Of a stretch of 64,000 nucleotides of DNA, positions 1 through 64,000 are shown one piece after another. A model generated the notes under the pieces. The model had not been told where the DNA came from and did not search any database. It was given only the letters and a program-made list of their open reading frames with translations. The translations under genes were made by a program, and so were the position numbers. How positions within the stretch are numbered: the stretch's first letter is position 1; each line of letters begins with the position of its first letter. The DNA comes from Streptomyces fradiae (GTDB taxonomy: Bacteria > Actinomycetota > Actinomycetes > Streptomycetales > Streptomycetaceae): assembly GCF_041270065.1 (NCBI RefSeq), contig NZ_CP065958.1, positions 6,262,001-6,326,000 of the forward strand, read 5' to 3'.

Positions 1-242
1 GCCAGGAACGACACCGCGAACTGGGCCCGGGACTCGTGGAGCAGCAGCACCGGCTCGCCGGTGGCCCCGTCGGCGAGCAGCCGGCCGGCGAGCCGGCGGG
101 CCCGGGCGTCGAGCGCGCGGTACGTGAGCGAGGCGGGGCGACCGCGTTCGTCGCTGTCCGGCAGCAGGAGCAGCGCGGTGCGCTCCGGCGCCCGCCCGAC
201 TCTGTCGGTCATCAGTTCGGTGAAGGTGCGATGTGCGCTCAA
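1..242 (-). CDS. Fatty acyl-AMP ligase / acyl-CoA synthetase, N-terminal fragment
   Basis: Only the first 80 residues lie in the window; the gene runs off the left edge. They match the N-terminus of adenylate-forming enzymes of the FAAL/FadD32 type: a leading helix (HRTFTELMTDRVGRAPERTA), then LTYRALDARARRLA and PVLLLHESRAQFAVSFL. The family activates fatty or aryl acids as acyl-adenylates for loading onto ACP or CoA. I chose the TTG at 242 because AGGGGG lies 5 nt upstream and it restores the usual N-terminus; ATG at 212 is the alternative. A near-perfect SARP-type promoter lies just upstream (314-345), so the gene probably belongs to the cluster. FAAL rather than acyl-CoA ligase is inferred from the N-terminus alone. 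Confidence 0.7.
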   Translation of the reverse strand, partial: MSAHRTFTELMTDRVGRAPERTALLLLPDSDERGRPASLTYRALDARARRLAGRLLADGATGEPVLLLHESRAQFAVSFL

Positions 243-313
243 CTCGGCCCCCTGCGTGTCGTACGGGCGCTGACGCCCCCGGCGGTCGGCGCCCGTCTCT
301 CACCCGCCACCCG

Positions 314-345
314 ACCGTAGGCACGGCGGCTGGACGGGCACTCGA
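314..345 (-). promoter_or_regulatory. SARP-type promoter for the acyl-AMP ligase
   Basis: Read leftward: TCGAGTG, 4 bp, TCCAGCC, 8 bp, TACGGT. The 11-bp repeat period and the 8-bp gap to a -10 hexamer are the geometry known for SARP-activated promoters. This is the best-looking of ten such modules in the window. Confidence 0.65.
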
Positions 346-397
346 CCGGCGCTGGGCCGGGCCGGAGCGGATCGGGGACGTGCGGGGGCTTGCGTCC

Positions 398-613
398 TCA
401 GCGGGGCGCCGTCCAGCCGACCCTCGGGCGCACCCGCCGAGGCGCGCCCCAGGGCGCGCGCGGCGCCCGGGCCGCCGGGTCCTCGGCGTCCTCCGCCGCG
501 GCCGCCGCACGCACCCTGGCCAGCAGGACGGCCGTCAGCGCGGCGAGTTCCACGGGGTCCGGCCGCCCCCGTACGACGACGAAGGCGGGCTGCGTCTCGG
601 TGGTCTCGTCCAT
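398..613 (-). CDS. Acyl-CoA carboxylase epsilon-type small subunit
   Basis: A 71-residue protein with the AccE/PccE pattern: a short acidic N-terminus, FVVVRGRPDPVELAALTAVL, an Ala/Arg-rich stretch, and a Trp near the C-terminus. Epsilon subunits bind and stimulate the carboxyltransferase beta subunit of actinobacterial acetyl- and propionyl-CoA carboxylases, which make malonyl- and methylmalonyl-CoA. No beta or biotin subunit is in the window; they may lie to the left. ATG at 613 has no strong ribosome binding site. A malonyl-CoA supply role is inferred from context. Confidence 0.72.
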   Translation of the reverse strand: MDETTETQPAFVVVRGRPDPVELAALTAVLLARVRAAAAAEDAEDPAARAPRAPWGAPRRVRPRVGWTAPR

Positions 614-852
614 GGGCCCGATGCTGGGTCCGGCGCCTCGAGAAGTCCTCGGGAAGGAGTGGGGGCGGGGGTGGGGGAGAGGCGGTCGAGGGGGGCACGG
701 GATGGCCCGGAGCGGGCCGGCCGAGGCCCGGGGGAGGCTCGGGGAGGCCCCCGTCGGGTGCTCCCGGCGGCGAGAGCGCCCGGTCGCCTGCCGGGCCCGG
801 CAGGGCGGAAGGCCACTCGGCGGACGTGCCGCCCGGCGCCGCCCGGCGGCGC
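614..852. other. Non-coding G-rich spacer
   Basis: About 240 bp between the AccE-like and ABM-like genes. It holds G-rich runs around 650-730 and no convincing ORF, so AccE may be read through from the upstream ABM-like gene or have an unseen promoter. Confidence 0.4.
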
Positions 853-1455
853 TCAGCCGGCGGTCAGCGGGCGGGCCGGGTCCACGGCGACGCGGGCGGT
901 GCCGGCCAGGCCGTCGAGCCGGGTGCGCCAGGGCGCGCCCGCCCGGACCCGCTCGTCGGCCGCGGGGTCGTGCCACCACAGCAGACCGGTGTACGCGTAC
1001 GGGTCGGCCACCGAGCGCAGCAGCAGGCTGCCGCCGAAGGCCTCCTCGGCCACGCAGGTGCCGACCAGCGAGCCGAAGTCCAGCTCGAAGCGGTCCGGGT
1101 CGGCGGTGGGCGCGACCGCGGCCCGCAGCAGGACCAGGCGGGCGGCGTCGGCGGGCGTGCCGTTCGGGGCCATCCGGCCCACGGTGACGAGGAGTTCGGT
1201 CTCCGCGGGCGCGGGCGGCGCCGCCGGCTCCTCGCGTCCGGCCCGCAGCAGCCGGTCGAGGCCGGTCCACTGCTCGACGTGCACATAGGCGCCGGGGCGC
1301 CCGGTCAGGGCGGCGGTCACCTGGGAGACGAAGCCCCGGCGGGACTCCCGGCGCCGGGCGTGGGCGAGCAGGCCGGGCTCGAACTCCCCGGGCGGCGCGG
1401 TGGTGGTGAAACGTCCGATCACGGTCAGTTCCGGCTCACGCTCGCGTGGATACAC
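853..1455 (-). CDS. ABM-like (antibiotic biosynthesis monooxygenase family) protein, two half-domains
   Basis: A 200-residue protein. Residues 5-65 (TVIGRFTTTAP, then YVHVEQWTGLDRLLR) and 80-175 (TELLVTVGRMAP, then DPYAYTGLLWWHD) both look like dimeric alpha/beta-barrel ABM folds of the sort used by cofactor-independent quinone-forming oxygenases and cyclases in aromatic polyketide pathways. The GTG start at 1455 follows a purine-rich GAAGGGGGG site. The gene runs leftward, divergent from the 80-aa protein, under its own SARP-type module (1503-1534). Fold assignment is by pattern only, and an enzymatic or structural role is open. Confidence 0.55.
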   Translation of the reverse strand: MYPREREPELTVIGRFTTTAPPGEFEPGLLAHARRRESRRGFVSQVTAALTGRPGAYVHVEQWTGLDRLLRAGREEPAAPPAPAETELLVTVGRMAPNGTPADAARLVLLRAAVAPTADPDRFELDFGSLVGTCVAEEAFGGSLLLRSVADPYAYTGLLWWHDPAADERVRAGAPWRTRLDGLAGTARVAVDPARPLTAG

Positions 1456-1502
1456 CGCCCGGCCCCCCTTCTCGTCCCGGTGGTGCGCGTGCAGTCCCGG
1501 AC

Positions 1503-1534
1503 ATCCGACCACAGGCTGCTTGAGAACCGCTTGA
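1503..1534 (-). promoter_or_regulatory. SARP-type promoter for the leftward ABM-like gene
   Basis: Leftward: TCAAGCG, 4 bp, TCAAGCA, 8 bp, TCGGAT. The heptamers differ at one position and repeat at 11 bp. The -10 is weak. The start codon lies 48 nt downstream. Confidence 0.5.
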
Positions 1535-1578
1535 GGAGGCCCGCGTTCCCGGGCAGGGCCCGCGCGCCCGAGAGTTCC

Positions 1579-1610
1579 TCGAGGATCCACCGAGCCGCCG
1601 CGGGGACCGT
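1579..1610 (+). promoter_or_regulatory. SARP-type promoter for the 80-aa/ACAD/PPTase/SARP operon
   Basis: Rightward: TCGAGGA, 4 bp, CCGAGCC, 8 bp, GACCGT. It starts the operon that includes the SARP gene itself, which would give positive autoregulation. Confidence 0.5.
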
Positions 1611-1644
1611 GGCCTTCCCGAAGTCTCGGAAGGGAGGGCCCGAC

Positions 1645-1887
1645 GTGCCCGCAACCGGAAACAGCGACGGCGTCGCCACCCGTGTGCTCCTCGGGCGGCT
1701 CGCGCGGTCGGTGTGGACCTCGCTCGTCGCCTACGGCTCCATGTGGGTGCCCGTGGACGAGAACCCGCTCTGGCAGCGCTACCAGCAGGCCATGGCGGAC
1801 GACCCGCGGACCGGAGGTCCGCAGGCCGGAGCCCCGCGGCCCGACGGCGGAACCGATTCTGACCGGAAGACCTCGAGCGCGAATTGA
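1645..1887 (+). CDS. Small 80-aa protein of unknown function
   Basis: GTG at 1645 follows a strong GGAAGGGAGGG site and lies 34 nt after the SARP-type -10. The protein has a central amphipathic segment (VLLGRLARSVWTSLVAYGSM), then a WVPVDENPLWQRYQQAM motif and a charged tail. There is no signal peptide or known domain. It leads an operon with the acyl-CoA dehydrogenase, PPTase, thioesterase and SARP. I do not recognise a family. Confidence 0.6.
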   Translation: MPATGNSDGVATRVLLGRLARSVWTSLVAYGSMWVPVDENPLWQRYQQAMADDPRTGGPQAGAPRPDGGTDSDRKTSSAN

Positions 1888-1937
1888 GCGGTGCCCGCCG
1901 ACACCCGGCGGACGGGGCGGAGGAACGGAGGGATGGC

Positions 1938-3653
1938 ATGACGACGGTGGTGGACCCGGTCGACTCCTCGGAGGTCGCCGTCCAGGAACGCATCGCCCGG
2001 CTCGAACACGAATTCGGCGACCTCGACGACCCCGGAAACCCGCTGGGCGCCCAGCAGTTCCTGGCCGCCGACGAGGAGCGGCGGCTGCTGCCGGCCGCCG
2101 AGCGGCTGCTCGACGCCTTCGGCCTGAACGCCGAGTTCGTGCCCGTCGCCCTCGGCGGCCGGCTCGACCGGCTCGACGTGCTGGCCCGGGTGCTGCGCGT
2201 GGTGTTCCGCCGCGACGCCGCCCTGGGCCTGGGCTACGGCCTCACCTCGTACCTCGCGGCGGTCGGCGTGTGGACGGCCGGCACGCCCGGCCAGCGGCAG
2301 GAGACCGCCGCCCTGCTGCTCGCCCACGGCAGGATGGCCTGCGCCTACCCCGAGCCGCCGCAGGGCAACGACTTCCTGCGCAACCGGCTCACCGCCGTGC
2401 CGGACGGCGCCGGCTACCGCGTCGGCGGCCGCAAGGAGGCCCTCAACAACGGGGCCCGGGCCGGCGCCCTCGTGCTCTTCGCCGACACGCCCGACGGGCT
2501 GAGCGCCCTCCTGACCCCCGGACCCGCCCACCCCGACGGCGCCGGCATCCGGCTGCTGCCGCGCCGCCCGACCACCGGCGTACGCGGCTGCGCCGTCCAG
2601 GGCCTCGCCTTCGACGGGCCCCGGCCGCCCACCGGACGGCTCCTCGGACCGGCGGGCGGCGGCACCCGTCTCGCCGAGCACGTCTTCCCGCTCACCCGCA
2701 GCGCCGGTCTGTCGATGACCCTCGGCTGCGCCGACACCGCCCTGCGCACCACCACCGCCTTCGCCCGCTCCCGGCGCCGCCGCAGCCCCGCCTCGCTGCA
2801 CTCCTCGCGGACCCGCACCGCGCTCGTGAACGCCTTCGCCGACCTGCTGGTGTGCGACTGTCTGTCCCTCGTCGCCACCCGGGCCACGCATGTGCTGCCG
2901 CGCGAGAGCCGGACCCTCGGCGCCGTCGCCAAGTACCTGCTGCCGATGGTCCTCACCGAGACGATGGACGACCTGTCGATCGTGCTCGGCTCCGAGGCGT
3001 ACGCCACCAGCGGCGGCTACGCGATCTTCCAGAAGACCGCCCGCGACCTGCCGATCCTCGGCCTGGGCAGCGCGGGCGCCTCGGCCAGCCGGGCCGTGCT
3101 CGTCGCCCAGCTGCGCCGACTGCCCGCGTTCGGTACGCCACAGGCGCAGGGCGACGCCGAACTCGGCGCCCTCTTCCGGCCGTTCGACGCGGCCCTGCCG
3201 CCGTGCGAGGTCTGGGAGAACGGCCGGCCCGCCGACCGGGACTCGCTGCTCGGCTCCCTGGAGGAGTCGGCCCGGCACGCCGACGGACCGCTCGCCGAGG
3301 CCGCCGGGGTGCTCGTGGCGCAACTGGCCGTGCTGCGCGAGGGCTGCGCCGAACTCGCCGCCCGGCCCGCCGCCGAGCCCCCCGGCCCCCGCGCCCTCGC
3401 CCTGGCCGACCGCTACGCGCTGCTCGTCGCGGGCGCCGCCTGCCTGGGCGTGTGGCGCCACCGCCCGCCCGGCGGCTTCCTGGCCGGCCCGGACTGGGCG
3501 GCCACCGCGCTCACCCGCGTCGCCGGCCGGCTCGACCGCACGGCGGTCCGGATGCCGGAGGCCGCCGCCGACCAGCTGCTCGGCGAGCTCCTTCACCGCT
3601 TCGACGACGCCCGCAGCTACGACCTGTACGCGACCGCGCTCGGCCGCTCGTGA
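1938..3653 (+). CDS. Acyl-CoA dehydrogenase family protein
   Basis: 571 residues with acyl-CoA dehydrogenase architecture: an N-terminal helical domain, a middle beta region (MACAYPEPPQGNDFLRNRLT, then GGRKEALNNGARAGALVLF), and C-terminal helices (ETMDDLSIVLGSEAYATSGGYAIFQK). The family uses FAD to form alpha,beta-double bonds in acyl thioesters. At 571 residues it is longer than the usual ~380, resembling the larger members. ATG 1938 is preceded by GGAGG-rich sequence; an in-frame TTG at 1884 overlaps the previous stop and is less likely. A role in starter-unit supply or polyketide oxidation is inferred. Confidence 0.75.
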   Translation: MTTVVDPVDSSEVAVQERIARLEHEFGDLDDPGNPLGAQQFLAADEERRLLPAAERLLDAFGLNAEFVPVALGGRLDRLDVLARVLRVVFRRDAALGLGYGLTSYLAAVGVWTAGTPGQRQETAALLLAHGRMACAYPEPPQGNDFLRNRLTAVPDGAGYRVGGRKEALNNGARAGALVLFADTPDGLSALLTPGPAHPDGAGIRLLPRRPTTGVRGCAVQGLAFDGPRPPTGRLLGPAGGGTRLAEHVFPLTRSAGLSMTLGCADTALRTTTAFARSRRRRSPASLHSSRTRTALVNAFADLLVCDCLSLVATRATHVLPRESRTLGAVAKYLLPMVLTETMDDLSIVLGSEAYATSGGYAIFQKTARDLPILGLGSAGASASRAVLVAQLRRLPAFGTPQAQGDAELGALFRPFDAALPPCEVWENGRPADRDSLLGSLEESARHADGPLAEAAGVLVAQLAVLREGCAELAARPAAEPPGPRALALADRYALLVAGAACLGVWRHRPPGGFLAGPDWAATALTRVAGRLDRTAVRMPEAAADQLLGELLHRFDDARSYDLYATALGRS

Positions 3654-3696
3654 CCGGGCGCTCGTGACCGTACGAGGCGTGACCAGGAGGTACGAC

Positions 3697-4479
3697 ATGG
3701 AACACCCGGTGCGGCATCGCGGGGGCGGGGGCTCGTGGCGGGAGGTGCGGGACGCGGTCGCCGGGGACGGCAGCTGTGTCGTGTACGCGGCCGTCGACGA
3801 CTGGGTGCCGGCGGACCCCGGCGCGCCGGGGCTCGCCGCCGATCTGGGGCCGGACGACCACGCGCGGCTGGTCCGGATGCCCGCCTCGCGCAACCGGGAC
3901 CGGTTCGTCGCCGCCCGGCTGCTGCTCAAGTCGGCGGCGGGCGCGGTGCTCGACGCCCTGCCGCACGAGCTGGAACTGGCGTACAAACCGGGCGGCCGCC
4001 CGTATCTGCGCGGCATCGGCCATCTGGACGTCGGCCTCAGCCACACCGAGGGCCTGCTCGTCGTCGGCCTCACCCGGGTCGGCCGGATCGGCGTGGACAC
4101 CGAGCCGGCCGACCGGCGGATGCTGGAGCTCGGCACCGAGCACCAGGCCTGCACACCGCACGAACTGGCGGCCCTGGAGCGGGTTCCCCCGGAGCGGCGC
4201 AACCGCGAGCTGGTGCGGCTGTGGACGCTCAAGGAGGCCTACAGCAAGGCGATCGGGCAGGGACTCCGGTTCCGCTTCACCGAGTTCGGCTTCGGCCCGC
4301 CCGTCGGGTCGCCCGGCGGCCCCACCCGCATGCTGCGGCCCGACGGCACCCCCGGCGCGGGGCGCGAGTGGACCTTCCACAGCTGGCGGGTCGAGGACGC
4401 CCGCACCGCCTACACCGTCAGCGCCGCCGTCCACGACCCCGGCTTCGACGACCGGGCTCCAGTGCCAGTTGAGCGATGA
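3697..4479 (+). CDS. 4'-phosphopantetheinyl transferase (Sfp type)
   Basis: 260 residues. The magnesium-binding motif GVDTEPADR (Asp134, Glu136) and WTLKEAYSK (Trp176, Lys179, Glu180) are intact, as is the upstream KPGGRPYL/SHTEGL pattern. Sfp-type enzymes move phosphopantetheine from CoA to the serine of carrier proteins, so the likely partner is the cluster ACP (Ser43 of the 6302 gene). ATG 3697 has AGGAGG 8 nt upstream. It is in the same operon as the dehydrogenase. Confidence 0.9.
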   Translation: MEHPVRHRGGGGSWREVRDAVAGDGSCVVYAAVDDWVPADPGAPGLAADLGPDDHARLVRMPASRNRDRFVAARLLLKSAAGAVLDALPHELELAYKPGGRPYLRGIGHLDVGLSHTEGLLVVGLTRVGRIGVDTEPADRRMLELGTEHQACTPHELAALERVPPERRNRELVRLWTLKEAYSKAIGQGLRFRFTEFGFGPPVGSPGGPTRMLRPDGTPGAGREWTFHSWRVEDARTAYTVSAAVHDPGFDDRAPVPVER

Positions 4480-4601
4480 ACGAGGCACTGCGGTGACCCT
4501 CTCCTCGCGCATCTGACCGAAAAGGTGCGGCAAGAAAGCACGGCCACACACGGCCACACGAACCACGGCCACATGCAGCGCGGCGTACGAAGGGGGATCG
4601 G

Positions 4602-5393
<792 letters not shown>

Positions 5394-5420
5394 TCCACGT
5401 AACCCGAAGGAGATCCGCGC

Positions 5421-6245
5421 ATGGACATCAGCGTGCTCGGCCCGTTCCGGGCCACCCTGTCCGGGGTGCCGGTGCACCTCACGGCGGTCAAACCGCGCAA
5501 GGTCTTCGCCCTGCTCGCCCTCCAGGCGGGCGAGCTCGTCTCGGTGGCCTCGCTGGTGGAGGAGGTGTGGGGCGAGCATCCGCCCCGCAGCGTCCAGACC
5601 ACCCTGCAGACGTACATCCTGCAGATCCGCAACGCCATCGGCGCCGCGCTCGGCGACGGCACCGAGCGCGCCGCCCTGCCCAACGGCGTCAAGAGCGTGC
5701 TCGTCACCGAGCCCGGCGGCTACCGCCTCGACAGCCACGGCGGTCTGCTCGACGCCCACGAGTTCGACGCGCTGTCCTCGGCCGGCCACCGGGCCCTGCA
5801 CCAGGGCGACTGGCCCGGCGCCTCCTCGTACTTCGGCCGGGCGCTCGCCCTGTGGCACGGGCGCGCGCTCGCCGACGTCCAGTGCGGGTCGCTGCTCGAA
5901 GTGGAGGCCACCCGGCTCGACGAGTCGCGGATGAGCGTCCTTCAGCGGCGGATCGAGGCAGACCTGAGGCTCGGGCGCCATCATGAGCTGGTCGGCGAGC
6001 TCTCCGGGCTCGCCGCACGTCATCCCCTGCACGAGGCGGTGCACGAGCAGCTGATGCTCGCGCTGTACCGGGTCGGGCGCCGCAGCGACGCCCTCTCCGT
6101 CTACCGGCAGCTGCGCCGCTGCCTCAACCAGAGCCTCGGCCTCGACCCCTCGCCCAGCGTTGAGCACCTCCACCAGGCGGTGCTCGACTCCTCGCCGCGG
6201 CTCGACCTGGACACCGCGGGCGCGCAGCTGGCGAGCGCCAACTGA
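5421..6245 (+). CDS. SARP-family pathway-specific transcriptional activator
   Basis: 274 residues, a small SARP. Residues 1-90 are the winged-helix OmpR-like DNA-binding domain (VLGPFRATLSGVPVHL, LVEEVWGEHPPRSVQTTLQTYI); residues ~95-260 are the bacterial transcriptional activation domain (LLDAHEFDALSSAG, MLALYRVGRRSDALSVYRQLR). SARPs bind heptamer repeats spaced 11 bp and recruit RNA polymerase. Ten matching operators lie at cluster promoters in this window, including the one heading its own operon. ATG 5421 follows GAAGGAG. No TTA codon was seen, so no direct bldA control. Confidence 0.93.
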   Translation: MDISVLGPFRATLSGVPVHLTAVKPRKVFALLALQAGELVSVASLVEEVWGEHPPRSVQTTLQTYILQIRNAIGAALGDGTERAALPNGVKSVLVTEPGGYRLDSHGGLLDAHEFDALSSAGHRALHQGDWPGASSYFGRALALWHGRALADVQCGSLLEVEATRLDESRMSVLQRRIEADLRLGRHHELVGELSGLAARHPLHEAVHEQLMLALYRVGRRSDALSVYRQLRRCLNQSLGLDPSPSVEHLHQAVLDSSPRLDLDTAGAQLASAN

Positions 6246-6246
6246 C

Positions 6247-6286
6247 CCGTATCGACCGACCGTATCGACCGACCCGTATCGACCGA
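6247..6286 (+). repeat. Three-copy direct repeat before the ACP gene
   Basis: The unit CCGTATCGACCGA occurs three times with 0-1 bp between copies, filling the SARP-ACP gap. It could be a regulatory target or a slippage product. Confidence 0.7.
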
Positions 6287-6301
6287 TCGAGAGGAAGCAT
6301 C

Positions 6302-6571
6302 GTGACCGACATGAACCTGTCCGAGCTGGGGGCGCTCCTGCTCGAATGCGTCGGTGCCCCGGAGGAGGGCATGGCGCTGGAGGGCGAGGCCGCCCTCGAC
6401 ACCCCGTTCCTGGAGTTCGGCTACGACTCGCTCGCCCTCCTCCAGGCCACCAGCGTCATCAACCGCACGTACGGCATCGTCCTCGACGACGACGCCGTCA
6501 TGGAGGCCGAGACCCCGCGGATGCTCCTCGCGCTGATCGGCGCGGCGCCGCGCGCCGGCGCGATCCGCTGA
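6302..6571 (+). CDS. Acyl carrier protein of the minimal PKS
   Basis: 89 residues with the type II PKS ACP pattern: FLEFGYDSLALLQ, where Ser43 takes the phosphopantetheine arm, and PRMLLALI at the last helix. It holds the growing poly-beta-ketone for KS-alpha/KS-beta. The GTG start follows GAGAGGAAGC. The ACP is not next to the ketosynthases here but about 2.5 kb upstream of them in a separate operon, which is unusual compared with the KS-alpha/KS-beta/ACP order. Confidence 0.93.
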   Translation: MTDMNLSELGALLLECVGAPEEGMALEGEAALDTPFLEFGYDSLALLQATSVINRTYGIVLDDDAVMEAETPRMLLALIGAAPRAGAIR

Positions 6572-6615
6572 CCCCGCCCGAGCGACCCCACCGACCGAGC
6601 AGACGGAGGAGACCC

Positions 6616-7005
6616 ATGCCCTACGCAGCCATCACGTACCGGGTCAAGCCGGGATTCGAGGAAGAGATCACCAAGATCTTCACCGACTTCCGGAGAGTGG
6701 ACACGCCCGACTTCACCGGCGCCGACGGCGAGCAGGCCGGCCGGCTGCTCGGCACGGCGGTGTTCCTGAAGGACGACGTGGTCGTCCGGGTCATCCACTA
6801 CGAGGGCGACTTCGCGGCCGTGGGCAAACACATGGCCGCCCAGCAGGGCGTGCACAGCGCGGAGGCCGCGCTCCTGCCGTACCTCGCCGAGCCCCGTGAC
6901 ACCCGCTCGCCGCAGGCGTTCGCGGAGTACTTCCGGGAGGCCACCATGCACACCCTCGTCCAGTTGACGGTGGACACCCACCCCACGGGGGCCCGGGCGT
7001 CATGA
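6616..7005 (+). CDS. SchA/CurD-like polyketide cyclase-type protein (copy 1)
   Basis: 129 residues beginning MPYAAITYRVKPGFEEEI, the hallmark of SchA/CurD-like proteins of spore-pigment and pentangular polyketide clusters. They have a dimeric ferredoxin-like alpha/beta fold and are linked to ring cyclisation. The gene at 7516 is a clear paralog. ATG 6616 has ACGGAGGAG upstream, and the stop overlaps the next start by 4 bp, so the two are translationally coupled. Which ring it closes cannot be told from sequence. Confidence 0.8.
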   Translation: MPYAAITYRVKPGFEEEITKIFTDFRRVDTPDFTGADGEQAGRLLGTAVFLKDDVVVRVIHYEGDFAAVGKHMAAQQGVHSAEAALLPYLAEPRDTRSPQAFAEYFREATMHTLVQLTVDTHPTGARAS

Positions 7006-7454
7006 CCGAGGTGCTGGCCGTCGTGGCCGTGCTCGGCAGCGGGGTCACCGCCGGAGTGCTGTTCGCCGTCGCGCTGAGCGTGCTGCCCGCGCTGTTCGCG
7101 ATGGAGACCGGCACCTATGTGCACGCGCACCAGCTGCTCGGCCGCAACTGGGACCCCACGATGCCCGTCATCGTGCTGAGCAGCACCCTGGCCGACGGGG
7201 TGCTCGCCGTGGCGGCCGACGGCGCCGCGCGCCCGCTGTTCGCGGCCGGCGCGGTGCTGCTGCTCGGCGTGTCCGGCGTGTCCCATCTGTGCAACGTCCC
7301 GATCAACCGCCGGGTCAAGGCGATCACCGACCCGGCGGTCATCCCGCCGGACTGGGAGGACCCGCGCCCGCTCTGGCGCCGCTTCCACTATCTGCGCACC
7401 GCCCTGGCCCTCGTGGCCCTGATCCTCAACGGGGCCGCGCTGACGGCAATCTGA
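7002..7454 (+). CDS. DUF1772 / anthrone-oxygenase-like membrane protein (copy 1)
   Basis: 150 residues with about four hydrophobic helices (residues 3-30, 45-70, 75-95, 130-150). The motif YVHAHQLLGRNWDPTMP and the NVPINRRVK loop are typical of DUF1772 proteins, a family including fungal anthrone oxygenases. Members in aromatic polyketide clusters are thought to take part in quinone-forming oxidation or hold cyclases at the membrane. ATG overlaps the cyclase stop. A second copy is at 11902. Confidence 0.72.
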   Translation: MTEVLAVVAVLGSGVTAGVLFAVALSVLPALFAMETGTYVHAHQLLGRNWDPTMPVIVLSSTLADGVLAVAADGAARPLFAAGAVLLLGVSGVSHLCNVPINRRVKAITDPAVIPPDWEDPRPLWRRFHYLRTALALVALILNGAALTAI

Positions 7455-7469
7455 GTTCTCGTCACATCA

Positions 7470-7510
7470 CATCCGTCGGGCCGCACTCCCGGAGTGCGGC
7501 CCGACGGATG
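7470..7510. terminator. Bidirectional terminator
   Basis: A perfect 20-bp inverted repeat (left arm 7470-7489, right arm 7491-7510) around one base, between convergent genes ending at 7454 and 7516. Confidence 0.92.
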
Positions 7511-7515
7511 TTGCG

Positions 7516-7899
7516 TCAGCCCTGCGCGGCGGGCAGGTCCCGTACGGAGATCTGCGCCACCGTGTTCAGCAGGCTGCGCTGGAAGGTGGCCACGAAGCCC
7601 TCGACCGTGTCCGTGTCCCGCGGCCGGCTCAGATACGGCTTCAGCTTCCGCTCCACCTCGCGCACCCCCGGCTGCGCGGCCATGTGCCGGGCCACGGCCT
7701 CCAGGTCGCCCGTGTACTCGATGACCCGCACCAGGGTGTCGTCGCGCAGGAACACCGCGGTGGCCAGGATCGTGCCGGCCTGCTCGCCCGCGGCGTCCTC
7801 GACCCGGCTGCTGCGCACCCGCTTGAAGTCGCCGAAGATCTCGGCGAGTTCCTTCTCGTACCCCGGCTTGATGTCGTACGTGATCGCTGCGAACGGCAT
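7516..7899 (-). CDS. SchA/CurD-like polyketide cyclase-type protein (copy 2)
   Basis: 127 residues. It begins MPFAAITYDIKPGYEKEL and keeps the pattern of copy 1 (AVFLRDDTLVRVIEYTGDLEAVARHMAAQPGV), so the two are paralogs of about half identity by eye. It is a single-gene leftward unit with its own SARP-type promoter, bounded by the bidirectional terminator. Pentangular polyphenol pathways commonly need two such cyclases for the later rings, which fits here. The ATG at 7899 follows GAGGGAGAGG. Confidence 0.8.
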   Translation of the reverse strand: MPFAAITYDIKPGYEKELAEIFGDFKRVRSSRVEDAAGEQAGTILATAVFLRDDTLVRVIEYTGDLEAVARHMAAQPGVREVERKLKPYLSRPRDTDTVEGFVATFQRSLLNTVAQISVRDLPAAQG

Positions 7900-7955
7900 G
7901 CCCGTGCCCTCTCCCTCAACCGCTGTCGTGGACGTCTAGGTCCTGTCCGGCCGCC

Positions 7956-7987
7956 AGGCAAGCCCGACCGGCTCGGGCCCCGCTCGA
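7956..7987 (-). promoter_or_regulatory. SARP-type promoter, leftward half of divergent pair
   Basis: Leftward: TCGAGCG, 4 bp, CCGAGCC, 8 bp, TTGCCT. Its first heptamer is part of a 13-bp inverted repeat (7980-7992 with 8027-8039) shared with the rightward promoter. Confidence 0.5.
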
Positions 7988-8031
7988 AATCCCCCGTAAC
8001 GGCGGCGGACCCCGGGTGTCTGGAGAGGATT

Positions 8032-8063
8032 TCGAGCGGCCCTCCAGACCCCGGTGCGACGTT
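8032..8063 (+). promoter_or_regulatory. SARP-type promoter for the core PKS operon
   Basis: Rightward: TCGAGCG, 4 bp, TCCAGAC, 8 bp, GACGTT, about 31 nt before the GTG at 8095. The heptamer TCGAGCG equals the classic SARP consensus. The inverted 13-bp arms make a symmetrical divergent control region. Confidence 0.62.
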
Positions 8064-8094
8064 CTCCCGTGACCACCGACCACCGGGAGGACCC

Positions 8095-8430
8095 GTGCAC
8101 CGCACTCTGATCGTCGCCAAGCTGCGGCCGGACAGGACGGACGACATCGCGAGGATCTTCGAGGAGTCCGACGCCACCGACCTGCCGCACATGATCGGCG
8201 TGAGCCGCCGCACCCTGTTCCGGTTCCACGGCCTGTACTTCCACCTGGTGGAGGCCGACGGCGACATCGGCGCCAACCTCTACCGCGCCCGCAGCCACCC
8301 GCTCTACGACGACATCAACACCAAGCTCGCCGCGTGCGTGGAGCCGTACGACCCGGACTGGAAGGAACCCAAGGACGCGATGGCCACGCCCTTCTACATC
8401 TGGACCAAGGACGGAGGGCGGATCCAGTGA
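8095..8430 (+). CDS. TcmI-type polyketide cyclase
   Basis: 111 residues, the usual TcmI length. Motifs include DATDLPHMIGVSRRTLFRF, YFHLVEADGDIGANL and the C-terminal ATPFYIWTK typical of tetracenomycin F2 cyclase-type proteins, which close later rings of multicyclic aromatic polyketides. GTG 8095 follows CGGGAGGACCC. It is the first gene of the core operon, and its stop overlaps the next GTG (GTGA). Confidence 0.9.
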   Translation: MHRTLIVAKLRPDRTDDIARIFEESDATDLPHMIGVSRRTLFRFHGLYFHLVEADGDIGANLYRARSHPLYDDINTKLAACVEPYDPDWKEPKDAMATPFYIWTKDGGRIQ

Positions 8431-8860
8431 CCACCGCCATCACCCGCACCGTGAAGGTGGCCGCCGCCGAGGTCGCGGCCAACACCAAGCGCGGCGGAGA
8501 CATCCGCGTCACCCTCAGCCCCAAGACGGTCGGCTGCACCTCCGGCTTCGGCGGCGTCCTCGACCTGGCGCCCGGCGACTGGATCACCGAGCACTACCAC
8601 CCGTACTCCGAGGAGTTCCTGCACGTCGTCGAGGGCACCCTGGAGATGACCCTGGACGGCAAGGACGTCGTCGCGCTCGGCCCCGGCGACTCGCTGTGCG
8701 TGCCGATCGGCGTCCGCCACCGGCTCCTCAACACCGGTGACACCACCGCCCGCTGCGCCTTCCACCTGTCGCCGCTCGCGCCCCGCCCCGAGCTCGGCCA
8801 CGTCGACACCGAGCAGGCGCAGCGCCCCGAGCAGGCCAACCCGGACGTCGGCGGTGCCCG

Positions 8861-8864
<4 letters not shown>
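8427..8864 (+). CDS. Cupin protein (TcmJ-like)
   Basis: 145 residues with a single cupin barrel: the first motif [21 protein letters not shown] (His-X-His then Glu) and the second [12 protein letters not shown] give likely metal ligands. TcmJ-like cupins sit next to TcmI-type cyclases in many type II PKS clusters and raise or steer correct cyclisation. The C-terminal ~20 residues are Gln/Pro-rich. The stop overlaps the KS-alpha start (GTGA). Confidence 0.87.
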
Positions 8865-11891
<3,027 letters not shown>

Positions 11892-11901
11892 GGAGGCGGC
11901 C

Positions 11902-12357
11902 GTGCTGAACGTCCTCGCCCCGCTGCTCCTGCTCGCCAACGGCCTCGCGGCCGGCGTGATGCTCGGCACCCAGCTCGGCGGCTTCCCCTACATGGCCTCC
12001 CTGCCGGTGAACCGCTATGTCTACGCCCACGCGTTCCTCGGACAGCGCTACGACCCGACCATGCCGATCTGCCTGATCGGCACCGTCGTCCTGGACGCCG
12101 TCCTGGCGATCACGGCGCCCGACCCGACGGCGCAGATCCTCTTCGCCGTCGCGGGGTTCCTCGCCGCGACCACCCCGGTCATCGCCGTCGTCAAGAACGC
12201 GCCGGTCAACCGCTGGATGCGCACCCTCGACCCGGACGACCTGCCCGCCGACTTCAAGGACCCGCGCCCGGAATGGGGCGCCTGGAACAGCCGGCGCAGC
12301 TGGATCACGCTCCTCGCCCTCGCCGTCAACTGCACGGCGCTCGGCTTCCTGCTCTGA
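11902..12357 (+). CDS. DUF1772 / anthrone-oxygenase-like membrane protein (copy 2)
   Basis: 151 residues with four predicted hydrophobic segments. It shares with copy 1 (7002) the pattern YVYAHAFLGQRYDPTMP and the NAPVNRWMRTLDPDDLPADFKDPRPEW loop. GTG 11902 follows GAGGAGGCG. Having two copies, each placed right after a cyclase gene, suggests two separate oxidation or cyclase-associated steps or a heteromeric membrane unit; this is inference. Confidence 0.72.
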   Translation: MLNVLAPLLLLANGLAAGVMLGTQLGGFPYMASLPVNRYVYAHAFLGQRYDPTMPICLIGTVVLDAVLAITAPDPTAQILFAVAGFLAATTPVIAVVKNAPVNRWMRTLDPDDLPADFKDPRPEWGAWNSRRSWITLLALAVNCTALGFLL

Positions 12358-12396
12358 CCCTTCCGATCTCATGCTCCTTTTCCGAAAGGAAGATCC

Positions 12397-13152
12397 ATGG
12401 ACCTCGAACTGCGGGGCAAGAAGGCCCTGGTCACCGGCGGCACCCGCGGGGTCGGCCGGGGCGTCGTCCTGGCGCTCGCCCACGCCGGCGTCGACGTGAT
12501 CACCTGCTACCAGAACGACAGCGACCACGTCGCCTCCCTGGAGCGCGAGCTCAAGGAGACCGGCGGCGACCACCATGTGCTGCGCGCCGACCTGTCCAAG
12601 CCCGAGGAGATCGCCGCCCTGCTCGGCCGGGTGCGCGAACTGCACGGCGACCGCCTCGACCTGCTCGTCAACAACGCCGGCACCATCAGCCACATCCCGT
12701 ACGCGGACCTCCCGCTGGACGAGTGGCAGCGCATCTTCGCCACCAACGTCACCGGCGCCCACCTCGTCATCCAGCACGCCCTGCCGCTGCTCGGCGCCGG
12801 CTCCTCCGTGGTCACCGTCGGCTCCCGCGCCGTCGAGGCCGGCATCCCGCTGCGCGCCCACTACACCGCCACCAAGGCCGCGCTCGCCGGCCTGAACCGC
12901 TCCCTGGCCAAGGAGTTCGGCGCGCAGGGCATCCGTTTCAACCTGCTCGCGCTCGGCGTGATCGAGACCGAGAACTTCCACGCCATGCCCGCGGAGCAGC
13001 AGAAGGTCATGAAGGAGCGGTACGGCGCCAAGACCGCCCTCGGCCGGCTCGGCACCCCCGACGAGGTGGCCGGCGCCGTGCTGTGGCTCGCCAGCGACCT
13101 GTCCCGCTACGTCACCGGCAACACCATCGGCGTCGACGGGGGGATCTCCTGA
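12397..13152 (+). CDS. Ketoreductase (SDR family)
   Basis: 251 residues of classical SDR: NADP-binding [10 protein letters not shown] (residues ~14-23), NNAG near 91, catalytic Ser in [10 protein letters not shown] and YTATK. Such enzymes in pentangular clusters reduce one polyketide carbonyl. Motif order and the C-terminal [11 protein letters not shown] are intact. ATG 12397 follows CGAAAGGAAG. The stop overlaps the next ATG (TGATG). Confidence 0.88.
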
Positions 13153-13481
13153 TGACCTTCCGGGTGATGCTGCGCATGGAGATCGAGCCGGGCAAGGAGG
13201 CCGACTTCGAGAAGGCCTGGCTGGCCGGGACCGAGGCGGTCACCGGCCACCCCGCCAACCTCGGCCAGTCCCTCGCCCGTGAGGAGGGCGGACCGGACGG
13301 CCACAGCACCTATGTGATCGTCAGCGACTGGCTGGACGAGCCGCGGTTCCGCGCGTTCGAGAACAGCCCCGCCCACCTGGAGCACCGGGCCACCCTCCAC
13401 CCGTACCGCAAGGGCGGCACCTTCCACGTCATGACCGTGCTCCACGGCATCGAGGGCCGGGCGGCCGCCGATGCCCGGTAA
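13152..13481 (+). CDS. Antibiotic biosynthesis monooxygenase (ABM) 1
   Basis: 109 residues: FRVMLRMEIEPGKEADFEKAW, ANLGQSLAREE, then YVIVSDWLDEPRFRAFENSPAH and HPYRKGG, the ABM dimeric-barrel pattern of cofactor-free anthrone-type oxygenases such as TcmH. It likely converts a phenol/anthrone ring to a quinone. The protein at 24609 is a close paralog. It is coupled to the ketoreductase upstream and overlaps the next ABM gene by 11 bp. Confidence 0.85.
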   Translation: MTFRVMLRMEIEPGKEADFEKAWLAGTEAVTGHPANLGQSLAREEGGPDGHSTYVIVSDWLDEPRFRAFENSPAHLEHRATLHPYRKGGTFHVMTVLHGIEGRAAADAR

Positions 13482-13788
13482 GGGCCAGGTGCGGGTCGTG
13501 GTGTACCAGGCCGCGTACGACGACGAGCAGCTCGCCGCCGTCCGCGCGGCCTACCACCAGGTCAGCGAACGGCTCGCCAAGGTGCCCGGCATGCTCGGCA
13601 ACGAGCTCCTGCGCAGCCCCGCCGACCCCACCGCGCTCGCCGTGATGAGCCGCTGGGAGTCCATGGAGGCCTTCCTGGCCTGGGAGGCAGGCGCCGAGCA
13701 CCGCCAGGACACCGCCCCGCTGCGCCCCTTCCGCGACACGCGGACGCCCGTCCCGTTCGCGGTGTACGAGGTGGACGCCGCGTACTGA
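13471..13788 (+). CDS. Antibiotic biosynthesis monooxygenase (ABM) 2
   Basis: 105 residues with an ABM-type fold of a different subgroup: VRVVVYQAAYDDEQLAAVRAAY, PGMLGNELLRS, MSRWESMEAFLAWEAG. The likely function is a cofactor-independent oxygenation, or a partner of ABM1, whose gene overlaps it. ATG 13471 lies inside the end of ABM1, so translation is probably coupled. Confidence 0.8.
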   Translation: MPGKGQVRVVVYQAAYDDEQLAAVRAAYHQVSERLAKVPGMLGNELLRSPADPTALAVMSRWESMEAFLAWEAGAEHRQDTAPLRPFRDTRTPVPFAVYEVDAAY

Positions 13789-13869
13789 CGGCGGCGCCGC
13801 CCGTACCCGTACCCGAATCCGTACCTGCACCCGGACTCGTACACGTACTCCGAAGAGAGAGAACCCACC
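13789..13869 (+). repeat. CGTAC-rich intergenic spacer
   Basis: An 81-bp gap inside the core operon with several CCGTACC/CGTAC copies, like the larger array at 42336-42532. No promoter was seen. Confidence 0.45.
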
Positions 13870-14763
13870 ATGGCAGAGCGTCAGTTGGCGTTCATCGGGC
13901 TCGGCAGCATGGGCGGCGGCATGGCCCGGCGGCTGCTCGAGACCGGGCACACGCTGACCGTCCACAACCGCACCGCGCAGAAGGCCGCCCCGCTCGCCGA
14001 GGCGGGCGCCCGGCTCGCCGCCACCCCCGAGGACGCGGCGGCCGGCCACCGGCTCGTCCTGCTCAGCCTCAGCGACGAGAAGGCCGTCGAGGAGGTCCTG
14101 TTCGACCGGGTCGTCCCGGTCCTCGCCCCCGGCTCCGTCGTCGTCGACACCTCCACCGTGTCCCCGGGCTACGCCCGCGACGCCGCCGCCCGGCTCGCCG
14201 ACAAGGGCCTGCGCCGGGTCGAGGCCTGCGTCGTCGGCAACCCGCTGCAGGCCCGCAAGGGCGAGCTGCGGGTCTTCGTCTCCGGCGACCCGGCCGACCT
14301 GGCGGAGGTCCGCCCGGTCCTGGAGGCCTTCGGCAGCGAGATCGTGCACGTCGGCGCGCCCGGCACCGCGACCAGCCTCAAGCTCATCCTGAACCTGCTG
14401 CTCGGCGCCCAGGTCGCCGCCCTCGCCGAGGCCGTCGCCTACGGCACAGCGGCCGGCCTGGACCGCGACCAGCTCATCGGCGTCGTCGCGAACAGCGGCT
14501 TCAGCTCGCTCGTGATGCGTTTCCGCGCCGACCTGATGCTCAGGCGGAGCTACGAGCCGGCCTTCTTCCGCTCCGCGCTCATGGCCAAGGACATCCGGAT
14601 CGCCCTGGCGGCAGCCGCCGAACACGGCGCCGCGATGCCCGTCCTCGACGTGGTCCACGAACGGTTCAACGAGGTGCTCGCGGCCGGCGACGGCGACAAG
14701 GACGCGTCCGTGCTCGTCGAGCACCGGCCCGGCGCACCGACGAGGCAAGGAGAAGGAGGGTGA
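13870..14763 (+). CDS. Beta-hydroxyacid dehydrogenase-family (HIBADH-like) NAD(P)-binding protein
   Basis: 297 residues. Rossmann motif FIGLGSMGGGMARRL (8-22) and the catalytic-lysine helix PGTATSLKLILNLLLG with Lys171. The usual substrate loop D-x-P-V-S-G-G is replaced by VEACVVGNPLQARKG (117-131), so the substrate is probably not a common hydroxyacid. The family covers 3-hydroxyisobutyrate dehydrogenases and imine reductases. It is unusual for a type II PKS operon. ATG 13870 follows GAGAGAGAACC. Confidence 0.82.
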   Translation: MAERQLAFIGLGSMGGGMARRLLETGHTLTVHNRTAQKAAPLAEAGARLAATPEDAAAGHRLVLLSLSDEKAVEEVLFDRVVPVLAPGSVVVDTSTVSPGYARDAAARLADKGLRRVEACVVGNPLQARKGELRVFVSGDPADLAEVRPVLEAFGSEIVHVGAPGTATSLKLILNLLLGAQVAALAEAVAYGTAAGLDRDQLIGVVANSGFSSLVMRFRADLMLRRSYEPAFFRSALMAKDIRIALAAAAEHGAAMPVLDVVHERFNEVLAAGDGDKDASVLVEHRPGAPTRQGEGG

Positions 14764-14764
14764 G

Positions 14765-16432
14765 ATGGTGCTGAGCACCACCCGGAGCACGCTCCGGAAC
14801 ACCGACGTCCTGGTGGTCGGCGGAGGGATCGCGGGTCTCTCCGTCGCCGTCTTCCTCGCCCAGCAGGGCGTGGACTGTCTGCTGGTCGAGCGGCGGGCCG
14901 AACTGTCGGGACACCCCAGGGCCCGCGGAGTGCATCCGCGGGCCATGGAGCTGATGCGCGCCGCCGGCGTCGAGGCCGAGCTGCGCGGCACGCCCTCGGC
15001 CCGGCTGCTCGCCGACAACTCCGGTGTCATCGCGGCCACTTCGCTCGCCGGACCCGAACTGGGCGTCCTGGACGAGAAGTACGTCATGGACGTCGGCGCC
15101 GACATCGGCCTGCTGTCCCCGACCGGCTGGTGCCTGTGCCACCAGGGCGAGTTGGAGGACGTGCTGCGGGGCCGGGCCGAACGCCTCGGCGTCGCCCTGC
15201 GGTTCGGCACCGAGCTGGTCTCCTTCGACCAGCACGGCGCCGGAGTCACCGCCCTGCTCCGGGACCGCGCCACCGGCGCCGACCGGACGATCGAGGCCCG
15301 CTACCTCGTCGCGGCCGACGGCGCCCACAGCGGCATCCGCGACACCCTGGGCATCGCCTTCGACGGCGAGACCCTCGGCCACTACCTCAACATCCACTTC
15401 GACGCCGACCTCACCGAGCCGCTCGCCGGCCGCCGCTTCCTGATGTGCTACACGGCGGGTGAGGGGGTGCGCGGCGCGCTGGTGCCGCTGGACAACGCCA
15501 CCGAGTGGCTGCTGCACGTCGCGTACGACCCGGAGACGACGGAGCTGGGGTCGTTCACGGAGGAGCGCTGCGCCGAGCTCGTACGGGCCGCCGCCGGAGT
15601 GCCCGAGCTGCGGCCGCGGATCCGCTCCGTCTCACCGTGGGACGGCGCGGCCCGCACGGCGGGCCGGTTCCGCGACGGCCGGGTCTTCCTGGTCGGCGAC
15701 GCCGCCCATGTGATGCCGCCCAGCGGCGGCTTCGGCTCCAGCACCGGCATCCAGGACGCCCACAACCTGGCCTGGAAGCTCGCGGCCGTCGTGGCCGGCT
15801 GGGCGGGGGAGGCGCTGCTCGACAGCTACGACGAGGAGCGCCGGCCGATCTGCCGGGCCACCGTCGAACAGGCCGCGCTGCGCTCCAAGGACCGGCCGCG
15901 GCTCACCGGCGGAACCGGCGGGATCGGCGGGAGCGGCGGGACGGGCGAACGGCCGCCCGTGCACCCGGGCATCGTCGAGGACGCCCAGGTGTGGCTCTCC
16001 TGGCGCTACCGCTCCTCTGCCGTCACCGCCTGGGACGAGGGCGTGCTGCCCGGGTACGGCGTGTGGTCGGCCGAGAACGACGGCCGGCCGGGCGGCCGGG
16101 CCCCGCACCTGCGGCTGCGCCGGGGCGGCGCCGAACTCTCCGTGCTCGACCTGTTCGGCGACCGGCCCGTCCTGCTCACCGGGCCCGACAACCGCGCCTG
16201 GCAGGAGGCCGCCCGGGCCGTCGCGCACGAGCTGGACCTGCCGCTCACGGTGCACGGCATCGGCGCCGAGCTCATCGACGTCGACGACCGCTGGCCCGAG
16301 TTGTACGGCGTGACGGCGCAGGGCGCGGTCCTGGTGCGGCCGGACGGGGTCGTCGCCTGGCGCTGCGCGGACGCCCCCATCTTCGCCCGCGACACCCTGC
16401 GGGCGGTGCTGGTGCGGCTGCTCGCCCGGTAG
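14765..16432 (+). CDS. FAD-dependent aromatic monooxygenase (class A) 1
   Basis: 555 residues. GGGIAGLSVAVFLAQ (FAD ADP-binding, ~19-33), the central ADGAHSGIR, and FLVGDAAHVMPPSGGFG (ribityl binding) show the p-hydroxybenzoate hydroxylase fold. The C-terminal ~120 residues form the thioredoxin-like domain of polyketide hydroxylases, after a Gly-rich linker (TGGTGGIGGSGGTG). Such enzymes hydroxylate or do Baeyer-Villiger-type chemistry; in xanthone pathways relatives open rings. It ends the core operon at a bidirectional terminator. Confidence 0.92.
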   Translation: MVLSTTRSTLRNTDVLVVGGGIAGLSVAVFLAQQGVDCLLVERRAELSGHPRARGVHPRAMELMRAAGVEAELRGTPSARLLADNSGVIAATSLAGPELGVLDEKYVMDVGADIGLLSPTGWCLCHQGELEDVLRGRAERLGVALRFGTELVSFDQHGAGVTALLRDRATGADRTIEARYLVAADGAHSGIRDTLGIAFDGETLGHYLNIHFDADLTEPLAGRRFLMCYTAGEGVRGALVPLDNATEWLLHVAYDPETTELGSFTEERCAELVRAAAGVPELRPRIRSVSPWDGAARTAGRFRDGRVFLVGDAAHVMPPSGGFGSSTGIQDAHNLAWKLAAVVAGWAGEALLDSYDEERRPICRATVEQAALRSKDRPRLTGGTGGIGGSGGTGERPPVHPGIVEDAQVWLSWRYRSSAVTAWDEGVLPGYGVWSAENDGRPGGRAPHLRLRRGGAELSVLDLFGDRPVLLTGPDNRAWQEAARAVAHELDLPLTVHGIGAELIDVDDRWPELYGVTAQGAVLVRPDGVVAWRCADAPIFARDTLRAVLVRLLAR

Positions 16433-16453
16433 GGCGCGGCGGGGAGGGCGAAA

Positions 16454-16492
16454 GGCGCCGGCCGCCAGGGAGACTCCCTGGCGGCCGGCGCC
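16454..16492. terminator. Bidirectional terminator
   Basis: A perfect 19-bp inverted repeat (16454-16472 and 16474-16492) around one base, between the converging monooxygenase and ahcY genes. Confidence 0.92.
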
Positions 16493-16518
16493 TCTGTGGT
16501 GCTGGTGTGCCGTCCGGA

Positions 16519-18829
<2,311 letters not shown>

Positions 18830-18833
<4 letters not shown>

Positions 18834-21800
18834 CTGCGGCCTCCCGCGTTGAAGTAGCTCGCCTCGGGGTGGTGGACGACGAAGGCGTCGGTGGACTGCT
18901 CGGGGTGCAGCTGGAACTCCTCCGAAAGCGCGACACCGATCCGCTCCGGCCGGAGCAGTTCGGCGATCTTCGCCCGGTCCTCCAGGTCGGGGCAGGCGGG
19001 ATAGCCGAGGGAGTAGCGGCAGCCCTGGTACTCGGTCCGCAGGATGCCCTCCAGGCCGGCGGGGTCGGCATGGCCGATGCCCCATTCGGCGCGGACGCGT
19101 GCGTGCCAGTACTCGGCCAGCGCCTCCGCCAACTGGACGCTGAGGCCGTGCAGTTCGAGGTAGTCGCGGTAGGCGTCGGCGGCGAACAGCTTCGCCGTCT
19201 CCTCGCCGATCCTCGATCCGACGGTGACGACCTGGAGGGCGATGATGTCCGTCTCCCCGGAGTCCTCCGGGCGGAAGTAGTCGGCGAGGCAGAGGCGCCG
19301 GCCGCGCTCCTGGCGGGGGAAGGTGAAGCGGGTGCGCTCGCTGCCGTCCTCGTCGAGGATGATCAGGTCGTCGCCCTTGGACACGCACGGGAAGTAGCCG
19401 TAGACCACGGCGGCTTCGAGGAGCCGGTCGGTCTGCAGCCGGTCCAGCCAGCCGCGCAGCCGCGCCCGGCCCTCCGACTCGATCAACTCCTTGTCCTTCA
19501 AGCCCCATTGGCCCTTGAACAGCGCGCCCTCGTCCAACCAGGAGGCGTACTCGGCCAGCTGGATGCCGGTGGCCACCTTCGTCCCGAGGAACGGCGGCTC
19601 GGGTACGGGGTTGTCGACGGCCACATCGGAACGGCCCCCGGGCAGCGGAGCCCCGGCCCGCGGAGTTGCCGTCACCTTGGCCACGCGCCGCTGCTTGAGC
19701 GGCGGCAATACGGCTCCGGGGACGCCCCGCTTCACGCCCATCAGCGCGTCCATCAGGCGCAGGCCCTCGAAGGCGTCACGGGCGTAACGGACCTCGCCGT
19801 CATACAGCTCGTGCAGGTCCTGCTCGACATACGCCCTGGTCAGCGCCGCGCCACCCAGAATCACCGGGAAGCGCTCGGCCAGGCCGAGGCCGTTGAGCTC
19901 CTCCAGGTTCTCCTTCATGATCACGGTCGACTTCACCAACAGCCCCGACATCCCGATGACATCGGCCCGGTGCTCCTCGGCCGCCTCCAGGATCGCCGAC
20001 ACCGGCTGCTTGATCCCGATGTTGACCACGTTGTAGCCGTTGTTCGACAGGATGATGTCGACGAGATTCTTTCCGATGTCGTGCACGTCGCCGCGGACGG
20101 TGGCGAGCACGATCGTGCCCTTGCCCGACCCACCCGACAATGAATCAGTGGACTTCTCCATGTGCGGCTCCAGATAGGCCACCGCCGTCTTCATCACCTC
20201 GGCCGACTGCAGCACGAACGGCAACTGCATCTGACCCGAGCCGAACAGCTCCCCGACGACCTTCATGCCGTCGAGCAGCACCTCATTGACGATCTCCAAC
20301 GCCGGCCGTCCGACCAGCGCCGCGTCCAGATCCGCCTCCAGACCGTTCCGCTCCCCGTCCACGATCCGCCGCTTCAACCGCTCCTCCAGCGGAAGCGCGA
20401 GTAGCTCCTCCGTCCTCGACGCCTTCGCCGAGGCGGAGCTGACGCCGTCGAAGAGGGCGAGCAGCCGTTCCAGGGGGTCGTAGCCGTCCCGCCGCCGGTC
20501 GTAGACGAGGTCGAGTGCGACCTCGCGCTGCTCCTCCGGGATCCGGGCCACCGGCAGGATCTTCGACGCGTGCACGATGGCCGAGTCGAGCCCCGCCTTC
20601 ACGCACTCGTCCAGGAACACCGAGTTCAGGACGGCGCGCGCGGCCGGGTTCAGACCGAAGGAGATATTGGAGAGCCCCAACGTCGTCTGCACATCCGGAT
20701 GCCGGCGCTTCAGCTCACGGATCGCCTCGATCGTGGCGATGCCGTCGCCCCGCGACTCCTCCTGCCCCGTCCCCAGGGTGAACGTCAGGCAGTCCACCAG
20801 GATCGAGGACTCCTCGATCCCGTACGCGCCCGTCAGATCGGCGATGAGCCGCTCCGCGATCGCGACCTTCTTCTCCGCCGTCCGGGCCTGGCCCTCCTCG
20901 TCGATGGTCAGCGCGATCAGCGCGGCGCCGTGCTCGCGGGCCAGGGACGCGATCCGCCCGAAGCGGGTGTCGGGCCCGTCGCCGTCCTCGTAATTGACCG
21001 AGTTGAGCACCGCCCGGCCGCCCAGCATCTCCAGGCCCGCCCGCAGCACCTCCGGTTCCGTCGAGTCGAGGACGATCGGCAGCGTGGAGGCGGTGGCGAG
21101 GCGGCCCGCGAGCTCCCGCATGTCGGCGACACCGTCACGGCCCACGTAGTCGACGCACAGGTCGAGCAGGTGGGAGCCGTCGCGGATCTGGTCCCGGGCG
21201 ATCTCGACGCACGCCTGCCAGTCGCCGGCGAGCATGGCCTCGCGGAACTTCTTCGAGCCGTTGGCGTTCGTCCGCTCGCCGATGGCGAGATACGAGGTGT
21301 CCTGCCGGAACGGCACCGCCTGGTACAGCGACCCGGCCGCCGCCTCCGGCCGCGGTGTGCGCGGCGCCAGGGCCCGGCCCCGTACCCGCTCGACGACCGC
21401 GCGGAGGTGCTCCGGGGTCGTGCCGCAGCAGCCGCCCACGAGCGCGATGCCGTACTCGCGGGTGAAGGTGTCGTGGGCGTCGGCGAGCTCCTCCGGCGAC
21501 AGCGGATAGTGGGCGCCGTCCTTGCCGAGCACCGGGAGTCCGGCGTTCGGCATGCACGACAGGCCCACCCCGGCGTGCCGGGCGAGATGGCGCAGGTGTT
21601 CGCTCATCTCGGCCGGCCCGGTGGCGCAGTTGAGGCCGATGAAGTCCACGCCCAGCGGCTCCAGGGCGGTGAGCGCCGCCCCGATCTCGGAGCCGAGCAG
21701 CATCGTGCCCGTCGTCTCCACCGTCACCTGGGCGAAGACCGGCAGGTCGAGCCCTCCCGCCTCGGCCAGGGCCTGCTTGCAGCCGAGGACCGCGGCCTTG

Positions 21801-22309
21801 GTCTGGAGAAGATCCTGTGAGGTCTCGACGAGCAGGGCGTCCGCGCCGCCCGCGATGAGGCCGGCCGCGTTCTGCCGGTAGCCCTCGCGGAGCACGTCGA
21901 AGGTGGTGTGGCCGAGGGTGGGCAGCTTGGTGCCGGGGCCGATCGAGCCGAGCACCCAGCGCGTCCGCCCGTCCCGCGCCGTGTACGCGTCGGCGGCCTC
22001 GCGGGCGATGCGGGCGCCGGCCTCGGACAGTTCGGCGATCCGTTCCGTGATCCCGTACTCGCCGAGCGCCGCGTGGTTGGCGCCGAAGGTGTTGGTCTCG
22101 ACGCAGTCGACGCCGACCGAGAAGTAGGCGTCGTGGACCGACCGTACGATGTCCGGCCTGGTCACGTTCAGGATCTCGTTGCAGCCCTCCAAATGCTGGA
22201 AGTCCGCCGGGCTCGGGTCCTGGGCCTGGAGCATGGTGCCCATCGCTCCGTCGGCCACCACGACCCGGGTGGCCAGGGCCTCGCGCAGGGCCTCCGGTGC
22301 GCGTCCCAT
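18830..22309 (-). CDS. metH: Cobalamin-dependent methionine synthase
   Basis: 1159 residues, full length, all four modules in order: homocysteine-binding domain (ADGAMGTML at the N-terminus, zinc Cys pair in [11 protein letters not shown] near 295), pterin domain ([12 protein letters not shown]), B12 domain ([10 protein letters not shown], ligand His near 742), and the SAM-binding reactivation domain ([24 protein letters not shown]). It remethylates homocysteine. ATG 22309 overlaps the stop of the upstream kinase. No cobalamin riboswitch can fit because the gene is internal to the operon. Confidence 0.98.
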
Positions 22310-23313
22310 CAGCCGCCCACCTCCGTGAGGCCAGTGATCCCAGTGAGGCCCGGGGCGATCTCCTCGGCCGCCTCGGGGCCGTACGCGGCGGCCAGCCGAT
22401 CGCGCAGCGCCTGCGCCGACAGCGGGTACTCCTGGGTGCCGACCGACTCCAGGACGGTGGTCGCCAGGGCACAGCCGAGGCGGGCCGCGCGTTCGAGCGG
22501 CCAGTCGCGGGCGATCCCGGCGAGGAACCCGGCCCGGAAGGCGTCGCCGACGCCCGTCGGGTCGGCGACCGAGGCCGCGGGGACGGCGGGCACGGTCAGC
22601 ACGGGCTGTCCGGCGCGCCCGATCGCGACGCCGTCGTCGGCGAGCGTGGTGACCCACGTCCCGACCCGGGCCAGGACCTCCGCCTCGCTCCAGCCGGTCT
22701 TCTCAAGCAGCAGGGCGGTCTCGTACTCGTTGGTGAACAGGAACCGGGCCCCGTCCACCAGTTCCCGCACCTGCTCGCCGTCGAGCCGGGCCAGCTGCTG
22801 CGACGGGTCGGCGGCGAAGGGCACGCCGAGCTCACGGCACGCGCGGGCGTGCCGCAGCATCGCCTCGGGGTCGTCCGGGGAGACGAGCACCAGGTCGAGG
22901 CGCCCGGTGCGGGCGAGGACGTCGCGCAGGTCGATCTCGCGGGCCTCGGCCATCGCCCCGGCGTAGAAGGTGGCGATCTGGTTCTGGTCCAGGTCCGTGG
23001 TGCAGACGAAACGGGCGGTGTGCAGGGTGTCGCTGATGCGGACGTGGTCGACGACCACGCCGTGCTGCTTCAGCCACACCTGATAGTCGGCGAAGTCGAG
23101 GCCGGCCGCGCCGACCAGGACGGGCGCGAGTCCGAGCCGGGCCAGGCCGAAGGCGATGTTGGCCGCGACCCCGCCCCGCCGTACCTCCATGGTGTCGGCG
23201 AGGAAGGACAGCGAGACGGTCTCCAGGCGGTCGGCGAGCAACTGGTCGGCGAACCGGCCGGGGAAGGTGAGCAGATGGTCGGTGGCGATCGAGCCGGTGA
23301 CAGCGATACGCAC
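22309..23313 (-). CDS. PfkB-family kinase, probable adenosine kinase
   Basis: 334 residues. The PfkB signature ends in ADPTGVGDAFRAGF (catalytic Asp, anion hole), and the N-terminus has AVTGSIATDHLLTFPGRF and GGVAANIAFGLARLG. In a SAM cycle it would remove adenosine, which pulls AhcY forward and recovers AMP. Context and overlap with metH favour adenosine over sugar as substrate, but this is not proven by motif alone. The GTG start is at 23313. Confidence 0.85.
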   Translation of the reverse strand: MRIAVTGSIATDHLLTFPGRFADQLLADRLETVSLSFLADTMEVRRGGVAANIAFGLARLGLAPVLVGAAGLDFADYQVWLKQHGVVVDHVRISDTLHTARFVCTTDLDQNQIATFYAGAMAEAREIDLRDVLARTGRLDLVLVSPDDPEAMLRHARACRELGVPFAADPSQQLARLDGEQVRELVDGARFLFTNEYETALLLEKTGWSEAEVLARVGTWVTTLADDGVAIGRAGQPVLTVPAVPAASVADPTGVGDAFRAGFLAGIARDWPLERAARLGCALATTVLESVGTQEYPLSAQALRDRLAAAYGPEAAEEIAPGLTGITGLTEVGG

Positions 23314-23365
23314 CGGGCTACCTCCAGTCGGGGAAGGTCGGGCGGAAACAGGTAGGGAGGTACGG

Positions 23366-24565
23366 TCAGACGGCGGCGCGGGCCGCGGCGGCCAGCTTCT
23401 GGGCGCGGTCGGTGCGCTCCCAGGTGAACTCCGGCAGTTCGCGGCCGAAGTGCCCGTACGCGGCGGTCTTCGCGTAGATCGGCCGCTTCAGGTCCAGGTC
23501 GCGGATGATCGCGGCCGGGCGGAGGTCGAAGACCTCAAGGACGGCCCGCTGGATCCGGTCGAGCGGCACGCTCTCGGTGCCGAAGGTCTCGACGAAGAGG
23601 CCCACCGGCTCGGCCTTGCCGATGGCGTACGCGACCTGCACCTCGCACCGCTTCGCAAGGCCGGCCGCCACCACGTTCTTGGCCACCCAGCGCATGGCGT
23701 AGGCAGCCGAACGGTCCACCTTCGACGGGTCCTTGCCCGAGAAGGCACCGCCGCCGTGCCGGGCCATGCCGCCGTATGTGTCGACGATGATCTTCCGGCC
23801 GGTGAGCCCCGCGTCGCCCATCGGCCCGCCGATCTCGAACCGCCCAGTCGGGTTCACAAGGAGGCGGTAGCCCTCCGTCTCGATCGACAGGTCCCGCAGC
23901 ACCGGCTCCACCACCAGCTCGCGCACGTCGGGGGCGAGCAGCGAGTCCAGGCCGATGCCGGGGGCGTGCTGCGAGGACACCACGACCGTGTCGAGGCGGA
24001 CGGCGCGGTCGCCGTCGTACTCGATTGTCACCTGCGTCTTCCCGTCCGGGCGCAGATACGGCAGCGTGCCCTCGTGCCGCACCTCGGCGAGGCGCCGGGA
24101 GAGCCGGTGCGCGAGTGAGATCGGCAGCGGCATCAGCTCGGGCGTGTCGTCGCAGGCGTAACCGAACATCAGGCCCTGGTCGCCGGCGCCCTGGGCGGCG
24201 AGCTCGTCGCCCTCGCCCTCGACCCGGGACTCGTACGCCGTGTCGACGCCCTGTGCGATGTCCGGCGACTGCGCGCCGATGGACACGGACACGCCGCACG
24301 ACGCGCCGTCGAAGCCCTTCGCGGAGGAGTCGTAACCGATGTCGAGGACGGTCTCGCGGACCAGGCTCGCGATGTCGGCGTACGCGGCGGTGGTGACCTC
24401 GCCGGCCACGTGCACCTGACCGGTGGTGATCAGGGTCTCCACGGCGACCCGCGAGGCGGGGTCCTGGGCGAGCAGGGCGTCGAGGATCGTGTCGCTGATC
24501 CGGTCGGCGATCTTGTCGGGGTGGCCCTCGGTGACCGACTCCGAGGTGAACAGACGACGTGTCAC
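23366..24565 (-). CDS. metK: S-adenosylmethionine synthetase
   Basis: 399 residues with [20 protein letters not shown], the [12 protein letters not shown] hexapeptide region and [20 protein letters not shown], all strict MetK signatures. It forms SAM from methionine and ATP. GTG 24565 follows GGAGCTTCTGCC. It stands between an ABM monooxygenase gene and the kinase, and should supply the four cluster methyltransferases. Confidence 0.98.
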
Positions 24566-24608
24566 GGCAGAAGCTCCTTGGGTGTCGGGAATCTCGGGAA
24601 GCTCGGGA

Positions 24609-24956
24609 TCAGCGGGCGGGGACGTCGGCGGCGGGCCGGAGCCGGTGCACGACCTGCGTGAGCCGCATCTCGCCGCCGGTGCGGTACGGCTGGAGGCGCC
24701 GCCGGTTGTCTACGTGCGCGGCGCTCGTCTCGAACGCGCGGAAGGCGGGCTCGTCGGTCCAGTCGGTGATGACCCAGTAGACGCCGGTCTCCTCGACGTC
24801 CCGGATCAGGGTCTGGCCGAGGTTGGCGGGCTCGGCTGCGATCCGTCGGCCGATGTCGAGCCAGGTGCTCTCGAACTCCCGCTCCGTGCCGGGGCGGATC
24901 TCCATCCTGAGCAGCACCCGGAAGGGCGGGCGCGGGCCGGCGCCGTGGTCGTCCAT
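24609..24956 (-). CDS. Antibiotic biosynthesis monooxygenase (ABM) 3
   Basis: 115 residues: [65 protein letters not shown]. It is clearly a paralog of ABM1 (13152), with a 10-residue N-terminal extension. It probably performs a second quinone-forming oxygenation. ATG 24956 follows GAGGAG. It is the first gene of the SAM-recycling operon, which ties that operon physically to polyketide tailoring. Confidence 0.85.
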
Positions 24957-25016
24957 GGCGAACTCCTCGCTCGGTACGGTTGAGGTGCGCCCAGGCGGGG
25001 CACTCGGTGTCCGGGC

Positions 25017-25048
25017 ACCGTTCCAACAGCGCATCGAGGAAGGCTCAA
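25017..25048 (-). promoter_or_regulatory. SARP-type promoter for ABM3 and the SAM-recycling operon
   Basis: Leftward: TTGAGCC, 4 bp, TCGATGC, 8 bp, AACGGT. A further related heptamer (TTGGAAC) follows at 11 bp, overlapping the -10. Confidence 0.52.
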
Positions 25049-25097
25049 GACCGGAGCCAGCCCGTGTCCCTCACCAGCCTTACCAGCCTCACGAGCC

Positions 25098-25784
25098 TCA
25101 CCAACCGAGCACCTGATCCCCCCGCCGGAACGTGCCGCTCGGGCCGCCGTCCGGCAGCAGCGCGGCGTCCGCGACGTCCACCGCGGCCTCCTCGGCGCTG
25201 CGCCGCCCGCCCGGCATCATCCGGGTCCGGGTCGGGCCCGGGTTGACGGCGTTGACCAGGACGCCGGTGTCCTGCGTGGCGCTCGCGAGCAACTGCGTGA
25301 GCCCGTTGAGGCCCGCCTTGGACACCGCGTAACCGGGGCTGCCGGTGAACAGGCCGTTGCTGAACGAGCCGGTGCCGCTGGACACGAACACCACCCGGCC
25401 CCATCCCCGTTCGACCATCGCGGGCACGAAGGCCTGCGCTACCCGCCACGAGCCGAGCAGATTCACCTCCAGCGTCCGCTCCACCACCTCCACGGGTACG
25501 GACAGCGGATCGCCGGCGCCGTCCTCCAGGAGCACCCCGGCGTTGCCGACCAGGACGTCCACCGGGCCGACGGCGTCCCTGGCCCGCGCGATGCTCTCCG
25601 GGTCCGTCACATCGAGCGCGCAGCCCCGCGCGCCCCGGCCGAGCTCCCGGGCGGTGTCGGCCGCGGCGCGGGCGTCGCGGGCGGTCACCACCACCCGCAG
25701 CCCCCGGCCGAGCAGTTCGGCGGCCACCGCCCGGCCGAGCCCGCGGTTGGCCCCGGTGACGAGTGCCACGCGCCGATCCGTCAT
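25098..25784 (-). CDS. Short-chain dehydrogenase/reductase
   Basis: 228 residues: TGANRGLGRAVAAELL (cofactor loop), DVLVGNAGVLLE, VVFVSSGTGSFS (catalytic Ser), YAVSKAGLNGL (Tyr-x-x-x-Lys) and NAVNPGPTRT. A classical SDR, probably NADP-linked; substrate unknown, likely a tailoring intermediate. ATG 25784 follows GGGGAGAGACG. It is divergent from methyltransferase 1 and upstream of the ABM3/metK operon, which has its own module in the 141-bp gap. Confidence 0.88.
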   Translation of the reverse strand: MTDRRVALVTGANRGLGRAVAAELLGRGLRVVVTARDARAAADTARELGRGARGCALDVTDPESIARARDAVGPVDVLVGNAGVLLEDGAGDPLSVPVEVVERTLEVNLLGSWRVAQAFVPAMVERGWGRVVFVSSGTGSFSNGLFTGSPGYAVSKAGLNGLTQLLASATQDTGVLVNAVNPGPTRTRMMPGGRRSAEEAAVDVADAALLPDGGPSGTFRRGDQVLGW

Positions 25785-25819
25785 CACGTCTCTCCCCTCA
25801 GGTCGTGAAATCTCCCCGA

Positions 25820-25851
25820 AGACTGCCGCCCGAGGCTCGACTGCCACTGGT
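25820..25851 (-). promoter_or_regulatory. SARP-type promoter for the SDR gene
   Basis: Leftward: ACCAGTG, 4 bp, TCGAGCC, 8 bp, CAGTCT. The first heptamer is off-consensus. A TTGACA-like hexamer just upstream offers a conventional -35 instead. Confidence 0.4.
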
Positions 25852-25892
25852 GTCAAGGGAGTTGGCCCGTGGAGCGCCCTCGGGTTCCGGGC

Positions 25893-25924
25893 TCCAGCGG
25901 GCTTCGAGCCGGGTCATGAACCAT
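25893..25924 (+). promoter_or_regulatory. SARP-type promoter for the methyltransferase/LLM/GT operon
   Basis: Rightward: TCCAGCG, 4 bp, TCGAGCC, 8 bp, AACCAT, 37 nt before the GTG at 25961. Both heptamers are close to consensus. Confidence 0.58.
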
Positions 25925-25960
25925 CCACGCGTCCCGTCATCAGAAGAAAGGACTTCGTCG

Positions 25961-26989
25961 GTGACGACTCACACTTCCCTTTCGGATGCGTCCAGCCCCG
26001 AGGGTCTCATCCGGCTCGGTACCGCCTTCTGCGACGCCAAGATCCTGCTCAGCGCGCTTGAGCTGGACCTCTTCTCGACGCTCGCCGCGAAGCCCCGCAC
26101 GCTCCCGGAGCTGTCCGACGCCCTCGGTCTGCACCCGCGCGGCGCCCGCGACTTCGTCACGGCGCTCGTCACGCTCGGCGTCCTGGAGGCGGACGGTGAG
26201 CTCTTCCGCAACAGCCCGGCCGCCGACCGTTTCCTGGACCGCGGCAAGAAGTCGTACGCCGGCGGCTTCCTGGAGCGCGCCAACTCCATGCTCTACCCGG
26301 CCTGGACCCACCTCACCGACGCCCTGCGCACCGGCGAGCCCCAGGTGAAGGGCAAGGACGGCGACATCGTGGCGCAGATGGCCGACAGCCGTGAGCACCT
26401 GGACCAGTTCCTCACCATGATGGACTCCCTCAACAGCCAGGTCGCGCCCAAGCTGGCCGCCGCCTTCGACTGGGCGTCCCGCACCGACTTCGTGGACGTC
26501 GGCGGCGCCCGCGGCAACCTCTCCGCGCTGCTCATCGACCGGCACCCGCACCTGACCGCCCAGGTCTTCGACCTGCCGCACGTCGCGCCCGCCTTCGACG
26601 ACCACATGAAGCGGCTCGGCACCCAGGACCGGATCTCCTTCACCGGCGGCGACTTCTTCGCCGACCCGATGCCCTCCGGCCAGGTCCTCGTCATGGGCCA
26701 CGTCCTGCACAACTGGTCCGCCGAGCAGCGCCTCGGGCTGATCCGCAAGGCGTACGAGGCGGTCGAGCCGGGCGGCGCGCTGCTGGTCTACGACCGGATG
26801 GTCGACGAGCGCCCCGCCGACCTGGTCAACCTCCTCATCAGTCTCGACATGCTGCTGGTCACCCACGGCGGCTCCGAGTACTCCGTCGAGGAGTGCCGGG
26901 ACTGGATGACCGAGGCCGGCTTCGCCCGCACCGAGGCGAAGGTGCTCAGCAACACCGACTCGCTGGTCATCGGCCACAAGGAAGGGTGA
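25961..26989 (+). CDS. SAM-dependent O-methyltransferase 1
   Basis: 342 residues: an N-terminal dimerisation domain (LGTAFCDAKILLSALELDLF) and a C-terminal Rossmann domain with FVDVGGARGNLS (SAM binding), DLPHVAP and GDFF. The catalytic base His250 is present in GHVLHNWS, so a phenol O-methyltransferase is likely. The gene at 35580 encodes a paralog in which this His is lost. GTG 25961 follows AAAGGA. It heads a tight operon with LLM1, GT and LLM2. Confidence 0.9.
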   Translation: MTTHTSLSDASSPEGLIRLGTAFCDAKILLSALELDLFSTLAAKPRTLPELSDALGLHPRGARDFVTALVTLGVLEADGELFRNSPAADRFLDRGKKSYAGGFLERANSMLYPAWTHLTDALRTGEPQVKGKDGDIVAQMADSREHLDQFLTMMDSLNSQVAPKLAAAFDWASRTDFVDVGGARGNLSALLIDRHPHLTAQVFDLPHVAPAFDDHMKRLGTQDRISFTGGDFFADPMPSGQVLVMGHVLHNWSAEQRLGLIRKAYEAVEPGGALLVYDRMVDERPADLVNLLISLDMLLVTHGGSEYSVEECRDWMTEAGFARTEAKVLSNTDSLVIGHKEG

Positions 26990-26996
26990 GCCCGCC

Positions 26997-28043
26997 ATGC
27001 GACTGGGGATCAACCTCGTTCCCGAGGACTGCGCCCGCACCGCGCAGGAGGCCGAGCGGCTCGGCTTCGACGTCGCCGCGGCCCCCGAAGGCTTCCGCTC
27101 CGACGCGATCTCGGTGCTCGGCTGGGTGGCCGCGCGGACCAGCCGGATCGGTCTGCTGTCCACGGTCATCCAGATCCCGGCGCGGACCCCGGTCGCCATG
27201 GCGCTCGCGGCGGCGACCCTCGACGGCCTGTCCGGCGGCCGGTTCCGGCTCGGCCTCGGCATCTCCAACAGCCATGTCACCGAGGGCTGGCACGGCACCC
27301 CGTTCGCCCGGCCGCTCGCCAGGACCCGGGAGTACGTGGAGGTCGTGCGCCGCACCCTGGCGCAGGAACCGGTGACGTACGAGGGCCGGCACTTCGCCCT
27401 GCCGCTGCCGGGCAGCGACGCCGGCCCGTTCCGGCACCCCGGCCCGGTCCGCGCCGACCTGCCGGTCTACCTGGCCGCGGTCGGAACCCGCAGCCTGGAG
27501 CTGACCGGCGAGATCGCCGACGGCTGGGTGGGCGTGTTCTGCACGCCCGACCACGCCAAGCGCGCCCTCGACGCGATCGGCACCGGCCGCCGCCGGGCGG
27601 GCCGGGACGTGGCCGGCTTCGACGCCTTCCTGTCCGCCCCGGCGGCGGTCGGCGACGACGTCGAGGCCGCCGCCGCGCCGATCCGGCCGTATGTCGCCCG
27701 GTTCATGAGCCTCGGCGACCGGGAGAGCAACTTCTACTTCCGGCTCGCCACCCAGCTCGGCTACGGGAAGGCCGCCGAGGAGGTGCAGGACCGGTTCGTG
27801 TCCGGCGACGCGGCCGGAGCGGCGGCGGCTGTGCCGCTGGAGTTCATCGACTCCACCTCGCTCCTCGGCACGCCCGCCCGGATCGCCCGCAAGCTCACCG
27901 AGTACGCGGCCGCCGGGGTCACCACCCTCGGCATCTCGCCGTACGCGGACACCACGGAGGCGCGGATCGCCGTCATGGAGACGGTGGCCCGGGCCCACCG
28001 CGAGGCCGGTCTCTCGGTCAGTTCTGCGGTAGGGGAGGGGTGA
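26997..28043 (+). CDS. LLM-class (F420/flavin) oxidoreductase 1
   Basis: 348 residues of bacterial luciferase-like TIM-barrel: MRLGINLVPEDCARTAQEAE, TSRIGLLSTVIQIPARTP, LSGGRFRLGLGISN, LAAVGTRSLELTGEIADGW. Actinobacterial members mostly use coenzyme F420 for hydride transfer. It probably reduces or oxidises a quinone or ring position. It starts 7 bp after the methyltransferase stop. Confidence 0.85.
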   Translation: MRLGINLVPEDCARTAQEAERLGFDVAAAPEGFRSDAISVLGWVAARTSRIGLLSTVIQIPARTPVAMALAAATLDGLSGGRFRLGLGISNSHVTEGWHGTPFARPLARTREYVEVVRRTLAQEPVTYEGRHFALPLPGSDAGPFRHPGPVRADLPVYLAAVGTRSLELTGEIADGWVGVFCTPDHAKRALDAIGTGRRRAGRDVAGFDAFLSAPAAVGDDVEAAAAPIRPYVARFMSLGDRESNFYFRLATQLGYGKAAEEVQDRFVSGDAAGAAAAVPLEFIDSTSLLGTPARIARKLTEYAAAGVTTLGISPYADTTEARIAVMETVARAHREAGLSVSSAVGEG

Positions 28044-28051
28044 GGCGTCCG

Positions 28052-29239
28052 ATGCGCGTCCTGTTCGTCAGCTGGGCCTGGCCGACCCACTTCTACCCGA
28101 TGGTGCCGCTGGCCTGGGCGCTCCGCGCGGCCGGCCACGAGGTACGGGTGGCCGCCCCGCCCGGCCTCGCCGCCCACGTCACCGCCGCCGGACTGCCGTA
28201 CGCGCCGGGCGGGCACGACCTCGACGCGGTGGCCCGGATCCGCGACTACATCCCGGGCCGGACGCCCGGCCCGGCGGGCCGCGGGCCGCGCGCGGTGACC
28301 CTCTTCGCCGAGCTCGCCGAGGCGATGGCGGACGACCTGGTGGCGTTCGCCCGGGCCTGGCGCCCCGATCTGGTGGTGCACGAGCCCACCGCGTACGCAG
28401 GACCGCTCGCGGCCGCCGCCTCGGGCGCCCGGGCCGTACGGCTGCCCTGGGGCGCCGACCTGATGCACCGGCAGGCCACCCAGGAGGCCGAGGAGCACGC
28501 GCTCGCCCCGCTGTTCGCGCGCTTCGGCCTGTGCGGCCCGGAGTCCGCGGACGTCCTCGGGGCGCTCACCGTGGACCTCTGCCCGCCCGCGATGCAGGTG
28601 CCCGAGGAGTCCCGGCCGGGCCCGCTCGACCGGCTGCCGATGCGCTACGTGCCGTACAACGGCGCCGGCCGGATCCCCGTGCCGCTGCCGCCCGCGGAGC
28701 GCCAGCGGCCCCGGGTCTGCGTCACCTGGGGCACCACGGTCGGCCGCCTCGACCCCTCGATGATGCTCGCAGGCGAGGTCGTCGCCGCGCTCGACGCGCT
28801 CGACGTCGGGATCGTGGTGGCCGTCGCGGCCGAGCAGCGCCCGCTGCTCGGCGCACTGCCCGCCCGGGCCAAGGTCCTGGAGTCGGTGCCGCTGCACTGC
28901 GTGCTGCCGCACTGCGACCTGGTCGTCGCCCACGGCGGCGCCGGCACCATCCTGACCGGCCTCGCCGCCGGGCTTCCGCAGCTCGTCGTGCCGCAGCTGA
29001 TCGACCACGGCTTCAACGCCCAGCGGTTCACCGCCACCGGCGCCGGACTCTCGCTCACCCGCGACGAGGCCCACCCGGAGGGCCTGCGAGCCGCCGTCCG
29101 CGCCCTCCTCGACGAGCCCGCGTACCGCAAGGCCGCCGAGGGGATCCGCGACGACAACGCCCGCCGGCCGACCCCGGCGCGGGTCGCCGAACAACTTGCG
29201 GAGTTCGTGGAGTCGACCGAAGGGGGCCGGCCGTGCTGA
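28052..29239 (+). CDS. Glycosyltransferase, GT1 family (EryCIII/antibiotic type)
   Basis: 395 residues: N-terminal MRVLFVSWAWPTHFYPMVP, and donor-binding VVAHGGAGTILTGLAAGLPQLVVPQ. GT-B enzymes of this family move deoxysugars or hexoses from NDP-sugars to aglycones. No NDP-sugar pathway is in the window, so the donor may be a primary-metabolism UDP-sugar, or the genes lie outside. ATG 28052 was chosen over GTG 28040 because the GGGGAGGGG site nearly touches the GTG. Confidence 0.88.
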   Translation: MRVLFVSWAWPTHFYPMVPLAWALRAAGHEVRVAAPPGLAAHVTAAGLPYAPGGHDLDAVARIRDYIPGRTPGPAGRGPRAVTLFAELAEAMADDLVAFARAWRPDLVVHEPTAYAGPLAAAASGARAVRLPWGADLMHRQATQEAEEHALAPLFARFGLCGPESADVLGALTVDLCPPAMQVPEESRPGPLDRLPMRYVPYNGAGRIPVPLPPAERQRPRVCVTWGTTVGRLDPSMMLAGEVVAALDALDVGIVVAVAAEQRPLLGALPARAKVLESVPLHCVLPHCDLVVAHGGAGTILTGLAAGLPQLVVPQLIDHGFNAQRFTATGAGLSLTRDEAHPEGLRAAVRALLDEPAYRKAAEGIRDDNARRPTPARVAEQLAEFVESTEGGRPC

Positions 29240-30078
29240 TCGGCGTCGGACTGCCCGCCACCGTCCCCGGCGCCGCGGGGGATCGGATCACCGACTGGGC
29301 CCGGCGGGCCGAGCAGCACGGCTTCGCCACCCTCGGTGTGCTCGACCGCCTCGTCTACGACAACTACGACCCGCTGATCGCCCTCACCGCGGCCGCCGCC
29401 GTCACCCACCGGATCGGCCTCGCCACCACGGTGCTCACCGCCCCGTACCGCAACAACACCCCGCTGCTCGCCAAGCAGCTCGCCTCCCTCGACCGGATCG
29501 CCGGCGGGCGCCTCACCCTGGGGCTCGCCGCGGGCAACCGCGACGACGACTTCACCGTCTCCGGCGTCGACCCGGCGGCGCGCGGCAAACTCCTCGACAC
29601 GATGCTCGCCGAACTGCGCGACATCTGGGGCGGCGCGGGACCGAGCGGCCTCGGCCCCGCCCCGCAGGGCGAGCTGCCGCTGATCCTCGGCGGCACCTCC
29701 CCGGCCGCCTTCCGCAGGACCGCGCAGTACGGGCGGGGCTGGATCGCCGGCGGCAGCTCGCCCAGCGGCTACCGGGCCAACGCCGACCGGGTCGAGGCCG
29801 CCTGGCAGCGGCACGGACGCACCGGCCGCCCACATCTGATGACCCTGCTCTACTTCTCGCTCGGCCCGCGCGCCGAGACCCTGGCCCAGCGCTATCTCAC
29901 CGACTACTACGCCTTCTCGGGCCGCGCCGAGTCGATCGTCACCATGGCGCTCACCGAACCGTCCCGCCTGCGGGCCGCGGTGACGGCCTATCAGGACGCG
30001 GGCTGCGCCGAGATCGTCTTCATGCCCTGCGACTCAGGACCCGACCAGCTCGACCGCCTCGCCGACGCCGTGCTGTAG
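29233..30078 (+). CDS. LLM-class (F420/flavin) oxidoreductase 2
   Basis: 281 residues: LIGVGLPATVPGAAGDRITDWARRAEQHGF, THRIGLATTVLTAPYRN, IAGGRLTLGLAAGNRDDDF, LPLILGGTSPAAFRRTAQYGRGW. It is shorter than LLM1 and of a different subgroup, so not a recent duplicate. GTG 29233 overlaps the GT stop by 7 bp. The two oxidoreductases flank the glycosyltransferase in one transcript. Confidence 0.84.
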   Translation: MLIGVGLPATVPGAAGDRITDWARRAEQHGFATLGVLDRLVYDNYDPLIALTAAAAVTHRIGLATTVLTAPYRNNTPLLAKQLASLDRIAGGRLTLGLAAGNRDDDFTVSGVDPAARGKLLDTMLAELRDIWGGAGPSGLGPAPQGELPLILGGTSPAAFRRTAQYGRGWIAGGSSPSGYRANADRVEAAWQRHGRTGRPHLMTLLYFSLGPRAETLAQRYLTDYYAFSGRAESIVTMALTEPSRLRAAVTAYQDAGCAEIVFMPCDSGPDQLDRLADAVL

Positions 30079-30118
30079 GCCTCGTCCCAGGTGCCGCCGG
30101 GCGACCACCCGCCCCACC

Positions 30119-30148
30119 GGACGCCGTTCCGCTCGCGGAGCGGCGTCC
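30119..30148 (+). terminator. Intra-operon hairpin (attenuator or terminator)
   Basis: A 12-bp stem (30119-30130 with 30137-30148, one G-T pair) and 6-nt loop between LLM2 and the P450. There is no SARP module here, so the P450 may depend on read-through. Confidence 0.6.
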
Positions 30149-30179
30149 GTCGTGCTGACCACGCTCCCAAGGAGGACCC

Positions 30180-31451
30180 ATGACCGCCGAGAGCACCGCC
30201 GCGAGCCCCAGCGCCACTGAGCGCCCTGCCCGGTGCCCCGCCGAAAGCAGCTCGGCCACGTGCCCCCAGCTGACCTTCCCGCTGCCCGTGCCCGACCCGC
30301 TGGAGCCCGCCCCCGCCTACGCCGAGCTGCGCGGCACCGAGCCCGTCGCTCCCGTGACGCTGCCGACCGGGCACCGGGCCTGGCTGGTGACCCGTTACGA
30401 GCACGTACGGCAGGTGCTCGCCGACCCGCGGTTCAGCAAGGCGGCGCTGACCGAGCCCGACGCGCCCCGACTGCTGCCGGTCGCCAAGGGCTCCAAGTCG
30501 CTGTTCACCATGGACCCGCCCGAGCACACGCGCCTTCGCAAGCTGGTCGCCCGGGCCTTCACCGCCCGGCACATCGAGCGGATGCGGCCGCACGTCCAGG
30601 AGATCACCGGCCGGCTGCTCGACACCATGGCCGCCGGCGGCGCCCCCGCCGACCTGATCGCCCACCTCGCCCAGCCGCTGCCGATCACCGTCATCTGCGA
30701 ACTCCTCGGGGTGCCGCTCGTCGACCAGGACCGGTTCCGGGTCTGGTCGGACGTGATGCTGTCGATCTCCGCGCACTCGCCGGACGCGGTGATGGAGGCC
30801 CGGCGCGGACTCAACGGCTATCTCGGCGAGCTGATCGCGGCCAAGGCGAAGGAGCCCGCCGACGATCTGCTCACCCATCTCATCGAGGCCCGGGAGGAGG
30901 ACGGCGACCGGCTCTCCGAGGAGGAGCTGCTGGCCTTCGGCCACACCCTGCTCGTGGCCGGCTACCACGCCACCACCGGCGAGCTGGTCGGCGCGCTGAT
31001 CACCCTGCTGCGCGACCCGGAGCTGTGGGCGCGCCTGGTCGCCGACCGCTCGCTGGTGCCGGGCGCCGTGGAGGAGCTGCTCCGCTTCTCGGTGGCGGGC
31101 GGCGGCGCCGGCGCCATGCGGATCGCGAAGGAGGACGTCGAGCTCGGCGGGGCGGTCATCCGCAAGGGCGACGCGGTCCTTCCGGCGATCACCTCGGCCA
31201 ACCGCGACGAGGAGGTCTTCGAGCGCCCCGAGCGGGTCGACCTGACCCGGCAGAACAACCCGCACCTCACCTTCGGGCACGGTCTGCACCACTGCCTGGG
31301 CGCCCAACTCGGCCGGATGGAGCTCCAGTTGGCCCTGGAGGGCCTGCTCGACCGCTTCCCCGGGCTGCGCCTCGCGGTGCCGACCGACGAGCTGCGCTGG
31401 GTGTCCGGGATGGCCTTCCGCCGGCCTGCGGACCTCCCGGTCGCCTGGTGA
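30180..31451 (+). CDS. Cytochrome P450 1
   Basis: 423 residues. Heme loop FGHGLHHCLGAQLG with Cys372; I-helix LLVAGYHATTGEL, where the usual A-G-x-E/D-T-T has His-Ala before Thr; K-helix EELLRF. The likely role is hydroxylation, ether or methylenedioxy-bridge formation on the polyketide. ATG 30180 follows AAGGAGGACCC. A ferredoxin is encoded with P450 2 at 33948 and may serve both. Confidence 0.93.
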   Translation: MTAESTAASPSATERPARCPAESSSATCPQLTFPLPVPDPLEPAPAYAELRGTEPVAPVTLPTGHRAWLVTRYEHVRQVLADPRFSKAALTEPDAPRLLPVAKGSKSLFTMDPPEHTRLRKLVARAFTARHIERMRPHVQEITGRLLDTMAAGGAPADLIAHLAQPLPITVICELLGVPLVDQDRFRVWSDVMLSISAHSPDAVMEARRGLNGYLGELIAAKAKEPADDLLTHLIEAREEDGDRLSEEELLAFGHTLLVAGYHATTGELVGALITLLRDPELWARLVADRSLVPGAVEELLRFSVAGGGAGAMRIAKEDVELGGAVIRKGDAVLPAITSANRDEEVFERPERVDLTRQNNPHLTFGHGLHHCLGAQLGRMELQLALEGLLDRFPGLRLAVPTDELRWVSGMAFRRPADLPVAW

Positions 31452-31497
31452 CACCGGCCGACAGCGCCCGTACGACATGAACCCGTACGACCCGACT

Positions 31498-31559
31498 CGT
31501 ACGACACGAAGAAGCTCCCCCGTCCCGGCCCGGACGGGGGAGCTTCCTCGTGTCGTACG
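31498..31559. terminator. Long bidirectional terminator
   Basis: A 27-bp stem: outer arms 31498-31509 / 31548-31559 and inner arms 31511-31525 / 31532-31546, with one A/C mismatch and a 6-nt loop, between converging P450 1 and the amidotransferase. Confidence 0.92.
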
Positions 31560-31567
31560 GCTGACCC

Positions 31568-33409
31568 TCAGACCGCCAGGCCGAGTCCGTACGCCGCGAT
31601 CCACTCGTCGAGGTGCAGCGCCATGTCGATCTCGATCCGGGTCAGCCCGGCCGCGGCCGTCGCGTCCCGGCGCACGTCCTCGACGATCGTCGGGTTGAGC
31701 AGCGGAAGCACCGCCGAGTCCCCGCCGGCCACCAGCTTGGCGAACCGCTCCTGGACGTAGCGGTCGTAGGCGGCGTCGTTGGAGATCGGATAGCCCGTCT
31801 TCGGCCGGTTCAGCACCGCCTCCGGCAGCAGGTCCTTCGCCGCCGCCCGCAGCAGGCTCTTCCACTGCCCGTCGAAGGTCTTGAACTCGAACGGCGCGTT
31901 GAACACGTAGTCCTGCAGCCGGTGATCGCAGAACGGCACCCGCACCTCCAGACCGACGGCCATGCTGAGCCGGTCCTTGCGGTCGAGCAGGGTGCGCATG
32001 AAGCGGGTCAGGAAGAAGTACGTCGACTCCCGGAACTGCCGGGCCCGGCCGCTCTCCCCGGGCATCCGCGGCACCGCGGCCGCGGCCTGCCGGTACTGGT
32101 CCGCCTGGTGGCCGCGGACGTCGACCCGGGTGGTGACCGGGCCGAACAGGGCCGGCATGCCGAGGTTGTGCGCCAGGCTCCACGGCAGGGTGCCCGGCTG
32201 CCCGTACTCGGGGTGGTGGAACCACGGATAGCCGCCGAACAGCTCGTCCGCCGACTCGCCGGTCAGCGCCACCGTCGACTGCCCGCGGATCGCCCGGAAG
32301 AGGAGATACAGCGAGATGTCCATGGAACCGGGGCCCGCGATGAGCACCGGCCAGTCGAGCGCGTGGACCACCGCCCGACGGGTTGCGGCGTCGATCATCT
32401 CCGTGTTGCCGAGCAGGATGTGCCGGTGGTCGGCGCCGACGTGGTCGACGACCTGCCGGACGTACGGGGAGTCCGCCGTCGGATGGGTCAGGTCCGGCTC
32501 GAAGTTGTCGAGGTAGCCGACGAAGTCCACGTCGAACGAACGCACCTTGCCGCTGCCGTCCTTCTCCTTGGCGTGCGCGGCGAGCGCGGTCAGCGTGGAC
32601 GAGTCGAGCCCGCCCGACAGCATCGTGCACAGCGGCACGTCGGAGACGATCTGGCGGGTGACGATGTCCTCGAGCAGCTCGCGCACCGTACGGATGGTGG
32701 TGGGCAGGTCGTCCGGGTGCTCGTGCGCCTCCAACTGCCAGTAGCGGCGCAGCCGGTGCCCGTCGCGGGACACCCGCAGCACATGCCCCGGGGCCAGCTC
32801 CGGCATCCCGGAGATCACCCCGGCGCCCGGCGCCTTCACCCCGCCGAACAGCTCGCGAAGCCCTTCGGCGTCGATGGTGCGGCTCGCCCGCGGATGCGCC
32901 AGGATCGCCTTCGGCTCCGAGCCGAAGAGCACCCCGCCGCCCGGAAGCAGCTGGTAGTACAGCGGCTTGATGCCGACCCGGTCGCGCACCAGGAGCAGCT
33001 CCTCGCTGCGCGCGTCCCAGATCGCGAAGGCGAACATGCCGTTCAGCCGGTCGACGAAGGACTCGCCCCACTCCAGATAGGAGCGCAGCACCACCTCGGT
33101 GTCGCTGCGGGTCCGGAAGCGGTGCCCCTTGAGGACGAGTTCCTCCCGCAGCTCACGGAAGTTGTACACCTCGCCCGCGTACGTGAGGGCGGCCTGCACC
33201 CGGCCGCCCTCCTCGGCGACCATGGGCTGCGCCCCGCCCTCCAGGTCGATGATGGCGAGCCTGCGGTGGCCCAGTGCGGCGTGCGGAGCGATCCACACGT
33301 CGCCGGCGTCGGGGCCGCGCAGGGTCATGGTCGTCGTCATCTCCCGGACGACGGCGCCCTCCTGACGCAGATCGGCTGTGAAGTCCACCCAGCCGGCGAT
33401 GCCACACAT
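31568..33409 (-). CDS. Asparagine-synthase-type amidotransferase
   Basis: 613 residues. Class II glutaminase domain with free N-terminal Cys after Met removal (MCGIAGW), and a C-terminal ATP-pyrophosphatase domain with SGGLDSS (265-271) and TGESADELFGGYP. It moves ammonia from glutamine to an activated carboxylate. Homologs in lysolipin-, xantholipin-, fredericamycin- and oxytetracycline-type clusters are linked to polyketide carboxamides, often precursors of an isoquinolone or lactam ring. The glutaminase oxyanion motif reads YAGEVYN, with Ala78 where Asn is usual. It ends the operon from 36611. Confidence 0.9.
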   Translation of the reverse strand: MCGIAGWVDFTADLRQEGAVVREMTTTMTLRGPDAGDVWIAPHAALGHRRLAIIDLEGGAQPMVAEEGGRVQAALTYAGEVYNFRELREELVLKGHRFRTRSDTEVVLRSYLEWGESFVDRLNGMFAFAIWDARSEELLLVRDRVGIKPLYYQLLPGGGVLFGSEPKAILAHPRASRTIDAEGLRELFGGVKAPGAGVISGMPELAPGHVLRVSRDGHRLRRYWQLEAHEHPDDLPTTIRTVRELLEDIVTRQIVSDVPLCTMLSGGLDSSTLTALAAHAKEKDGSGKVRSFDVDFVGYLDNFEPDLTHPTADSPYVRQVVDHVGADHRHILLGNTEMIDAATRRAVVHALDWPVLIAGPGSMDISLYLLFRAIRGQSTVALTGESADELFGGYPWFHHPEYGQPGTLPWSLAHNLGMPALFGPVTTRVDVRGHQADQYRQAAAAVPRMPGESGRARQFRESTYFFLTRFMRTLLDRKDRLSMAVGLEVRVPFCDHRLQDYVFNAPFEFKTFDGQWKSLLRAAAKDLLPEAVLNRPKTGYPISNDAAYDRYVQERFAKLVAGGDSAVLPLLNPTIVEDVRRDATAAAGLTRIEIDMALHLDEWIAAYGLGLAV

Positions 33410-33447
33410 GCCAGCACTCTCCTTCGCTTCGTCCCGGCCGGGGCCGG

Positions 33448-33951
33448 TCAGCCGTCGACACCGAACCGGGTGCCGACCGCCGTGGACTGGACTTCCATCA
33501 GGACCTTGCCGCCGGCGTCGAGGGCCTGCCCCGTGCCGGTCGAGGTGAACGTGCCGTCCGCGCCGAACCGGCCCGTGTGCCGGATCCGCAGCTCGCTCAG
33601 CAGGCCCCCGTCGGCGTCGGAGCGCAGGCCCCGCGTCACGTACACGAAGGCGCCGTCGTCGGCCCACTCCCAGGTGCCGATGCCGGTGTGGGTGTGCCGG
33701 TGGGTCTGCAGGATCAGCTGTCCGTCGGCGCCGAACGAGTAGTGCGCGTGCTCGACGTCCGGTACGCCCTCGATGGTGACGACCACCGACCAGCTGCCGA
33801 CCGGCGAGGGCCGCCGGTTCCCGTGGCGGTGTCCGGGCCCCTGGTCGGGCGCCGCGGCGGCGGCCGGGGCGGCGGCGCCGACGGCGAGCGCCGAACCGAG
33901 GAAGCCGGCCCTTCTGAGCAGGGAACGGCGGGTGCTGCGCTGGGGATTCAT
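33448..33951 (-). CDS. Tat-exported protein of unknown function
   Basis: 167 residues. The N-terminus (TRRSLLRRAGFLGSALAVGAAAP) is a twin-arginine signal with likely cleavage after the AAAAA run near residue 35. The mature part is a beta-rich lipocalin-like pattern: GSWSVVVTIEGVPD, HAHYSFGADGQLILQTH, GTWEWADDGAFVYV, repeated strands. ATG overlaps the ferredoxin stop (ATGA). The position between a P450/ferredoxin pair and the amidotransferase suggests a product-related role such as binding, an extracellular step or self-protection. I do not recognise a family with certainty. Confidence 0.72.
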   Translation of the reverse strand: MNPQRSTRRSLLRRAGFLGSALAVGAAAPAAAAAPDQGPGHRHGNRRPSPVGSWSVVVTIEGVPDVEHAHYSFGADGQLILQTHRHTHTGIGTWEWADDGAFVYVTRGLRSDADGGLLSELRIRHTGRFGADGTFTSTGTGQALDAGGKVLMEVQSTAVGTRFGVDG

Positions 33952-34220
33952 GGGCGTACCTCTCTTGGTTCCGGTGGTCGTACGGCCGCCTCCGGGGCGG
34001 CGAGGTCGACCGGCCGGCCGGTCGACACGTCGGTCAGGGTGATCGCCTCGGCCGGGCAGGCCTCCACGACGTCGATCAGCTCCGGGTCGGGGTCCACCGG
34101 GCCGGCCGCCGGCCGGGTGCGGTGGTCCTCGCCCACGGAGAAGTACCGGGGCGCCGCCGCGGCGCAGATCCCGCTGCGGCGGCAGGTCTTCTGCACCGTG
34201 ATCCGCCACTGCTCGCTCAT
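33948..34220 (-). CDS. Single-cluster [3Fe-4S]-type ferredoxin
   Basis: 90 residues. Ligand pattern CRRSGIC (Cys-x5-Cys) and VEACPAEAI (Cys-Pro) suits a [3Fe-4S] ferredoxin, the usual electron donor of Streptomyces P450s. It starts 13 bp after the P450 2 stop. The C-terminal tail (after residue 70) is Pro/Val-rich and longer than usual. Confidence 0.9.
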   Translation of the reverse strand: MSEQWRITVQKTCRRSGICAAAAPRYFSVGEDHRTRPAAGPVDPDPELIDVVEACPAEAITLTDVSTGRPVDLAAPEAAVRPPEPREVRP

Positions 34221-34233
34221 CGCCGCCCCCGGG

Positions 34234-35436
34234 TCACCAGGTCACCGGCAGATTGACGAGCGCGCGGGCGGTGAGCCCGGTCTTCCAGGTCAGCCAGTCG
34301 GCCGGCACCGCCAGCTTCAAGGTGTCCGGCAGCCGCTCGATCAGCGTGCGCAGCGCGATCTGCATCTCCAGGCGGGCGAGCTGGGCGCCCAGGCAGTGGT
34401 GGATGCCGTAGCCGAAGGAGAGGTGCACGTTCGGGGTGCGCTCGACGTCGAAGCGGTCCGGGTCGGCGAAGACCTCGCCGTCGTGGTTGGCGGAGCCCAG
34501 CGAGGCGATCACGGCCTCGCCCTTCCTGATCCCGGTCTCGCCGATCGTCAGGTCCTCGGTGGCGACCCGCAGCTGGGTGCCGGTGAAGACGAACGGGTTG
34601 AACCGCAGCAGCTCCTCGACCGCGCCCGGGATCAGCTCCGGCTTCTTGCGCAGCAGCGCCAGCTGGTCGGGGTGGTGGAGGAGGGTGAAGAGCGCGGTGC
34701 TCAGCGAGTTGGCGGTGGACTGGTGCCCGACCGTCATGATGATCATCGCGAAGTCGAGCAGCTCGTCCTCGGACAGCTGCTGCCCCTCGTCCCGGGCGTG
34801 CACGAGCACGCTCAGCAGGTCGTCGGCGGGCTCCTCGCGGCGCTGCTCGATCAGGCCCCGGAGGTAGCCGATGATCTCGCCGCGGGCCTCCTTGACCTCC
34901 TCGACGCTGTGCCCGCCGAGGCTGAAGATGACCTCGCTCCAGGCGTGCAGCCGGTCCACGTGCTCGTACGGCACGCCGAGCAGCTCGAAGATCACCTTGA
35001 TGGGCAGGCTGAGCGCGTAGCAGGACATCAGGTCGACCGGCCGCGGCGCGACCAGGACGAGCCGGATCTGCTCCTCGGCCAGCTGCTCGACCCGGGGGCG
35101 CAGTGCCTCGACCCGGCGGGCGGTGAACGCCTGCATGACCAGGCGGCGCAGCCGCGAGTGGTCCGGGGCGTCCATGCCGAGGATGGTCTTCGGGCCGGGG
35201 GTGGTGTTGCCCATCCGGGGCGCGTCCGGCGCCTCGGCGGCGGCCCGGCTGAGCCGCGGGTCGACCAGGGCGGCGCGCACGTCCGCGTAACGCGTCATGA
35301 GCCAGGCCCGGTCGCCGGTGGGAAGGGTCACCCGGGCCACCGGAGCCTGCTCGCGCAGCCGGCGGAACTCCTCCGGCGGCTCGAACGTGTCCGGCGCCGG
35401 GAAGGGGAAGGCCGGCGGTGCCTCGTCGATCGACAT
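34234..35436 (-). CDS. Cytochrome P450 2
   Basis: 400 residues. Heme loop FGYGIHHCLGAQLARLE with Cys348; I-helix IIMTVGHQSTANSL, atypical around the acid-alcohol pair (Gln-Ser-Thr); K-helix EELLRF. ATG 35436 follows GAAGGGAT. It is encoded with its own ferredoxin. Together with P450 1 it supports a heavily oxidised product; the atypical I-helix is compatible with ring-forming chemistry but does not prove it. Confidence 0.93.
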   Translation of the reverse strand: MSIDEAPPAFPFPAPDTFEPPEEFRRLREQAPVARVTLPTGDRAWLMTRYADVRAALVDPRLSRAAAEAPDAPRMGNTTPGPKTILGMDAPDHSRLRRLVMQAFTARRVEALRPRVEQLAEEQIRLVLVAPRPVDLMSCYALSLPIKVIFELLGVPYEHVDRLHAWSEVIFSLGGHSVEEVKEARGEIIGYLRGLIEQRREEPADDLLSVLVHARDEGQQLSEDELLDFAMIIMTVGHQSTANSLSTALFTLLHHPDQLALLRKKPELIPGAVEELLRFNPFVFTGTQLRVATEDLTIGETGIRKGEAVIASLGSANHDGEVFADPDRFDVERTPNVHLSFGYGIHHCLGAQLARLEMQIALRTLIERLPDTLKLAVPADWLTWKTGLTARALVNLPVTW

Positions 35437-35579
35437 CGGTATCCCTTCGGGGTGGTGCACGGATCGAGTGGTGCATGCACGGAACGGGGTGTGGTGCGCG
35501 GAGATGCACGCGCGGGCAGCCCCTCCGCCGCGGGATCGCGGAGGCGCCGCCCGTGACGCGTGGGCCGTGAGAAGCGGCC

Positions 35580-36611
35580 TTACTTCTTGCGGCCGATCAC
35601 GAGGATGTCGTTGGTGTCGAGCAGCTCGGCGGAGGTCTCCGCGAAGCCGGCCTCCGTCATCCAGGCCCGGCAGTCGTCGACCCGGTACTCGGAGCCGCCG
35701 TGGGTGACCACCAGCATGGTGAGGCTGGTCAGCAGGTTGTTCAGCGGGCTGAGCTCGTCGTCCAGCATGGGGTCGTAGACCAGCAGGGTGCCGCCCGGCT
35801 TCAGGGCGTCGAACGCCGACTTGATGAGCTGCTTGCGGCGCTCCGGCGACCAGTCCTCCAGGACGTGCCCGATGATGACGACGTCCGCCTCCGGGACCGG
35901 GTCGGCGAAGAAGTCGCCGCCGTGGAAGGCGATCTTGTCCTTGAGGCCGAGGCCGCCGATGTGGTCCTCGTACGCCGGCTCGACGGCCGGCAGGTCGAAC
36001 ACGGTGGCCTTCAGGTGCGGGTGGGCGTCGATCAGCGTCGCGGCCAGGTTGCCCCGGGCACCGCCGACGTCCGTGACGGTCTTGACCTTGCTCCAGTCGT
36101 ACGCCTTGGCGAGCTCCGGGCCGACCGCCCAGTTGAGCGCGTCCATCATGGCGACGAAGTCCCGCATCTGCTCCTCGGAGCGGTACAGGTGCTTGAACAT
36201 GTTGTCGTCGCCGTGGCCCTCGATCTGGGACTCACCGCTCTTCAGCGACTCGGTGAAGCCGCCCCAGGCGCCGTACAGCACGCTGTTCGAGCGGCTGAGG
36301 AAGCGTCCCACGTACGTCCGCCGGCCCTTGACCAGGTGGGTGTCGGCCGCCTTGGTGTTGCCGTAACGCCCGTCCTCCCGCGCCAGCAGGCCCAGCTTGA
36401 CCAGGGCGTTGAGGAACTCGCGGGCACCGCGCTCGTGGAGACCCAGCTTGCCGCGGATCTCCTCCTCAGTGGCCGGCCCGCTGTCGCTCAGCACGGTGAA
36501 CAGGCCGAGCTCGTTCGCGGTGAGCAGGATCTTCGCGCTGCCGAACGCCATGCCGAGCTGGATGATGCCGTTCAGGTCCAGTGATCCCTGCTCTTCACGG
36601 GTCTTGGTCAT
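35580..36611 (-). CDS. SAM-dependent methyltransferase 2, catalytic His replaced by Glu
   Basis: 343 residues, a paralog of methyltransferase 1: dimerisation region (LGMAFGSAKILLTANELGLF), VTDVGGARGNLA, GDFFADPVPEA. The general-base position reads GHVLEDWS, with Glu252 in place of His, while SAM motifs are intact. This favours a different acceptor, for example C-methylation, or loss of catalysis with a structural role. It heads the leftward operon with P450 2, ferredoxin, the Tat protein and the amidotransferase. Confidence 0.88.
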   Translation of the reverse strand: MTKTREEQGSLDLNGIIQLGMAFGSAKILLTANELGLFTVLSDSGPATEEEIRGKLGLHERGAREFLNALVKLGLLAREDGRYGNTKAADTHLVKGRRTYVGRFLSRSNSVLYGAWGGFTESLKSGESQIEGHGDDNMFKHLYRSEEQMRDFVAMMDALNWAVGPELAKAYDWSKVKTVTDVGGARGNLAATLIDAHPHLKATVFDLPAVEPAYEDHIGGLGLKDKIAFHGGDFFADPVPEADVVIIGHVLEDWSPERRKQLIKSAFDALKPGGTLLVYDPMLDDELSPLNNLLTSLTMLVVTHGGSEYRVDDCRAWMTEAGFAETSAELLDTNDILVIGRKK

Positions 36612-36680
36612 GCGCCGGTTCCTTTCAGGTGGTTCCGGTGGAGTCGAGGCCGCGCCCGGTCTGGTGAGCACGCCCGGTGA

Positions 36681-36712
36681 ACTATCCGGACCGGACCTCA
36701 ATCCGAACTGGA
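36681..36712 (-). promoter_or_regulatory. SARP-type promoter for methyltransferase 2/P450/amidotransferase operon
   Basis: Leftward: TCCAGTT, 4 bp, TTGAGGT, 8 bp, GATAGT. Related heptamers continue the 11-bp period on both sides (TCCATCG at 36723-36717, TCCGGAT at 36690-36684), giving up to four in register. Confidence 0.55.
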
Positions 36713-36786
36713 TTCCCGATGGACCGGCGCTCGCGGCGCCGTGGTCCGCGTCTCGCGAGCGGTGTTCGAGGGAGCGTCGCGGCCGC

Positions 36787-36818
36787 TCAAGTGACACTCC
36801 AGCCGCGATCTCCAAGCT
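36787..36818 (+). promoter_or_regulatory. SARP-type promoter for SDR2/methyltransferase 3/4
   Basis: Rightward: TCAAGTG, 4 bp, TCCAGCC, 8 bp, CAAGCT. It shares the 285-bp divergent region with the leftward module. Confidence 0.52.
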
Positions 36819-36896
36819 GGGGTGCGGTGCCCGCGTGTGCGCGAGCGGGCCTGACGTGTCGACACCGGCGCACCGCCGGAAAGGACGGGAGTTGCC

Positions 36897-37694
36897 ATGG
36901 AACTCGGCCTGAAGGACAAGGTCGTACTGATCACCGGCGGCAGCGGCGGCCTGGGCCGCCCGCTCGCCCGCGCCTTCGCCGACGAGGGCGCCAGGGTCGC
37001 GCTCACCTATCTCAGCCGGGTGGAGAACGCCAAGGCCGTGGCCGCCGAGATAGCGGAGGCCGGCGGCGAGGCGCTGCCGGTCCGCCTCGACCTGACCGAC
37101 GCGGACTCCGTGCGCGCCGCGGTCGCGGAGGTACGGGACGCGTGGGGCGGCATCGACGCCCTGGTGGTCAACGCCTCGGCGTCCGGCGGCCCCAGCCCGC
37201 ACGCGCCCGCCTTCGACGAGATCCCGGCCGAGCGGTGGCTGCCGCCGCTGCGCGCCGAGGTCGAGGGCGCCTTCCACACCGTGCAGGCGACCCTGCCGGC
37301 GATGAAGCCGCGCGGCGGCGGCCGGATCGTGTTCATGTCGGCGGCCATCGTGCAGCGCGGACTGAAGGGCGCGGAGGGGTACGCGGCGAGCAAGTCGGCC
37401 CTGCACGGCCTGAGCCGCACCCTGGGCACCGAGCTGTTCGAGCACGGCATCCTCTCCAACTGTGTGGCGCCGGGCCCGGTGGTCACGGAGGGGCTCCTGG
37501 AGAAGCTGCCCGAGGAGGTACGCGACCGGGTCGCCGGCCTCGACGCCGAGGGGGCCCGCGCCGCGCTCAACAAGGCGATGCCCTTCCTGCACTTCTCCAC
37601 GGTCGCGGACGTCGTGAACACCACGCTGTTCCTGGCCTCTCCGGCCAACGGCAACATCACCGGCAACGTCGTCTACGTCGACGGCGGGCACTGA
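36897..37694 (+). CDS. Short-chain dehydrogenase/reductase 2
   Basis: 265 residues: ITGGSGGLGRPLARAF (cofactor), ALVVNASASGG in place of the usual N-N-A-G, VFMSAAIVQRG, YAASKSALHGL, and the C-terminal GNITGNVVYVDGGH. FabG-like. It probably reduces a ring ketone or quinone. ATG follows GGAAAGGACGGGAG. The stop overlaps the methyltransferase 3 start (TGATG). Confidence 0.86.
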   Translation: MELGLKDKVVLITGGSGGLGRPLARAFADEGARVALTYLSRVENAKAVAAEIAEAGGEALPVRLDLTDADSVRAAVAEVRDAWGGIDALVVNASASGGPSPHAPAFDEIPAERWLPPLRAEVEGAFHTVQATLPAMKPRGGGRIVFMSAAIVQRGLKGAEGYAASKSALHGLSRTLGTELFEHGILSNCVAPGPVVTEGLLEKLPEEVRDRVAGLDAEGARAALNKAMPFLHFSTVADVVNTTLFLASPANGNITGNVVYVDGGH

Positions 37695-38749
37695 TGACGC
37701 CGGGGAGCCGGGCAGCGGCGTTCAGTCCGCTGCGCGAACTGCAGACCCTGCAGCCCTTCCAGTGGTCGGCCGGCCTGGTCGCCCGCGGCATGGCCGAACT
37801 GCGGATCGCCGACGCGCTCGGCGACGGCCGGCGCACCACGGAGCAGATCGCGGAGGCCATCCGCGCCCACGGGCCCAGCCTGGAGCGCTTCCTGCGGGTG
37901 TGCGAGCTGCACCGCCTGGTCGCACCGGCCGCCGGAGCCGAGGACTCCGCGGCCGTACGGCTCTGGGAGCTCACCCCGGCGGGTCACCTGCTCCGCTCCG
38001 ACGTGCCGTCCCTGCGCGGCTTCAGCATCGCCGTCAACGCGCCCGGCATGACCCGCCCCTGGGAGCTGGTCGCCGACGTGGTCCGCACCGGCTGCCCGGC
38101 CACCCGGACCGTGTGGGGCATGGACCACTGGGAGTACTACGCCGCGCACCCCGACGAGGCCCGCAGCTACGCCGAGACCTGCGCCTCGCTCTCCGTCGAG
38201 GCCGCCGAGGCGCTGGTCGCCAGCGTCTCGCTCGCGGGGGAGCGGGAGATCGTGGATGTCGGCGGCAGCCCCGGCACCGTGCTCGCCCGGGTGCTCCGGG
38301 AGGTCCCCGAGGCGCACGGCGTGCTGCTCGACCTGCCGTGGGCGATCGGCTACGCCCGCGAGACCTTCGAGCAGGCCGGTCTGACCGGCCGGGTGGAGCT
38401 GGTGCCCGGCGACTTCCGGGCCGAGGTCCCGGCCGGAGGCAGCCTCTATCTGCTCAAGAACGTGCTGTGCGACCTCGACGACGAGGCCGCCGCCCAGCTG
38501 CTCGCGCACTGCGCCAAGGCGGCGGAGCCGGGCAGCCGGCTCGTGCTGCTCGACTGGGAGTACACCGAGCACTCCTCCCACGTGCACGCCAACGACGTGG
38601 AGTTCATGGTGCTCACCGGCGGCCGGGCGCGCACCGAGGACGAGTACCGGCGGCTGCTCGCCGCCGCGGGCTTCGAGGACTGCCGCCGGCTGCCGCTGGC
38701 CGGCCACGAGCGGGCCCCCATCGCACTGATCGAATCCGTCCGGGCCTGA
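37694..38749 (+). CDS. SAM-dependent methyltransferase 3, catalytic His replaced by Cys
   Basis: 351 residues of the O-methyltransferase/hydroxylase family (DmpM/TcmN/RdmB fold): N-terminal dimerisation helices (FQWSAGLVARGMAELRIADAL), SAM motif EIVDVGGSPGTVLARV, VPGDF. The base motif reads LKNVLCDLDDEAA: Cys259 where His is normal. The family includes RdmB-like hydroxylases that lack the base, so the reaction may not be O-methylation. Confidence 0.87.
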   Translation: MTPGSRAAAFSPLRELQTLQPFQWSAGLVARGMAELRIADALGDGRRTTEQIAEAIRAHGPSLERFLRVCELHRLVAPAAGAEDSAAVRLWELTPAGHLLRSDVPSLRGFSIAVNAPGMTRPWELVADVVRTGCPATRTVWGMDHWEYYAAHPDEARSYAETCASLSVEAAEALVASVSLAGEREIVDVGGSPGTVLARVLREVPEAHGVLLDLPWAIGYARETFEQAGLTGRVELVPGDFRAEVPAGGSLYLLKNVLCDLDDEAAAQLLAHCAKAAEPGSRLVLLDWEYTEHSSHVHANDVEFMVLTGGRARTEDEYRRLLAAAGFEDCRRLPLAGHERAPIALIESVRA

Positions 38750-38779
38750 CAAGGCCCCGGTGAGTCAAGGTGGTTGAGG

Positions 38780-39880
38780 ATGTCGGCTGAACTGACACAG
38801 GACAGGACCGGCGACCGGTCCGACGACCGGGCGGACGACCGGGTGGAGGCCTGCGAGGGCGCGCCCGTGATCGGCCCGCCGCCCGCGCAGGCGGTGGCGG
38901 AGCTCGGCTGGGGCATGTGGGCGAGCGCCGTGGTGCAGGCCGCGGCCCAGCTGAAGCTCGCGGACGCGGTCGGCGACGAGCCGGCCACGGTCGAGGAGAT
39001 CGCCGCCGCCGTCGGCGCGGACGTCCCCGCGCTGAAGCGCCTGATGCGGGCCCTGGTGGGCTTCCGCATCTTCCGGCAGGCGGCGCCCGGGAGTTACGCG
39101 CACACCCCGATGTCGCGGGCGATGCGCTCGGACGCGCCGGGCTCGGTCACGGACATCATGCTGACCGGCTCGCACTGGGGCTGGGAGATGTGGGGCAAGC
39201 TCGCCGAGAGCGTGCGTACGGGCGGCTGCGCCTTCCAGGAGACGTACGGCAAGGACCTGTTCACGTACTTCCACGAGGACGACAACGCGGCCGGCGAGAC
39301 CTGCCTGAAGGGGTACGCGGCGCAGTCCCGGGCCATGAACCCGGGCGTGGTCGCGGCGCTCGACCTGGCGGGCGTGGACACCCTGTGCGATGTCGGCGGC
39401 GGCCACGGCAGCCTGCTGAAGTCGCTGCTCGAAGGCAATCCGGGCGTCAAGGGCGTGCTTTTCGACCGTCCGCACGCCATCTCGGCGGCGCTGCCCGAGC
39501 TGCGCGCGGGGGGCGCGCTGGGCGACCGGACCGAACTGGTGACCGGCGACTGCTTCGAGGGGGTGCCGGAGGCGGACGTGTACGTCATCCGCCAGGTGCT
39601 GCACATGTGGGACGACGACGCCTGCCACACGGTGCTCGCCAACTGCCTCAAGGCGGGCCGCCCGGGCGGCCGGGTGGTGCTCCTGGAGCAGCTGGTGGCC
39701 GATCCGCCGGAGACGCCCTGGGACGCCCTGATGGACCTGCACATGCTGCTCGTCATGGGCGGCTGGGAGCGTACGGCCGAGGAGTACGGAGCGATGTTCG
39801 AGCGCGCCGGACTCGAGTACGCCGGGGTCGTGCCGAGCGGCACTCCGCTGCGCCTGGTGGTCGGCCGAATACCCGGGTGA
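38780..39880 (+). CDS. SAM-dependent O-methyltransferase 4
   Basis: 366 residues. A ~35-residue charged leader precedes the dimerisation domain (MWASAVVQAAAQLKLADAV); SAM motif LCDVGGGHGSLLKSL; base His275 in RQVLHMWDDDA, so a standard O-methyltransferase. ATG 38780 lies 30 bp after methyltransferase 3. It is the last gene of the SDR2 operon and ends at a terminator. Confidence 0.9.
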   Translation: MSAELTQDRTGDRSDDRADDRVEACEGAPVIGPPPAQAVAELGWGMWASAVVQAAAQLKLADAVGDEPATVEEIAAAVGADVPALKRLMRALVGFRIFRQAAPGSYAHTPMSRAMRSDAPGSVTDIMLTGSHWGWEMWGKLAESVRTGGCAFQETYGKDLFTYFHEDDNAAGETCLKGYAAQSRAMNPGVVAALDLAGVDTLCDVGGGHGSLLKSLLEGNPGVKGVLFDRPHAISAALPELRAGGALGDRTELVTGDCFEGVPEADVYVIRQVLHMWDDDACHTVLANCLKAGRPGGRVVLLEQLVADPPETPWDALMDLHMLLVMGGWERTAEEYGAMFERAGLEYAGVVPSGTPLRLVVGRIPG

Positions 39881-39889
39881 CGGGGCGGC

Positions 39890-39920
39890 GGCTGGTGCGT
39901 ACGCTCGTTACGCACCAGCC
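39890..39920. terminator. Bidirectional terminator
   Basis: A 12-bp perfect stem (39890-39901 / 39909-39920) with a 7-nt loop between converging methyltransferase 4 and the MarR gene. Confidence 0.85.
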
Positions 39921-39942
39921 CGCAACCGCCCCCGCCCCAGGC

Positions 39943-40458
39943 TCACTTGGCGGCGGCCGCCCGCTTGGAGCCCTTGGCGGCGCTCTTGCCGGCCCGGAGC
40001 TTCACCGCCTCTTCGTGGGTGATCGGCGCGGCCGACCGGACGAAGTCGAGGACCGTTTCCAGCTCGCTCTCGGTGAACCGCTCGCACAGCTCGGCAAGGG
40101 AGCTGCCGAGCGATTCGAACAGTGGGAAGACCTTCGCCTCCAGGTTGGGCATCGGCGTGACGAGGACACGCCGACGGTCCTTCGGATCCCGATCGCGACG
40201 CACGTGGCCGGCCGCCTCCAGGCGGTCGATGACCCCGGTGATGGCTCCGGTGGTCACCCCGTTCTCCTCGGCCAGCTGCCCGGCCGCCATCGGGCCGCGG
40301 GCCACCAGCGCCCCGAGACAGTTCAGGTCGAGGACGCTCAGCCCGAGGCGGTCGGCGACCGCCTGGTGGAAGAGCACCGACTGGCTCACCAGACCACGCA
40401 GCTCCTGATCCACGGCCGCGGTCAGTTGTGCGCGTTCCGCACGTTCCGCGCTTGACAT
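39943..40458 (-). CDS. MarR-family transcriptional regulator
   Basis: 171 residues: winged helix with LSVLDLNCLGALVARGPMAAGQLAEE, GVTTGAITGVIDRLEAAGHVRRDRDPKDRRRVLV, then a Lys/Ala-rich tail (RAGKSAAKGSKRAAAAK). It is divergent from the exporter gene, and two operator-like elements lie between. It probably represses the exporter until the product or an intermediate binds. Confidence 0.92.
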   Translation of the reverse strand: MSSAERAERAQLTAAVDQELRGLVSQSVLFHQAVADRLGLSVLDLNCLGALVARGPMAAGQLAEENGVTTGAITGVIDRLEAAGHVRRDRDPKDRRRVLVTPMPNLEAKVFPLFESLGSSLAELCERFTESELETVLDFVRSAAPITHEEAVKLRAGKSAAKGSKRAAAAK

Positions 40459-40489
40459 ACGTCCCGTCCTTCCAGTTACCTTGCCTCAT

Positions 40490-40514
40490 CGTTATCTCAG
40501 CAACTAAGATAACG
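40490..40514. promoter_or_regulatory. MarR operator, main palindrome
   Basis: A 25-bp inverted repeat with 11-bp arms and one mismatch (outer 8 bp CGTTATCT/AGATAACG perfect), 32 bp upstream of the marR start, in unusually AT-rich sequence for this window. Confidence 0.75.
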
Positions 40515-40546
40515 AGTCGAAGAGACTCCTGCCTAGTAAGCATCCG

Positions 40547-40555
40547 AGTTGCTGA
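40547..40555. promoter_or_regulatory. Second MarR half-site
   Basis: AGTTGCTGA repeats nine bases of the first operator (opposite strand of 40497-40505), 37 bp before the exporter ATG, so one regulator could cover both promoters. Confidence 0.45.
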
Positions 40556-40591
40556 TTGTCTTGGTCAGTCTAGATCAAAGAGAGGTGCACC

Positions 40592-42328
40592 ATGTCGAAC
40601 CCGTCCGCGGCTGCCCCGCCCGTCGAGGGGGACCCGAAGCGCAAGGTCGCACTGATCGTGGTGCTCTTCGCCGCGTTCATGGACCTGCTCGACTCCACGA
40701 TCGTCAACGTCGCCATCCCGTCGATCCAGGCCGACCTCACCACCGGATACGCCACCGTGCAGTGGGTGGTCGCCGGCTACCTGCTCTCCTTCGCCGTCCT
40801 GCTGATCCTCGGCGGCCGGCTCGGAGACATGTACGGACGCAAGAAGCTCTTCCTGACCGGCGTCGCCGGCTTCACCGTCGCCTCCGTGCTGTGCGGCTTC
40901 GCCGGCAGCCCGGAGATGCTGGTCGCCGCCCGGGTGCTGCAGGGCGCCATGGCCGCGCTCATGGTGCCGCAGGTGCTCTCCATCATCACCGCCGCCTTCC
41001 CGCCCAAGGAGCGCGGCGCGGCCCTCGGCGCCTTCGGCGGCGTGGCCGGTCTCGCCACCGTCGGCGGACCGATCATCGGCGCCCTGCTCATCGACGCCGA
41101 CCTGTTCGGCCAGGGCTGGCGCATGGTCTTCCTGATCAACCTGCCGGTCGGCATCCTGCTGTTCCTCGCGGCCTCCGCCGTCATCCGCGAGTCGCGCTCC
41201 ACCGAGTCGATCAAGCTGGACGTCACGGGCACCCTGCTGCTCACCGTCGGGCTCCTGCTGCTGCTCGTCCCGCTCGTCCAGGGCCGCGAGCTCGACTGGC
41301 CGCTGTGGACCTTCGTCTCGATGATCGCCTCGGTACCGGTGCTCGCGATCTTCTGGGCCCACCAGCGCCGCCTCGGCGACGCGGGCCGCCCCGGCCTGAT
41401 CGTGCCCTCGATGTTCCGCAGCCGCTCCTTCACCGCCGGCATCGTCGCCAACACGGTGTTCTTCGCGGTCACCATCGGCCACTTCCTGATCTTCATCCTC
41501 TTCCTGCAGAACGGCCTCGGCTTCTCCGCCCTGCGGGCCGGCCTCACCGGAGTGCCCTGGTCCTTCGGCGTCAGCTTCGGCGCGGCCTTCTCCGCCACCG
41601 TCCTCACCGCCAAGCTGGGCCGCAAGGTCATGGTCATCGGCGCGGTCCTGCTCGCCACCGGCCTCGCCGGCATCGCCCTCACCATCCAGCTGCGCGGCGC
41701 CGAGATCGGCTCCTGGTCGCTGCTCCCGACGCTCCTCGTCGGCGGCCTCGGCATGGGCATGATCATCGCGCCGATCCTGGACTTCATCCTGACCGACGTC
41801 CCGCCGGAGCACGCCGGCGCCGGATCCGGCGTGGTCAACGCCTTCCAGCAGGTCGGCGGCGCCCTCGGCATCGCGGTCATCGGCGCCCTCTTCATCGGCT
41901 TCCTCGGCACCGGCGCCGACACCGCCGCCAAGGACGCCGGCGGCCAGCTGCGCACCGCACTCGTCCAGACCCACGTCTCCCCGGCCGACCAGGCCAGGCT
42001 GACGGAGACCTTCCAGACCTGCTTCACCGAGCGCACCAAGTCCAAGGACCCGACCGTCGAGCCCGCCAGCTGCGCGCCGCTGACCCAGGTCACCGACCCG
42101 CAGGCCGGCGCCGCCATCGGCGCGGCCGCCCAGGACGCCCGCCGCGAGGTCTTCTCCGCCGCCCTGCAGCGCACGATCCTCGCCCAGATCGGCCTGACCG
42201 CCCTGGTCCTGCTCCTGGTGCTGCTCCTGCCCAAGCAGGCCAGGCACCACGACGAGGCCTGGGAGGAGACCCCGGAGCCCGGCACCGAGCCCACCGGCCC
42301 CGGCGTGGCGGAGCCCCGCACCGCCTGA
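40592..42328 (+). CDS. MFS exporter, DHA2 (EmrB/QacA) family
   Basis: 578 residues, about 14 membrane segments. DHA2 signatures: FAAFMDLLDSTIVNVAIPSIQADL in segment 1, GGRLGDMYGRKKLF (motif A), and VLQGAMAALMVPQVLSII. An extracytoplasmic loop with CFTERTKSKDPTVEPASC may carry a disulfide. It likely exports the polyketide and gives self-resistance. ATG follows AAAGAGAGG, with MarR-type operators upstream. Confidence 0.93.
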   Translation: MSNPSAAAPPVEGDPKRKVALIVVLFAAFMDLLDSTIVNVAIPSIQADLTTGYATVQWVVAGYLLSFAVLLILGGRLGDMYGRKKLFLTGVAGFTVASVLCGFAGSPEMLVAARVLQGAMAALMVPQVLSIITAAFPPKERGAALGAFGGVAGLATVGGPIIGALLIDADLFGQGWRMVFLINLPVGILLFLAASAVIRESRSTESIKLDVTGTLLLTVGLLLLLVPLVQGRELDWPLWTFVSMIASVPVLAIFWAHQRRLGDAGRPGLIVPSMFRSRSFTAGIVANTVFFAVTIGHFLIFILFLQNGLGFSALRAGLTGVPWSFGVSFGAAFSATVLTAKLGRKVMVIGAVLLATGLAGIALTIQLRGAEIGSWSLLPTLLVGGLGMGMIIAPILDFILTDVPPEHAGAGSGVVNAFQQVGGALGIAVIGALFIGFLGTGADTAAKDAGGQLRTALVQTHVSPADQARLTETFQTCFTERTKSKDPTVEPASCAPLTQVTDPQAGAAIGAAAQDARREVFSAALQRTILAQIGLTALVLLLVLLLPKQARHHDEAWEETPEPGTEPTGPGVAEPRTA

Positions 42329-42335
42329 GCCCGAC

Positions 42336-42532
42336 CCGTACGACCCGGGCTCGACCCGTACGGCTTAAGCACAGCCCGTACGACCCGAGCCCGACCCGTA
42401 CCGCCTGAGCACCGCCCGTACGACCCGAGCTCGACCCCCGTACGACCCGAGCCCGAGCCGTACGACCTGGGCTCGACCCGTACCGCCTGAGCACAGCCCG
42501 TACGACCCGAGCCCGACCCCGTACGACCCGGA
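42336..42532 (+). repeat. Degenerate CCGTACGACCCGAGC repeat array
   Basis: About ten copies of a 16-20 bp unit centred on CGTAC(G/C) fill the gap after the exporter. The units group into a higher-order repeat of about 50 bp (compare the stretches ending CCTGAGCACAGCCCGTACGA and CTTAAGCACAGCCCGTACGA). Array units vary, so it is not CRISPR. Related CGTAC runs lie at 13800-13850 and 31465-31510. Confidence 0.85.
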
Positions 42533-42560
42533 CGGCCGCGAGCATGCGGCGGCCGTCCGG
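42528..42560 (+). terminator. Terminator after exporter
   Basis: A 12-bp perfect stem (42528-42539 / 42549-42560) with a 9-nt loop, directly after the repeat array and 70 bp before the next gene. Confidence 0.75.
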
Positions 42561-42629
42561 GCGGACCGGGCCACCGGCCCGCACCCCCCGCCCCGCACCT
42601 GACCGAACGTCCCGAACGGAGAGGTACCC

Positions 42630-44303
42630 ATGACACCCGCTCCCACCGAGCAGACGCCCGTTCTCATCGTCGGCGGCGCCGTGGTCGGCCTTTCGACCGC
42701 GCTGTTCCTGGCCCGCCGGGGCATCCGGCCGCTGCTCGTCGAGCGCCACCCCGACGCACTCGGCCACCCGCGCGCCCGGATCCTCAACCCGCGCACCGTC
42801 GAGGTCTTCCGGGCCACCGGCCTGGAGGAGGAGATCTTCGCGGACCGCTCCCTCACCTCCGAGCTCAGCGAGAAGCTGATGGTCCGCGCCGAGACCCTGG
42901 CCGGCCCGGAGATGTTCTCCGCACCGATGCAGGACGAGGCCCCCGAGCTCACCTCCGAGGTCACCCCCTGCACCTGGTGCTCCATCGACCAGGACAAGCT
43001 GGAGCGGGTCGTCGCCCGCCGCGCCGCCGAGCTCGGCGCGGAGCTGCGCTGGTCCACCGAGCTGGTCGGCTTCGAGCAGGACGCGGACGGTGTCACCGCG
43101 ACCCTCCGTGACACCGCCACCGGCGCCGAGTCGACCGTCCGTACCCAGTACCTGGTCGGCGCCGACGGCGTCCGCAGCGCCGTGCGCGAGGCCGCCGGCA
43201 TCGCCGTCGAGGGCCCCGGCACCCTGATCCACACCGTCAGCGTGGTCTTCAAGGCCGACCTCACCGAGCCGCTGCGCGGCCGCGACCTCGGCCTCGGCTA
43301 CTTCGACCAGCCCGACACCGGCACCCTGCTCATGCCGCTCGACGACTCCCGCTGGGTCTTCTACACCCCCTACCACCCCGAGCGCGGCGAGCGCATCGAG
43401 GACTTCGACGAGGCCCGCTGCGTCGAGGCCATCCGCGCCGCCATCGGCGTGCCCGACCTCGCCGTCGAGGGCCTGGAGGTCCAGGTCGAGAAGACCGGGC
43501 AGAAGATCCTCGGCTTCGAGATCTCCGCCGGGCTCGCCGAGCGCTACCGCGCGGGCCGGGTCCTCCTGGTCGGCGACGCCGCCCACACCATGCCGCCCAC
43601 CGGCGCCTTCGGCGCGGCGACCGGCATCCAGGACGCCGACAACCTCGCCTGGAAGCTCGCCGCGGTCCTGCAGCGCACGGCCGGACCCGCGCTGCTCGAC
43701 TCGTACGAGGCCGAGCGCCGCCCCGTCGCCCGCTTCACCATCGACTACGCGCTCGCCGAGCTCCAGGAGCGCTCGCACGACCAGGACGACGACGGCCGGC
43801 CCAGCTACGCGGCGGCCATCCTCGGCCAGCTCTACCCGGCCGGCGCCCTGCTCCCGGAGGGCACCGACACCGGGGACGCCTCGGACGCCTCGGACGCCGA
43901 GGCGGCGCTGCCGCCCGCGCTCGACCCGCGCGTGCTCGGCCGGCCCGGCACCCGCGCCCCGCACACCACCGTGCGCTGCCGCGGCAAGGAACTGTCGACC
44001 CTCGACCTGTTCGGCGAGGCGCCGGTGCTCCTCACCGGCCCCGAGGGCAGCGGCTGGGAGCACGCCGCGGGACCGGCCGCGCAGCGGCTCGGCATCGATC
44101 TCGACGTATACCGGATCGGCGGTGAGTTCGTCGCCGACCCGGCGGGGGACTGGGCCTCCCGTTACGGGGTGGACGCCGACGGCGCGGTGCTCGTGCGCCC
44201 CGACGGCTTCGTGGCCTGGCGCTCGCCCGGCGCCGCCGCCGAGCCCCAGGCCCGGCTCGAAGAGGTCCTGGCCCAGGTCCTCGACCGCGCCCCGGGCGCC
44301 TGA
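42630..44303 (+). CDS. FAD-dependent aromatic monooxygenase (class A) 2
   Basis: 557 residues: VLIVGGAVVGLSTALFLARRG (FAD), the PRARILNPRTVEVFR motif of polyketide hydroxylases, LVGADGVRSAVRE, and LLVGDAAHTMPPTGAFGAATGIQDADNL split across the ribityl site. The C-terminal thioredoxin-like domain is present after a short acidic repeat (GDASDASDAEA). It is a paralog of the 14765 enzyme. Class A oxygenases in xanthone-type pathways open a quinone ring or hydroxylate. No SARP module was seen upstream. ATG follows ACGGAGAGG. Confidence 0.92.
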   Translation: MTPAPTEQTPVLIVGGAVVGLSTALFLARRGIRPLLVERHPDALGHPRARILNPRTVEVFRATGLEEEIFADRSLTSELSEKLMVRAETLAGPEMFSAPMQDEAPELTSEVTPCTWCSIDQDKLERVVARRAAELGAELRWSTELVGFEQDADGVTATLRDTATGAESTVRTQYLVGADGVRSAVREAAGIAVEGPGTLIHTVSVVFKADLTEPLRGRDLGLGYFDQPDTGTLLMPLDDSRWVFYTPYHPERGERIEDFDEARCVEAIRAAIGVPDLAVEGLEVQVEKTGQKILGFEISAGLAERYRAGRVLLVGDAAHTMPPTGAFGAATGIQDADNLAWKLAAVLQRTAGPALLDSYEAERRPVARFTIDYALAELQERSHDQDDDGRPSYAAAILGQLYPAGALLPEGTDTGDASDASDAEAALPPALDPRVLGRPGTRAPHTTVRCRGKELSTLDLFGEAPVLLTGPEGSGWEHAAGPAAQRLGIDLDVYRIGGEFVADPAGDWASRYGVDADGAVLVRPDGFVAWRSPGAAAEPQARLEEVLAQVLDRAPGA

Positions 44304-44388
44304 GCCGTAACCGACACACCCGTACCACGCGTACCACCGGCACCACCAGCAACAGATGCGTGAACCGCACGAACGGAAGGAATGACCG

Positions 44389-45012
44389 ATGACCACTCAG
44401 GAGAAGACCTTCAGCGACGCGCTCGGCGCGACCACCACCGGACTGCTCAAGTTCGTCGGCGGCGCGTCCGAACTCACCCTCGCCGCCGAGCCCAAGGACA
44501 GCGACCACCTCTACCAGGGCAGCTTCTCCGGTCTCGTACCGGAGATCGACACCACCGGCGGCGTCGTCACCGTCCGCTACCCGCGCCGGCTGCACCCCTT
44601 CTCCGTCCGCCGGCACAGCGGCAGCCTCACCCTCCACCCCACCGTTGCCTGGGCGATCGAGGTCGACGGCGGCACCGGACGGCTCACCGCCGACCTGTCC
44701 GGCCTGGTCCTCACCCGGCTCGACCTCGGCAGCGGCGCCAGCCATGTCTCCGTCTCGCTGCCCCGGCCGCGCGGCACCGTGCGTATCCGGGTCGCCGGCG
44801 GCGTCAGCAACGTCAGCCTGCGCCGCCCCCAGGACGTGGCCGCCCGGATCGCCGTCCACGGCGGGGTCTCCCAGCTCACCTTCGACGCCCAGCACCTCGG
44901 CGCCGCCGGCGGCGGGGCCACCTTCGCCGGACCGACCTACGAGACCTCCGAGGACCGCTACGACATCGAGGTCCTCGGCGGCGCCAGCGCCCTCACCGTC
45001 GACCGGGCCTGA
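44389..45012 (+). CDS. Conserved hypothetical protein, beta-solenoid-like
   Basis: 207 residues, soluble, no signal peptide. The second half has regularly spaced strands (LTRLDLGSGASHVSVSL, TVRIRVAGGVSNVSLRR, ARIAVHGGVSQLTFDA, EVLGGASALTVDRA), a right-handed beta-helix-like pattern resembling DUF4097-type proteins. ATG 44389 follows GGAAGGAATG; the upstream ATG at 44382 is in another frame. It is between the flavin monooxygenase and the multicopper oxidase; cluster membership is uncertain. Confidence 0.7.
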   Translation: MTTQEKTFSDALGATTTGLLKFVGGASELTLAAEPKDSDHLYQGSFSGLVPEIDTTGGVVTVRYPRRLHPFSVRRHSGSLTLHPTVAWAIEVDGGTGRLTADLSGLVLTRLDLGSGASHVSVSLPRPRGTVRIRVAGGVSNVSLRRPQDVAARIAVHGGVSQLTFDAQHLGAAGGGATFAGPTYETSEDRYDIEVLGGASALTVDRA

Positions 45013-45118
45013 CAGCCGTCGACCGGACGGCCTGACGTCCCGTCACCACCCCACCCGTCGAGGGACCTGCCCGAGGGCCGTGAGCGCCCCGGGCTCGTCC
45101 CGCTGATCGGAGCAAGGA

Positions 45119-47278
45119 ATGTATTCCAATCTCGCCATCTTCGATTTTCTCGTCTCGCTGATCCTCTTCCCGGTCTGGCTGTTGGCCGCGCTCACCGTCC
45201 GGCGGCTCGCCACCCGCCCGGACACGCGGCGGCTGCGCCGCGGGGCCCGGATCGCCGTCCCGTTCCTCCTGCTCGGTTTACTGCTCGCCGCCGGGCGGCT
45301 GCTGCTCTTCTCCCAGATGGCCGGCCTCAACTGGGCCCTGGTCGGTGACCGGCGCGTCATCACCACCCTGCTGCTGCTCCTGCCCGGCGTCCTCGTCACC
45401 CTGGTGCTCAGCCTGCCGAAGGTGTGGTCGGCGGCCCGCCGCAGCGGCCCCGAGGAGCCCACGGCCCTGGCCGCGCCGCGGATCACCGTCCCGCCGCAAC
45501 TGGCGGCCTTCGGCGCGGCCGGCGGCTTCTTCGAGAAGTTCCTGCCGCCGGACCGTTCCGCCGCGCTCAACTACCTGGTCTACGGCCTGATCCTGGTGGC
45601 CTTCGCCGGCTGGCTGGTGTTCCGCAACCGCCGCCGGGCCGACCGGCTGACCGGCCGGACCACCGCCCCGCAGCGCACCCGCGGCCGGCGCGTCGCGGTC
45701 CGCCTCGGCACCACCGTCGTGATCATCGGCGTGCTCGGCGCCCTGGTCACCCTCGAATCGCAGCGCAGCCGCTTCCCCGAGACCTTCTCCATGATGAAGG
45801 GCACGATGGACTACGGCGGCGGGACGACGTTCGCCGCCGACCACGAGGGCCACGGCGGACACGCGGCCCACGCAGGCCACGGTTCCACCGCCACCAACGC
45901 ACTCGGCGCCACGGGCACCACGGGCACGCACGGCACCGGCCACGCGGCCGGCAGCGCCGCCGCCAAGGCCGTCACCGTGGACTCGCTGAAGGGCCCGAAG
46001 ACCGGCACCCCGGACCGCCGGTTCACCCTCACCGCGCAGGAGGCCAAGCTCAAGCTGGCCTCGGGCCGCACGGTCGACGCCTGGACGTTCAACGGCCAGA
46101 TCCCCGGCCCCGAACTGCGCATGAAGCAGGGCGAGCTCGTCGAGATCACCCTGGTCAACAAGCTCAAGGACACCCCGGTCAGCACCCACTGGCACGGCCT
46201 CGACGTCCCCAACGGCGAGGACGGCGTCGCCGGCGTCACCCAGGACGCCGTGGCCCCGGGCGGCACGTACACCTACCGGTTCCGCGTCAAGGAACGCGGC
46301 TCCTTCTGGTACCACTCGCACCAGTCCTCCTCCGAGCAGGTGCAACGCGGCCTCTTCGGCCCGATGATCATCGACCCGGCCGAGCCGACCCGCCCGGTCG
46401 ACCAGGACGTCACCGTCCAGGCCCACTCCTGGGACACCGACCAGGGCCCCACGCTCGCCCTCGGCACCTCCGACACCCTGGACCGCCGCACCGCCCGCCC
46501 CGGGCAGAAGATGCGCCTGCGGCTCGTCAACAGCGACGTCCTGACCAGGACGTTCACCCTGACCGGCGTCCCGTACAAGGTCACCGCGATCGACGGCATG
46601 GACATCAACGAACCCGGTGAGCTGACCGGCCGCCGCCTCGTGGTCGCCGGCGCCGGACGCCTCGACGTCGAGTTCACCATGCCGAACACCCCGGTCCGGC
46701 TGGCCGCCGAGGACGCCCCGAACGCCGGTATCGCCTTCTCCGCCGACGGCCGGGGCAGTGTCGAACCGCGCTTCGACGGCCCGGAGTTCGACAAGACCTC
46801 GTACGGCAAGCCGACGGCCCAGCCGTTCGACGCGAACAGCCGCTTCGACCGCACCTTCGACCTGACTCTCGACGAGTGGCTGGGCTTCTACGACGGCGGC
46901 TTCGCGCTCCGCATGACCATCAACGGCAAGGTCTTCCCCGACGCCCCGATGCTCATGGTCAAGGAGGGCGAGACGATCCGCGTCCGCTTCCTCAACCGCG
47001 GCCAGGAGGACCACCCGATGCATCTGCACGGGCACCACGTCCTCGTCCTCAGCAAGGACGGCAAGCCGGTGACCGGCAGCCCGATCTGGCAGGACACCGT
47101 CCTGGTCCGCCCGGGCGAGGCCTGGGAGATCGCCTTCAAGGCCGACAACCCGGGCATCTGGATGGACCACTGCCACAACTTCACCCACGCCCAGCTCGGC
47201 ATGGTCATGCACCTCGCGTACGAGAACGTCACCACCCCGTACACGGTCGGCGGCAAGAGCGGCAACCGCCCCGACTAG
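45119..47278 (+). CDS. Membrane-anchored multicopper oxidase
   Basis: 719 residues. Residues 1-225 hold about five membrane segments (one near 5-28, others near 45-65, 78-100, 155-170, 200-215). A His/Gly-rich linker follows (~230-290, HEGHGGHAAHAGHG), then cupredoxin domains with copper motifs THWHGLDVP, FWYHSHQ, HPMHLHGHH and DHCHNFTHAQLGM. It oxidises phenols, metals or siderophore-like compounds outside the cell. Leu54 is a TTA codon (45278-45280), so translation may depend on bldA. It could oxidise the polyketide but more likely belongs to copper handling. Confidence 0.92.
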   Translation: MYSNLAIFDFLVSLILFPVWLLAALTVRRLATRPDTRRLRRGARIAVPFLLLGLLLAAGRLLLFSQMAGLNWALVGDRRVITTLLLLLPGVLVTLVLSLPKVWSAARRSGPEEPTALAAPRITVPPQLAAFGAAGGFFEKFLPPDRSAALNYLVYGLILVAFAGWLVFRNRRRADRLTGRTTAPQRTRGRRVAVRLGTTVVIIGVLGALVTLESQRSRFPETFSMMKGTMDYGGGTTFAADHEGHGGHAAHAGHGSTATNALGATGTTGTHGTGHAAGSAAAKAVTVDSLKGPKTGTPDRRFTLTAQEAKLKLASGRTVDAWTFNGQIPGPELRMKQGELVEITLVNKLKDTPVSTHWHGLDVPNGEDGVAGVTQDAVAPGGTYTYRFRVKERGSFWYHSHQSSSEQVQRGLFGPMIIDPAEPTRPVDQDVTVQAHSWDTDQGPTLALGTSDTLDRRTARPGQKMRLRLVNSDVLTRTFTLTGVPYKVTAIDGMDINEPGELTGRRLVVAGAGRLDVEFTMPNTPVRLAAEDAPNAGIAFSADGRGSVEPRFDGPEFDKTSYGKPTAQPFDANSRFDRTFDLTLDEWLGFYDGGFALRMTINGKVFPDAPMLMVKEGETIRVRFLNRGQEDHPMHLHGHHVLVLSKDGKPVTGSPIWQDTVLVRPGEAWEIAFKADNPGIWMDHCHNFTHAQLGMVMHLAYENVTTPYTVGGKSGNRPD

Positions 47279-47287
47279 TACGTCGGC

Positions 47288-47311
47288 GGGCCGGCACCCC
47301 GGTGCCGGCCC
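47288..47311 (+). terminator. Terminator after multicopper oxidase
   Basis: An 11-bp perfect stem (47288-47298 / 47301-47311) with a 2-nt centre. Confidence 0.8.
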
Positions 47312-47729
47312 CTCCGCGGGCTAGCCGGACCCGAGCGAGCCGGACCCGAGCGAGCTCCGAGGGCGGCCCGGTTTCCTTCCCCTTGAGAGGGAGACGGCTT
47401 CCGGCCCTGTGCCGGGGCGCCCTCGGGCCGGGTTCGACAGGACGCGCTCCTCCGGGCGCCCTCGGGAATCCGCCCGGGGCAGGACCGGCTCCCCGGGGGC
47501 CGGGGTGCGGCCCGGCCCCCGGCGCCGCGGGAACCTGCGACCCCTGCCCGTCGGCCCGCCCCCTCGAACCGCGGCGCCCGGTACCTCCCCCGGCCGGGCG
47601 CCGCGCCCTTTCCTCCTCCTGCTCCTCCTTTGCTTTGGCACGCGAGCGATCCTCGAGCCGTCCCCGAACCGGCGCGGCCAGATTCGGCGGGCGACCGTCC
47701 GAGACATCCGCGTCCGCAGGGAGGAACCC
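47312..47729. other. Long non-coding region before the POT transporter
   Basis: About 420 bp with no convincing gene. It holds a tandem 15-bp repeat (GCCGGACCCGAGCGA, 47324-47338 and 47339-47353), several GC-rich potential hairpins, and a pyrimidine-rich stretch at 47610-47640. The transporter promoter and a long leader are the likely content. Confidence 0.5.
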
Positions 47730-49274
47730 ATGGCCGCCCCGATCAGACCGCCCGCCACCGGCGAGCGGGTCCAGGAGAGCAGCACCGCCCCCGCCCCCGA
47801 GCCCGGCCCGGCGCCGACCCGCCCCGCCCGCCGCTCCGTCCTGCCCGGCCGGCCGCGCTGGTTCACCACCCTCTTCCTCACCGACGTCTGGGAGCGGTTC
47901 AGCTTCTACGGGATGACCGCGATCCTCGTCCTATACGCGACGGAGGACACCGCGCGCGGCGGCCTCGGCCTCGCCGCGGGCGACGCCGGCATCCTCTTCG
48001 GCGCGTACATGGCGGCCGTCTTCCTGTCCTCCCTGCCGGGTGGCTGGATCGGCGACCGCGTCCTCGGCGCCCAGCGCGCCGTCCTGTACGGCGGGGTCCT
48101 CATCGCCCTCGGCCATCTGACGATGGCCGTGCCCGTCACCGGCTCCGTCTACCCCGGACTGCTGTTCGTCGCCTGCGGCACCGGACTGCTCAAGCCCAAC
48201 ATGGCCGGGCTGCTCAGCGCGTTCTACGACCGCGAGGACCGCGCCGGGCGCGACGCCGGCTTCGCTCTCTTCTACATGAGCGTCCAGGTCAGCGCCCTGA
48301 TCTCGCCGATCGTCGTGGGCCTGCTCGGCGAGGGCGTCAACTGGCACCTCGGCTTCGGTGTCGCCGCCCTCGGCATGGGCGCCGGACTGCTTCAGTACGC
48401 CCGCGGCCTGCGGCACTTCGGCGAGGTCGGCCGTAAGCCGGAGCGCGCCGCGACGCCCGCCGAACGCACCCGGGTGCTGCGGGTCGCGCTCGCCGCCGTC
48501 GCCGTGGTCGTCCTCGCGTACGGCACCGACATCGCCCTCGGCGCCTTCCGGCTGCCCCATGTCATGATCCTGGTCGGTCTGTTGGCCGTGGCGTCCCCGG
48601 CGATCTGCTTCTGGCGGCTGCTGCGCAACCCGGTCCTGACGGCCGTGGAGCGCGTCCGGGTCCGTACGTACATCTGGCTGTTCCTGGTCTCGTCGGTCTT
48701 CTGGGCGCTGTTCCTGCAGGCCGGGTCCGCCTTCTCGCTGTTCGCCAAGCACGCCACCGACCGCGAGGTGTTCGGCCGCACCCTGCCCGCCAGCTGGTTC
48801 CAGTCGGCGATCCCGTTCTTCGTCCTGGTCCTCGCCCCGGTCTTCGCCTGGCTGTGGACCCGCGCGGGCGACCGGCTCTCGACGGCCACCAAGTACGCCG
48901 TAGGCATGGGCGCCGTGGCCGCCGCCTACCTGGTGATGGCCTCCGCCGCCGGCCTCGCCGCGGGCGGCGCCCAGGTCTCGCCGCTGTGGCTCCTCGTCGC
49001 CTTCCTGCTGCTCGCCGCCGGCGAGGTCTCCTTCGGCCCGGTCGGCATGAGCGCCTCCACGGCCATCGCCCCGGCGACCTTCGTCAGCCAGATGGTGGGC
49101 CTGTTCTGGCTCTCCGGCGCGCTCGGCGGCGGCATCGGCGCCAACGCCCTGAAGGCGTCCGGGGATCAGGTCCCCGGCCCCGGCTTCTTCCTCGGCCTCG
49201 CCGCCGCGGCCCTCGTCACGGGCACGATCCTGCTGCTCCTGCGCCGCCCGCTCACCCGCCGCCTCGGCGTCTGA
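47730..49274 (+). CDS. POT/PTR-family proton-coupled peptide transporter
   Basis: 514 residues, about 12-14 membrane segments. PTR2 signatures: FLTDVWERFSFYGMTAILVLY (ExxER-like), GGWIGDRVLGAQRAVLYGG, and FALFYMSVQVSALISPIVVG. It takes up di- and tripeptides with protons. A ~50-residue Pro/Ala-rich cytosolic leader precedes segment 1. ATG 47730 follows CAGGGAGGAACCC. Confidence 0.93.
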   Translation: MAAPIRPPATGERVQESSTAPAPEPGPAPTRPARRSVLPGRPRWFTTLFLTDVWERFSFYGMTAILVLYATEDTARGGLGLAAGDAGILFGAYMAAVFLSSLPGGWIGDRVLGAQRAVLYGGVLIALGHLTMAVPVTGSVYPGLLFVACGTGLLKPNMAGLLSAFYDREDRAGRDAGFALFYMSVQVSALISPIVVGLLGEGVNWHLGFGVAALGMGAGLLQYARGLRHFGEVGRKPERAATPAERTRVLRVALAAVAVVVLAYGTDIALGAFRLPHVMILVGLLAVASPAICFWRLLRNPVLTAVERVRVRTYIWLFLVSSVFWALFLQAGSAFSLFAKHATDREVFGRTLPASWFQSAIPFFVLVLAPVFAWLWTRAGDRLSTATKYAVGMGAVAAAYLVMASAAGLAAGGAQVSPLWLLVAFLLLAAGEVSFGPVGMSASTAIAPATFVSQMVGLFWLSGALGGGIGANALKASGDQVPGPGFFLGLAAAALVTGTILLLLRRPLTRRLGV

Positions 49275-49476
49275 GCACCTCCGCCTTCGGGGCGCCTTCG
49301 CCCCCGCTGCGTCGCCTGCCTGGCTGGCGCGGGCGGGGGTTTCGCGCGCTCCCTCTCGGGAGTGGAACGGCGGGGCCAGTGGGACGCAGCACGGCACGGC
49401 CGCGGGTGCGGGGGAGGGCGAGTCAGGAAGGTGTGGGTGCTTCCCCGTTCCCCGCGAGACGGAGGTTCGTACCCGT

Positions 49477-51528
49477 ATGACCCCCCACCCCCGCCCGAGG
49501 CCCGCGCACCGGCGCCGCCGACCGGGCGCCGCCCGGGCCGCGGCCCTGGTCGCGTTCGGTCTGGCGGCCGCCCTCCTGCTGCCCGGCGCCGCGCTCGCGG
49601 CACCCGGCGACCTGGACCCCGACTTCGGCACCGACGGACGGGTCACGACGCCCGTGACCGGCTACGCGGAAGGCCACGACATCGCCCGGCAGCCCGACGG
49701 CAAACTGGTCGTCGCCGGCGCGAGCGAGGCCGGCTTCGTCCTCGCCCGCTACGACGACGGCGGCGCCCTCGACCCCACCTTCGCCGGTGACGGCATCGCC
49801 ACCAGCGACTTCGGCGGCGGCGCCCACTCCGCCAACGGCGTCGCGCTCCAGCCGGACGGCAAGATCGTCGTCGCCGGCACCACCGAGGTCATCGGCGAGG
49901 AAGGTGGCGGCTGCTGCTTCTTCTCGGTGGCCCGCTACAACGCCGACGGCTCGCTCGACGCCGGATTCGGCGAAGCCGGGCTCGTCCGGGTCCAGGAGTT
50001 CGGCGGCTCCGCCGACGGCGCCGACGTCGCCCTGCTGCCCGACGGCCGGATCGTCGCCGCCGGCAAGGGCGGTGGCGGCGGCTTCGCGCTCGTCCGCCTC
50101 ACGGAGGACGGCAGCCTCGACCCGAGCCTCGGCGGCGACGGCGCCGTCGTCGCCGGCTTCACCCCGGCCTCGCCGCAGGACGCCGGCGGCATCGCCCGCC
50201 GCATGGCCGTACAGCCCGACGGCAAGATCGTGTCCGTCGGCTACGTCGGCAGCACCGCCTTCGACATCGGCCTCGTCCGCTACAACACCGACGGCAGCCT
50301 CGACACCGCCTTCAGCGGCGACGGCATGGTGACCGCCGACTTCGGCGGCACCGAGTTCGGCAACGACGTCGCCGTCCAGTCCGACGGCAGGATCGTCGCC
50401 GCCGGGTCCGGCGGCGCCGGAGTCGCCCTCGTCCGCTACAACGCCGACGGCACCCCGGACACGGGCTTCGGCACCGCCGGCCGCACCTCGGTCGCCTTCC
50501 CCGGCGACGGCGGCTTCGCCAACGCCCTCGCCCTCCAGACCAACGGCAAGATCGTCGTCGCGGGCCGCGCCGACGACCCGAACAGCGCCGAGGCCAACGA
50601 CTTCGGCGTCGCCCGCTTCTACCCCGACGGCACCCTCGACACCGGCTTCGCGGGCGACGGCTTCGCGGTCACCGGCTTCGGCGACTTCGACGAGGCCCGC
50701 GCCGTCCTCGTCCAGCCCGACGGCAAGACCGTCGCGGCCGGTTACGGCGCCGGCTACGCCCTGGCCCTCGCCCGGTACCAGGGCGGCGACGACACCCCGC
50801 CGCCCCCGCCGCCGACCCCGCAGGCCGACCTGGCGGTCACCGAGACCGGCCCCGCCACCGTCAGCATCGGCGACCGCGCCACGTACACCGTGACCGTCAC
50901 CAACGCCGCGAGCTCCACCGCCACGGCCACCGGCGTCACCCTCACCGACACCCTCTCCGGCGCCGGCGTGACCCTGACCTCCGCCAGCGCCTCCCAGGGC
51001 AGCTGCACCACCACCGCGACCGCCGCCACCTGCGCCCTCGGCTCGCTCGCCGCCGGCGCGAGCGCCACCGTCACCGTCACGGCCGAGCCCCGCACCACCG
51101 GCACCCTCACCCGGACGGCGACCGCGAGCGCCACCCAGCAGGACCCGGCCACCGGCAACAACACCGCCACCGGGACCACGTCGGTCAACAACGCCCGCGG
51201 CTGCACCATCGTCGGCACCAGCGGCACGGACACCCTCACCGGCACCTTCGGCAACGACGTGATCTGCGCGCTCGGCGGCAACGACACCGTCCGCGCCGGC
51301 TACGGCGCCGACACCGTCCACGGCGGCTACGGCAACGACAACATCGACGGCGGCTTCGGCGACGACACCCTGAACGGCGACCAGGGCAACGACACCCTGA
51401 CCGGCTACTACGGCAACGACCGCCTCACCACCACCGACGGCGTCTCCGCCAACGACACCGCCAACGGCGGCTATGGCATCGACTCCTGCACCACCGACCC
51501 CGGCGACATCCGCATCAGCTGCCCGTAA
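49477..51528 (+). CDS. Secreted delta-60 repeat / DUF11 / RTX-like repeat protein
   Basis: 683 residues. Sec signal peptide (RRRRPGAARAAALVAFGLAAA, cleavage near residue 42, ALA-AP). Residues ~43-435 are seven or so delta-60 repeats (x-x-QPDGKIVVAG...RYNxDGSLDxxFxGDG), probably a beta-propeller. A Pro linker (~440) leads to a DUF11 domain (ADLAVTETGPATVSIGDRATYTVTV) and then RTX-like calcium repeats (GGNDTVRAGYGADTVHGG). The likely role is surface or matrix attachment; ligand unknown. There is no sortase motif. Confidence 0.9.
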   Translation: MTPHPRPRPAHRRRRPGAARAAALVAFGLAAALLLPGAALAAPGDLDPDFGTDGRVTTPVTGYAEGHDIARQPDGKLVVAGASEAGFVLARYDDGGALDPTFAGDGIATSDFGGGAHSANGVALQPDGKIVVAGTTEVIGEEGGGCCFFSVARYNADGSLDAGFGEAGLVRVQEFGGSADGADVALLPDGRIVAAGKGGGGGFALVRLTEDGSLDPSLGGDGAVVAGFTPASPQDAGGIARRMAVQPDGKIVSVGYVGSTAFDIGLVRYNTDGSLDTAFSGDGMVTADFGGTEFGNDVAVQSDGRIVAAGSGGAGVALVRYNADGTPDTGFGTAGRTSVAFPGDGGFANALALQTNGKIVVAGRADDPNSAEANDFGVARFYPDGTLDTGFAGDGFAVTGFGDFDEARAVLVQPDGKTVAAGYGAGYALALARYQGGDDTPPPPPPTPQADLAVTETGPATVSIGDRATYTVTVTNAASSTATATGVTLTDTLSGAGVTLTSASASQGSCTTTATAATCALGSLAAGASATVTVTAEPRTTGTLTRTATASATQQDPATGNNTATGTTSVNNARGCTIVGTSGTDTLTGTFGNDVICALGGNDTVRAGYGADTVHGGYGNDNIDGGFGDDTLNGDQGNDTLTGYYGNDRLTTTDGVSANDTANGGYGIDSCTTDPGDIRISCP

Positions 51529-51540
51529 CCCCTCTCGACA

Positions 51541-51581
51541 CCGCGGCCCCCGGTCCTCGCTCCGCGGACCGGGGGCCGCGG
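51541..51581. terminator. Bidirectional terminator
   Basis: A 16-bp perfect stem (51541-51556 / 51566-51581) with a 9-nt loop between converging genes. Confidence 0.9.
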
Positions 51582-51602
51582 CACGTACGCGGTTCCTGGG
51601 CT

Positions 51603-51989
51603 TCAGCCCCGCCCGGCCGACGTCAGCAGCCACCGCCAGCGCGGCAGTTCCGTCACCAGCGTCGTCGCGGCCAGCACCGACACCACGACCGCCGCCCAGA
51701 CCGGCCACACCAGCCACGCCGACACCACGGCGGCCACCAGCTGGAGCAGCACGAGCAGAATCGTCACCGCGCCCGGCACCGGCACCATCACCTGCGCCTT
51801 GTCGCCCGGCGTGGCGAAGACCGTGGGCAGGCCGATCAGCACGACGATCGAGACCACGGCCAACAGCCACGACGTCCCGGCCAGCGCCCACGGCGTCGCC
51901 ACCCAGGCGACGAGCTCGGTCGCGAACCGGAAGACGGAGGCCCGCCGGTCGTCCGGTCTCCCGTCAGATCTCTCGTACGGTCGGTTCAT
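51603..51989 (-). CDS. Small integral membrane protein
   Basis: 128 residues with four hydrophobic segments (ELVAWVATPWALAGTSWLLAV..., a VMVPVPGAVTILLVLLQL segment, SAWLVWPVWAAVVVSVLAA and flanks). Its layout resembles YrdB/DUF2568 proteins, but I am not sure. Charged N-terminus NRPYERSDGRPDDRR. ATG 51989 follows GGGGGGATC. Function unknown. Confidence 0.72.
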   Translation of the reverse strand: MNRPYERSDGRPDDRRASVFRFATELVAWVATPWALAGTSWLLAVVSIVVLIGLPTVFATPGDKAQVMVPVPGAVTILLVLLQLVAAVVSAWLVWPVWAAVVVSVLAATTLVTELPRWRWLLTSAGRG

Positions 51990-52046
51990 CAGATCCCCCC
52001 GGGGTCGCGGTCCGCAGCGGGAGATCATAAGGCGGCCGGAGCCGAA

Positions 52047-52066
52047 ACGAGTGAGAACGAGTGAGA
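52047..52066 (+). repeat. Tandem decamer before sepF-like gene
   Basis: ACGAGTGAGA occurs twice in a row, 51 bp before the start codon. It may be a regulatory target. Confidence 0.5.
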
Positions 52067-52117
52067 CGGTTCGTGTCGGTGTTGGGCCGAACGGGTGAGT
52101 AACGGGAGGATGGGCGC

Positions 52118-52540
52118 ATGAGTAGGTACGAGAGGTACGACGTCACCGACGAGCAGTGGGAGGGCCTGGCGCAGGTGGTGCCCCTGCGCGGTCGGGACGA
52201 ATGGCCGTCCAGGGTGGACCACCGCACGATCCCCGACCAGTACGGAGCCGCCGAGAACCGCCGCATGGTCGTGCTGCGGGTGCAGGTGTTCGCCGATGCC
52301 CGCGAGGTCGCCGAGTACCTCATCGCCCAGATCCCCGTGCTGCTCGATCTCACCAGCGCGGACACCGAGGTCGCCAAGCGCATCCTCGACTTCAGCAGCG
52401 GTGTCGTCTTCGGACTCGGCAGCGGCATGCACCGCGTCGACCGCAACGTCTTCCTGCTCGCCCCGGCCGGCACCGAGGTCGAGGGCGCCGCGGACGAGAA
52501 CGCCGAGGACCTGGAGGCGGGGGCGGTCCCCCGTTCGTAG
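52118..52540 (+). CDS. SepF-like cell division protein (SflA/SflB type)
   Basis: 140 residues. The SepF core is clear: VLRVQVFADAREVAEYLI, PVLLDLTSADTEVAKRILDF, SSGVVFGLGSGMHRVDRNVFLLAP. SepF bundles FtsZ and ties it to the membrane; Streptomyces also carry shorter SepF-like proteins that tune division. The lack of a long N-terminal linker and amphipathic helix supports the SflA/SflB type. ATG 52118 follows ACGGGAGG. Confidence 0.88.
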   Translation: MSRYERYDVTDEQWEGLAQVVPLRGRDEWPSRVDHRTIPDQYGAAENRRMVVLRVQVFADAREVAEYLIAQIPVLLDLTSADTEVAKRILDFSSGVVFGLGSGMHRVDRNVFLLAPAGTEVEGAADENAEDLEAGAVPRS

Positions 52541-52595
52541 GAAGGTCGTTCAGCCGTAACGGTTCGGCGTACGGGCGGCTGCGTACGGTCCGGGC

Positions 52596-53897
52596 ATGAC
52601 CACCACCGGCGGCACCGCCCCCGACCGCACGTACCGCCCGCAGGCCCGGCCGTCCGGGTTCGTCCCCGCGCAGGGCCGCACCCGCGGCCCCGACCGGATC
52701 GTGAGGGCCGCCGTCCCGGCCCCTGCCCTCACCCCCGCCCGGCCCTTCGTCACCGAACTGCGGCTCTCCGCCTTCGGACCGCACCGCGGCACCCTGCTGC
52801 CGCTCGGCCCCGCCACCCTGCTGCGCGGGCCGAGCGGCAGCGGCAAGACCACCGCCCTGGCCGCCTACGAGGCACTGGCGCGGCTCGCCTCCGGCGCGGG
52901 TCTCGCCGAGGCCTTCTCGGACGCCGCGGACCACGTCCCCGAACGCTCCCGGCCCGACCGGCAGGGGCGGCGCGGCTTCCGCATCGGATGCACGGTCGAC
53001 GGCCCGGCCGGACCCGTCGCCCTCGACCTCGCCGTCCAGGTCGAACCCGCCCTGCGCATCGCCGGCGAACGCCTCACCAGCCGGGGCCGCACCCTCCTCG
53101 CCACCGCGCTCCGCGACCCCGGACGCGGCACCGTGCACGCCGAATGGCACACCGCCGGCAGCACGAAGGTCACCCGCGCCCCGCTCCCCGACGACCTCCT
53201 CGCCACCGCCCTCCTCCCGCTCCGCGTCGCCGGGCGGACCCCGGGCCAGCGCGATGTCCTCGCCGCCGCCGAACAGGTCGTCGTCGGACTCCGCTCGGTC
53301 TTCCCCTGCGACCCGCGACCGCGCCGGATGCGCGAACCCGCACCGATCGGCGCGAGCCCCGGCCGACTGCACGGGGACTGCCGCAACCTCGCCGAAGTGC
53401 TGCACCGCACCGCCACCGAATGCCCCCGCCGGCACGCCCGGCTCGCCGCGTTCGCCGCCGCCGGCTGCGCGGGCCCGGTCACCGGTCTCGGTTTACGGGA
53501 GTCGGTGGACGGCTCCCTCGTCCAGGCCGTCCTGGAGCGCACCGCCCGCGGGACGGCCCCCGCCACCCCGTTCGGCCGCCTCGGCGACGGCGAACTGCGC
53601 TATCTCGCCCTCGGGCTCGTCCTGCTCACCGGGCCCGCGGTGCTCACGGTCGACCCGGTCGACGAGGTCCCGCAGGCCATGCAGACCCTCACCGTGCTCG
53701 CCGACGGCCTCGACCGCGGACTCGACGCCCGGCAGGTGCGCGCCCTGCTCGCCCTCGCCGGGGAGATCTGCGGGTCCGGCCATCTGCGCCTCGTGGCGAC
53801 GGCTTCGGCGACAGCTTCGGGTTCGGCTTCGGAGGCACCGGTGGGGCCGGAGGTGCCGGGGGTGACGGTGGTAGACCTGGGGCGTGACCGAACATGA
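52596..53897 (+). CDS. P-loop ATPase of RecF/SMC-like type
   Basis: 433 residues. Walker A GPSGSGKTTALAAYE (~residue 78) follows ELRLSAFGPHRGTLLPL, the RecF/SMC-like head start; a late LGDGELRYLALGLVLLTGP resembles an ABC signature and VLTVDPVDEV a Walker B. The C-terminal tail is low complexity (TASATASGSASEA). Residue 300 is a rare TTA leucine (53493-53495). Its end overlaps the MazG-like gene by 14 bp. Function unknown; a DNA-related or nucleotide-linked role is possible. Confidence 0.75.
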   Translation: MTTTGGTAPDRTYRPQARPSGFVPAQGRTRGPDRIVRAAVPAPALTPARPFVTELRLSAFGPHRGTLLPLGPATLLRGPSGSGKTTALAAYEALARLASGAGLAEAFSDAADHVPERSRPDRQGRRGFRIGCTVDGPAGPVALDLAVQVEPALRIAGERLTSRGRTLLATALRDPGRGTVHAEWHTAGSTKVTRAPLPDDLLATALLPLRVAGRTPGQRDVLAAAEQVVVGLRSVFPCDPRPRRMREPAPIGASPGRLHGDCRNLAEVLHRTATECPRRHARLAAFAAAGCAGPVTGLGLRESVDGSLVQAVLERTARGTAPATPFGRLGDGELRYLALGLVLLTGPAVLTVDPVDEVPQAMQTLTVLADGLDRGLDARQVRALLALAGEICGSGHLRLVATASATASGSASEAPVGPEVPGVTVVDLGRDRT

Positions 53898-54255
53898 TGT
53901 GCCCGGACTGCAGCGCCGCCTCGCGGAGTTCGCCGCCGCCCGCGACTGGCAGCCGTACCACACGCCGAAGAACCTGGCCGCGGCGCTGAGCGTCGAGGCC
54001 GCCGAACTCCTGGAGATCTTCCAGTGGTCGACCCCCGAGGAGGCCGCCCGGGTGATGACCGACCCGGACAGCGCGCACCGGGTCCGCGACGAGGTCGCCG
54101 ACGTCCTCGCCTATCTGCTGCAGTTCTGCGAGGTGTTGGGGATCGATCCGCTGGAGGCCCTCTCGGCCAAGATCGACCGCAACGAACTCCGCTTCCCGCC
54201 GCGCCGGGGCCCGTCAGGGCCCGCCGGCGGGACCGATCGTCACTCTTCGGAGTGA
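53884..54255 (+). CDS. MazG-like nucleotide pyrophosphohydrolase
   Basis: 123 residues: RDWQPYHTPKNLAAALSVEAAELLEIFQW and RDEVADVLAYLLQFCE give the E-x-x-E...E-x-x-D metal-binding pattern of MazG-type enzymes, which cleave (d)NTPs to monophosphates for nucleotide-pool cleaning. GTG 53884 overlaps the ATPase gene end, so the pair is coupled. The C-terminal 20 residues are unstructured. Confidence 0.88.
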   Translation: MTEHDVPGLQRRLAEFAAARDWQPYHTPKNLAAALSVEAAELLEIFQWSTPEEAARVMTDPDSAHRVRDEVADVLAYLLQFCEVLGIDPLEALSAKIDRNELRFPPRRGPSGPAGGTDRHSSE

Positions 54256-54381
54256 TCGAGTTTTCCCCAACGAGATTCCTGTCCACAGATTTCCGAATTC
54301 CCCTGGTGTTTGGGCTCAGGCCGCCTCACGCTGGGTAATGGAATGAATGAGCGGTAAGTCCGGGGAACGGGGGCGGCGTTG

Positions 54382-54864
54382 ATGGAAGCGGAGAGGTTGA
54401 TCGCGACGGGGCGGCACGCGCTGGCCGAAAGCCGGGTGGCGCTGGACATCGTGGCGGAGGCCTGGCAGGCCCAGACCCTCGCCCAGGCGATAGGGAGTCA
54501 TCTCGCGCTCTGCGGGCCGATGGAGCTGCGGAGCGAGGCGCGGGGACTGAGCGAGATAGGGGGCGGACGCGGAGCCGTGGGGCCGCCGCGCGCCGCGCAG
54601 CTCACCACCCTCGGGGACGTCCGCGCGGCCCTGACCGCGCTCGGCGCGCTCCTGGGCGAGGTCGGCATCGCCCTGGTCGGCGTGGCCTGCGCCACCGACG
54701 AGGAGGGGCTCTACTGGCAGTGCATCGAGGCCATCGACGCGGCCGACGAGGCGGGCGACCGGGTCCGCGCCATGCTCCGCCGCCTCGCCATACGGGAGCG
54801 CGAGCGTGAGCGGGACCGCCCGCCCGACCCGGCCCGCGGCCGGGCGGGCCCGGGCCCGCGCTGA
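54382..54864 (+). CDS. Conserved hypothetical protein (possibly DUF6099)
   Basis: 160 residues, helical: RLIATGRHALAESRVALDIVAEAWQAQTLAQAIGSHLA, then TTLGDVRAALTALGALLGEVGIALV and a charged tail (RERERERDRPPD). Streptomyces carry similar proteins near this locus, but function is unknown. ATG 54382 was preferred to TTG 54379. The upstream gap (54256-54381) is AT-richer and likely holds its promoter. Confidence 0.65.
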   Translation: MEAERLIATGRHALAESRVALDIVAEAWQAQTLAQAIGSHLALCGPMELRSEARGLSEIGGGRGAVGPPRAAQLTTLGDVRAALTALGALLGEVGIALVGVACATDEEGLYWQCIEAIDAADEAGDRVRAMLRRLAIRERERERDRPPDPARGRAGPGPR

Positions 54865-54877
54865 GCGCCCCCGGCCG

Positions 54878-55054
54878 TCAGGCCGGCGTGTCCTCGGGCC
54901 GGCCGGCCGAGGACTGGAGGTCGGCGTCGAGTTGGGAGAGGTCGGCGGTCAGCGCCGCCATCAGTTCCTCCATCTGCTGCAGCAGCCCCTTCGGGGCGCC
55001 ACCCGACGGCCCCTGCGACGGCAGGGGCTGCTCCGGCGCGGCTTCCTGGGACAT
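54878..55054 (-). CDS. 58-aa small protein
   Basis: ATG 55054 has GAGGAGG 6-8 nt upstream. The sequence is a Gln/Pro-rich leader (EQPLPSQGPSGGAPK) followed by an amphipathic acidic helix (LLQQMEELMAALTADLSQLD). No signal, no cysteine. Converges with the 54382 gene. Unknown; the good ribosome site and codon use suggest it is real. Confidence 0.55.
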   Translation of the reverse strand: MSQEAAPEQPLPSQGPSGGAPKGLLQQMEELMAALTADLSQLDADLQSSAGRPEDTPA

Positions 55055-55402
55055 GGCGGCCTCCTCGGCCCGGGGCCCCTCCCTACGGAGAGGGCCACAA
55101 GAGAGCGACGCACCGGCAACCTCCGCCGGCACGCGGGCCGGGCGGTCCGGCTCCGCCCGAGCCAACGACGCCCGCCCGGCCCCGGTCACTGGCCCGGCCG
55201 GACGCCGCCCGTCAGGTGGACGGATATTCACCCGACCGTGCCGGCGGAGATCATCCGCTGACGAATCGGTTGACGGGGAGGGGAGGAGGGGGAGGGGAGG
55301 AGGGAGGGGGAGGGGCCCCGGCGGGGCCCGGGAGGTACCGTGCTGGTGGGGGCCGCGGTCCGGGCGGTTCCCGAGCTGGGACGACGCTGCTGGGGTGAGC
55401 CG
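55055..55402. other. Non-coding region with purine tract
   Basis: Divergent spacer of about 350 bp. It contains an almost pure G/A tract at 55275-55316 (runs GGGGAGG, AGGGGGA) just before the homocysteine methyltransferase gene, with quadruplex potential on the + strand. No ORF supported. Confidence 0.6.
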
Positions 55403-56311
55403 ATGAGACCCGAACGCACGCTGGCCGCCGCCCTCGCCGAGGGCACGCTCGTCCTCGACGGCGGGCTCTCCAACCAGCTGGAGGCGCAGGGCTGCGACCT
55501 GTCCGACGCGCTGTGGTCGGCGCGGCTGCTCGCCGACGCGCCGCAGCAGATCGAGGCGGCGCACGCGGCCTATGTACGGGCCGGGGCCCAGGTGCTCATC
55601 ACCGCCAGCTACCAGGCCACCTTCGAGGGCTTCGCCCGGCGCGGCCTCGGGCACGCCGAGACGGTGCGGCTGCTCGAACGCAGCGTCGCCCTCGCCCGGG
55701 AGGCGGGCGCGCGGACGGACCGTGAGGTGTGGGTGGCGGCCTCCGTCGGGCCGTACGGGGCGATGCTCGCCGACGGCAGCGAGTACCGCGGGCGGTACGG
55801 GCTCTCGGTCGCCGAACTGGAGCGCTTCCACCGCCCCCGCGTCGAGGTCCTCGCCGAGGCCGGGGCCGACCTGCTGGCCCTGGAGACGGTGCCGGACGTC
55901 GACGAGGCCGAGGCCCTGCTGCGGGCCGCCGGCCGGTGCGGGGTGCCCGTGTGGCTCTCGTACACGGTCAGTGGGGTGCACACCCGGGCCGGGCAGCGCC
56001 TGGAGACCGCCTTCGGTCTCGCCGAGGGGCTCGACCAGGTGGTGGCGGTCGGCGTGAACTGCTGCGACCCGGACGACGCCGGGCCCGCCGCGGAGATCGC
56101 CGCCGCGGTGACCGGCAAGCCGGTGGTCGTCTACCCCAACAGCGGCGAGCGCTGGGACGCCGGCACCCGCCGCTGGCACGGCGGCGCCACCTTCACCACC
56201 GCCACGACCTCCGCCTGGCGCGCCGCCGGCGCCCGCCTCGTCGGCGGCTGCTGCCGGGTCGGCCCCACCGCGATCGCCGCCCTGGCCGCCGAACTCGCGA
56301 CGGAGCGGTAG
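55403..56311 (+). CDS. mmuM: Homocysteine S-methyltransferase
   Basis: 302 residues: LDGGLSNQLEAQG at the start, VGPYGAMLADGSEYRGRYG, zinc ligands in GVNCCDP and GGCCRVGP. It forms methionine from homocysteine with S-methylmethionine or SAM as donor. ATG 55403 follows CTGGGGTGAGC. This is a second homocysteine-methylating enzyme in the window besides MetH, but it is outside the polyketide cluster. Confidence 0.92.
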   Translation: MRPERTLAAALAEGTLVLDGGLSNQLEAQGCDLSDALWSARLLADAPQQIEAAHAAYVRAGAQVLITASYQATFEGFARRGLGHAETVRLLERSVALAREAGARTDREVWVAASVGPYGAMLADGSEYRGRYGLSVAELERFHRPRVEVLAEAGADLLALETVPDVDEAEALLRAAGRCGVPVWLSYTVSGVHTRAGQRLETAFGLAEGLDQVVAVGVNCCDPDDAGPAAEIAAAVTGKPVVVYPNSGERWDAGTRRWHGGATFTTATTSAWRAAGARLVGGCCRVGPTAIAALAAELATER

Positions 56312-56314
56312 CGG

Positions 56315-56349
56315 GGACAGCGGGGACGGGGACAGCGGGGACGGGGACC
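56315..56349 (+). repeat. Short direct repeat
   Basis: GACAGCGGGGACGGG twice in the mmuM-hen1 gap. Confidence 0.5.
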
Positions 56350-56404
56350 CGGCGGGCACGAAATACGTTGTGACGGGGCGGCGCGAAAGGTCATCCTTGA
56401 ACGC

Positions 56405-57892
56405 ATGTTCCTGACGATCAGCACCACCGGCACCGCCGAGAAACCCGCCACTGACCTGGGCTTTCTACTGCACAAGCATCCCGGGAAGGCGCAGTCCTTC
56501 TCGACCTCGCACGGCACCGCGCACGTCCTCTACCCCGAGGCCGGCGCGGAGCGGTGCACGGCCGCGCTGCTGCTCGACGTGGACCCCGTGGCGCTGGTGC
56601 GCCGCGGCAAGGGCAAGGGCCGGGGCGGCGCCCCGGACGCGGCACTCGCGCAGTACGTGAACGACCGCCCGTACGCCGCCTCCTCGCTGCTCGCCGTCGC
56701 GCTCGCCAAGGTCTTCAAGAGCGCCCTGCACGGCAGCTGCGCCGCCCTGCCGGAGCGGGCCGCCGAACCGCTGCCGCTGCTCATCGAGGTGCCGGCGCTG
56801 CCCGCCCGGGGCGGCGCGGAGCTGGTGACCCGGCTGTTCGGGCCGCTCGGCTGGACGCGCGTGACCGCCGAACCGGTCACGCTCGACCCGGAGTTCCCGG
56901 CCTGGGGCGACTCCCGCTACGTACGGCTCGTCCTGGAGGGCGAGCTGCGGCTCGCCGACGCCCTCAACCAGCTGTACGTGCTGCTCCCGGTGCTCGACGA
57001 CGCCAAGCACTACTGGGTCGCGCCGGACGAGGTGGACAAGCTGCTGCGCGCCGGTGACGGCTGGCTCGCCGACCACCCCGACCGCGCCCTCATCACCAGC
57101 CGCTATCTGTCCCGCCGTTGGGGTCTGACCCGGGCGGCGACGGAACGTCTGGAGCTGGTCCGGCTCGCCGAGGCGGACGGCCTGGACGTCGAGGACGTCG
57201 ACAACGCGGTCGACGAGACCACCGACACCGAAGAGAAGCCCGTGCCGCTCGCCGAGCAGCGCCGCGAGGCGATCCTCGGCGCGCTGCGCGCCGCCGACGC
57301 CGCCCGCGTGCTCGACCTCGGCTGCGGCCAGGGCCAGCTGGTGCAGGCGCTGCTCAAGGACGTGCGGTTCACCGAGGTCGTCGGAGTGGACGTGTCCGCC
57401 CGCGCCCTCTCGGTCGCCGCGCGCCGACTGCGCCTGGAGCGGATGGGCGAGCGGCAGGCCGCCCGCGTGAAGCTGCTCCAGGGCTCCCTCACGTACACCG
57501 ACAAGCGCCTGACCGGCTACGACGCGGCCGTGCTCAGCGAGGTGATCGAGCACCTCGACCTGCCCCGGCTGCCGGCCCTCGAATACGCGGTGTTCGGCGC
57601 CGCCCGGCCCCGCACGGTGGTCGTGACCACCCCGAACGTCGAGTACAACGTGCGCTGGGAGTCGCTGCCCGCCGGGCACGTCCGGCACAGCGACCACCGC
57701 TTCGAGTGGAACCGGGCCGAGTTCCGGGAATGGGCGGCGGCGGTGGGGGAGCGGTACGGCTACGAGGTCGCGCTCCTGCCCGTGGGCCCGGACGACCCCG
57801 AGGTCGGCCCGCCCACGCAGATGGCCACCTTCACCCGTAACGACAACGACAACACCACTCGCAACGCCGACATCACGAAGGAGGAGGCATGA
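56405..57892 (+). CDS. hen1: 3'-terminal RNA ribose 2'-O-methyltransferase Hen1
   Basis: 495 residues. The N-terminal Hen1-N domain (FLTISTTGTAEKPATDLGFLLHKHP) activates Pnkp ligase; the C-terminal methyltransferase has VLDLGCGQGQLV and the metal site SEVIEHLD near 378 with downstream His. It puts a 2'-O-methyl mark at the break 3' end during RNA repair, blocking renewed cleavage. ATG overlaps nothing upstream; the stop overlaps the pnkp start (ATGA). Confidence 0.96.
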   Translation: MFLTISTTGTAEKPATDLGFLLHKHPGKAQSFSTSHGTAHVLYPEAGAERCTAALLLDVDPVALVRRGKGKGRGGAPDAALAQYVNDRPYAASSLLAVALAKVFKSALHGSCAALPERAAEPLPLLIEVPALPARGGAELVTRLFGPLGWTRVTAEPVTLDPEFPAWGDSRYVRLVLEGELRLADALNQLYVLLPVLDDAKHYWVAPDEVDKLLRAGDGWLADHPDRALITSRYLSRRWGLTRAATERLELVRLAEADGLDVEDVDNAVDETTDTEEKPVPLAEQRREAILGALRAADAARVLDLGCGQGQLVQALLKDVRFTEVVGVDVSARALSVAARRLRLERMGERQAARVKLLQGSLTYTDKRLTGYDAAVLSEVIEHLDLPRLPALEYAVFGAARPRTVVVTTPNVEYNVRWESLPAGHVRHSDHRFEWNRAEFREWAAAVGERYGYEVALLPVGPDDPEVGPPTQMATFTRNDNDNTTRNADITKEEA

Positions 57893-60465
57893 CCGACGAC
57901 GACACCACCACCAGCACCACCCCGAAGACCGGGCGCGTCCTGCCCGTCACCGATCTCTCCCTCGTGGTCCTGGTCGGAGCGACCGGCTCCGGCAAGTCGA
58001 CCTTCGCGCGGCGCCACTTCAAGCCGACCGAGATCGTCTCCTCCGACTTCTGCCGCGGGCTCGTCGCCGACGACGAGAACGACCAGAGCGCCAGCAAGGA
58101 CGCCTTCGACGTCCTCCACTACATCGCCGGGAAGCGGCTCGCCGCCGGACGCCTGACCGTCGTCGACGCCACCAATGTGCAGCGCGAGGCGCGCCGGCAG
58201 CTCGTGCAGCTCGCCCGCGAGCACGACGTGCTGCCGATCGCGATCGTCCTCGACCTGCCCGAGGACGTCTGCGCCGCGCGCAACGCGGCCCGCCCCGACC
58301 GCGCGGACATGCCCGGACACGTCATCCAGCGGCACCGCCGCGAGCTGCGCCGCTCGCTGAAGGGCCTGGAGCGCGAGGGCTTCCGCAAGGTGCACGTGCT
58401 GCGCAGCGTGGCGGAGGTGGACGCGGCCGAGGTCGTCCTGGAGAAGCGGTTCAACGATCTGCGGCACCTCACCGGCCCGTTCGACATCATCGGCGACGTG
58501 CACGGCTGCCGCTCCGAGCTGGAGACGCTGCTCGCGAAGCTGGGATACGTGGACGGGCACCACCCGGAGGGCCGGACCGCCGTCTTCGTCGGCGACCTGG
58601 TCGACCGCGGCCCCGACAGCCCGGGCGTGCTGCGCCGTGTGATGGGCATGGTGGCGGCCGGGGACGCGCTGTGCGTGCCCGGAAACCACGAGAACAAGCT
58701 CGGGCGCTGGCTGCACGGCCGCAAGGTGCAGCAGACGCACGGACTCGCCGAGACGATCGAGCAGCTGGAGCGCGAGCCGGCGGAGTTCCGGGCCGAGGTC
58801 GCGGCCTTCGTCGACGGCCTGGTCAGCCACTACGTCCTCGACGGGGGCCGGCTGGTGGTCTGTCACGCCGGTCTGCCGGAGAAGTACCACGGCCGGACCT
58901 CGGGGCGGGTGCGCTCGCACGCGCTGTACGGGGACACCACCGGCGAGACCGACGAGTTCGGGCTGCCGGTGCGCTACCCGTGGGCCGAGGACTACCGGGG
59001 CCGGGCGACCGTGGTCTACGGCCACACCCCGGTGCCGAACACCTCGTGGATCAACAACACCCTCTGCCTCGACACGGGTGCCGTGTTCGGCGGGAAGATG
59101 ACCGCGCTGCGCTGGCCGGAGCGCGAGCTCGTCGACGTACCGGCGGAGCGGGTCTGGTACGAGCCGGCCAAGCCGCTCGCGCCCGAGGCGCCCGGCGGGC
59201 ACCAGGGCCGGCCGCTGGACCTCGCCGACGTGCACGGACGCCGGATCGTGGAGACCCGCCTGATGGGCAATGTCGCCGTTCGGGAGGAGAACGCGGCGGC
59301 GGCCCTGGAGGTCATGAGCCGTTTCGCCGTCGACCCGCGGCTGCTCGCCTACCTCCCGCCGACCATGGCGCCGACCGCCACCTCGAAGGTGGACGGCTAC
59401 CTGGAGCACCCGGCGGAGGCGTTCGCGCAGTACGCGGCCGACGGGGTCGGACGGGTCGTGTGCGAGGAGAAGCACATGGGGTCGCGGGCCGTCGTCCTCG
59501 TCTGCAAGGACGCGGCGGTGGCGGCGGAACGATTCGGCGTGGCCGCCGGCGCCGGGGTGACCGGCGTCGTGCACACCCGCACCGGCCGGCCCTTCTTCGA
59601 CGACCGGGCGACCACCGAGCAGGTGCTCGCGCGGCTGCGGGCGGCGATCGGTGCCGCCGGGCTGTGGGAGGAGCTCGACACCGACTGGCTGCTGCTCGAC
59701 GGCGAGCTGATGCCGTGGTCCCTGAAGTCGGCCGGTCTGCTCCGCTCGCAGTACGCGGCGGTCGGCGCCGCCTCCCGGGTGGTCTTCCCCGGCGCGCTGG
59801 GGGCGCTCGAACAGGCGGCCGCACGCGGGGTGCCGGGCGTGGACGCGCTGCTCGGCCGGCAGCGGGAGCGGGCGGCGGACGCGGCGGCGTTCACCGACGC
59901 GTACCGGCGCTACTGCTGGCCGACCGAGGGCCTGGAGGGCGTGCGGTTCGCGCCGTTCCAGGTGCTCGCGGCGCAGGGGCGCTCGCTGGCCGCCGTACCC
60001 CACGACGAGCAGCTGGCCTGGCTCGACCTGCTGGTCGAGCACGACCCGACCGGACTGCTCCAGGTCACCCGGCGGCTCGTGGTCGACCCGGCCGACGAGG
60101 CCTCCGTACGGGCCGGAGTCGACTGGTGGCTGGAGCTGACCGCGGCCGGCGGCGAGGGCATGGTCGTCAAGCCGCTCGCGGCCGTCGCCACCGGTAAGGA
60201 CGGGCGGCCGGTGCAGCCGGGCGTCAAGGTCCGCGGCCGGGAGTACCTGCGGATCATCTACGGCCCGGAGTACACCCGTCCGGACAACCTGGAGCGGCTG
60301 CGGAACCGGTTCCTCGGCCACAAGCGCTCGCTCGCCCTGCGCGAGTACGCGCTCGGCCTGGAGGCGCTCGACCGGCTGGCCGCAGGGGAGCCGCTGTGGC
60401 GGGTCCACGAGGCCGTGTTCGCGGTCCTCGCCCTGGAGTCGGAGCCGGTCGACCCGCGGCTCTGA
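57889..60465 (+). CDS. pnkp: Polynucleotide kinase-phosphatase-ligase Pnkp
   Basis: 858 residues, all three catalytic modules: kinase P-loop GATGSGKST (~30-38), metallophosphatase GDVHGC, GDLVDRGP and GNHENK (~203-270), and ligase motif EKHMGSR with nucleotidyl Lys528. It heals and seals broken RNA (typically ribotoxin-cut tRNA) with Hen1. ATG follows AAGGAGG and overlaps the hen1 stop, as in other bacterial Pnkp/Hen1 operons. Confidence 0.97.
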   Translation: MTDDDTTTSTTPKTGRVLPVTDLSLVVLVGATGSGKSTFARRHFKPTEIVSSDFCRGLVADDENDQSASKDAFDVLHYIAGKRLAAGRLTVVDATNVQREARRQLVQLAREHDVLPIAIVLDLPEDVCAARNAARPDRADMPGHVIQRHRRELRRSLKGLEREGFRKVHVLRSVAEVDAAEVVLEKRFNDLRHLTGPFDIIGDVHGCRSELETLLAKLGYVDGHHPEGRTAVFVGDLVDRGPDSPGVLRRVMGMVAAGDALCVPGNHENKLGRWLHGRKVQQTHGLAETIEQLEREPAEFRAEVAAFVDGLVSHYVLDGGRLVVCHAGLPEKYHGRTSGRVRSHALYGDTTGETDEFGLPVRYPWAEDYRGRATVVYGHTPVPNTSWINNTLCLDTGAVFGGKMTALRWPERELVDVPAERVWYEPAKPLAPEAPGGHQGRPLDLADVHGRRIVETRLMGNVAVREENAAAALEVMSRFAVDPRLLAYLPPTMAPTATSKVDGYLEHPAEAFAQYAADGVGRVVCEEKHMGSRAVVLVCKDAAVAAERFGVAAGAGVTGVVHTRTGRPFFDDRATTEQVLARLRAAIGAAGLWEELDTDWLLLDGELMPWSLKSAGLLRSQYAAVGAASRVVFPGALGALEQAAARGVPGVDALLGRQRERAADAAAFTDAYRRYCWPTEGLEGVRFAPFQVLAAQGRSLAAVPHDEQLAWLDLLVEHDPTGLLQVTRRLVVDPADEASVRAGVDWWLELTAAGGEGMVVKPLAAVATGKDGRPVQPGVKVRGREYLRIIYGPEYTRPDNLERLRNRFLGHKRSLALREYALGLEALDRLAAGEPLWRVHEAVFAVLALESEPVDPRL

Positions 60466-60483
60466 GCCGACTGAGCGCAGCCG

Positions 60484-60516
60484 CCGCGGACCCCTTCGTT
60501 CCGAAGGGGTCCGCGG
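60484..60516 (+). terminator. Terminator after pnkp
   Basis: A 15-bp perfect stem (60484-60498 / 60502-60516) with a 3-nt loop. Confidence 0.92.
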
Positions 60517-60536
60517 CCGGTCACAGGCAGGACACA

Positions 60537-60577
60537 GGGGGCGCAAGGGGGCGGAAATCAGCGCTCCCTTGCGCCCC
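60537..60577 (+). terminator. Second hairpin after pnkp
   Basis: A 16-bp stem with one mismatch (60538-60553 / 60562-60577). Confidence 0.65.
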
Positions 60578-60644
60578 TCGTGTCCGCCCCCACCCGCGTT
60601 GACGTGATTCTTCGGGTGGGCCTAGCGTTCTTCACCCCACGGAG

Positions 60645-60657
60645 TGACGCAGCGTCA
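60645..60657. promoter_or_regulatory. Palindrome upstream of the Crp-type regulator
   Basis: TGACGC-A-GCGTCA, a perfect 13-bp dyad 45 bp before the start; a possible autoregulatory operator. Confidence 0.4.
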
Positions 60658-60702
60658 ACAATGTGACTCTGGTTGCTCGTTGATGTGGGAACAAGCACGC
60701 GA

Positions 60703-61461
60703 ATGCGCGAAGTCGTGCGGGGGTGTGAGCGACCGTTGAGTCTTTTCGGCCAGGACCGGTCCTTCCTGCACGCCCTCCCCGCGGCCGACCGCCGCGCGCT
60801 GCTCGCGGAGGGCGCCCCGCGCACCTACGAACCCGGTGACGTGATGATCCGGGAGCGGGACACCACCGCGTTCGTCCTCGCCCTGCTCTCCGGCTGGTCG
60901 GTCGTCTCGGTCGGCACCGAACGCGGCGCCCGGCTGATCCTGGCGCTGCGCGGGGCCGGCGAGGTGGTCGGCGACCTCGCCGCCGTCGACCGCCGGCCGC
61001 GCAGCGCCACCGTCACCGCGCTCGGCCGGGTCGAGGCCGTCGCGATCTCCGGCGACCGGTTCCGGCGCTTCCTCGCCGCCCGGCCGCACGCCACCTCGCT
61101 GATCATGCGCCAGCTCGCCACCCGACTGCGCAGCGCCGACGTCGAGCGCCGCTCGCTGGCCTCCGAAACCGTCCTCCAGCGGCTCGCCGCCCGGCTCGTG
61201 GAACTCGCCGAACGGGCGGGCCGGCGCGCCGAGTCCGGCACCGTACTCGAACTGCCGCTGCCCCAGCACGATCTGGCGGCGGCCATCGGGGCGACCCGCG
61301 AAGCCGTGGCCAAGGCGCTGCGGCTGCTGCGCGAGCAAGGGGTCGTCCGCACCGCCCAACGCACCGTGGTCGTCGTCGACATGCCCCTGCTCGTGCTGCT
61401 CGCGCAGGGGCGCGCACACCCCGGCGCACATTCGTCGGACAAACAACCCCCGGCTGTGTAA
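60703..61461 (+). CDS. Crp/Fnr-family transcriptional regulator
   Basis: 252 residues: N-terminal cyclic-nucleotide-binding-like barrel (EPGDVMIRERDTTAFVLALLSGW, GAGEVVGDLAAVDRRPRSATVTAL, the phosphate-binding cassette region) and a C-terminal winged helix (LPLPQHDLAAAIGATREAVAKALRLLREQGVV). The start is uncertain (ATG 60703; TTG 60673 or a later GTG possible). It lies 131 bp before a nucleotide-cyclase-like protein, so a nucleotide signal link is plausible. Confidence 0.88.
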   Translation: MREVVRGCERPLSLFGQDRSFLHALPAADRRALLAEGAPRTYEPGDVMIRERDTTAFVLALLSGWSVVSVGTERGARLILALRGAGEVVGDLAAVDRRPRSATVTALGRVEAVAISGDRFRRFLAARPHATSLIMRQLATRLRSADVERRSLASETVLQRLAARLVELAERAGRRAESGTVLELPLPQHDLAAAIGATREAVAKALRLLREQGVVRTAQRTVVVVDMPLLVLLAQGRAHPGAHSSDKQPPAV

Positions 61462-61592
61462 ACGGCTACATCGCCCTGGTGCGAAAGCCGCCACGCTGGA
61501 CCCGTGACCACCACCAAGGCCAGGGCGCGGGGCGGCAAGGGCCCTTGACCTCCGCACGACGGAACCGCCTGAACGACATCAGAGGAGTCCGA

Positions 61593-62708
61593 GTGACCAG
61601 TACGGGAGCCAGCACGGGAGCGGATGTGGGGGCGAGCGCGGGTGCCCTCCACCGGCTCGTCGTCTTCGGGGACGTCGTCGGCTCCGGGCGCCTCGGCATG
61701 GACGAGAAACGGCTCGTCCGGGCCGCCATGTATGAGGCCTTCGGAGAGGCGTACGCCTCCGTCGGCGTCGAGCCCGGCACCGTGCACCAGGAGGACCGCG
61801 GCGACGGCATCCTCGCCGCGCTCCGCCCGGACGTGCCCCCGGCCCTCATGGTCGGACGCTGGATCGCCACCCTGCACGCCGTCCTGCGCGCGTACAACGC
61901 CCTCCACGGCGGCGGGGGAGCGGGCAGCGGCGGTGGGGGCGGCGGTGGGGGCCGGAGGCTGCGGCTGCGGGTCGGCATGAACGCCGGGCTCGTCCTCGAC
62001 GACGGACGCGGCCTGGTCGGGCGGGCCGTGGACCTGGCCTGCCGGCTGTGCGACAGCGTGCCCGCCCGCCAGGTGATGACGGAGGCCCCGGAGGTCGATC
62101 TGCTGATCGTCGTCTCGGACTCGCTCTACCGGAACGTGGTGATCGAGGGCGGCCGTTTCGTCGAGCCGGACCGCTACCGGCGGGCCCCGGTGGTCGCCAA
62201 GGAGACCCACGAGGACGCCTGGTTCCACGTGCCCGGCCTGCCCGAGCCGCCCGCCCTGGCCGGCGCCCCGCGCGCCGCCGGGCCGGGGCCGCGGCCGGAC
62301 GGGTCACCACAGACCGGCGGTGGGCCGTCGCGGGGGGACGGCTCACCGCCCGGCACCGCCGAGCCCAGGCCCAAGGCCCCGGCTGGAAGCAGGACGTTCA
62401 CGGCGGGGCGCGACATCCAGGTGATCGAGGCCACCACGATCCACGGCCCGATCACCGGCATCCGCAACGAGACGCGGGACGGGACGAGGGACGGGGAGCC
62501 GGGCGGGTCCTCGCGCCCGGGGGCTCGCGGCGGGGGCTCGCGCGGGCGAACGGGCGACGACGTGCCGGAGGAGGAGTGGGAGCCGGACTGGGACGACGAG
62601 GACCCGGACGCCGACGACTCGTATGCCGGCGTCCCCGAGGAGCGGCGCGAGCACACGTACGGCGAGGGCGACGGCCATCCGGACGGCGGGCGGGAGGAGC
62701 GGGCATGA
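61593..62708 (+). CDS. Nucleotide-cyclase-homology-domain protein with disordered C-terminus
   Basis: 371 residues. Residues ~22-200 resemble a class III cyclase homology domain: LVVFGDVVGSGRLG, VHQEDRGDGILAAL, LRLRVGMNAGLVLDDGRGLVGRAVDLACRLCD. The first metal Asp (FGDVVGS) and a second Asp (DRGDG) are present; the transition-state residues are not clear, so it may sense rather than make nucleotides. A GGGGGGGG insert, a FTAGRDIQVIEATTIHGPITGI segment and a long acidic tail (WEPDWDDEDPDADD) follow. GTG 61593 follows AGAGGAG. Confidence 0.7.
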   Translation: MTSTGASTGADVGASAGALHRLVVFGDVVGSGRLGMDEKRLVRAAMYEAFGEAYASVGVEPGTVHQEDRGDGILAALRPDVPPALMVGRWIATLHAVLRAYNALHGGGGAGSGGGGGGGGRRLRLRVGMNAGLVLDDGRGLVGRAVDLACRLCDSVPARQVMTEAPEVDLLIVVSDSLYRNVVIEGGRFVEPDRYRRAPVVAKETHEDAWFHVPGLPEPPALAGAPRAAGPGPRPDGSPQTGGGPSRGDGSPPGTAEPRPKAPAGSRTFTAGRDIQVIEATTIHGPITGIRNETRDGTRDGEPGGSSRPGARGGGSRGRTGDDVPEEEWEPDWDDEDPDADDSYAGVPEERREHTYGEGDGHPDGGREERA

Positions 62709-64000
62709 GCGACGACGACCTCGACCACGGCGGCGGTGCGGCGCCCGACGCGGAGCCCAAGGCCGACGAGGCCCAGGGAGGCACCCCTGGGACGCCGTCG
62801 ACGACCGGCGACGGCCCGTCCGGCGACGCGGCCCGGGAGCCCAACCCCTTCGACCGGGCCGACCGCAGCCCGCTCGGCGGCGCGGGCACCACCGGCGGCG
62901 CCGGGACCGCGCGCGCCGCGCGCCGCTCCCTCGGGCAGGGCTCGCCGGGCGACCACCGGACGGCCGCCGGCCGCGATGCCCACGTCCACTACGGCGACCG
63001 GTACGAGCTGCTGCTCGGCGACCGTCCGCACTTCGTGCAGGGCGCGGTCCCGGCCGAGACCCTGGACCATCTCGACGACGTGTACTGCGAGACGGACGGC
63101 TACCAGCGCATGAAGGACCGGCTGCGCAGCCACCGGGTCCTGGTCCTTTGCGGCGAGCCGGGCAGCGGCCGCACCGCCACCGCCCTCGCGCTGCTCGCCG
63201 AGCAGACCGGGCGGCGGGTCCACCGGCTCGACCCCCGGCACGGGGTCGACGAGATCACCGCCGACGCCCTCCACGAGAAGTCCGGCCACCTCCTCGAACA
63301 CCGCCCCGACGACATCCGTGCCGAGGACGGGCGCCGGCGCGCCCGGGGCGAGCGCGGCGAACCGGCCCCGCGCCCTCCGGTGCGCCTGTCCGAGCTGCAC
63401 CTCGACCGCTTCGCCGACCTGCTCCGCGGTGTCGACGGCTACGCGGTGGTCGTCCTCGGCAACGGCGACCTGGCCGACCGGCTGCTGCGCGGCCGGTACG
63501 GGATGTACTGCGCGCCGCCGCCCGCCGCCGACGTCCTCCACCGCCATCTGCGGCTGCTGCTGCGCGGCGCGCCGGAGGAGGCCACGGCCGAGGCCCGGGC
63601 CCTCGCGGTCCGCGCCGACGTCGTCGACGCCCTCGGCCTGGAGGAGCTGCGGCCGCGCGAGGCCGCCCGGCTCGCCGACCACCTCGCCGGACACCGGCGC
63701 GGCTCCCTGACCGACGAGCAACTCCTCGCGGAGTGCGCCTCCTTCGTACGGGCCCAGGCCCGCGACTGGTTCGCGGGCGCCGACCGGCCCGGCACCTTGC
63801 CCGAGGCCCTGCCGCTGCTCAACGCCGCCGCCTTCCGGATCGCCGTGGCCGTCTTCGACGGCTCCGCCTACAGCATCGCCACCGAGGCCGCCGAGCTCCT
63901 CGCCTGGGAGCTCGCCGTCACCCTCGACCCCGAACACCCGGCGGGACGGCGCCTGTTCGGCACCCACGCCGAGCACCGGCCGGTGCTCGCCCGGTCCGTC
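62705..64000 (+). CDS. P-loop NTPase, STAND-like (3' end beyond window)
   Basis: 432 residues visible, open at the window end. A disordered acidic/Gly N-terminus (1-95) is followed by GRDAHVHYGDRYELLLGD, VYCETDGYQRMKDRL, and a P-loop VLVLCGEPGSGRTATALALL in which the usual Lys is Arg. Next come VVVLGNGDLADRLL (Walker B-like) and helical repeats. ATG overlaps the cyclase-like stop (ATGA). The pairing suggests a two-gene signalling or conflict module; function is not known. Confidence 0.72.
   Translation, partial: MSDDDLDHGGGAAPDAEPKADEAQGGTPGTPSTTGDGPSGDAAREPNPFDRADRSPLGGAGTTGGAGTARAARRSLGQGSPGDHRTAAGRDAHVHYGDRYELLLGDRPHFVQGAVPAETLDHLDDVYCETDGYQRMKDRLRSHRVLVLCGEPGSGRTATALALLAEQTGRRVHRLDPRHGVDEITADALHEKSGHLLEHRPDDIRAEDGRRRARGERGEPAPRPPVRLSELHLDRFADLLRGVDGYAVVVLGNGDLADRLLRGRYGMYCAPPPAADVLHRHLRLLLRGAPEEATAEARALAVRADVVDALGLEELRPREAARLADHLAGHRRGSLTDEQLLAECASFVRAQARDWFAGADRPGTLPEALPLLNAAAFRIAVAVFDGSAYSIATEAAELLAWELAVTLDPEHPAGRRLFGTHAEHRPVLARSV

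Follow-up and report, generated by a model that had tools for sequence, protein, structure and literature searches.

The published rule for SARP promoters, in the available part of PMC10936776, puts 8 bp between the −10 element and the 3′ repeat and spaces the repeats by 11 or 22 bp, and the same part describes a SARP–RNA polymerase complex seen by cryo-EM on the AfsR-afsS promoter of S. coelicolor. Operators with two or three heptamers are on record for the small SARPs ActII-ORF4, DnrI, FdmR1 and CcaR (PMC10972967). Cascades of two SARPs within one cluster have been described for CpkO-CpkN and PolY-PolR, and for IsaF-IsaJ (available portions of PMC10972967 and PMC11020959, respectively), and the furaquinocin cluster carries a SAM-recycling cassette of MetK, carbohydrate kinase, MetH, MTHFR and SahH genes (PMC9686526, in part).

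The small-SARP promoter type is already known, and the type II polyketide cluster described here, which lies in a 64,000-nucleotide stretch of Streptomyces fradiae DNA (the window), is a further example. As in the small-SARP operators, heptameric direct repeats in two- and three-repeat forms stand before biosynthetic units and overlap the −35 region; the difference is that this cluster repeats a single code, at 11 promoters within the window and one outside it. The TCGAG version of the heptamer presumably resembles those of DnrI and ActII-ORF4. The gene order of the furaquinocin cassette is found again inside this cluster, here behind a probable SARP-type promoter, whereas a SARP is named nowhere (0 occurrences) in the available text of PMC9686526. 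No compound name for the cluster product was found in the literature searched.

We consider it very probable, from sequence, that these sites are SARP-dependent promoters through which a small SARP, once bound, activates most of the cluster's units. Each would offer two, sometimes three, heptamers with a TCnAG core, spaced by one helical turn (11 bp) and standing 8 bp upstream of a poor −10 element; the small SARP would bind them on one face of the DNA, substitute for the −35 element and bring in the housekeeping RNA polymerase. One operator code could in this way turn on starter loading (by the acyl-AMP ligase), the core PKS, the oxygenases and the methyltransferases, with the SAM-regenerating operon that would feed them probably under the same code.

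Layout and conservation of the promoter sites

The ten 32-bp sites of common 7-4-7-8-6 layout that the first-pass annotation had read by eye were all recovered, each at the position and on the strand given below. Scored on the eight letters of a TC.AG + TC.AG pair, five have a perfect core (345−, 1534−, 8032+, 25893+ and 36787+), four match at 7/8 (1579+, 7987−, 25851− and 36712−) and one, 25048−, at 6/8; two or three of the −10 letters T, A and T (positions 1, 2 and 6) are matched in all ten. A gene start follows 31-101 bp past the end of each site, and the gene so faced is taken as the first of its unit, as had been claimed. A matrix was also built from 45 sites in ten relatives, and is somewhat circular because these were first chosen by consensus.

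The module is real and is conserved in related species. Six left-hand sites could be followed through as many as 12 named relatives, as could one beyond the window, 8.7 kb to its left, where the promoter of a carboxyltransferase gene has repeats at 0, 11 and 33 (including the 22-bp form). Site 345 (314-345, minus strand; TCGAGTG-4-TCCAGCC-8-TACGGT), the putative promoter of the acyl-AMP ligase unit (the ligase gene followed by AT-ACP, the latter beyond the window's left end), is perfect in all ten relatives whose locus holds the ligase gene, which upholds the placing of the ligase inside the set. The spacing of the direct repeats, 11 (or 22) bp, and the 8 bp that separate the 3′ heptamer from the −10 agree with the published rule, as given in the available part of PMC10936776, and bear out the SARP-like phasing first proposed; the exception lies at this ligase promoter, where the gap is 8 bp in six relatives and 9 bp in four (alignment read by eye). 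Site 1534 (1503-1534, minus), before a 189-aa gene (853-1422), is perfect in 12 of 12 relatives. Site 1579 (1579-1610, plus) faces a predicted unit of an 80-aa ORF, an acyl-CoA-dehydrogenase-like gene and a PPTase gene, and has a counterpart 312-328 bp before the dehydrogenase in nine of 12 relatives (seven at 7/8, two at 6/8), in a tenth in a separate comparison, and in L014 and L020 by eye in the alignment only.

Among the ten relatives that have the gene in each case, site 7987 (7956-7987, minus; SchA/CurD-like gene 7516-7899) matches at 7/8 in nine and 6/8 in one, and site 8032 (8032-8063, plus; core PKS operon with cyclase, cupin, KSa, CLF and further genes) at 8/8 in five and 7/8 in five. 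Three 11-bp-phased heptamers at 4458-4500 (plus; TCCAGTG-4-TTGAGCG-4-ACGAGGC-8-GACCCT) precede the thioesterase-SARP1 operon; the matrix scores this site 14.5-22.8 in all 12 relatives, five of them in the training set. A score of at least 13.5 is reached by 10 more genomes out of 11 (SARP identity 61-77%), while L179 (SARP 64-65%) gave no match of at least 12. At three promoters the ten core letters share 94-97% identity with those of the window; a fourth promoter has 77%, and the flanks have 32-48%, figures that are somewhat circular because they are anchored on the best matrix match. The genome G024, which lies outside the matrix, carries the module at all six left-hand promoters despite an inverted PKS block.

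The five right-hand sites could be compared in two relatives, one of them 98-99% identical at the flanking proteins. Site 25048 (25017-25048, minus) is the probable promoter of an ABM3-MetK-PfkB-MetH-MTHFR-SahH operon, and is kept in L060 (S. roseicoloratus) next to diverged DNA. Site 25851 (25820-25851, minus), a weak candidate before an SDR gene (25098-25784), keeps its heptamer cores in L060. Site 25893 (25893-25924, plus; matrix 16.2, no control match), before an OMT1-Luc1-GT-Luc2 unit that perhaps includes a P450, is kept in L059 and L060. Sites 36712 (36681-36712, minus; OMT2, perhaps with P450 and AsnB genes beyond) and 36787 (36787-36818, plus; SDR3-OMT3-OMT4; matrix 18.2, no control match) are both kept in L058 and L061.

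The gaps between back-to-back sites in the window are 44, 44, 41 and 74 bp; a special helical rule for such pairs was dropped, these gaps varying widely in relatives. TCnAG pairs at spacings of 26 and 37 in relatives were likewise rejected as a new repeat, the listed cases joining boxes of divergent promoters. A perfect pair at 25034+ overlaps site 25048 on the opposite strand and faces no gene start.

Two small SARPs and a proposed common operator code

SARP1 (5421-6245, plus), the candidate activator, is a small SARP of 274 aa with a winged helix (PF00486, residues 24-75, 31 bits), a BTAD (PF03704, residues 110-255, 163 bits) and no other domain; the C-terminal NOD and TPR domains of large SARPs such as AfsR were absent from the domain search of all 274 residues. 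Among solved structures AfsR chains are its best sequence match, with homology across DBD and BTAD, and an alignment shows four of the six conserved AfsR DNA-contact residues (W74, P79, T88 and R94) to be kept. AfsR differs, however, in being a large SARP, in reading CGTT(T/C)ATCG repeats (available part of PMC10972967) where the cluster sites have TCnAG cores, and in its base-reading R92, opposite which SARP1 has Q, as does SARP2 when aligned by eye.

The whole set had been ascribed to the regulon of the SARP at 5421. The common SARP-type module stands, but it does not single out SARP1 as its sole binder, because a second cluster regulator, SARP2, is conserved with almost the same recognition helix. 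All 12 relatives keep this small SARP (L073:11304-12200; 13 kb left of SARP1 and ~8 kb left of the window) at 78-99%. Ten of them have TTLQTYILQLR as its recognition helix and two have TTLQTYVLQLR, compared with TTLQTYILQIR for SARP1 in all 12. The module might therefore be read by SARP2, with SARP1 a downstream or accessory target, a minority possibility to be taken seriously. The module is present at the SARP1 operon and none was seen at SARP2's own promoter, an arrangement for which the two-SARP cascades described in the available parts of PMC10972967 and PMC11020959 are precedents. Against this, the specificities of SARP1 and SARP2 are inseparable by sequence, and SARP1 is located among the sites.

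Our preferred wiring is a cascade from SARP2 to SARP1 to the cluster, both proteins being able to read the code; the thioesterase-SARP1 operon would be a target through its three-heptamer site, by autoactivation or by activation from SARP2. As in the published cascades, there are two SARPs per cluster, one of which probably controls the gene of its partner; here, in contrast, the two share almost the same recognition helix, and the hierarchy is suggested by the operators only. In its fullest form, with two paralogous SARPs sharing one code, SARP2 firing thioesterase-SARP1 and either firing about a dozen units, including the SAM-recycling operon and a POT transporter, the scheme is tentative and on balance doubtful.

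Extent of the site-bearing set

The ten sites had been thought to define the regulon; they form part of a larger set, for the thioesterase-SARP1 operon and the outside carboxyltransferase gene also have sites, and since three heptamers precede its operon the SARP1 gene itself belongs to the set. By matrix, eight of the ten sites are among the window's top ten, with 36712 ranked 18th and 25851 34th; site 1534 drops to 14th when its own promoter is omitted from the matrix. Chance had been suspected at 7987 and 25851. The suspicion fits 25851, which is weak, but not 7987, which is strong and has no match in 400 kb of control DNA.

Could only the strong sites (the five perfect ones, 7987, 1579 and that of the thioesterase operon) be real? 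Sites 25048, 25851 and 36712 would then be chance, and the SAM-cycle operon would lie outside the regulon or be read through from the SDR gene. Site 25048 has only a 6/8 core, and the control holds 71 equal-or-better matches for 25851 (matrix 7.9) and 19 for 36712 (matrix 11.0). By matrix 25851 is weak, and 25048 and 36712 are moderate. All three, however, persist in S. roseicoloratus, the one informative relative; 25048 (matrix 13.6) has just one equal-or-better control match; and the metK of genome G006 (L066) has a 7/8 site of its own. We thus think this restriction unlikely, and the SAM-cycle operon, as first proposed, is probably inside the site-bearing set.

For the exporter/MarR pair and flavin monooxygenase 2 (FMO2), exclusion from the set stands in the window and in one relative, L146, in which no intergenic match of at least 8 lies near the three homologues, but not in some cluster variants: L066 has a site before an exporter and L183 one before an FMO2-like gene (each protein 42% identical). 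In the window the best facing scores are −2.2 for the MFS exporter, 6.6 for FMO2 and 8.1 for MarR, the last not below the 7.9 of site 25851. No facing match above 0 was found in the 101-282-bp gaps inside presumed units (before 13909, 30180, 33448 and 34234), so that the code would reach the genes farther along only through co-transcription.

A POT-family symporter gene (47730-49274) is a tentative member, preceded by a degenerate three-heptamer array at 47642-47684 (plus; matrix 12.0). The array is clear in L147, L149, L150, L152, L153 and L156, readable in the L148 sequence, partial in L151 and weak in L154 and L155; none was seen in L157 and L158, whose POT gene matches are incomplete, and G024 has no match of at least 10.5 before its POT gene. 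At one threshold, POT and SARP1 are both present in the same three of 61 genomes, this one included, and neither in the other 58. In one genome with both, the two genes are 5 Mb apart.

Enrichment over background and wider meaning

Shuffled and same-genome controls, in line with the check originally proposed, show enrichment in cluster intergenic DNA. Its 2954 bp contain six perfect TCnAG-11-TCnAG pairs (five of the original sites and 25034+) and ten pairs of at least 7/8 with a −10 (nine original sites and 652−), compared with shuffle means of 0.055 and 0.097; neither count was reached in any of 1000 dinucleotide shuffles. Control DNA consisted of 60 stretches of this genome, each 20 kb long (~1.2 of 7.9 Mb), seven of which contain other BTAD genes. 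It held two perfect sites among 177,763 bp of intergenic sequence and 14 among 1,022,237 bp of coding sequence. Positions 1-40400 of the window hold six in 3306 intergenic bp and one in the coding part (Fisher 1e-9 against the 60 stretches). The spacing spectrum of TCnAG pairs peaks at 11 bp without selection for spacing, and the last −10 base is T in 33 of 37 pairs without selection for T.

A reader from another family, for example the histidine kinase and LuxR-type response regulator whose genes adjoin the cluster left of the window and recur in relatives, is very improbable. A LuxR-type regulator would be expected to use a palindrome. Direct heptamers at 11 bp, 8 bp above the −10, are moreover the SARP layout in the available part of PMC10936776. 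That by-eye pattern fitting to degenerate heptamers in GC-rich DNA created a module where none exists is scarcely conceivable in view of the shuffles and controls, together with the spacing peak, the matrix ranks and G024.

Binding by a small SARP remains our reading of the sites, from which the regulon of a conserved polyketide cluster can be mapped in testable form. The map predicts the promoters that SARP overexpression should activate, and places SAM regeneration, a supply pathway, on the list of probable targets. It also suggests that two SARPs may read the same code.

A heptamer module in a type II polyketide cluster

Gene prediction and Pfam naming place a type II polyketide cluster in the window, which lies on a 7.88-Mb chromosome. 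Its enzymes comprise an acyl-AMP ligase, an acyl-CoA-dehydrogenase-like protein, a PPTase, a thioesterase (TE), an ACP, cyclases and KSa/CLF; anthrone oxygenases, ABM proteins, a flavin monooxygenase, luciferase-like monooxygenases and P450s; and methyltransferases, a glycosyltransferase and an AsnB-like protein. A SAM-regenerating set (SahH, MTHFR, MetH, a PfkB-type kinase and MetK) and a small SARP gene, SARP1 (5421-6245), were named likewise.

All ten sites listed in the first-pass annotation (345, 1534, 1579, 7987, 8032, 25048, 25851, 25893, 36712 and 36787) are present with the layout described, heptamer-4-heptamer-8-hexamer with the core pair TCnAG-11-TCnAG. Scored on eight core letters, the sites comprise five perfect matches, four at 7/8 and one (25048) at 6/8, and at every site the -10 agrees with T, A, T in two or three letters. 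Within window positions 1-40400, six perfect pairs lie in 3306 intergenic bp (five listed sites and 25034+), against one in about 37 kb of coding DNA; in 60 control stretches of the same genome (1.2 Mb) the intergenic DNA (177,763 bp) holds two and the coding DNA (1,022,237 bp) 14. In 1000 dinucleotide shuffles of the cluster's intergenic DNA the observed counts were never reached; the matches at 7/8 or better with a -10 in these regions number ten, namely nine listed sites and 652-. Perfect pairs are thus commoner in the cluster than in shuffled or unrelated intergenic DNA. The pair at 25034-25065 (+), on the strand opposite to site 25048, faces no gene start and is also readable in the S. 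roseicoloratus sequence (L060).

When the only demand was that two TCnAG words stand 5-40 bp apart on the same strand in intergenic DNA, the window cluster gave ten pairs, six of them at 11 bp. Ten relatives gave 31 pairs at 11 bp, the next commonest spacing being 37 bp (8 pairs); the latter is not a separate repeat, since these pairs span boxes belonging to divergent promoters. Perfect pairs taken irrespective of the -10 number 37, six in the window and 31 in relatives, and 33 of them have T where the last -10 letter is expected.

A matrix was built from 45 sites of relatives (L015-L024), consensus-filtered beforehand, and it places the window above controls: scores of at least 19 occur five times in the window and never in the 1.2-Mb control, and scores of at least 16 nine times against four. 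Left-hand sites were scored with their own promoter excluded, and right-hand sites had no orthologue in the training set. On both strands of a 400-kb control (798,760 positions), equal or better matches number 0 for sites 345, 8032 and 7987, 1 for 4469 (the TE site), 2 for 1579 and 15 for 1534; on the right they number 0 for 25893 and 36787, 1 for 25048, 19 for 36712 and 71 for 25851. Of the two sites doubted at first, 25851 is thus indeed weak, but 7987 is not. A control stretch with another SARP gene carries TTAAGTT-4-TTTAGGC-8-TACGTT (L112:18155, +; score 16.1) 55 bp ahead of a gene, possibly that other SARP's own operator.

Conservation among relatives

Thirteen loci were found, and the 12 named Streptomyces loci with a SARP1 orthologue (83-99%) were used, the thirteenth (35%) being left out; counts cover only loci in which the respective gene was found. 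The acyl-AMP ligase promoter has the module in 10/10 loci, all at 8/8, with the -10 at a distance, judged by eye, of 8 bp in six and 9 bp in four, which bears out the placing of this gene inside the set. The module is likewise found before the 189-aa gene (12/12, all 8/8), the cyclase/KS operon (10/10; five at 8/8, five at 7/8) and the SchA/CurD gene (10/10; nine at 7/8, one at 6/8). Site 1579 is matched in 9/12 relatives (seven at 7/8, two at 6/8), with a tenth from a separate scan, and in L014 and L020 is visible by eye only, in alignment. Identity to the window over ten core letters is 96, 97, 94 and 77% for ligase, 189-aa, cyclase and SchA promoters (9, 11, 9 and 9 relatives, the nearly identical L013 omitted), against 48, 32, 46 and 34% in the flanks, although anchoring each relative on its best matrix match favours the core.

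In G024, a further genome outside matrix training, each of the six left-hand promoters carries the module, with scores of 14.5-26.6; site 1579 has its counterpart there 450 bp ahead of the called dehydrogenase start. The G024 PKS core (L182-L183) is inverted relative to the window, as is the dehydrogenase/PPTase/189-aa block in L015, with modules kept in both.

The right-hand part (25-37 kb) was traced through two proteins, Luc1 and AsnB, whose close matches occur only in Streptomyces sp. SKN60 and S. roseicoloratus (G002), the other ten reaching at most 55%. SKN60 is nearly identical to the window genome and hence uninformative. All five right-hand sites are kept in S. roseicoloratus, where flanking proteins are 88-95% identical and site 25048 adjoins upstream DNA that has diverged from that of the window.

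Extent of the set

Each listed site precedes the presumed first gene of a unit, as had been claimed, and most biosynthetic units have a module 31-101 bp ahead of a first gene, units being judged from gene direction only; should an 80-aa ORF be spurious, the distance to the dehydrogenase becomes 327 bp. Genes 13909, 30180, 34234 and 33448 are preceded by gaps of 101-282 bp in which no facing match scores above 0, and would be covered only if co-transcribed.

The ten-site set is incomplete, two promoters having been missed. The TE-SARP1 operon has three heptamers at 11 bp, TCCAGTG-4-TTGAGCG-4-ACGAGGC-8-GACCCT (4458-4500), partly within the end of the PPTase gene, and this site scores 14.5-22.8 in 12/12 relatives, five of them in the training set. 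SARP1 homologues occur in 19 of 392 genomes searched. Sixteen new loci (L165-L180) include five that duplicate named relatives by coordinates; among the remaining 11 (SARP 61-77% identical), ten have a match of at least 13.5 before TE or SARP, and L179 has none of at least 12. In a more distant cluster family (L173-L178) a second SARP-like gene directly precedes the TE-SARP1 pair, with a heptamer site in between. The other missed promoter belongs to a carboxyltransferase gene beyond the left end of the window (L073); its three heptamers are placed at 0, 11 and 33, and TACGGT follows 8 bp below the third. In 12/12 relatives the third heptamer, as TCGAG or TTGAG, is again followed at 8 bp by TAnnnT; the first two are intact in most relatives and decayed in some (e.g. 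L138, L141, L144 and L145).

The exporter/MarR pair and flavin monooxygenase 2 (FMO2) had been excluded. Best facing scores make this fair for the exporter (-2.2) and FMO2 (6.6) and less sure for MarR (8.1); near the S. roseicoloratus copies of all three there is no intergenic match of at least 8. As a general rule the exclusion fails, since a perfect pair faces an exporter gene in L066 and a match scoring 11.4 faces an FMO2-like gene in L183.

A POT-family oligopeptide:H+ symporter gene (47730-49274) has a three-heptamer array upstream (47642-47684). Both this symporter (E<=1e-150) and SARP1 (E<=1e-85) are present in 3 of 61 genomes, and the other 58 have neither; the two genes are separated by about 5 Mb in G024.

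Candidate regulators and proposed mode of action

Which protein would read these predicted operators? The set had been taken as the regulon of SARP1, but SARP1 is not the sole candidate. A second small SARP, SARP2 (L073:11304-12200, minus strand), is encoded 13.2 kb to the left of SARP1, in the neighbourhood of carboxyltransferase, YcaO-domain and HK/RR genes, and has orthologues (78-99%) in 12/12 relatives. Its recognition helix is TTLQTYILQLR in the window genome and in 10/12 relatives, the remaining two having TTLQTYVLQLR; that of SARP1 is TTLQTYILQIR in the window and 12/12 relatives. Because SARP2 is conserved with a nearly identical helix, the operators are not assignable to SARP1 alone. 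No intergenic match of at least 10 faces the SARP2, YcaO or HK/RR genes in L134-L145, nor one of at least 10.5 in L073.

Operators built of two or three heptamer repeats have been published (PMC10972967), as have SARP cascades (PMC10972967, PMC11020959) and SAM-recycling cassettes within clusters (PMC9686526); our searches of open-licence papers listed no regulon map for this cluster family. SARP1 aligns to AfsR across both domains and, by our reading, the alignment retains four of the six conserved AfsR contact residues named in PMC10936776 (Q48, W74, P79, T88, R94 and K95). We infer from these sequences that the predicted operators are most naturally explained by the AfsR mode, in which case a SARP1-type protein would act at these promoters as AfsR does.
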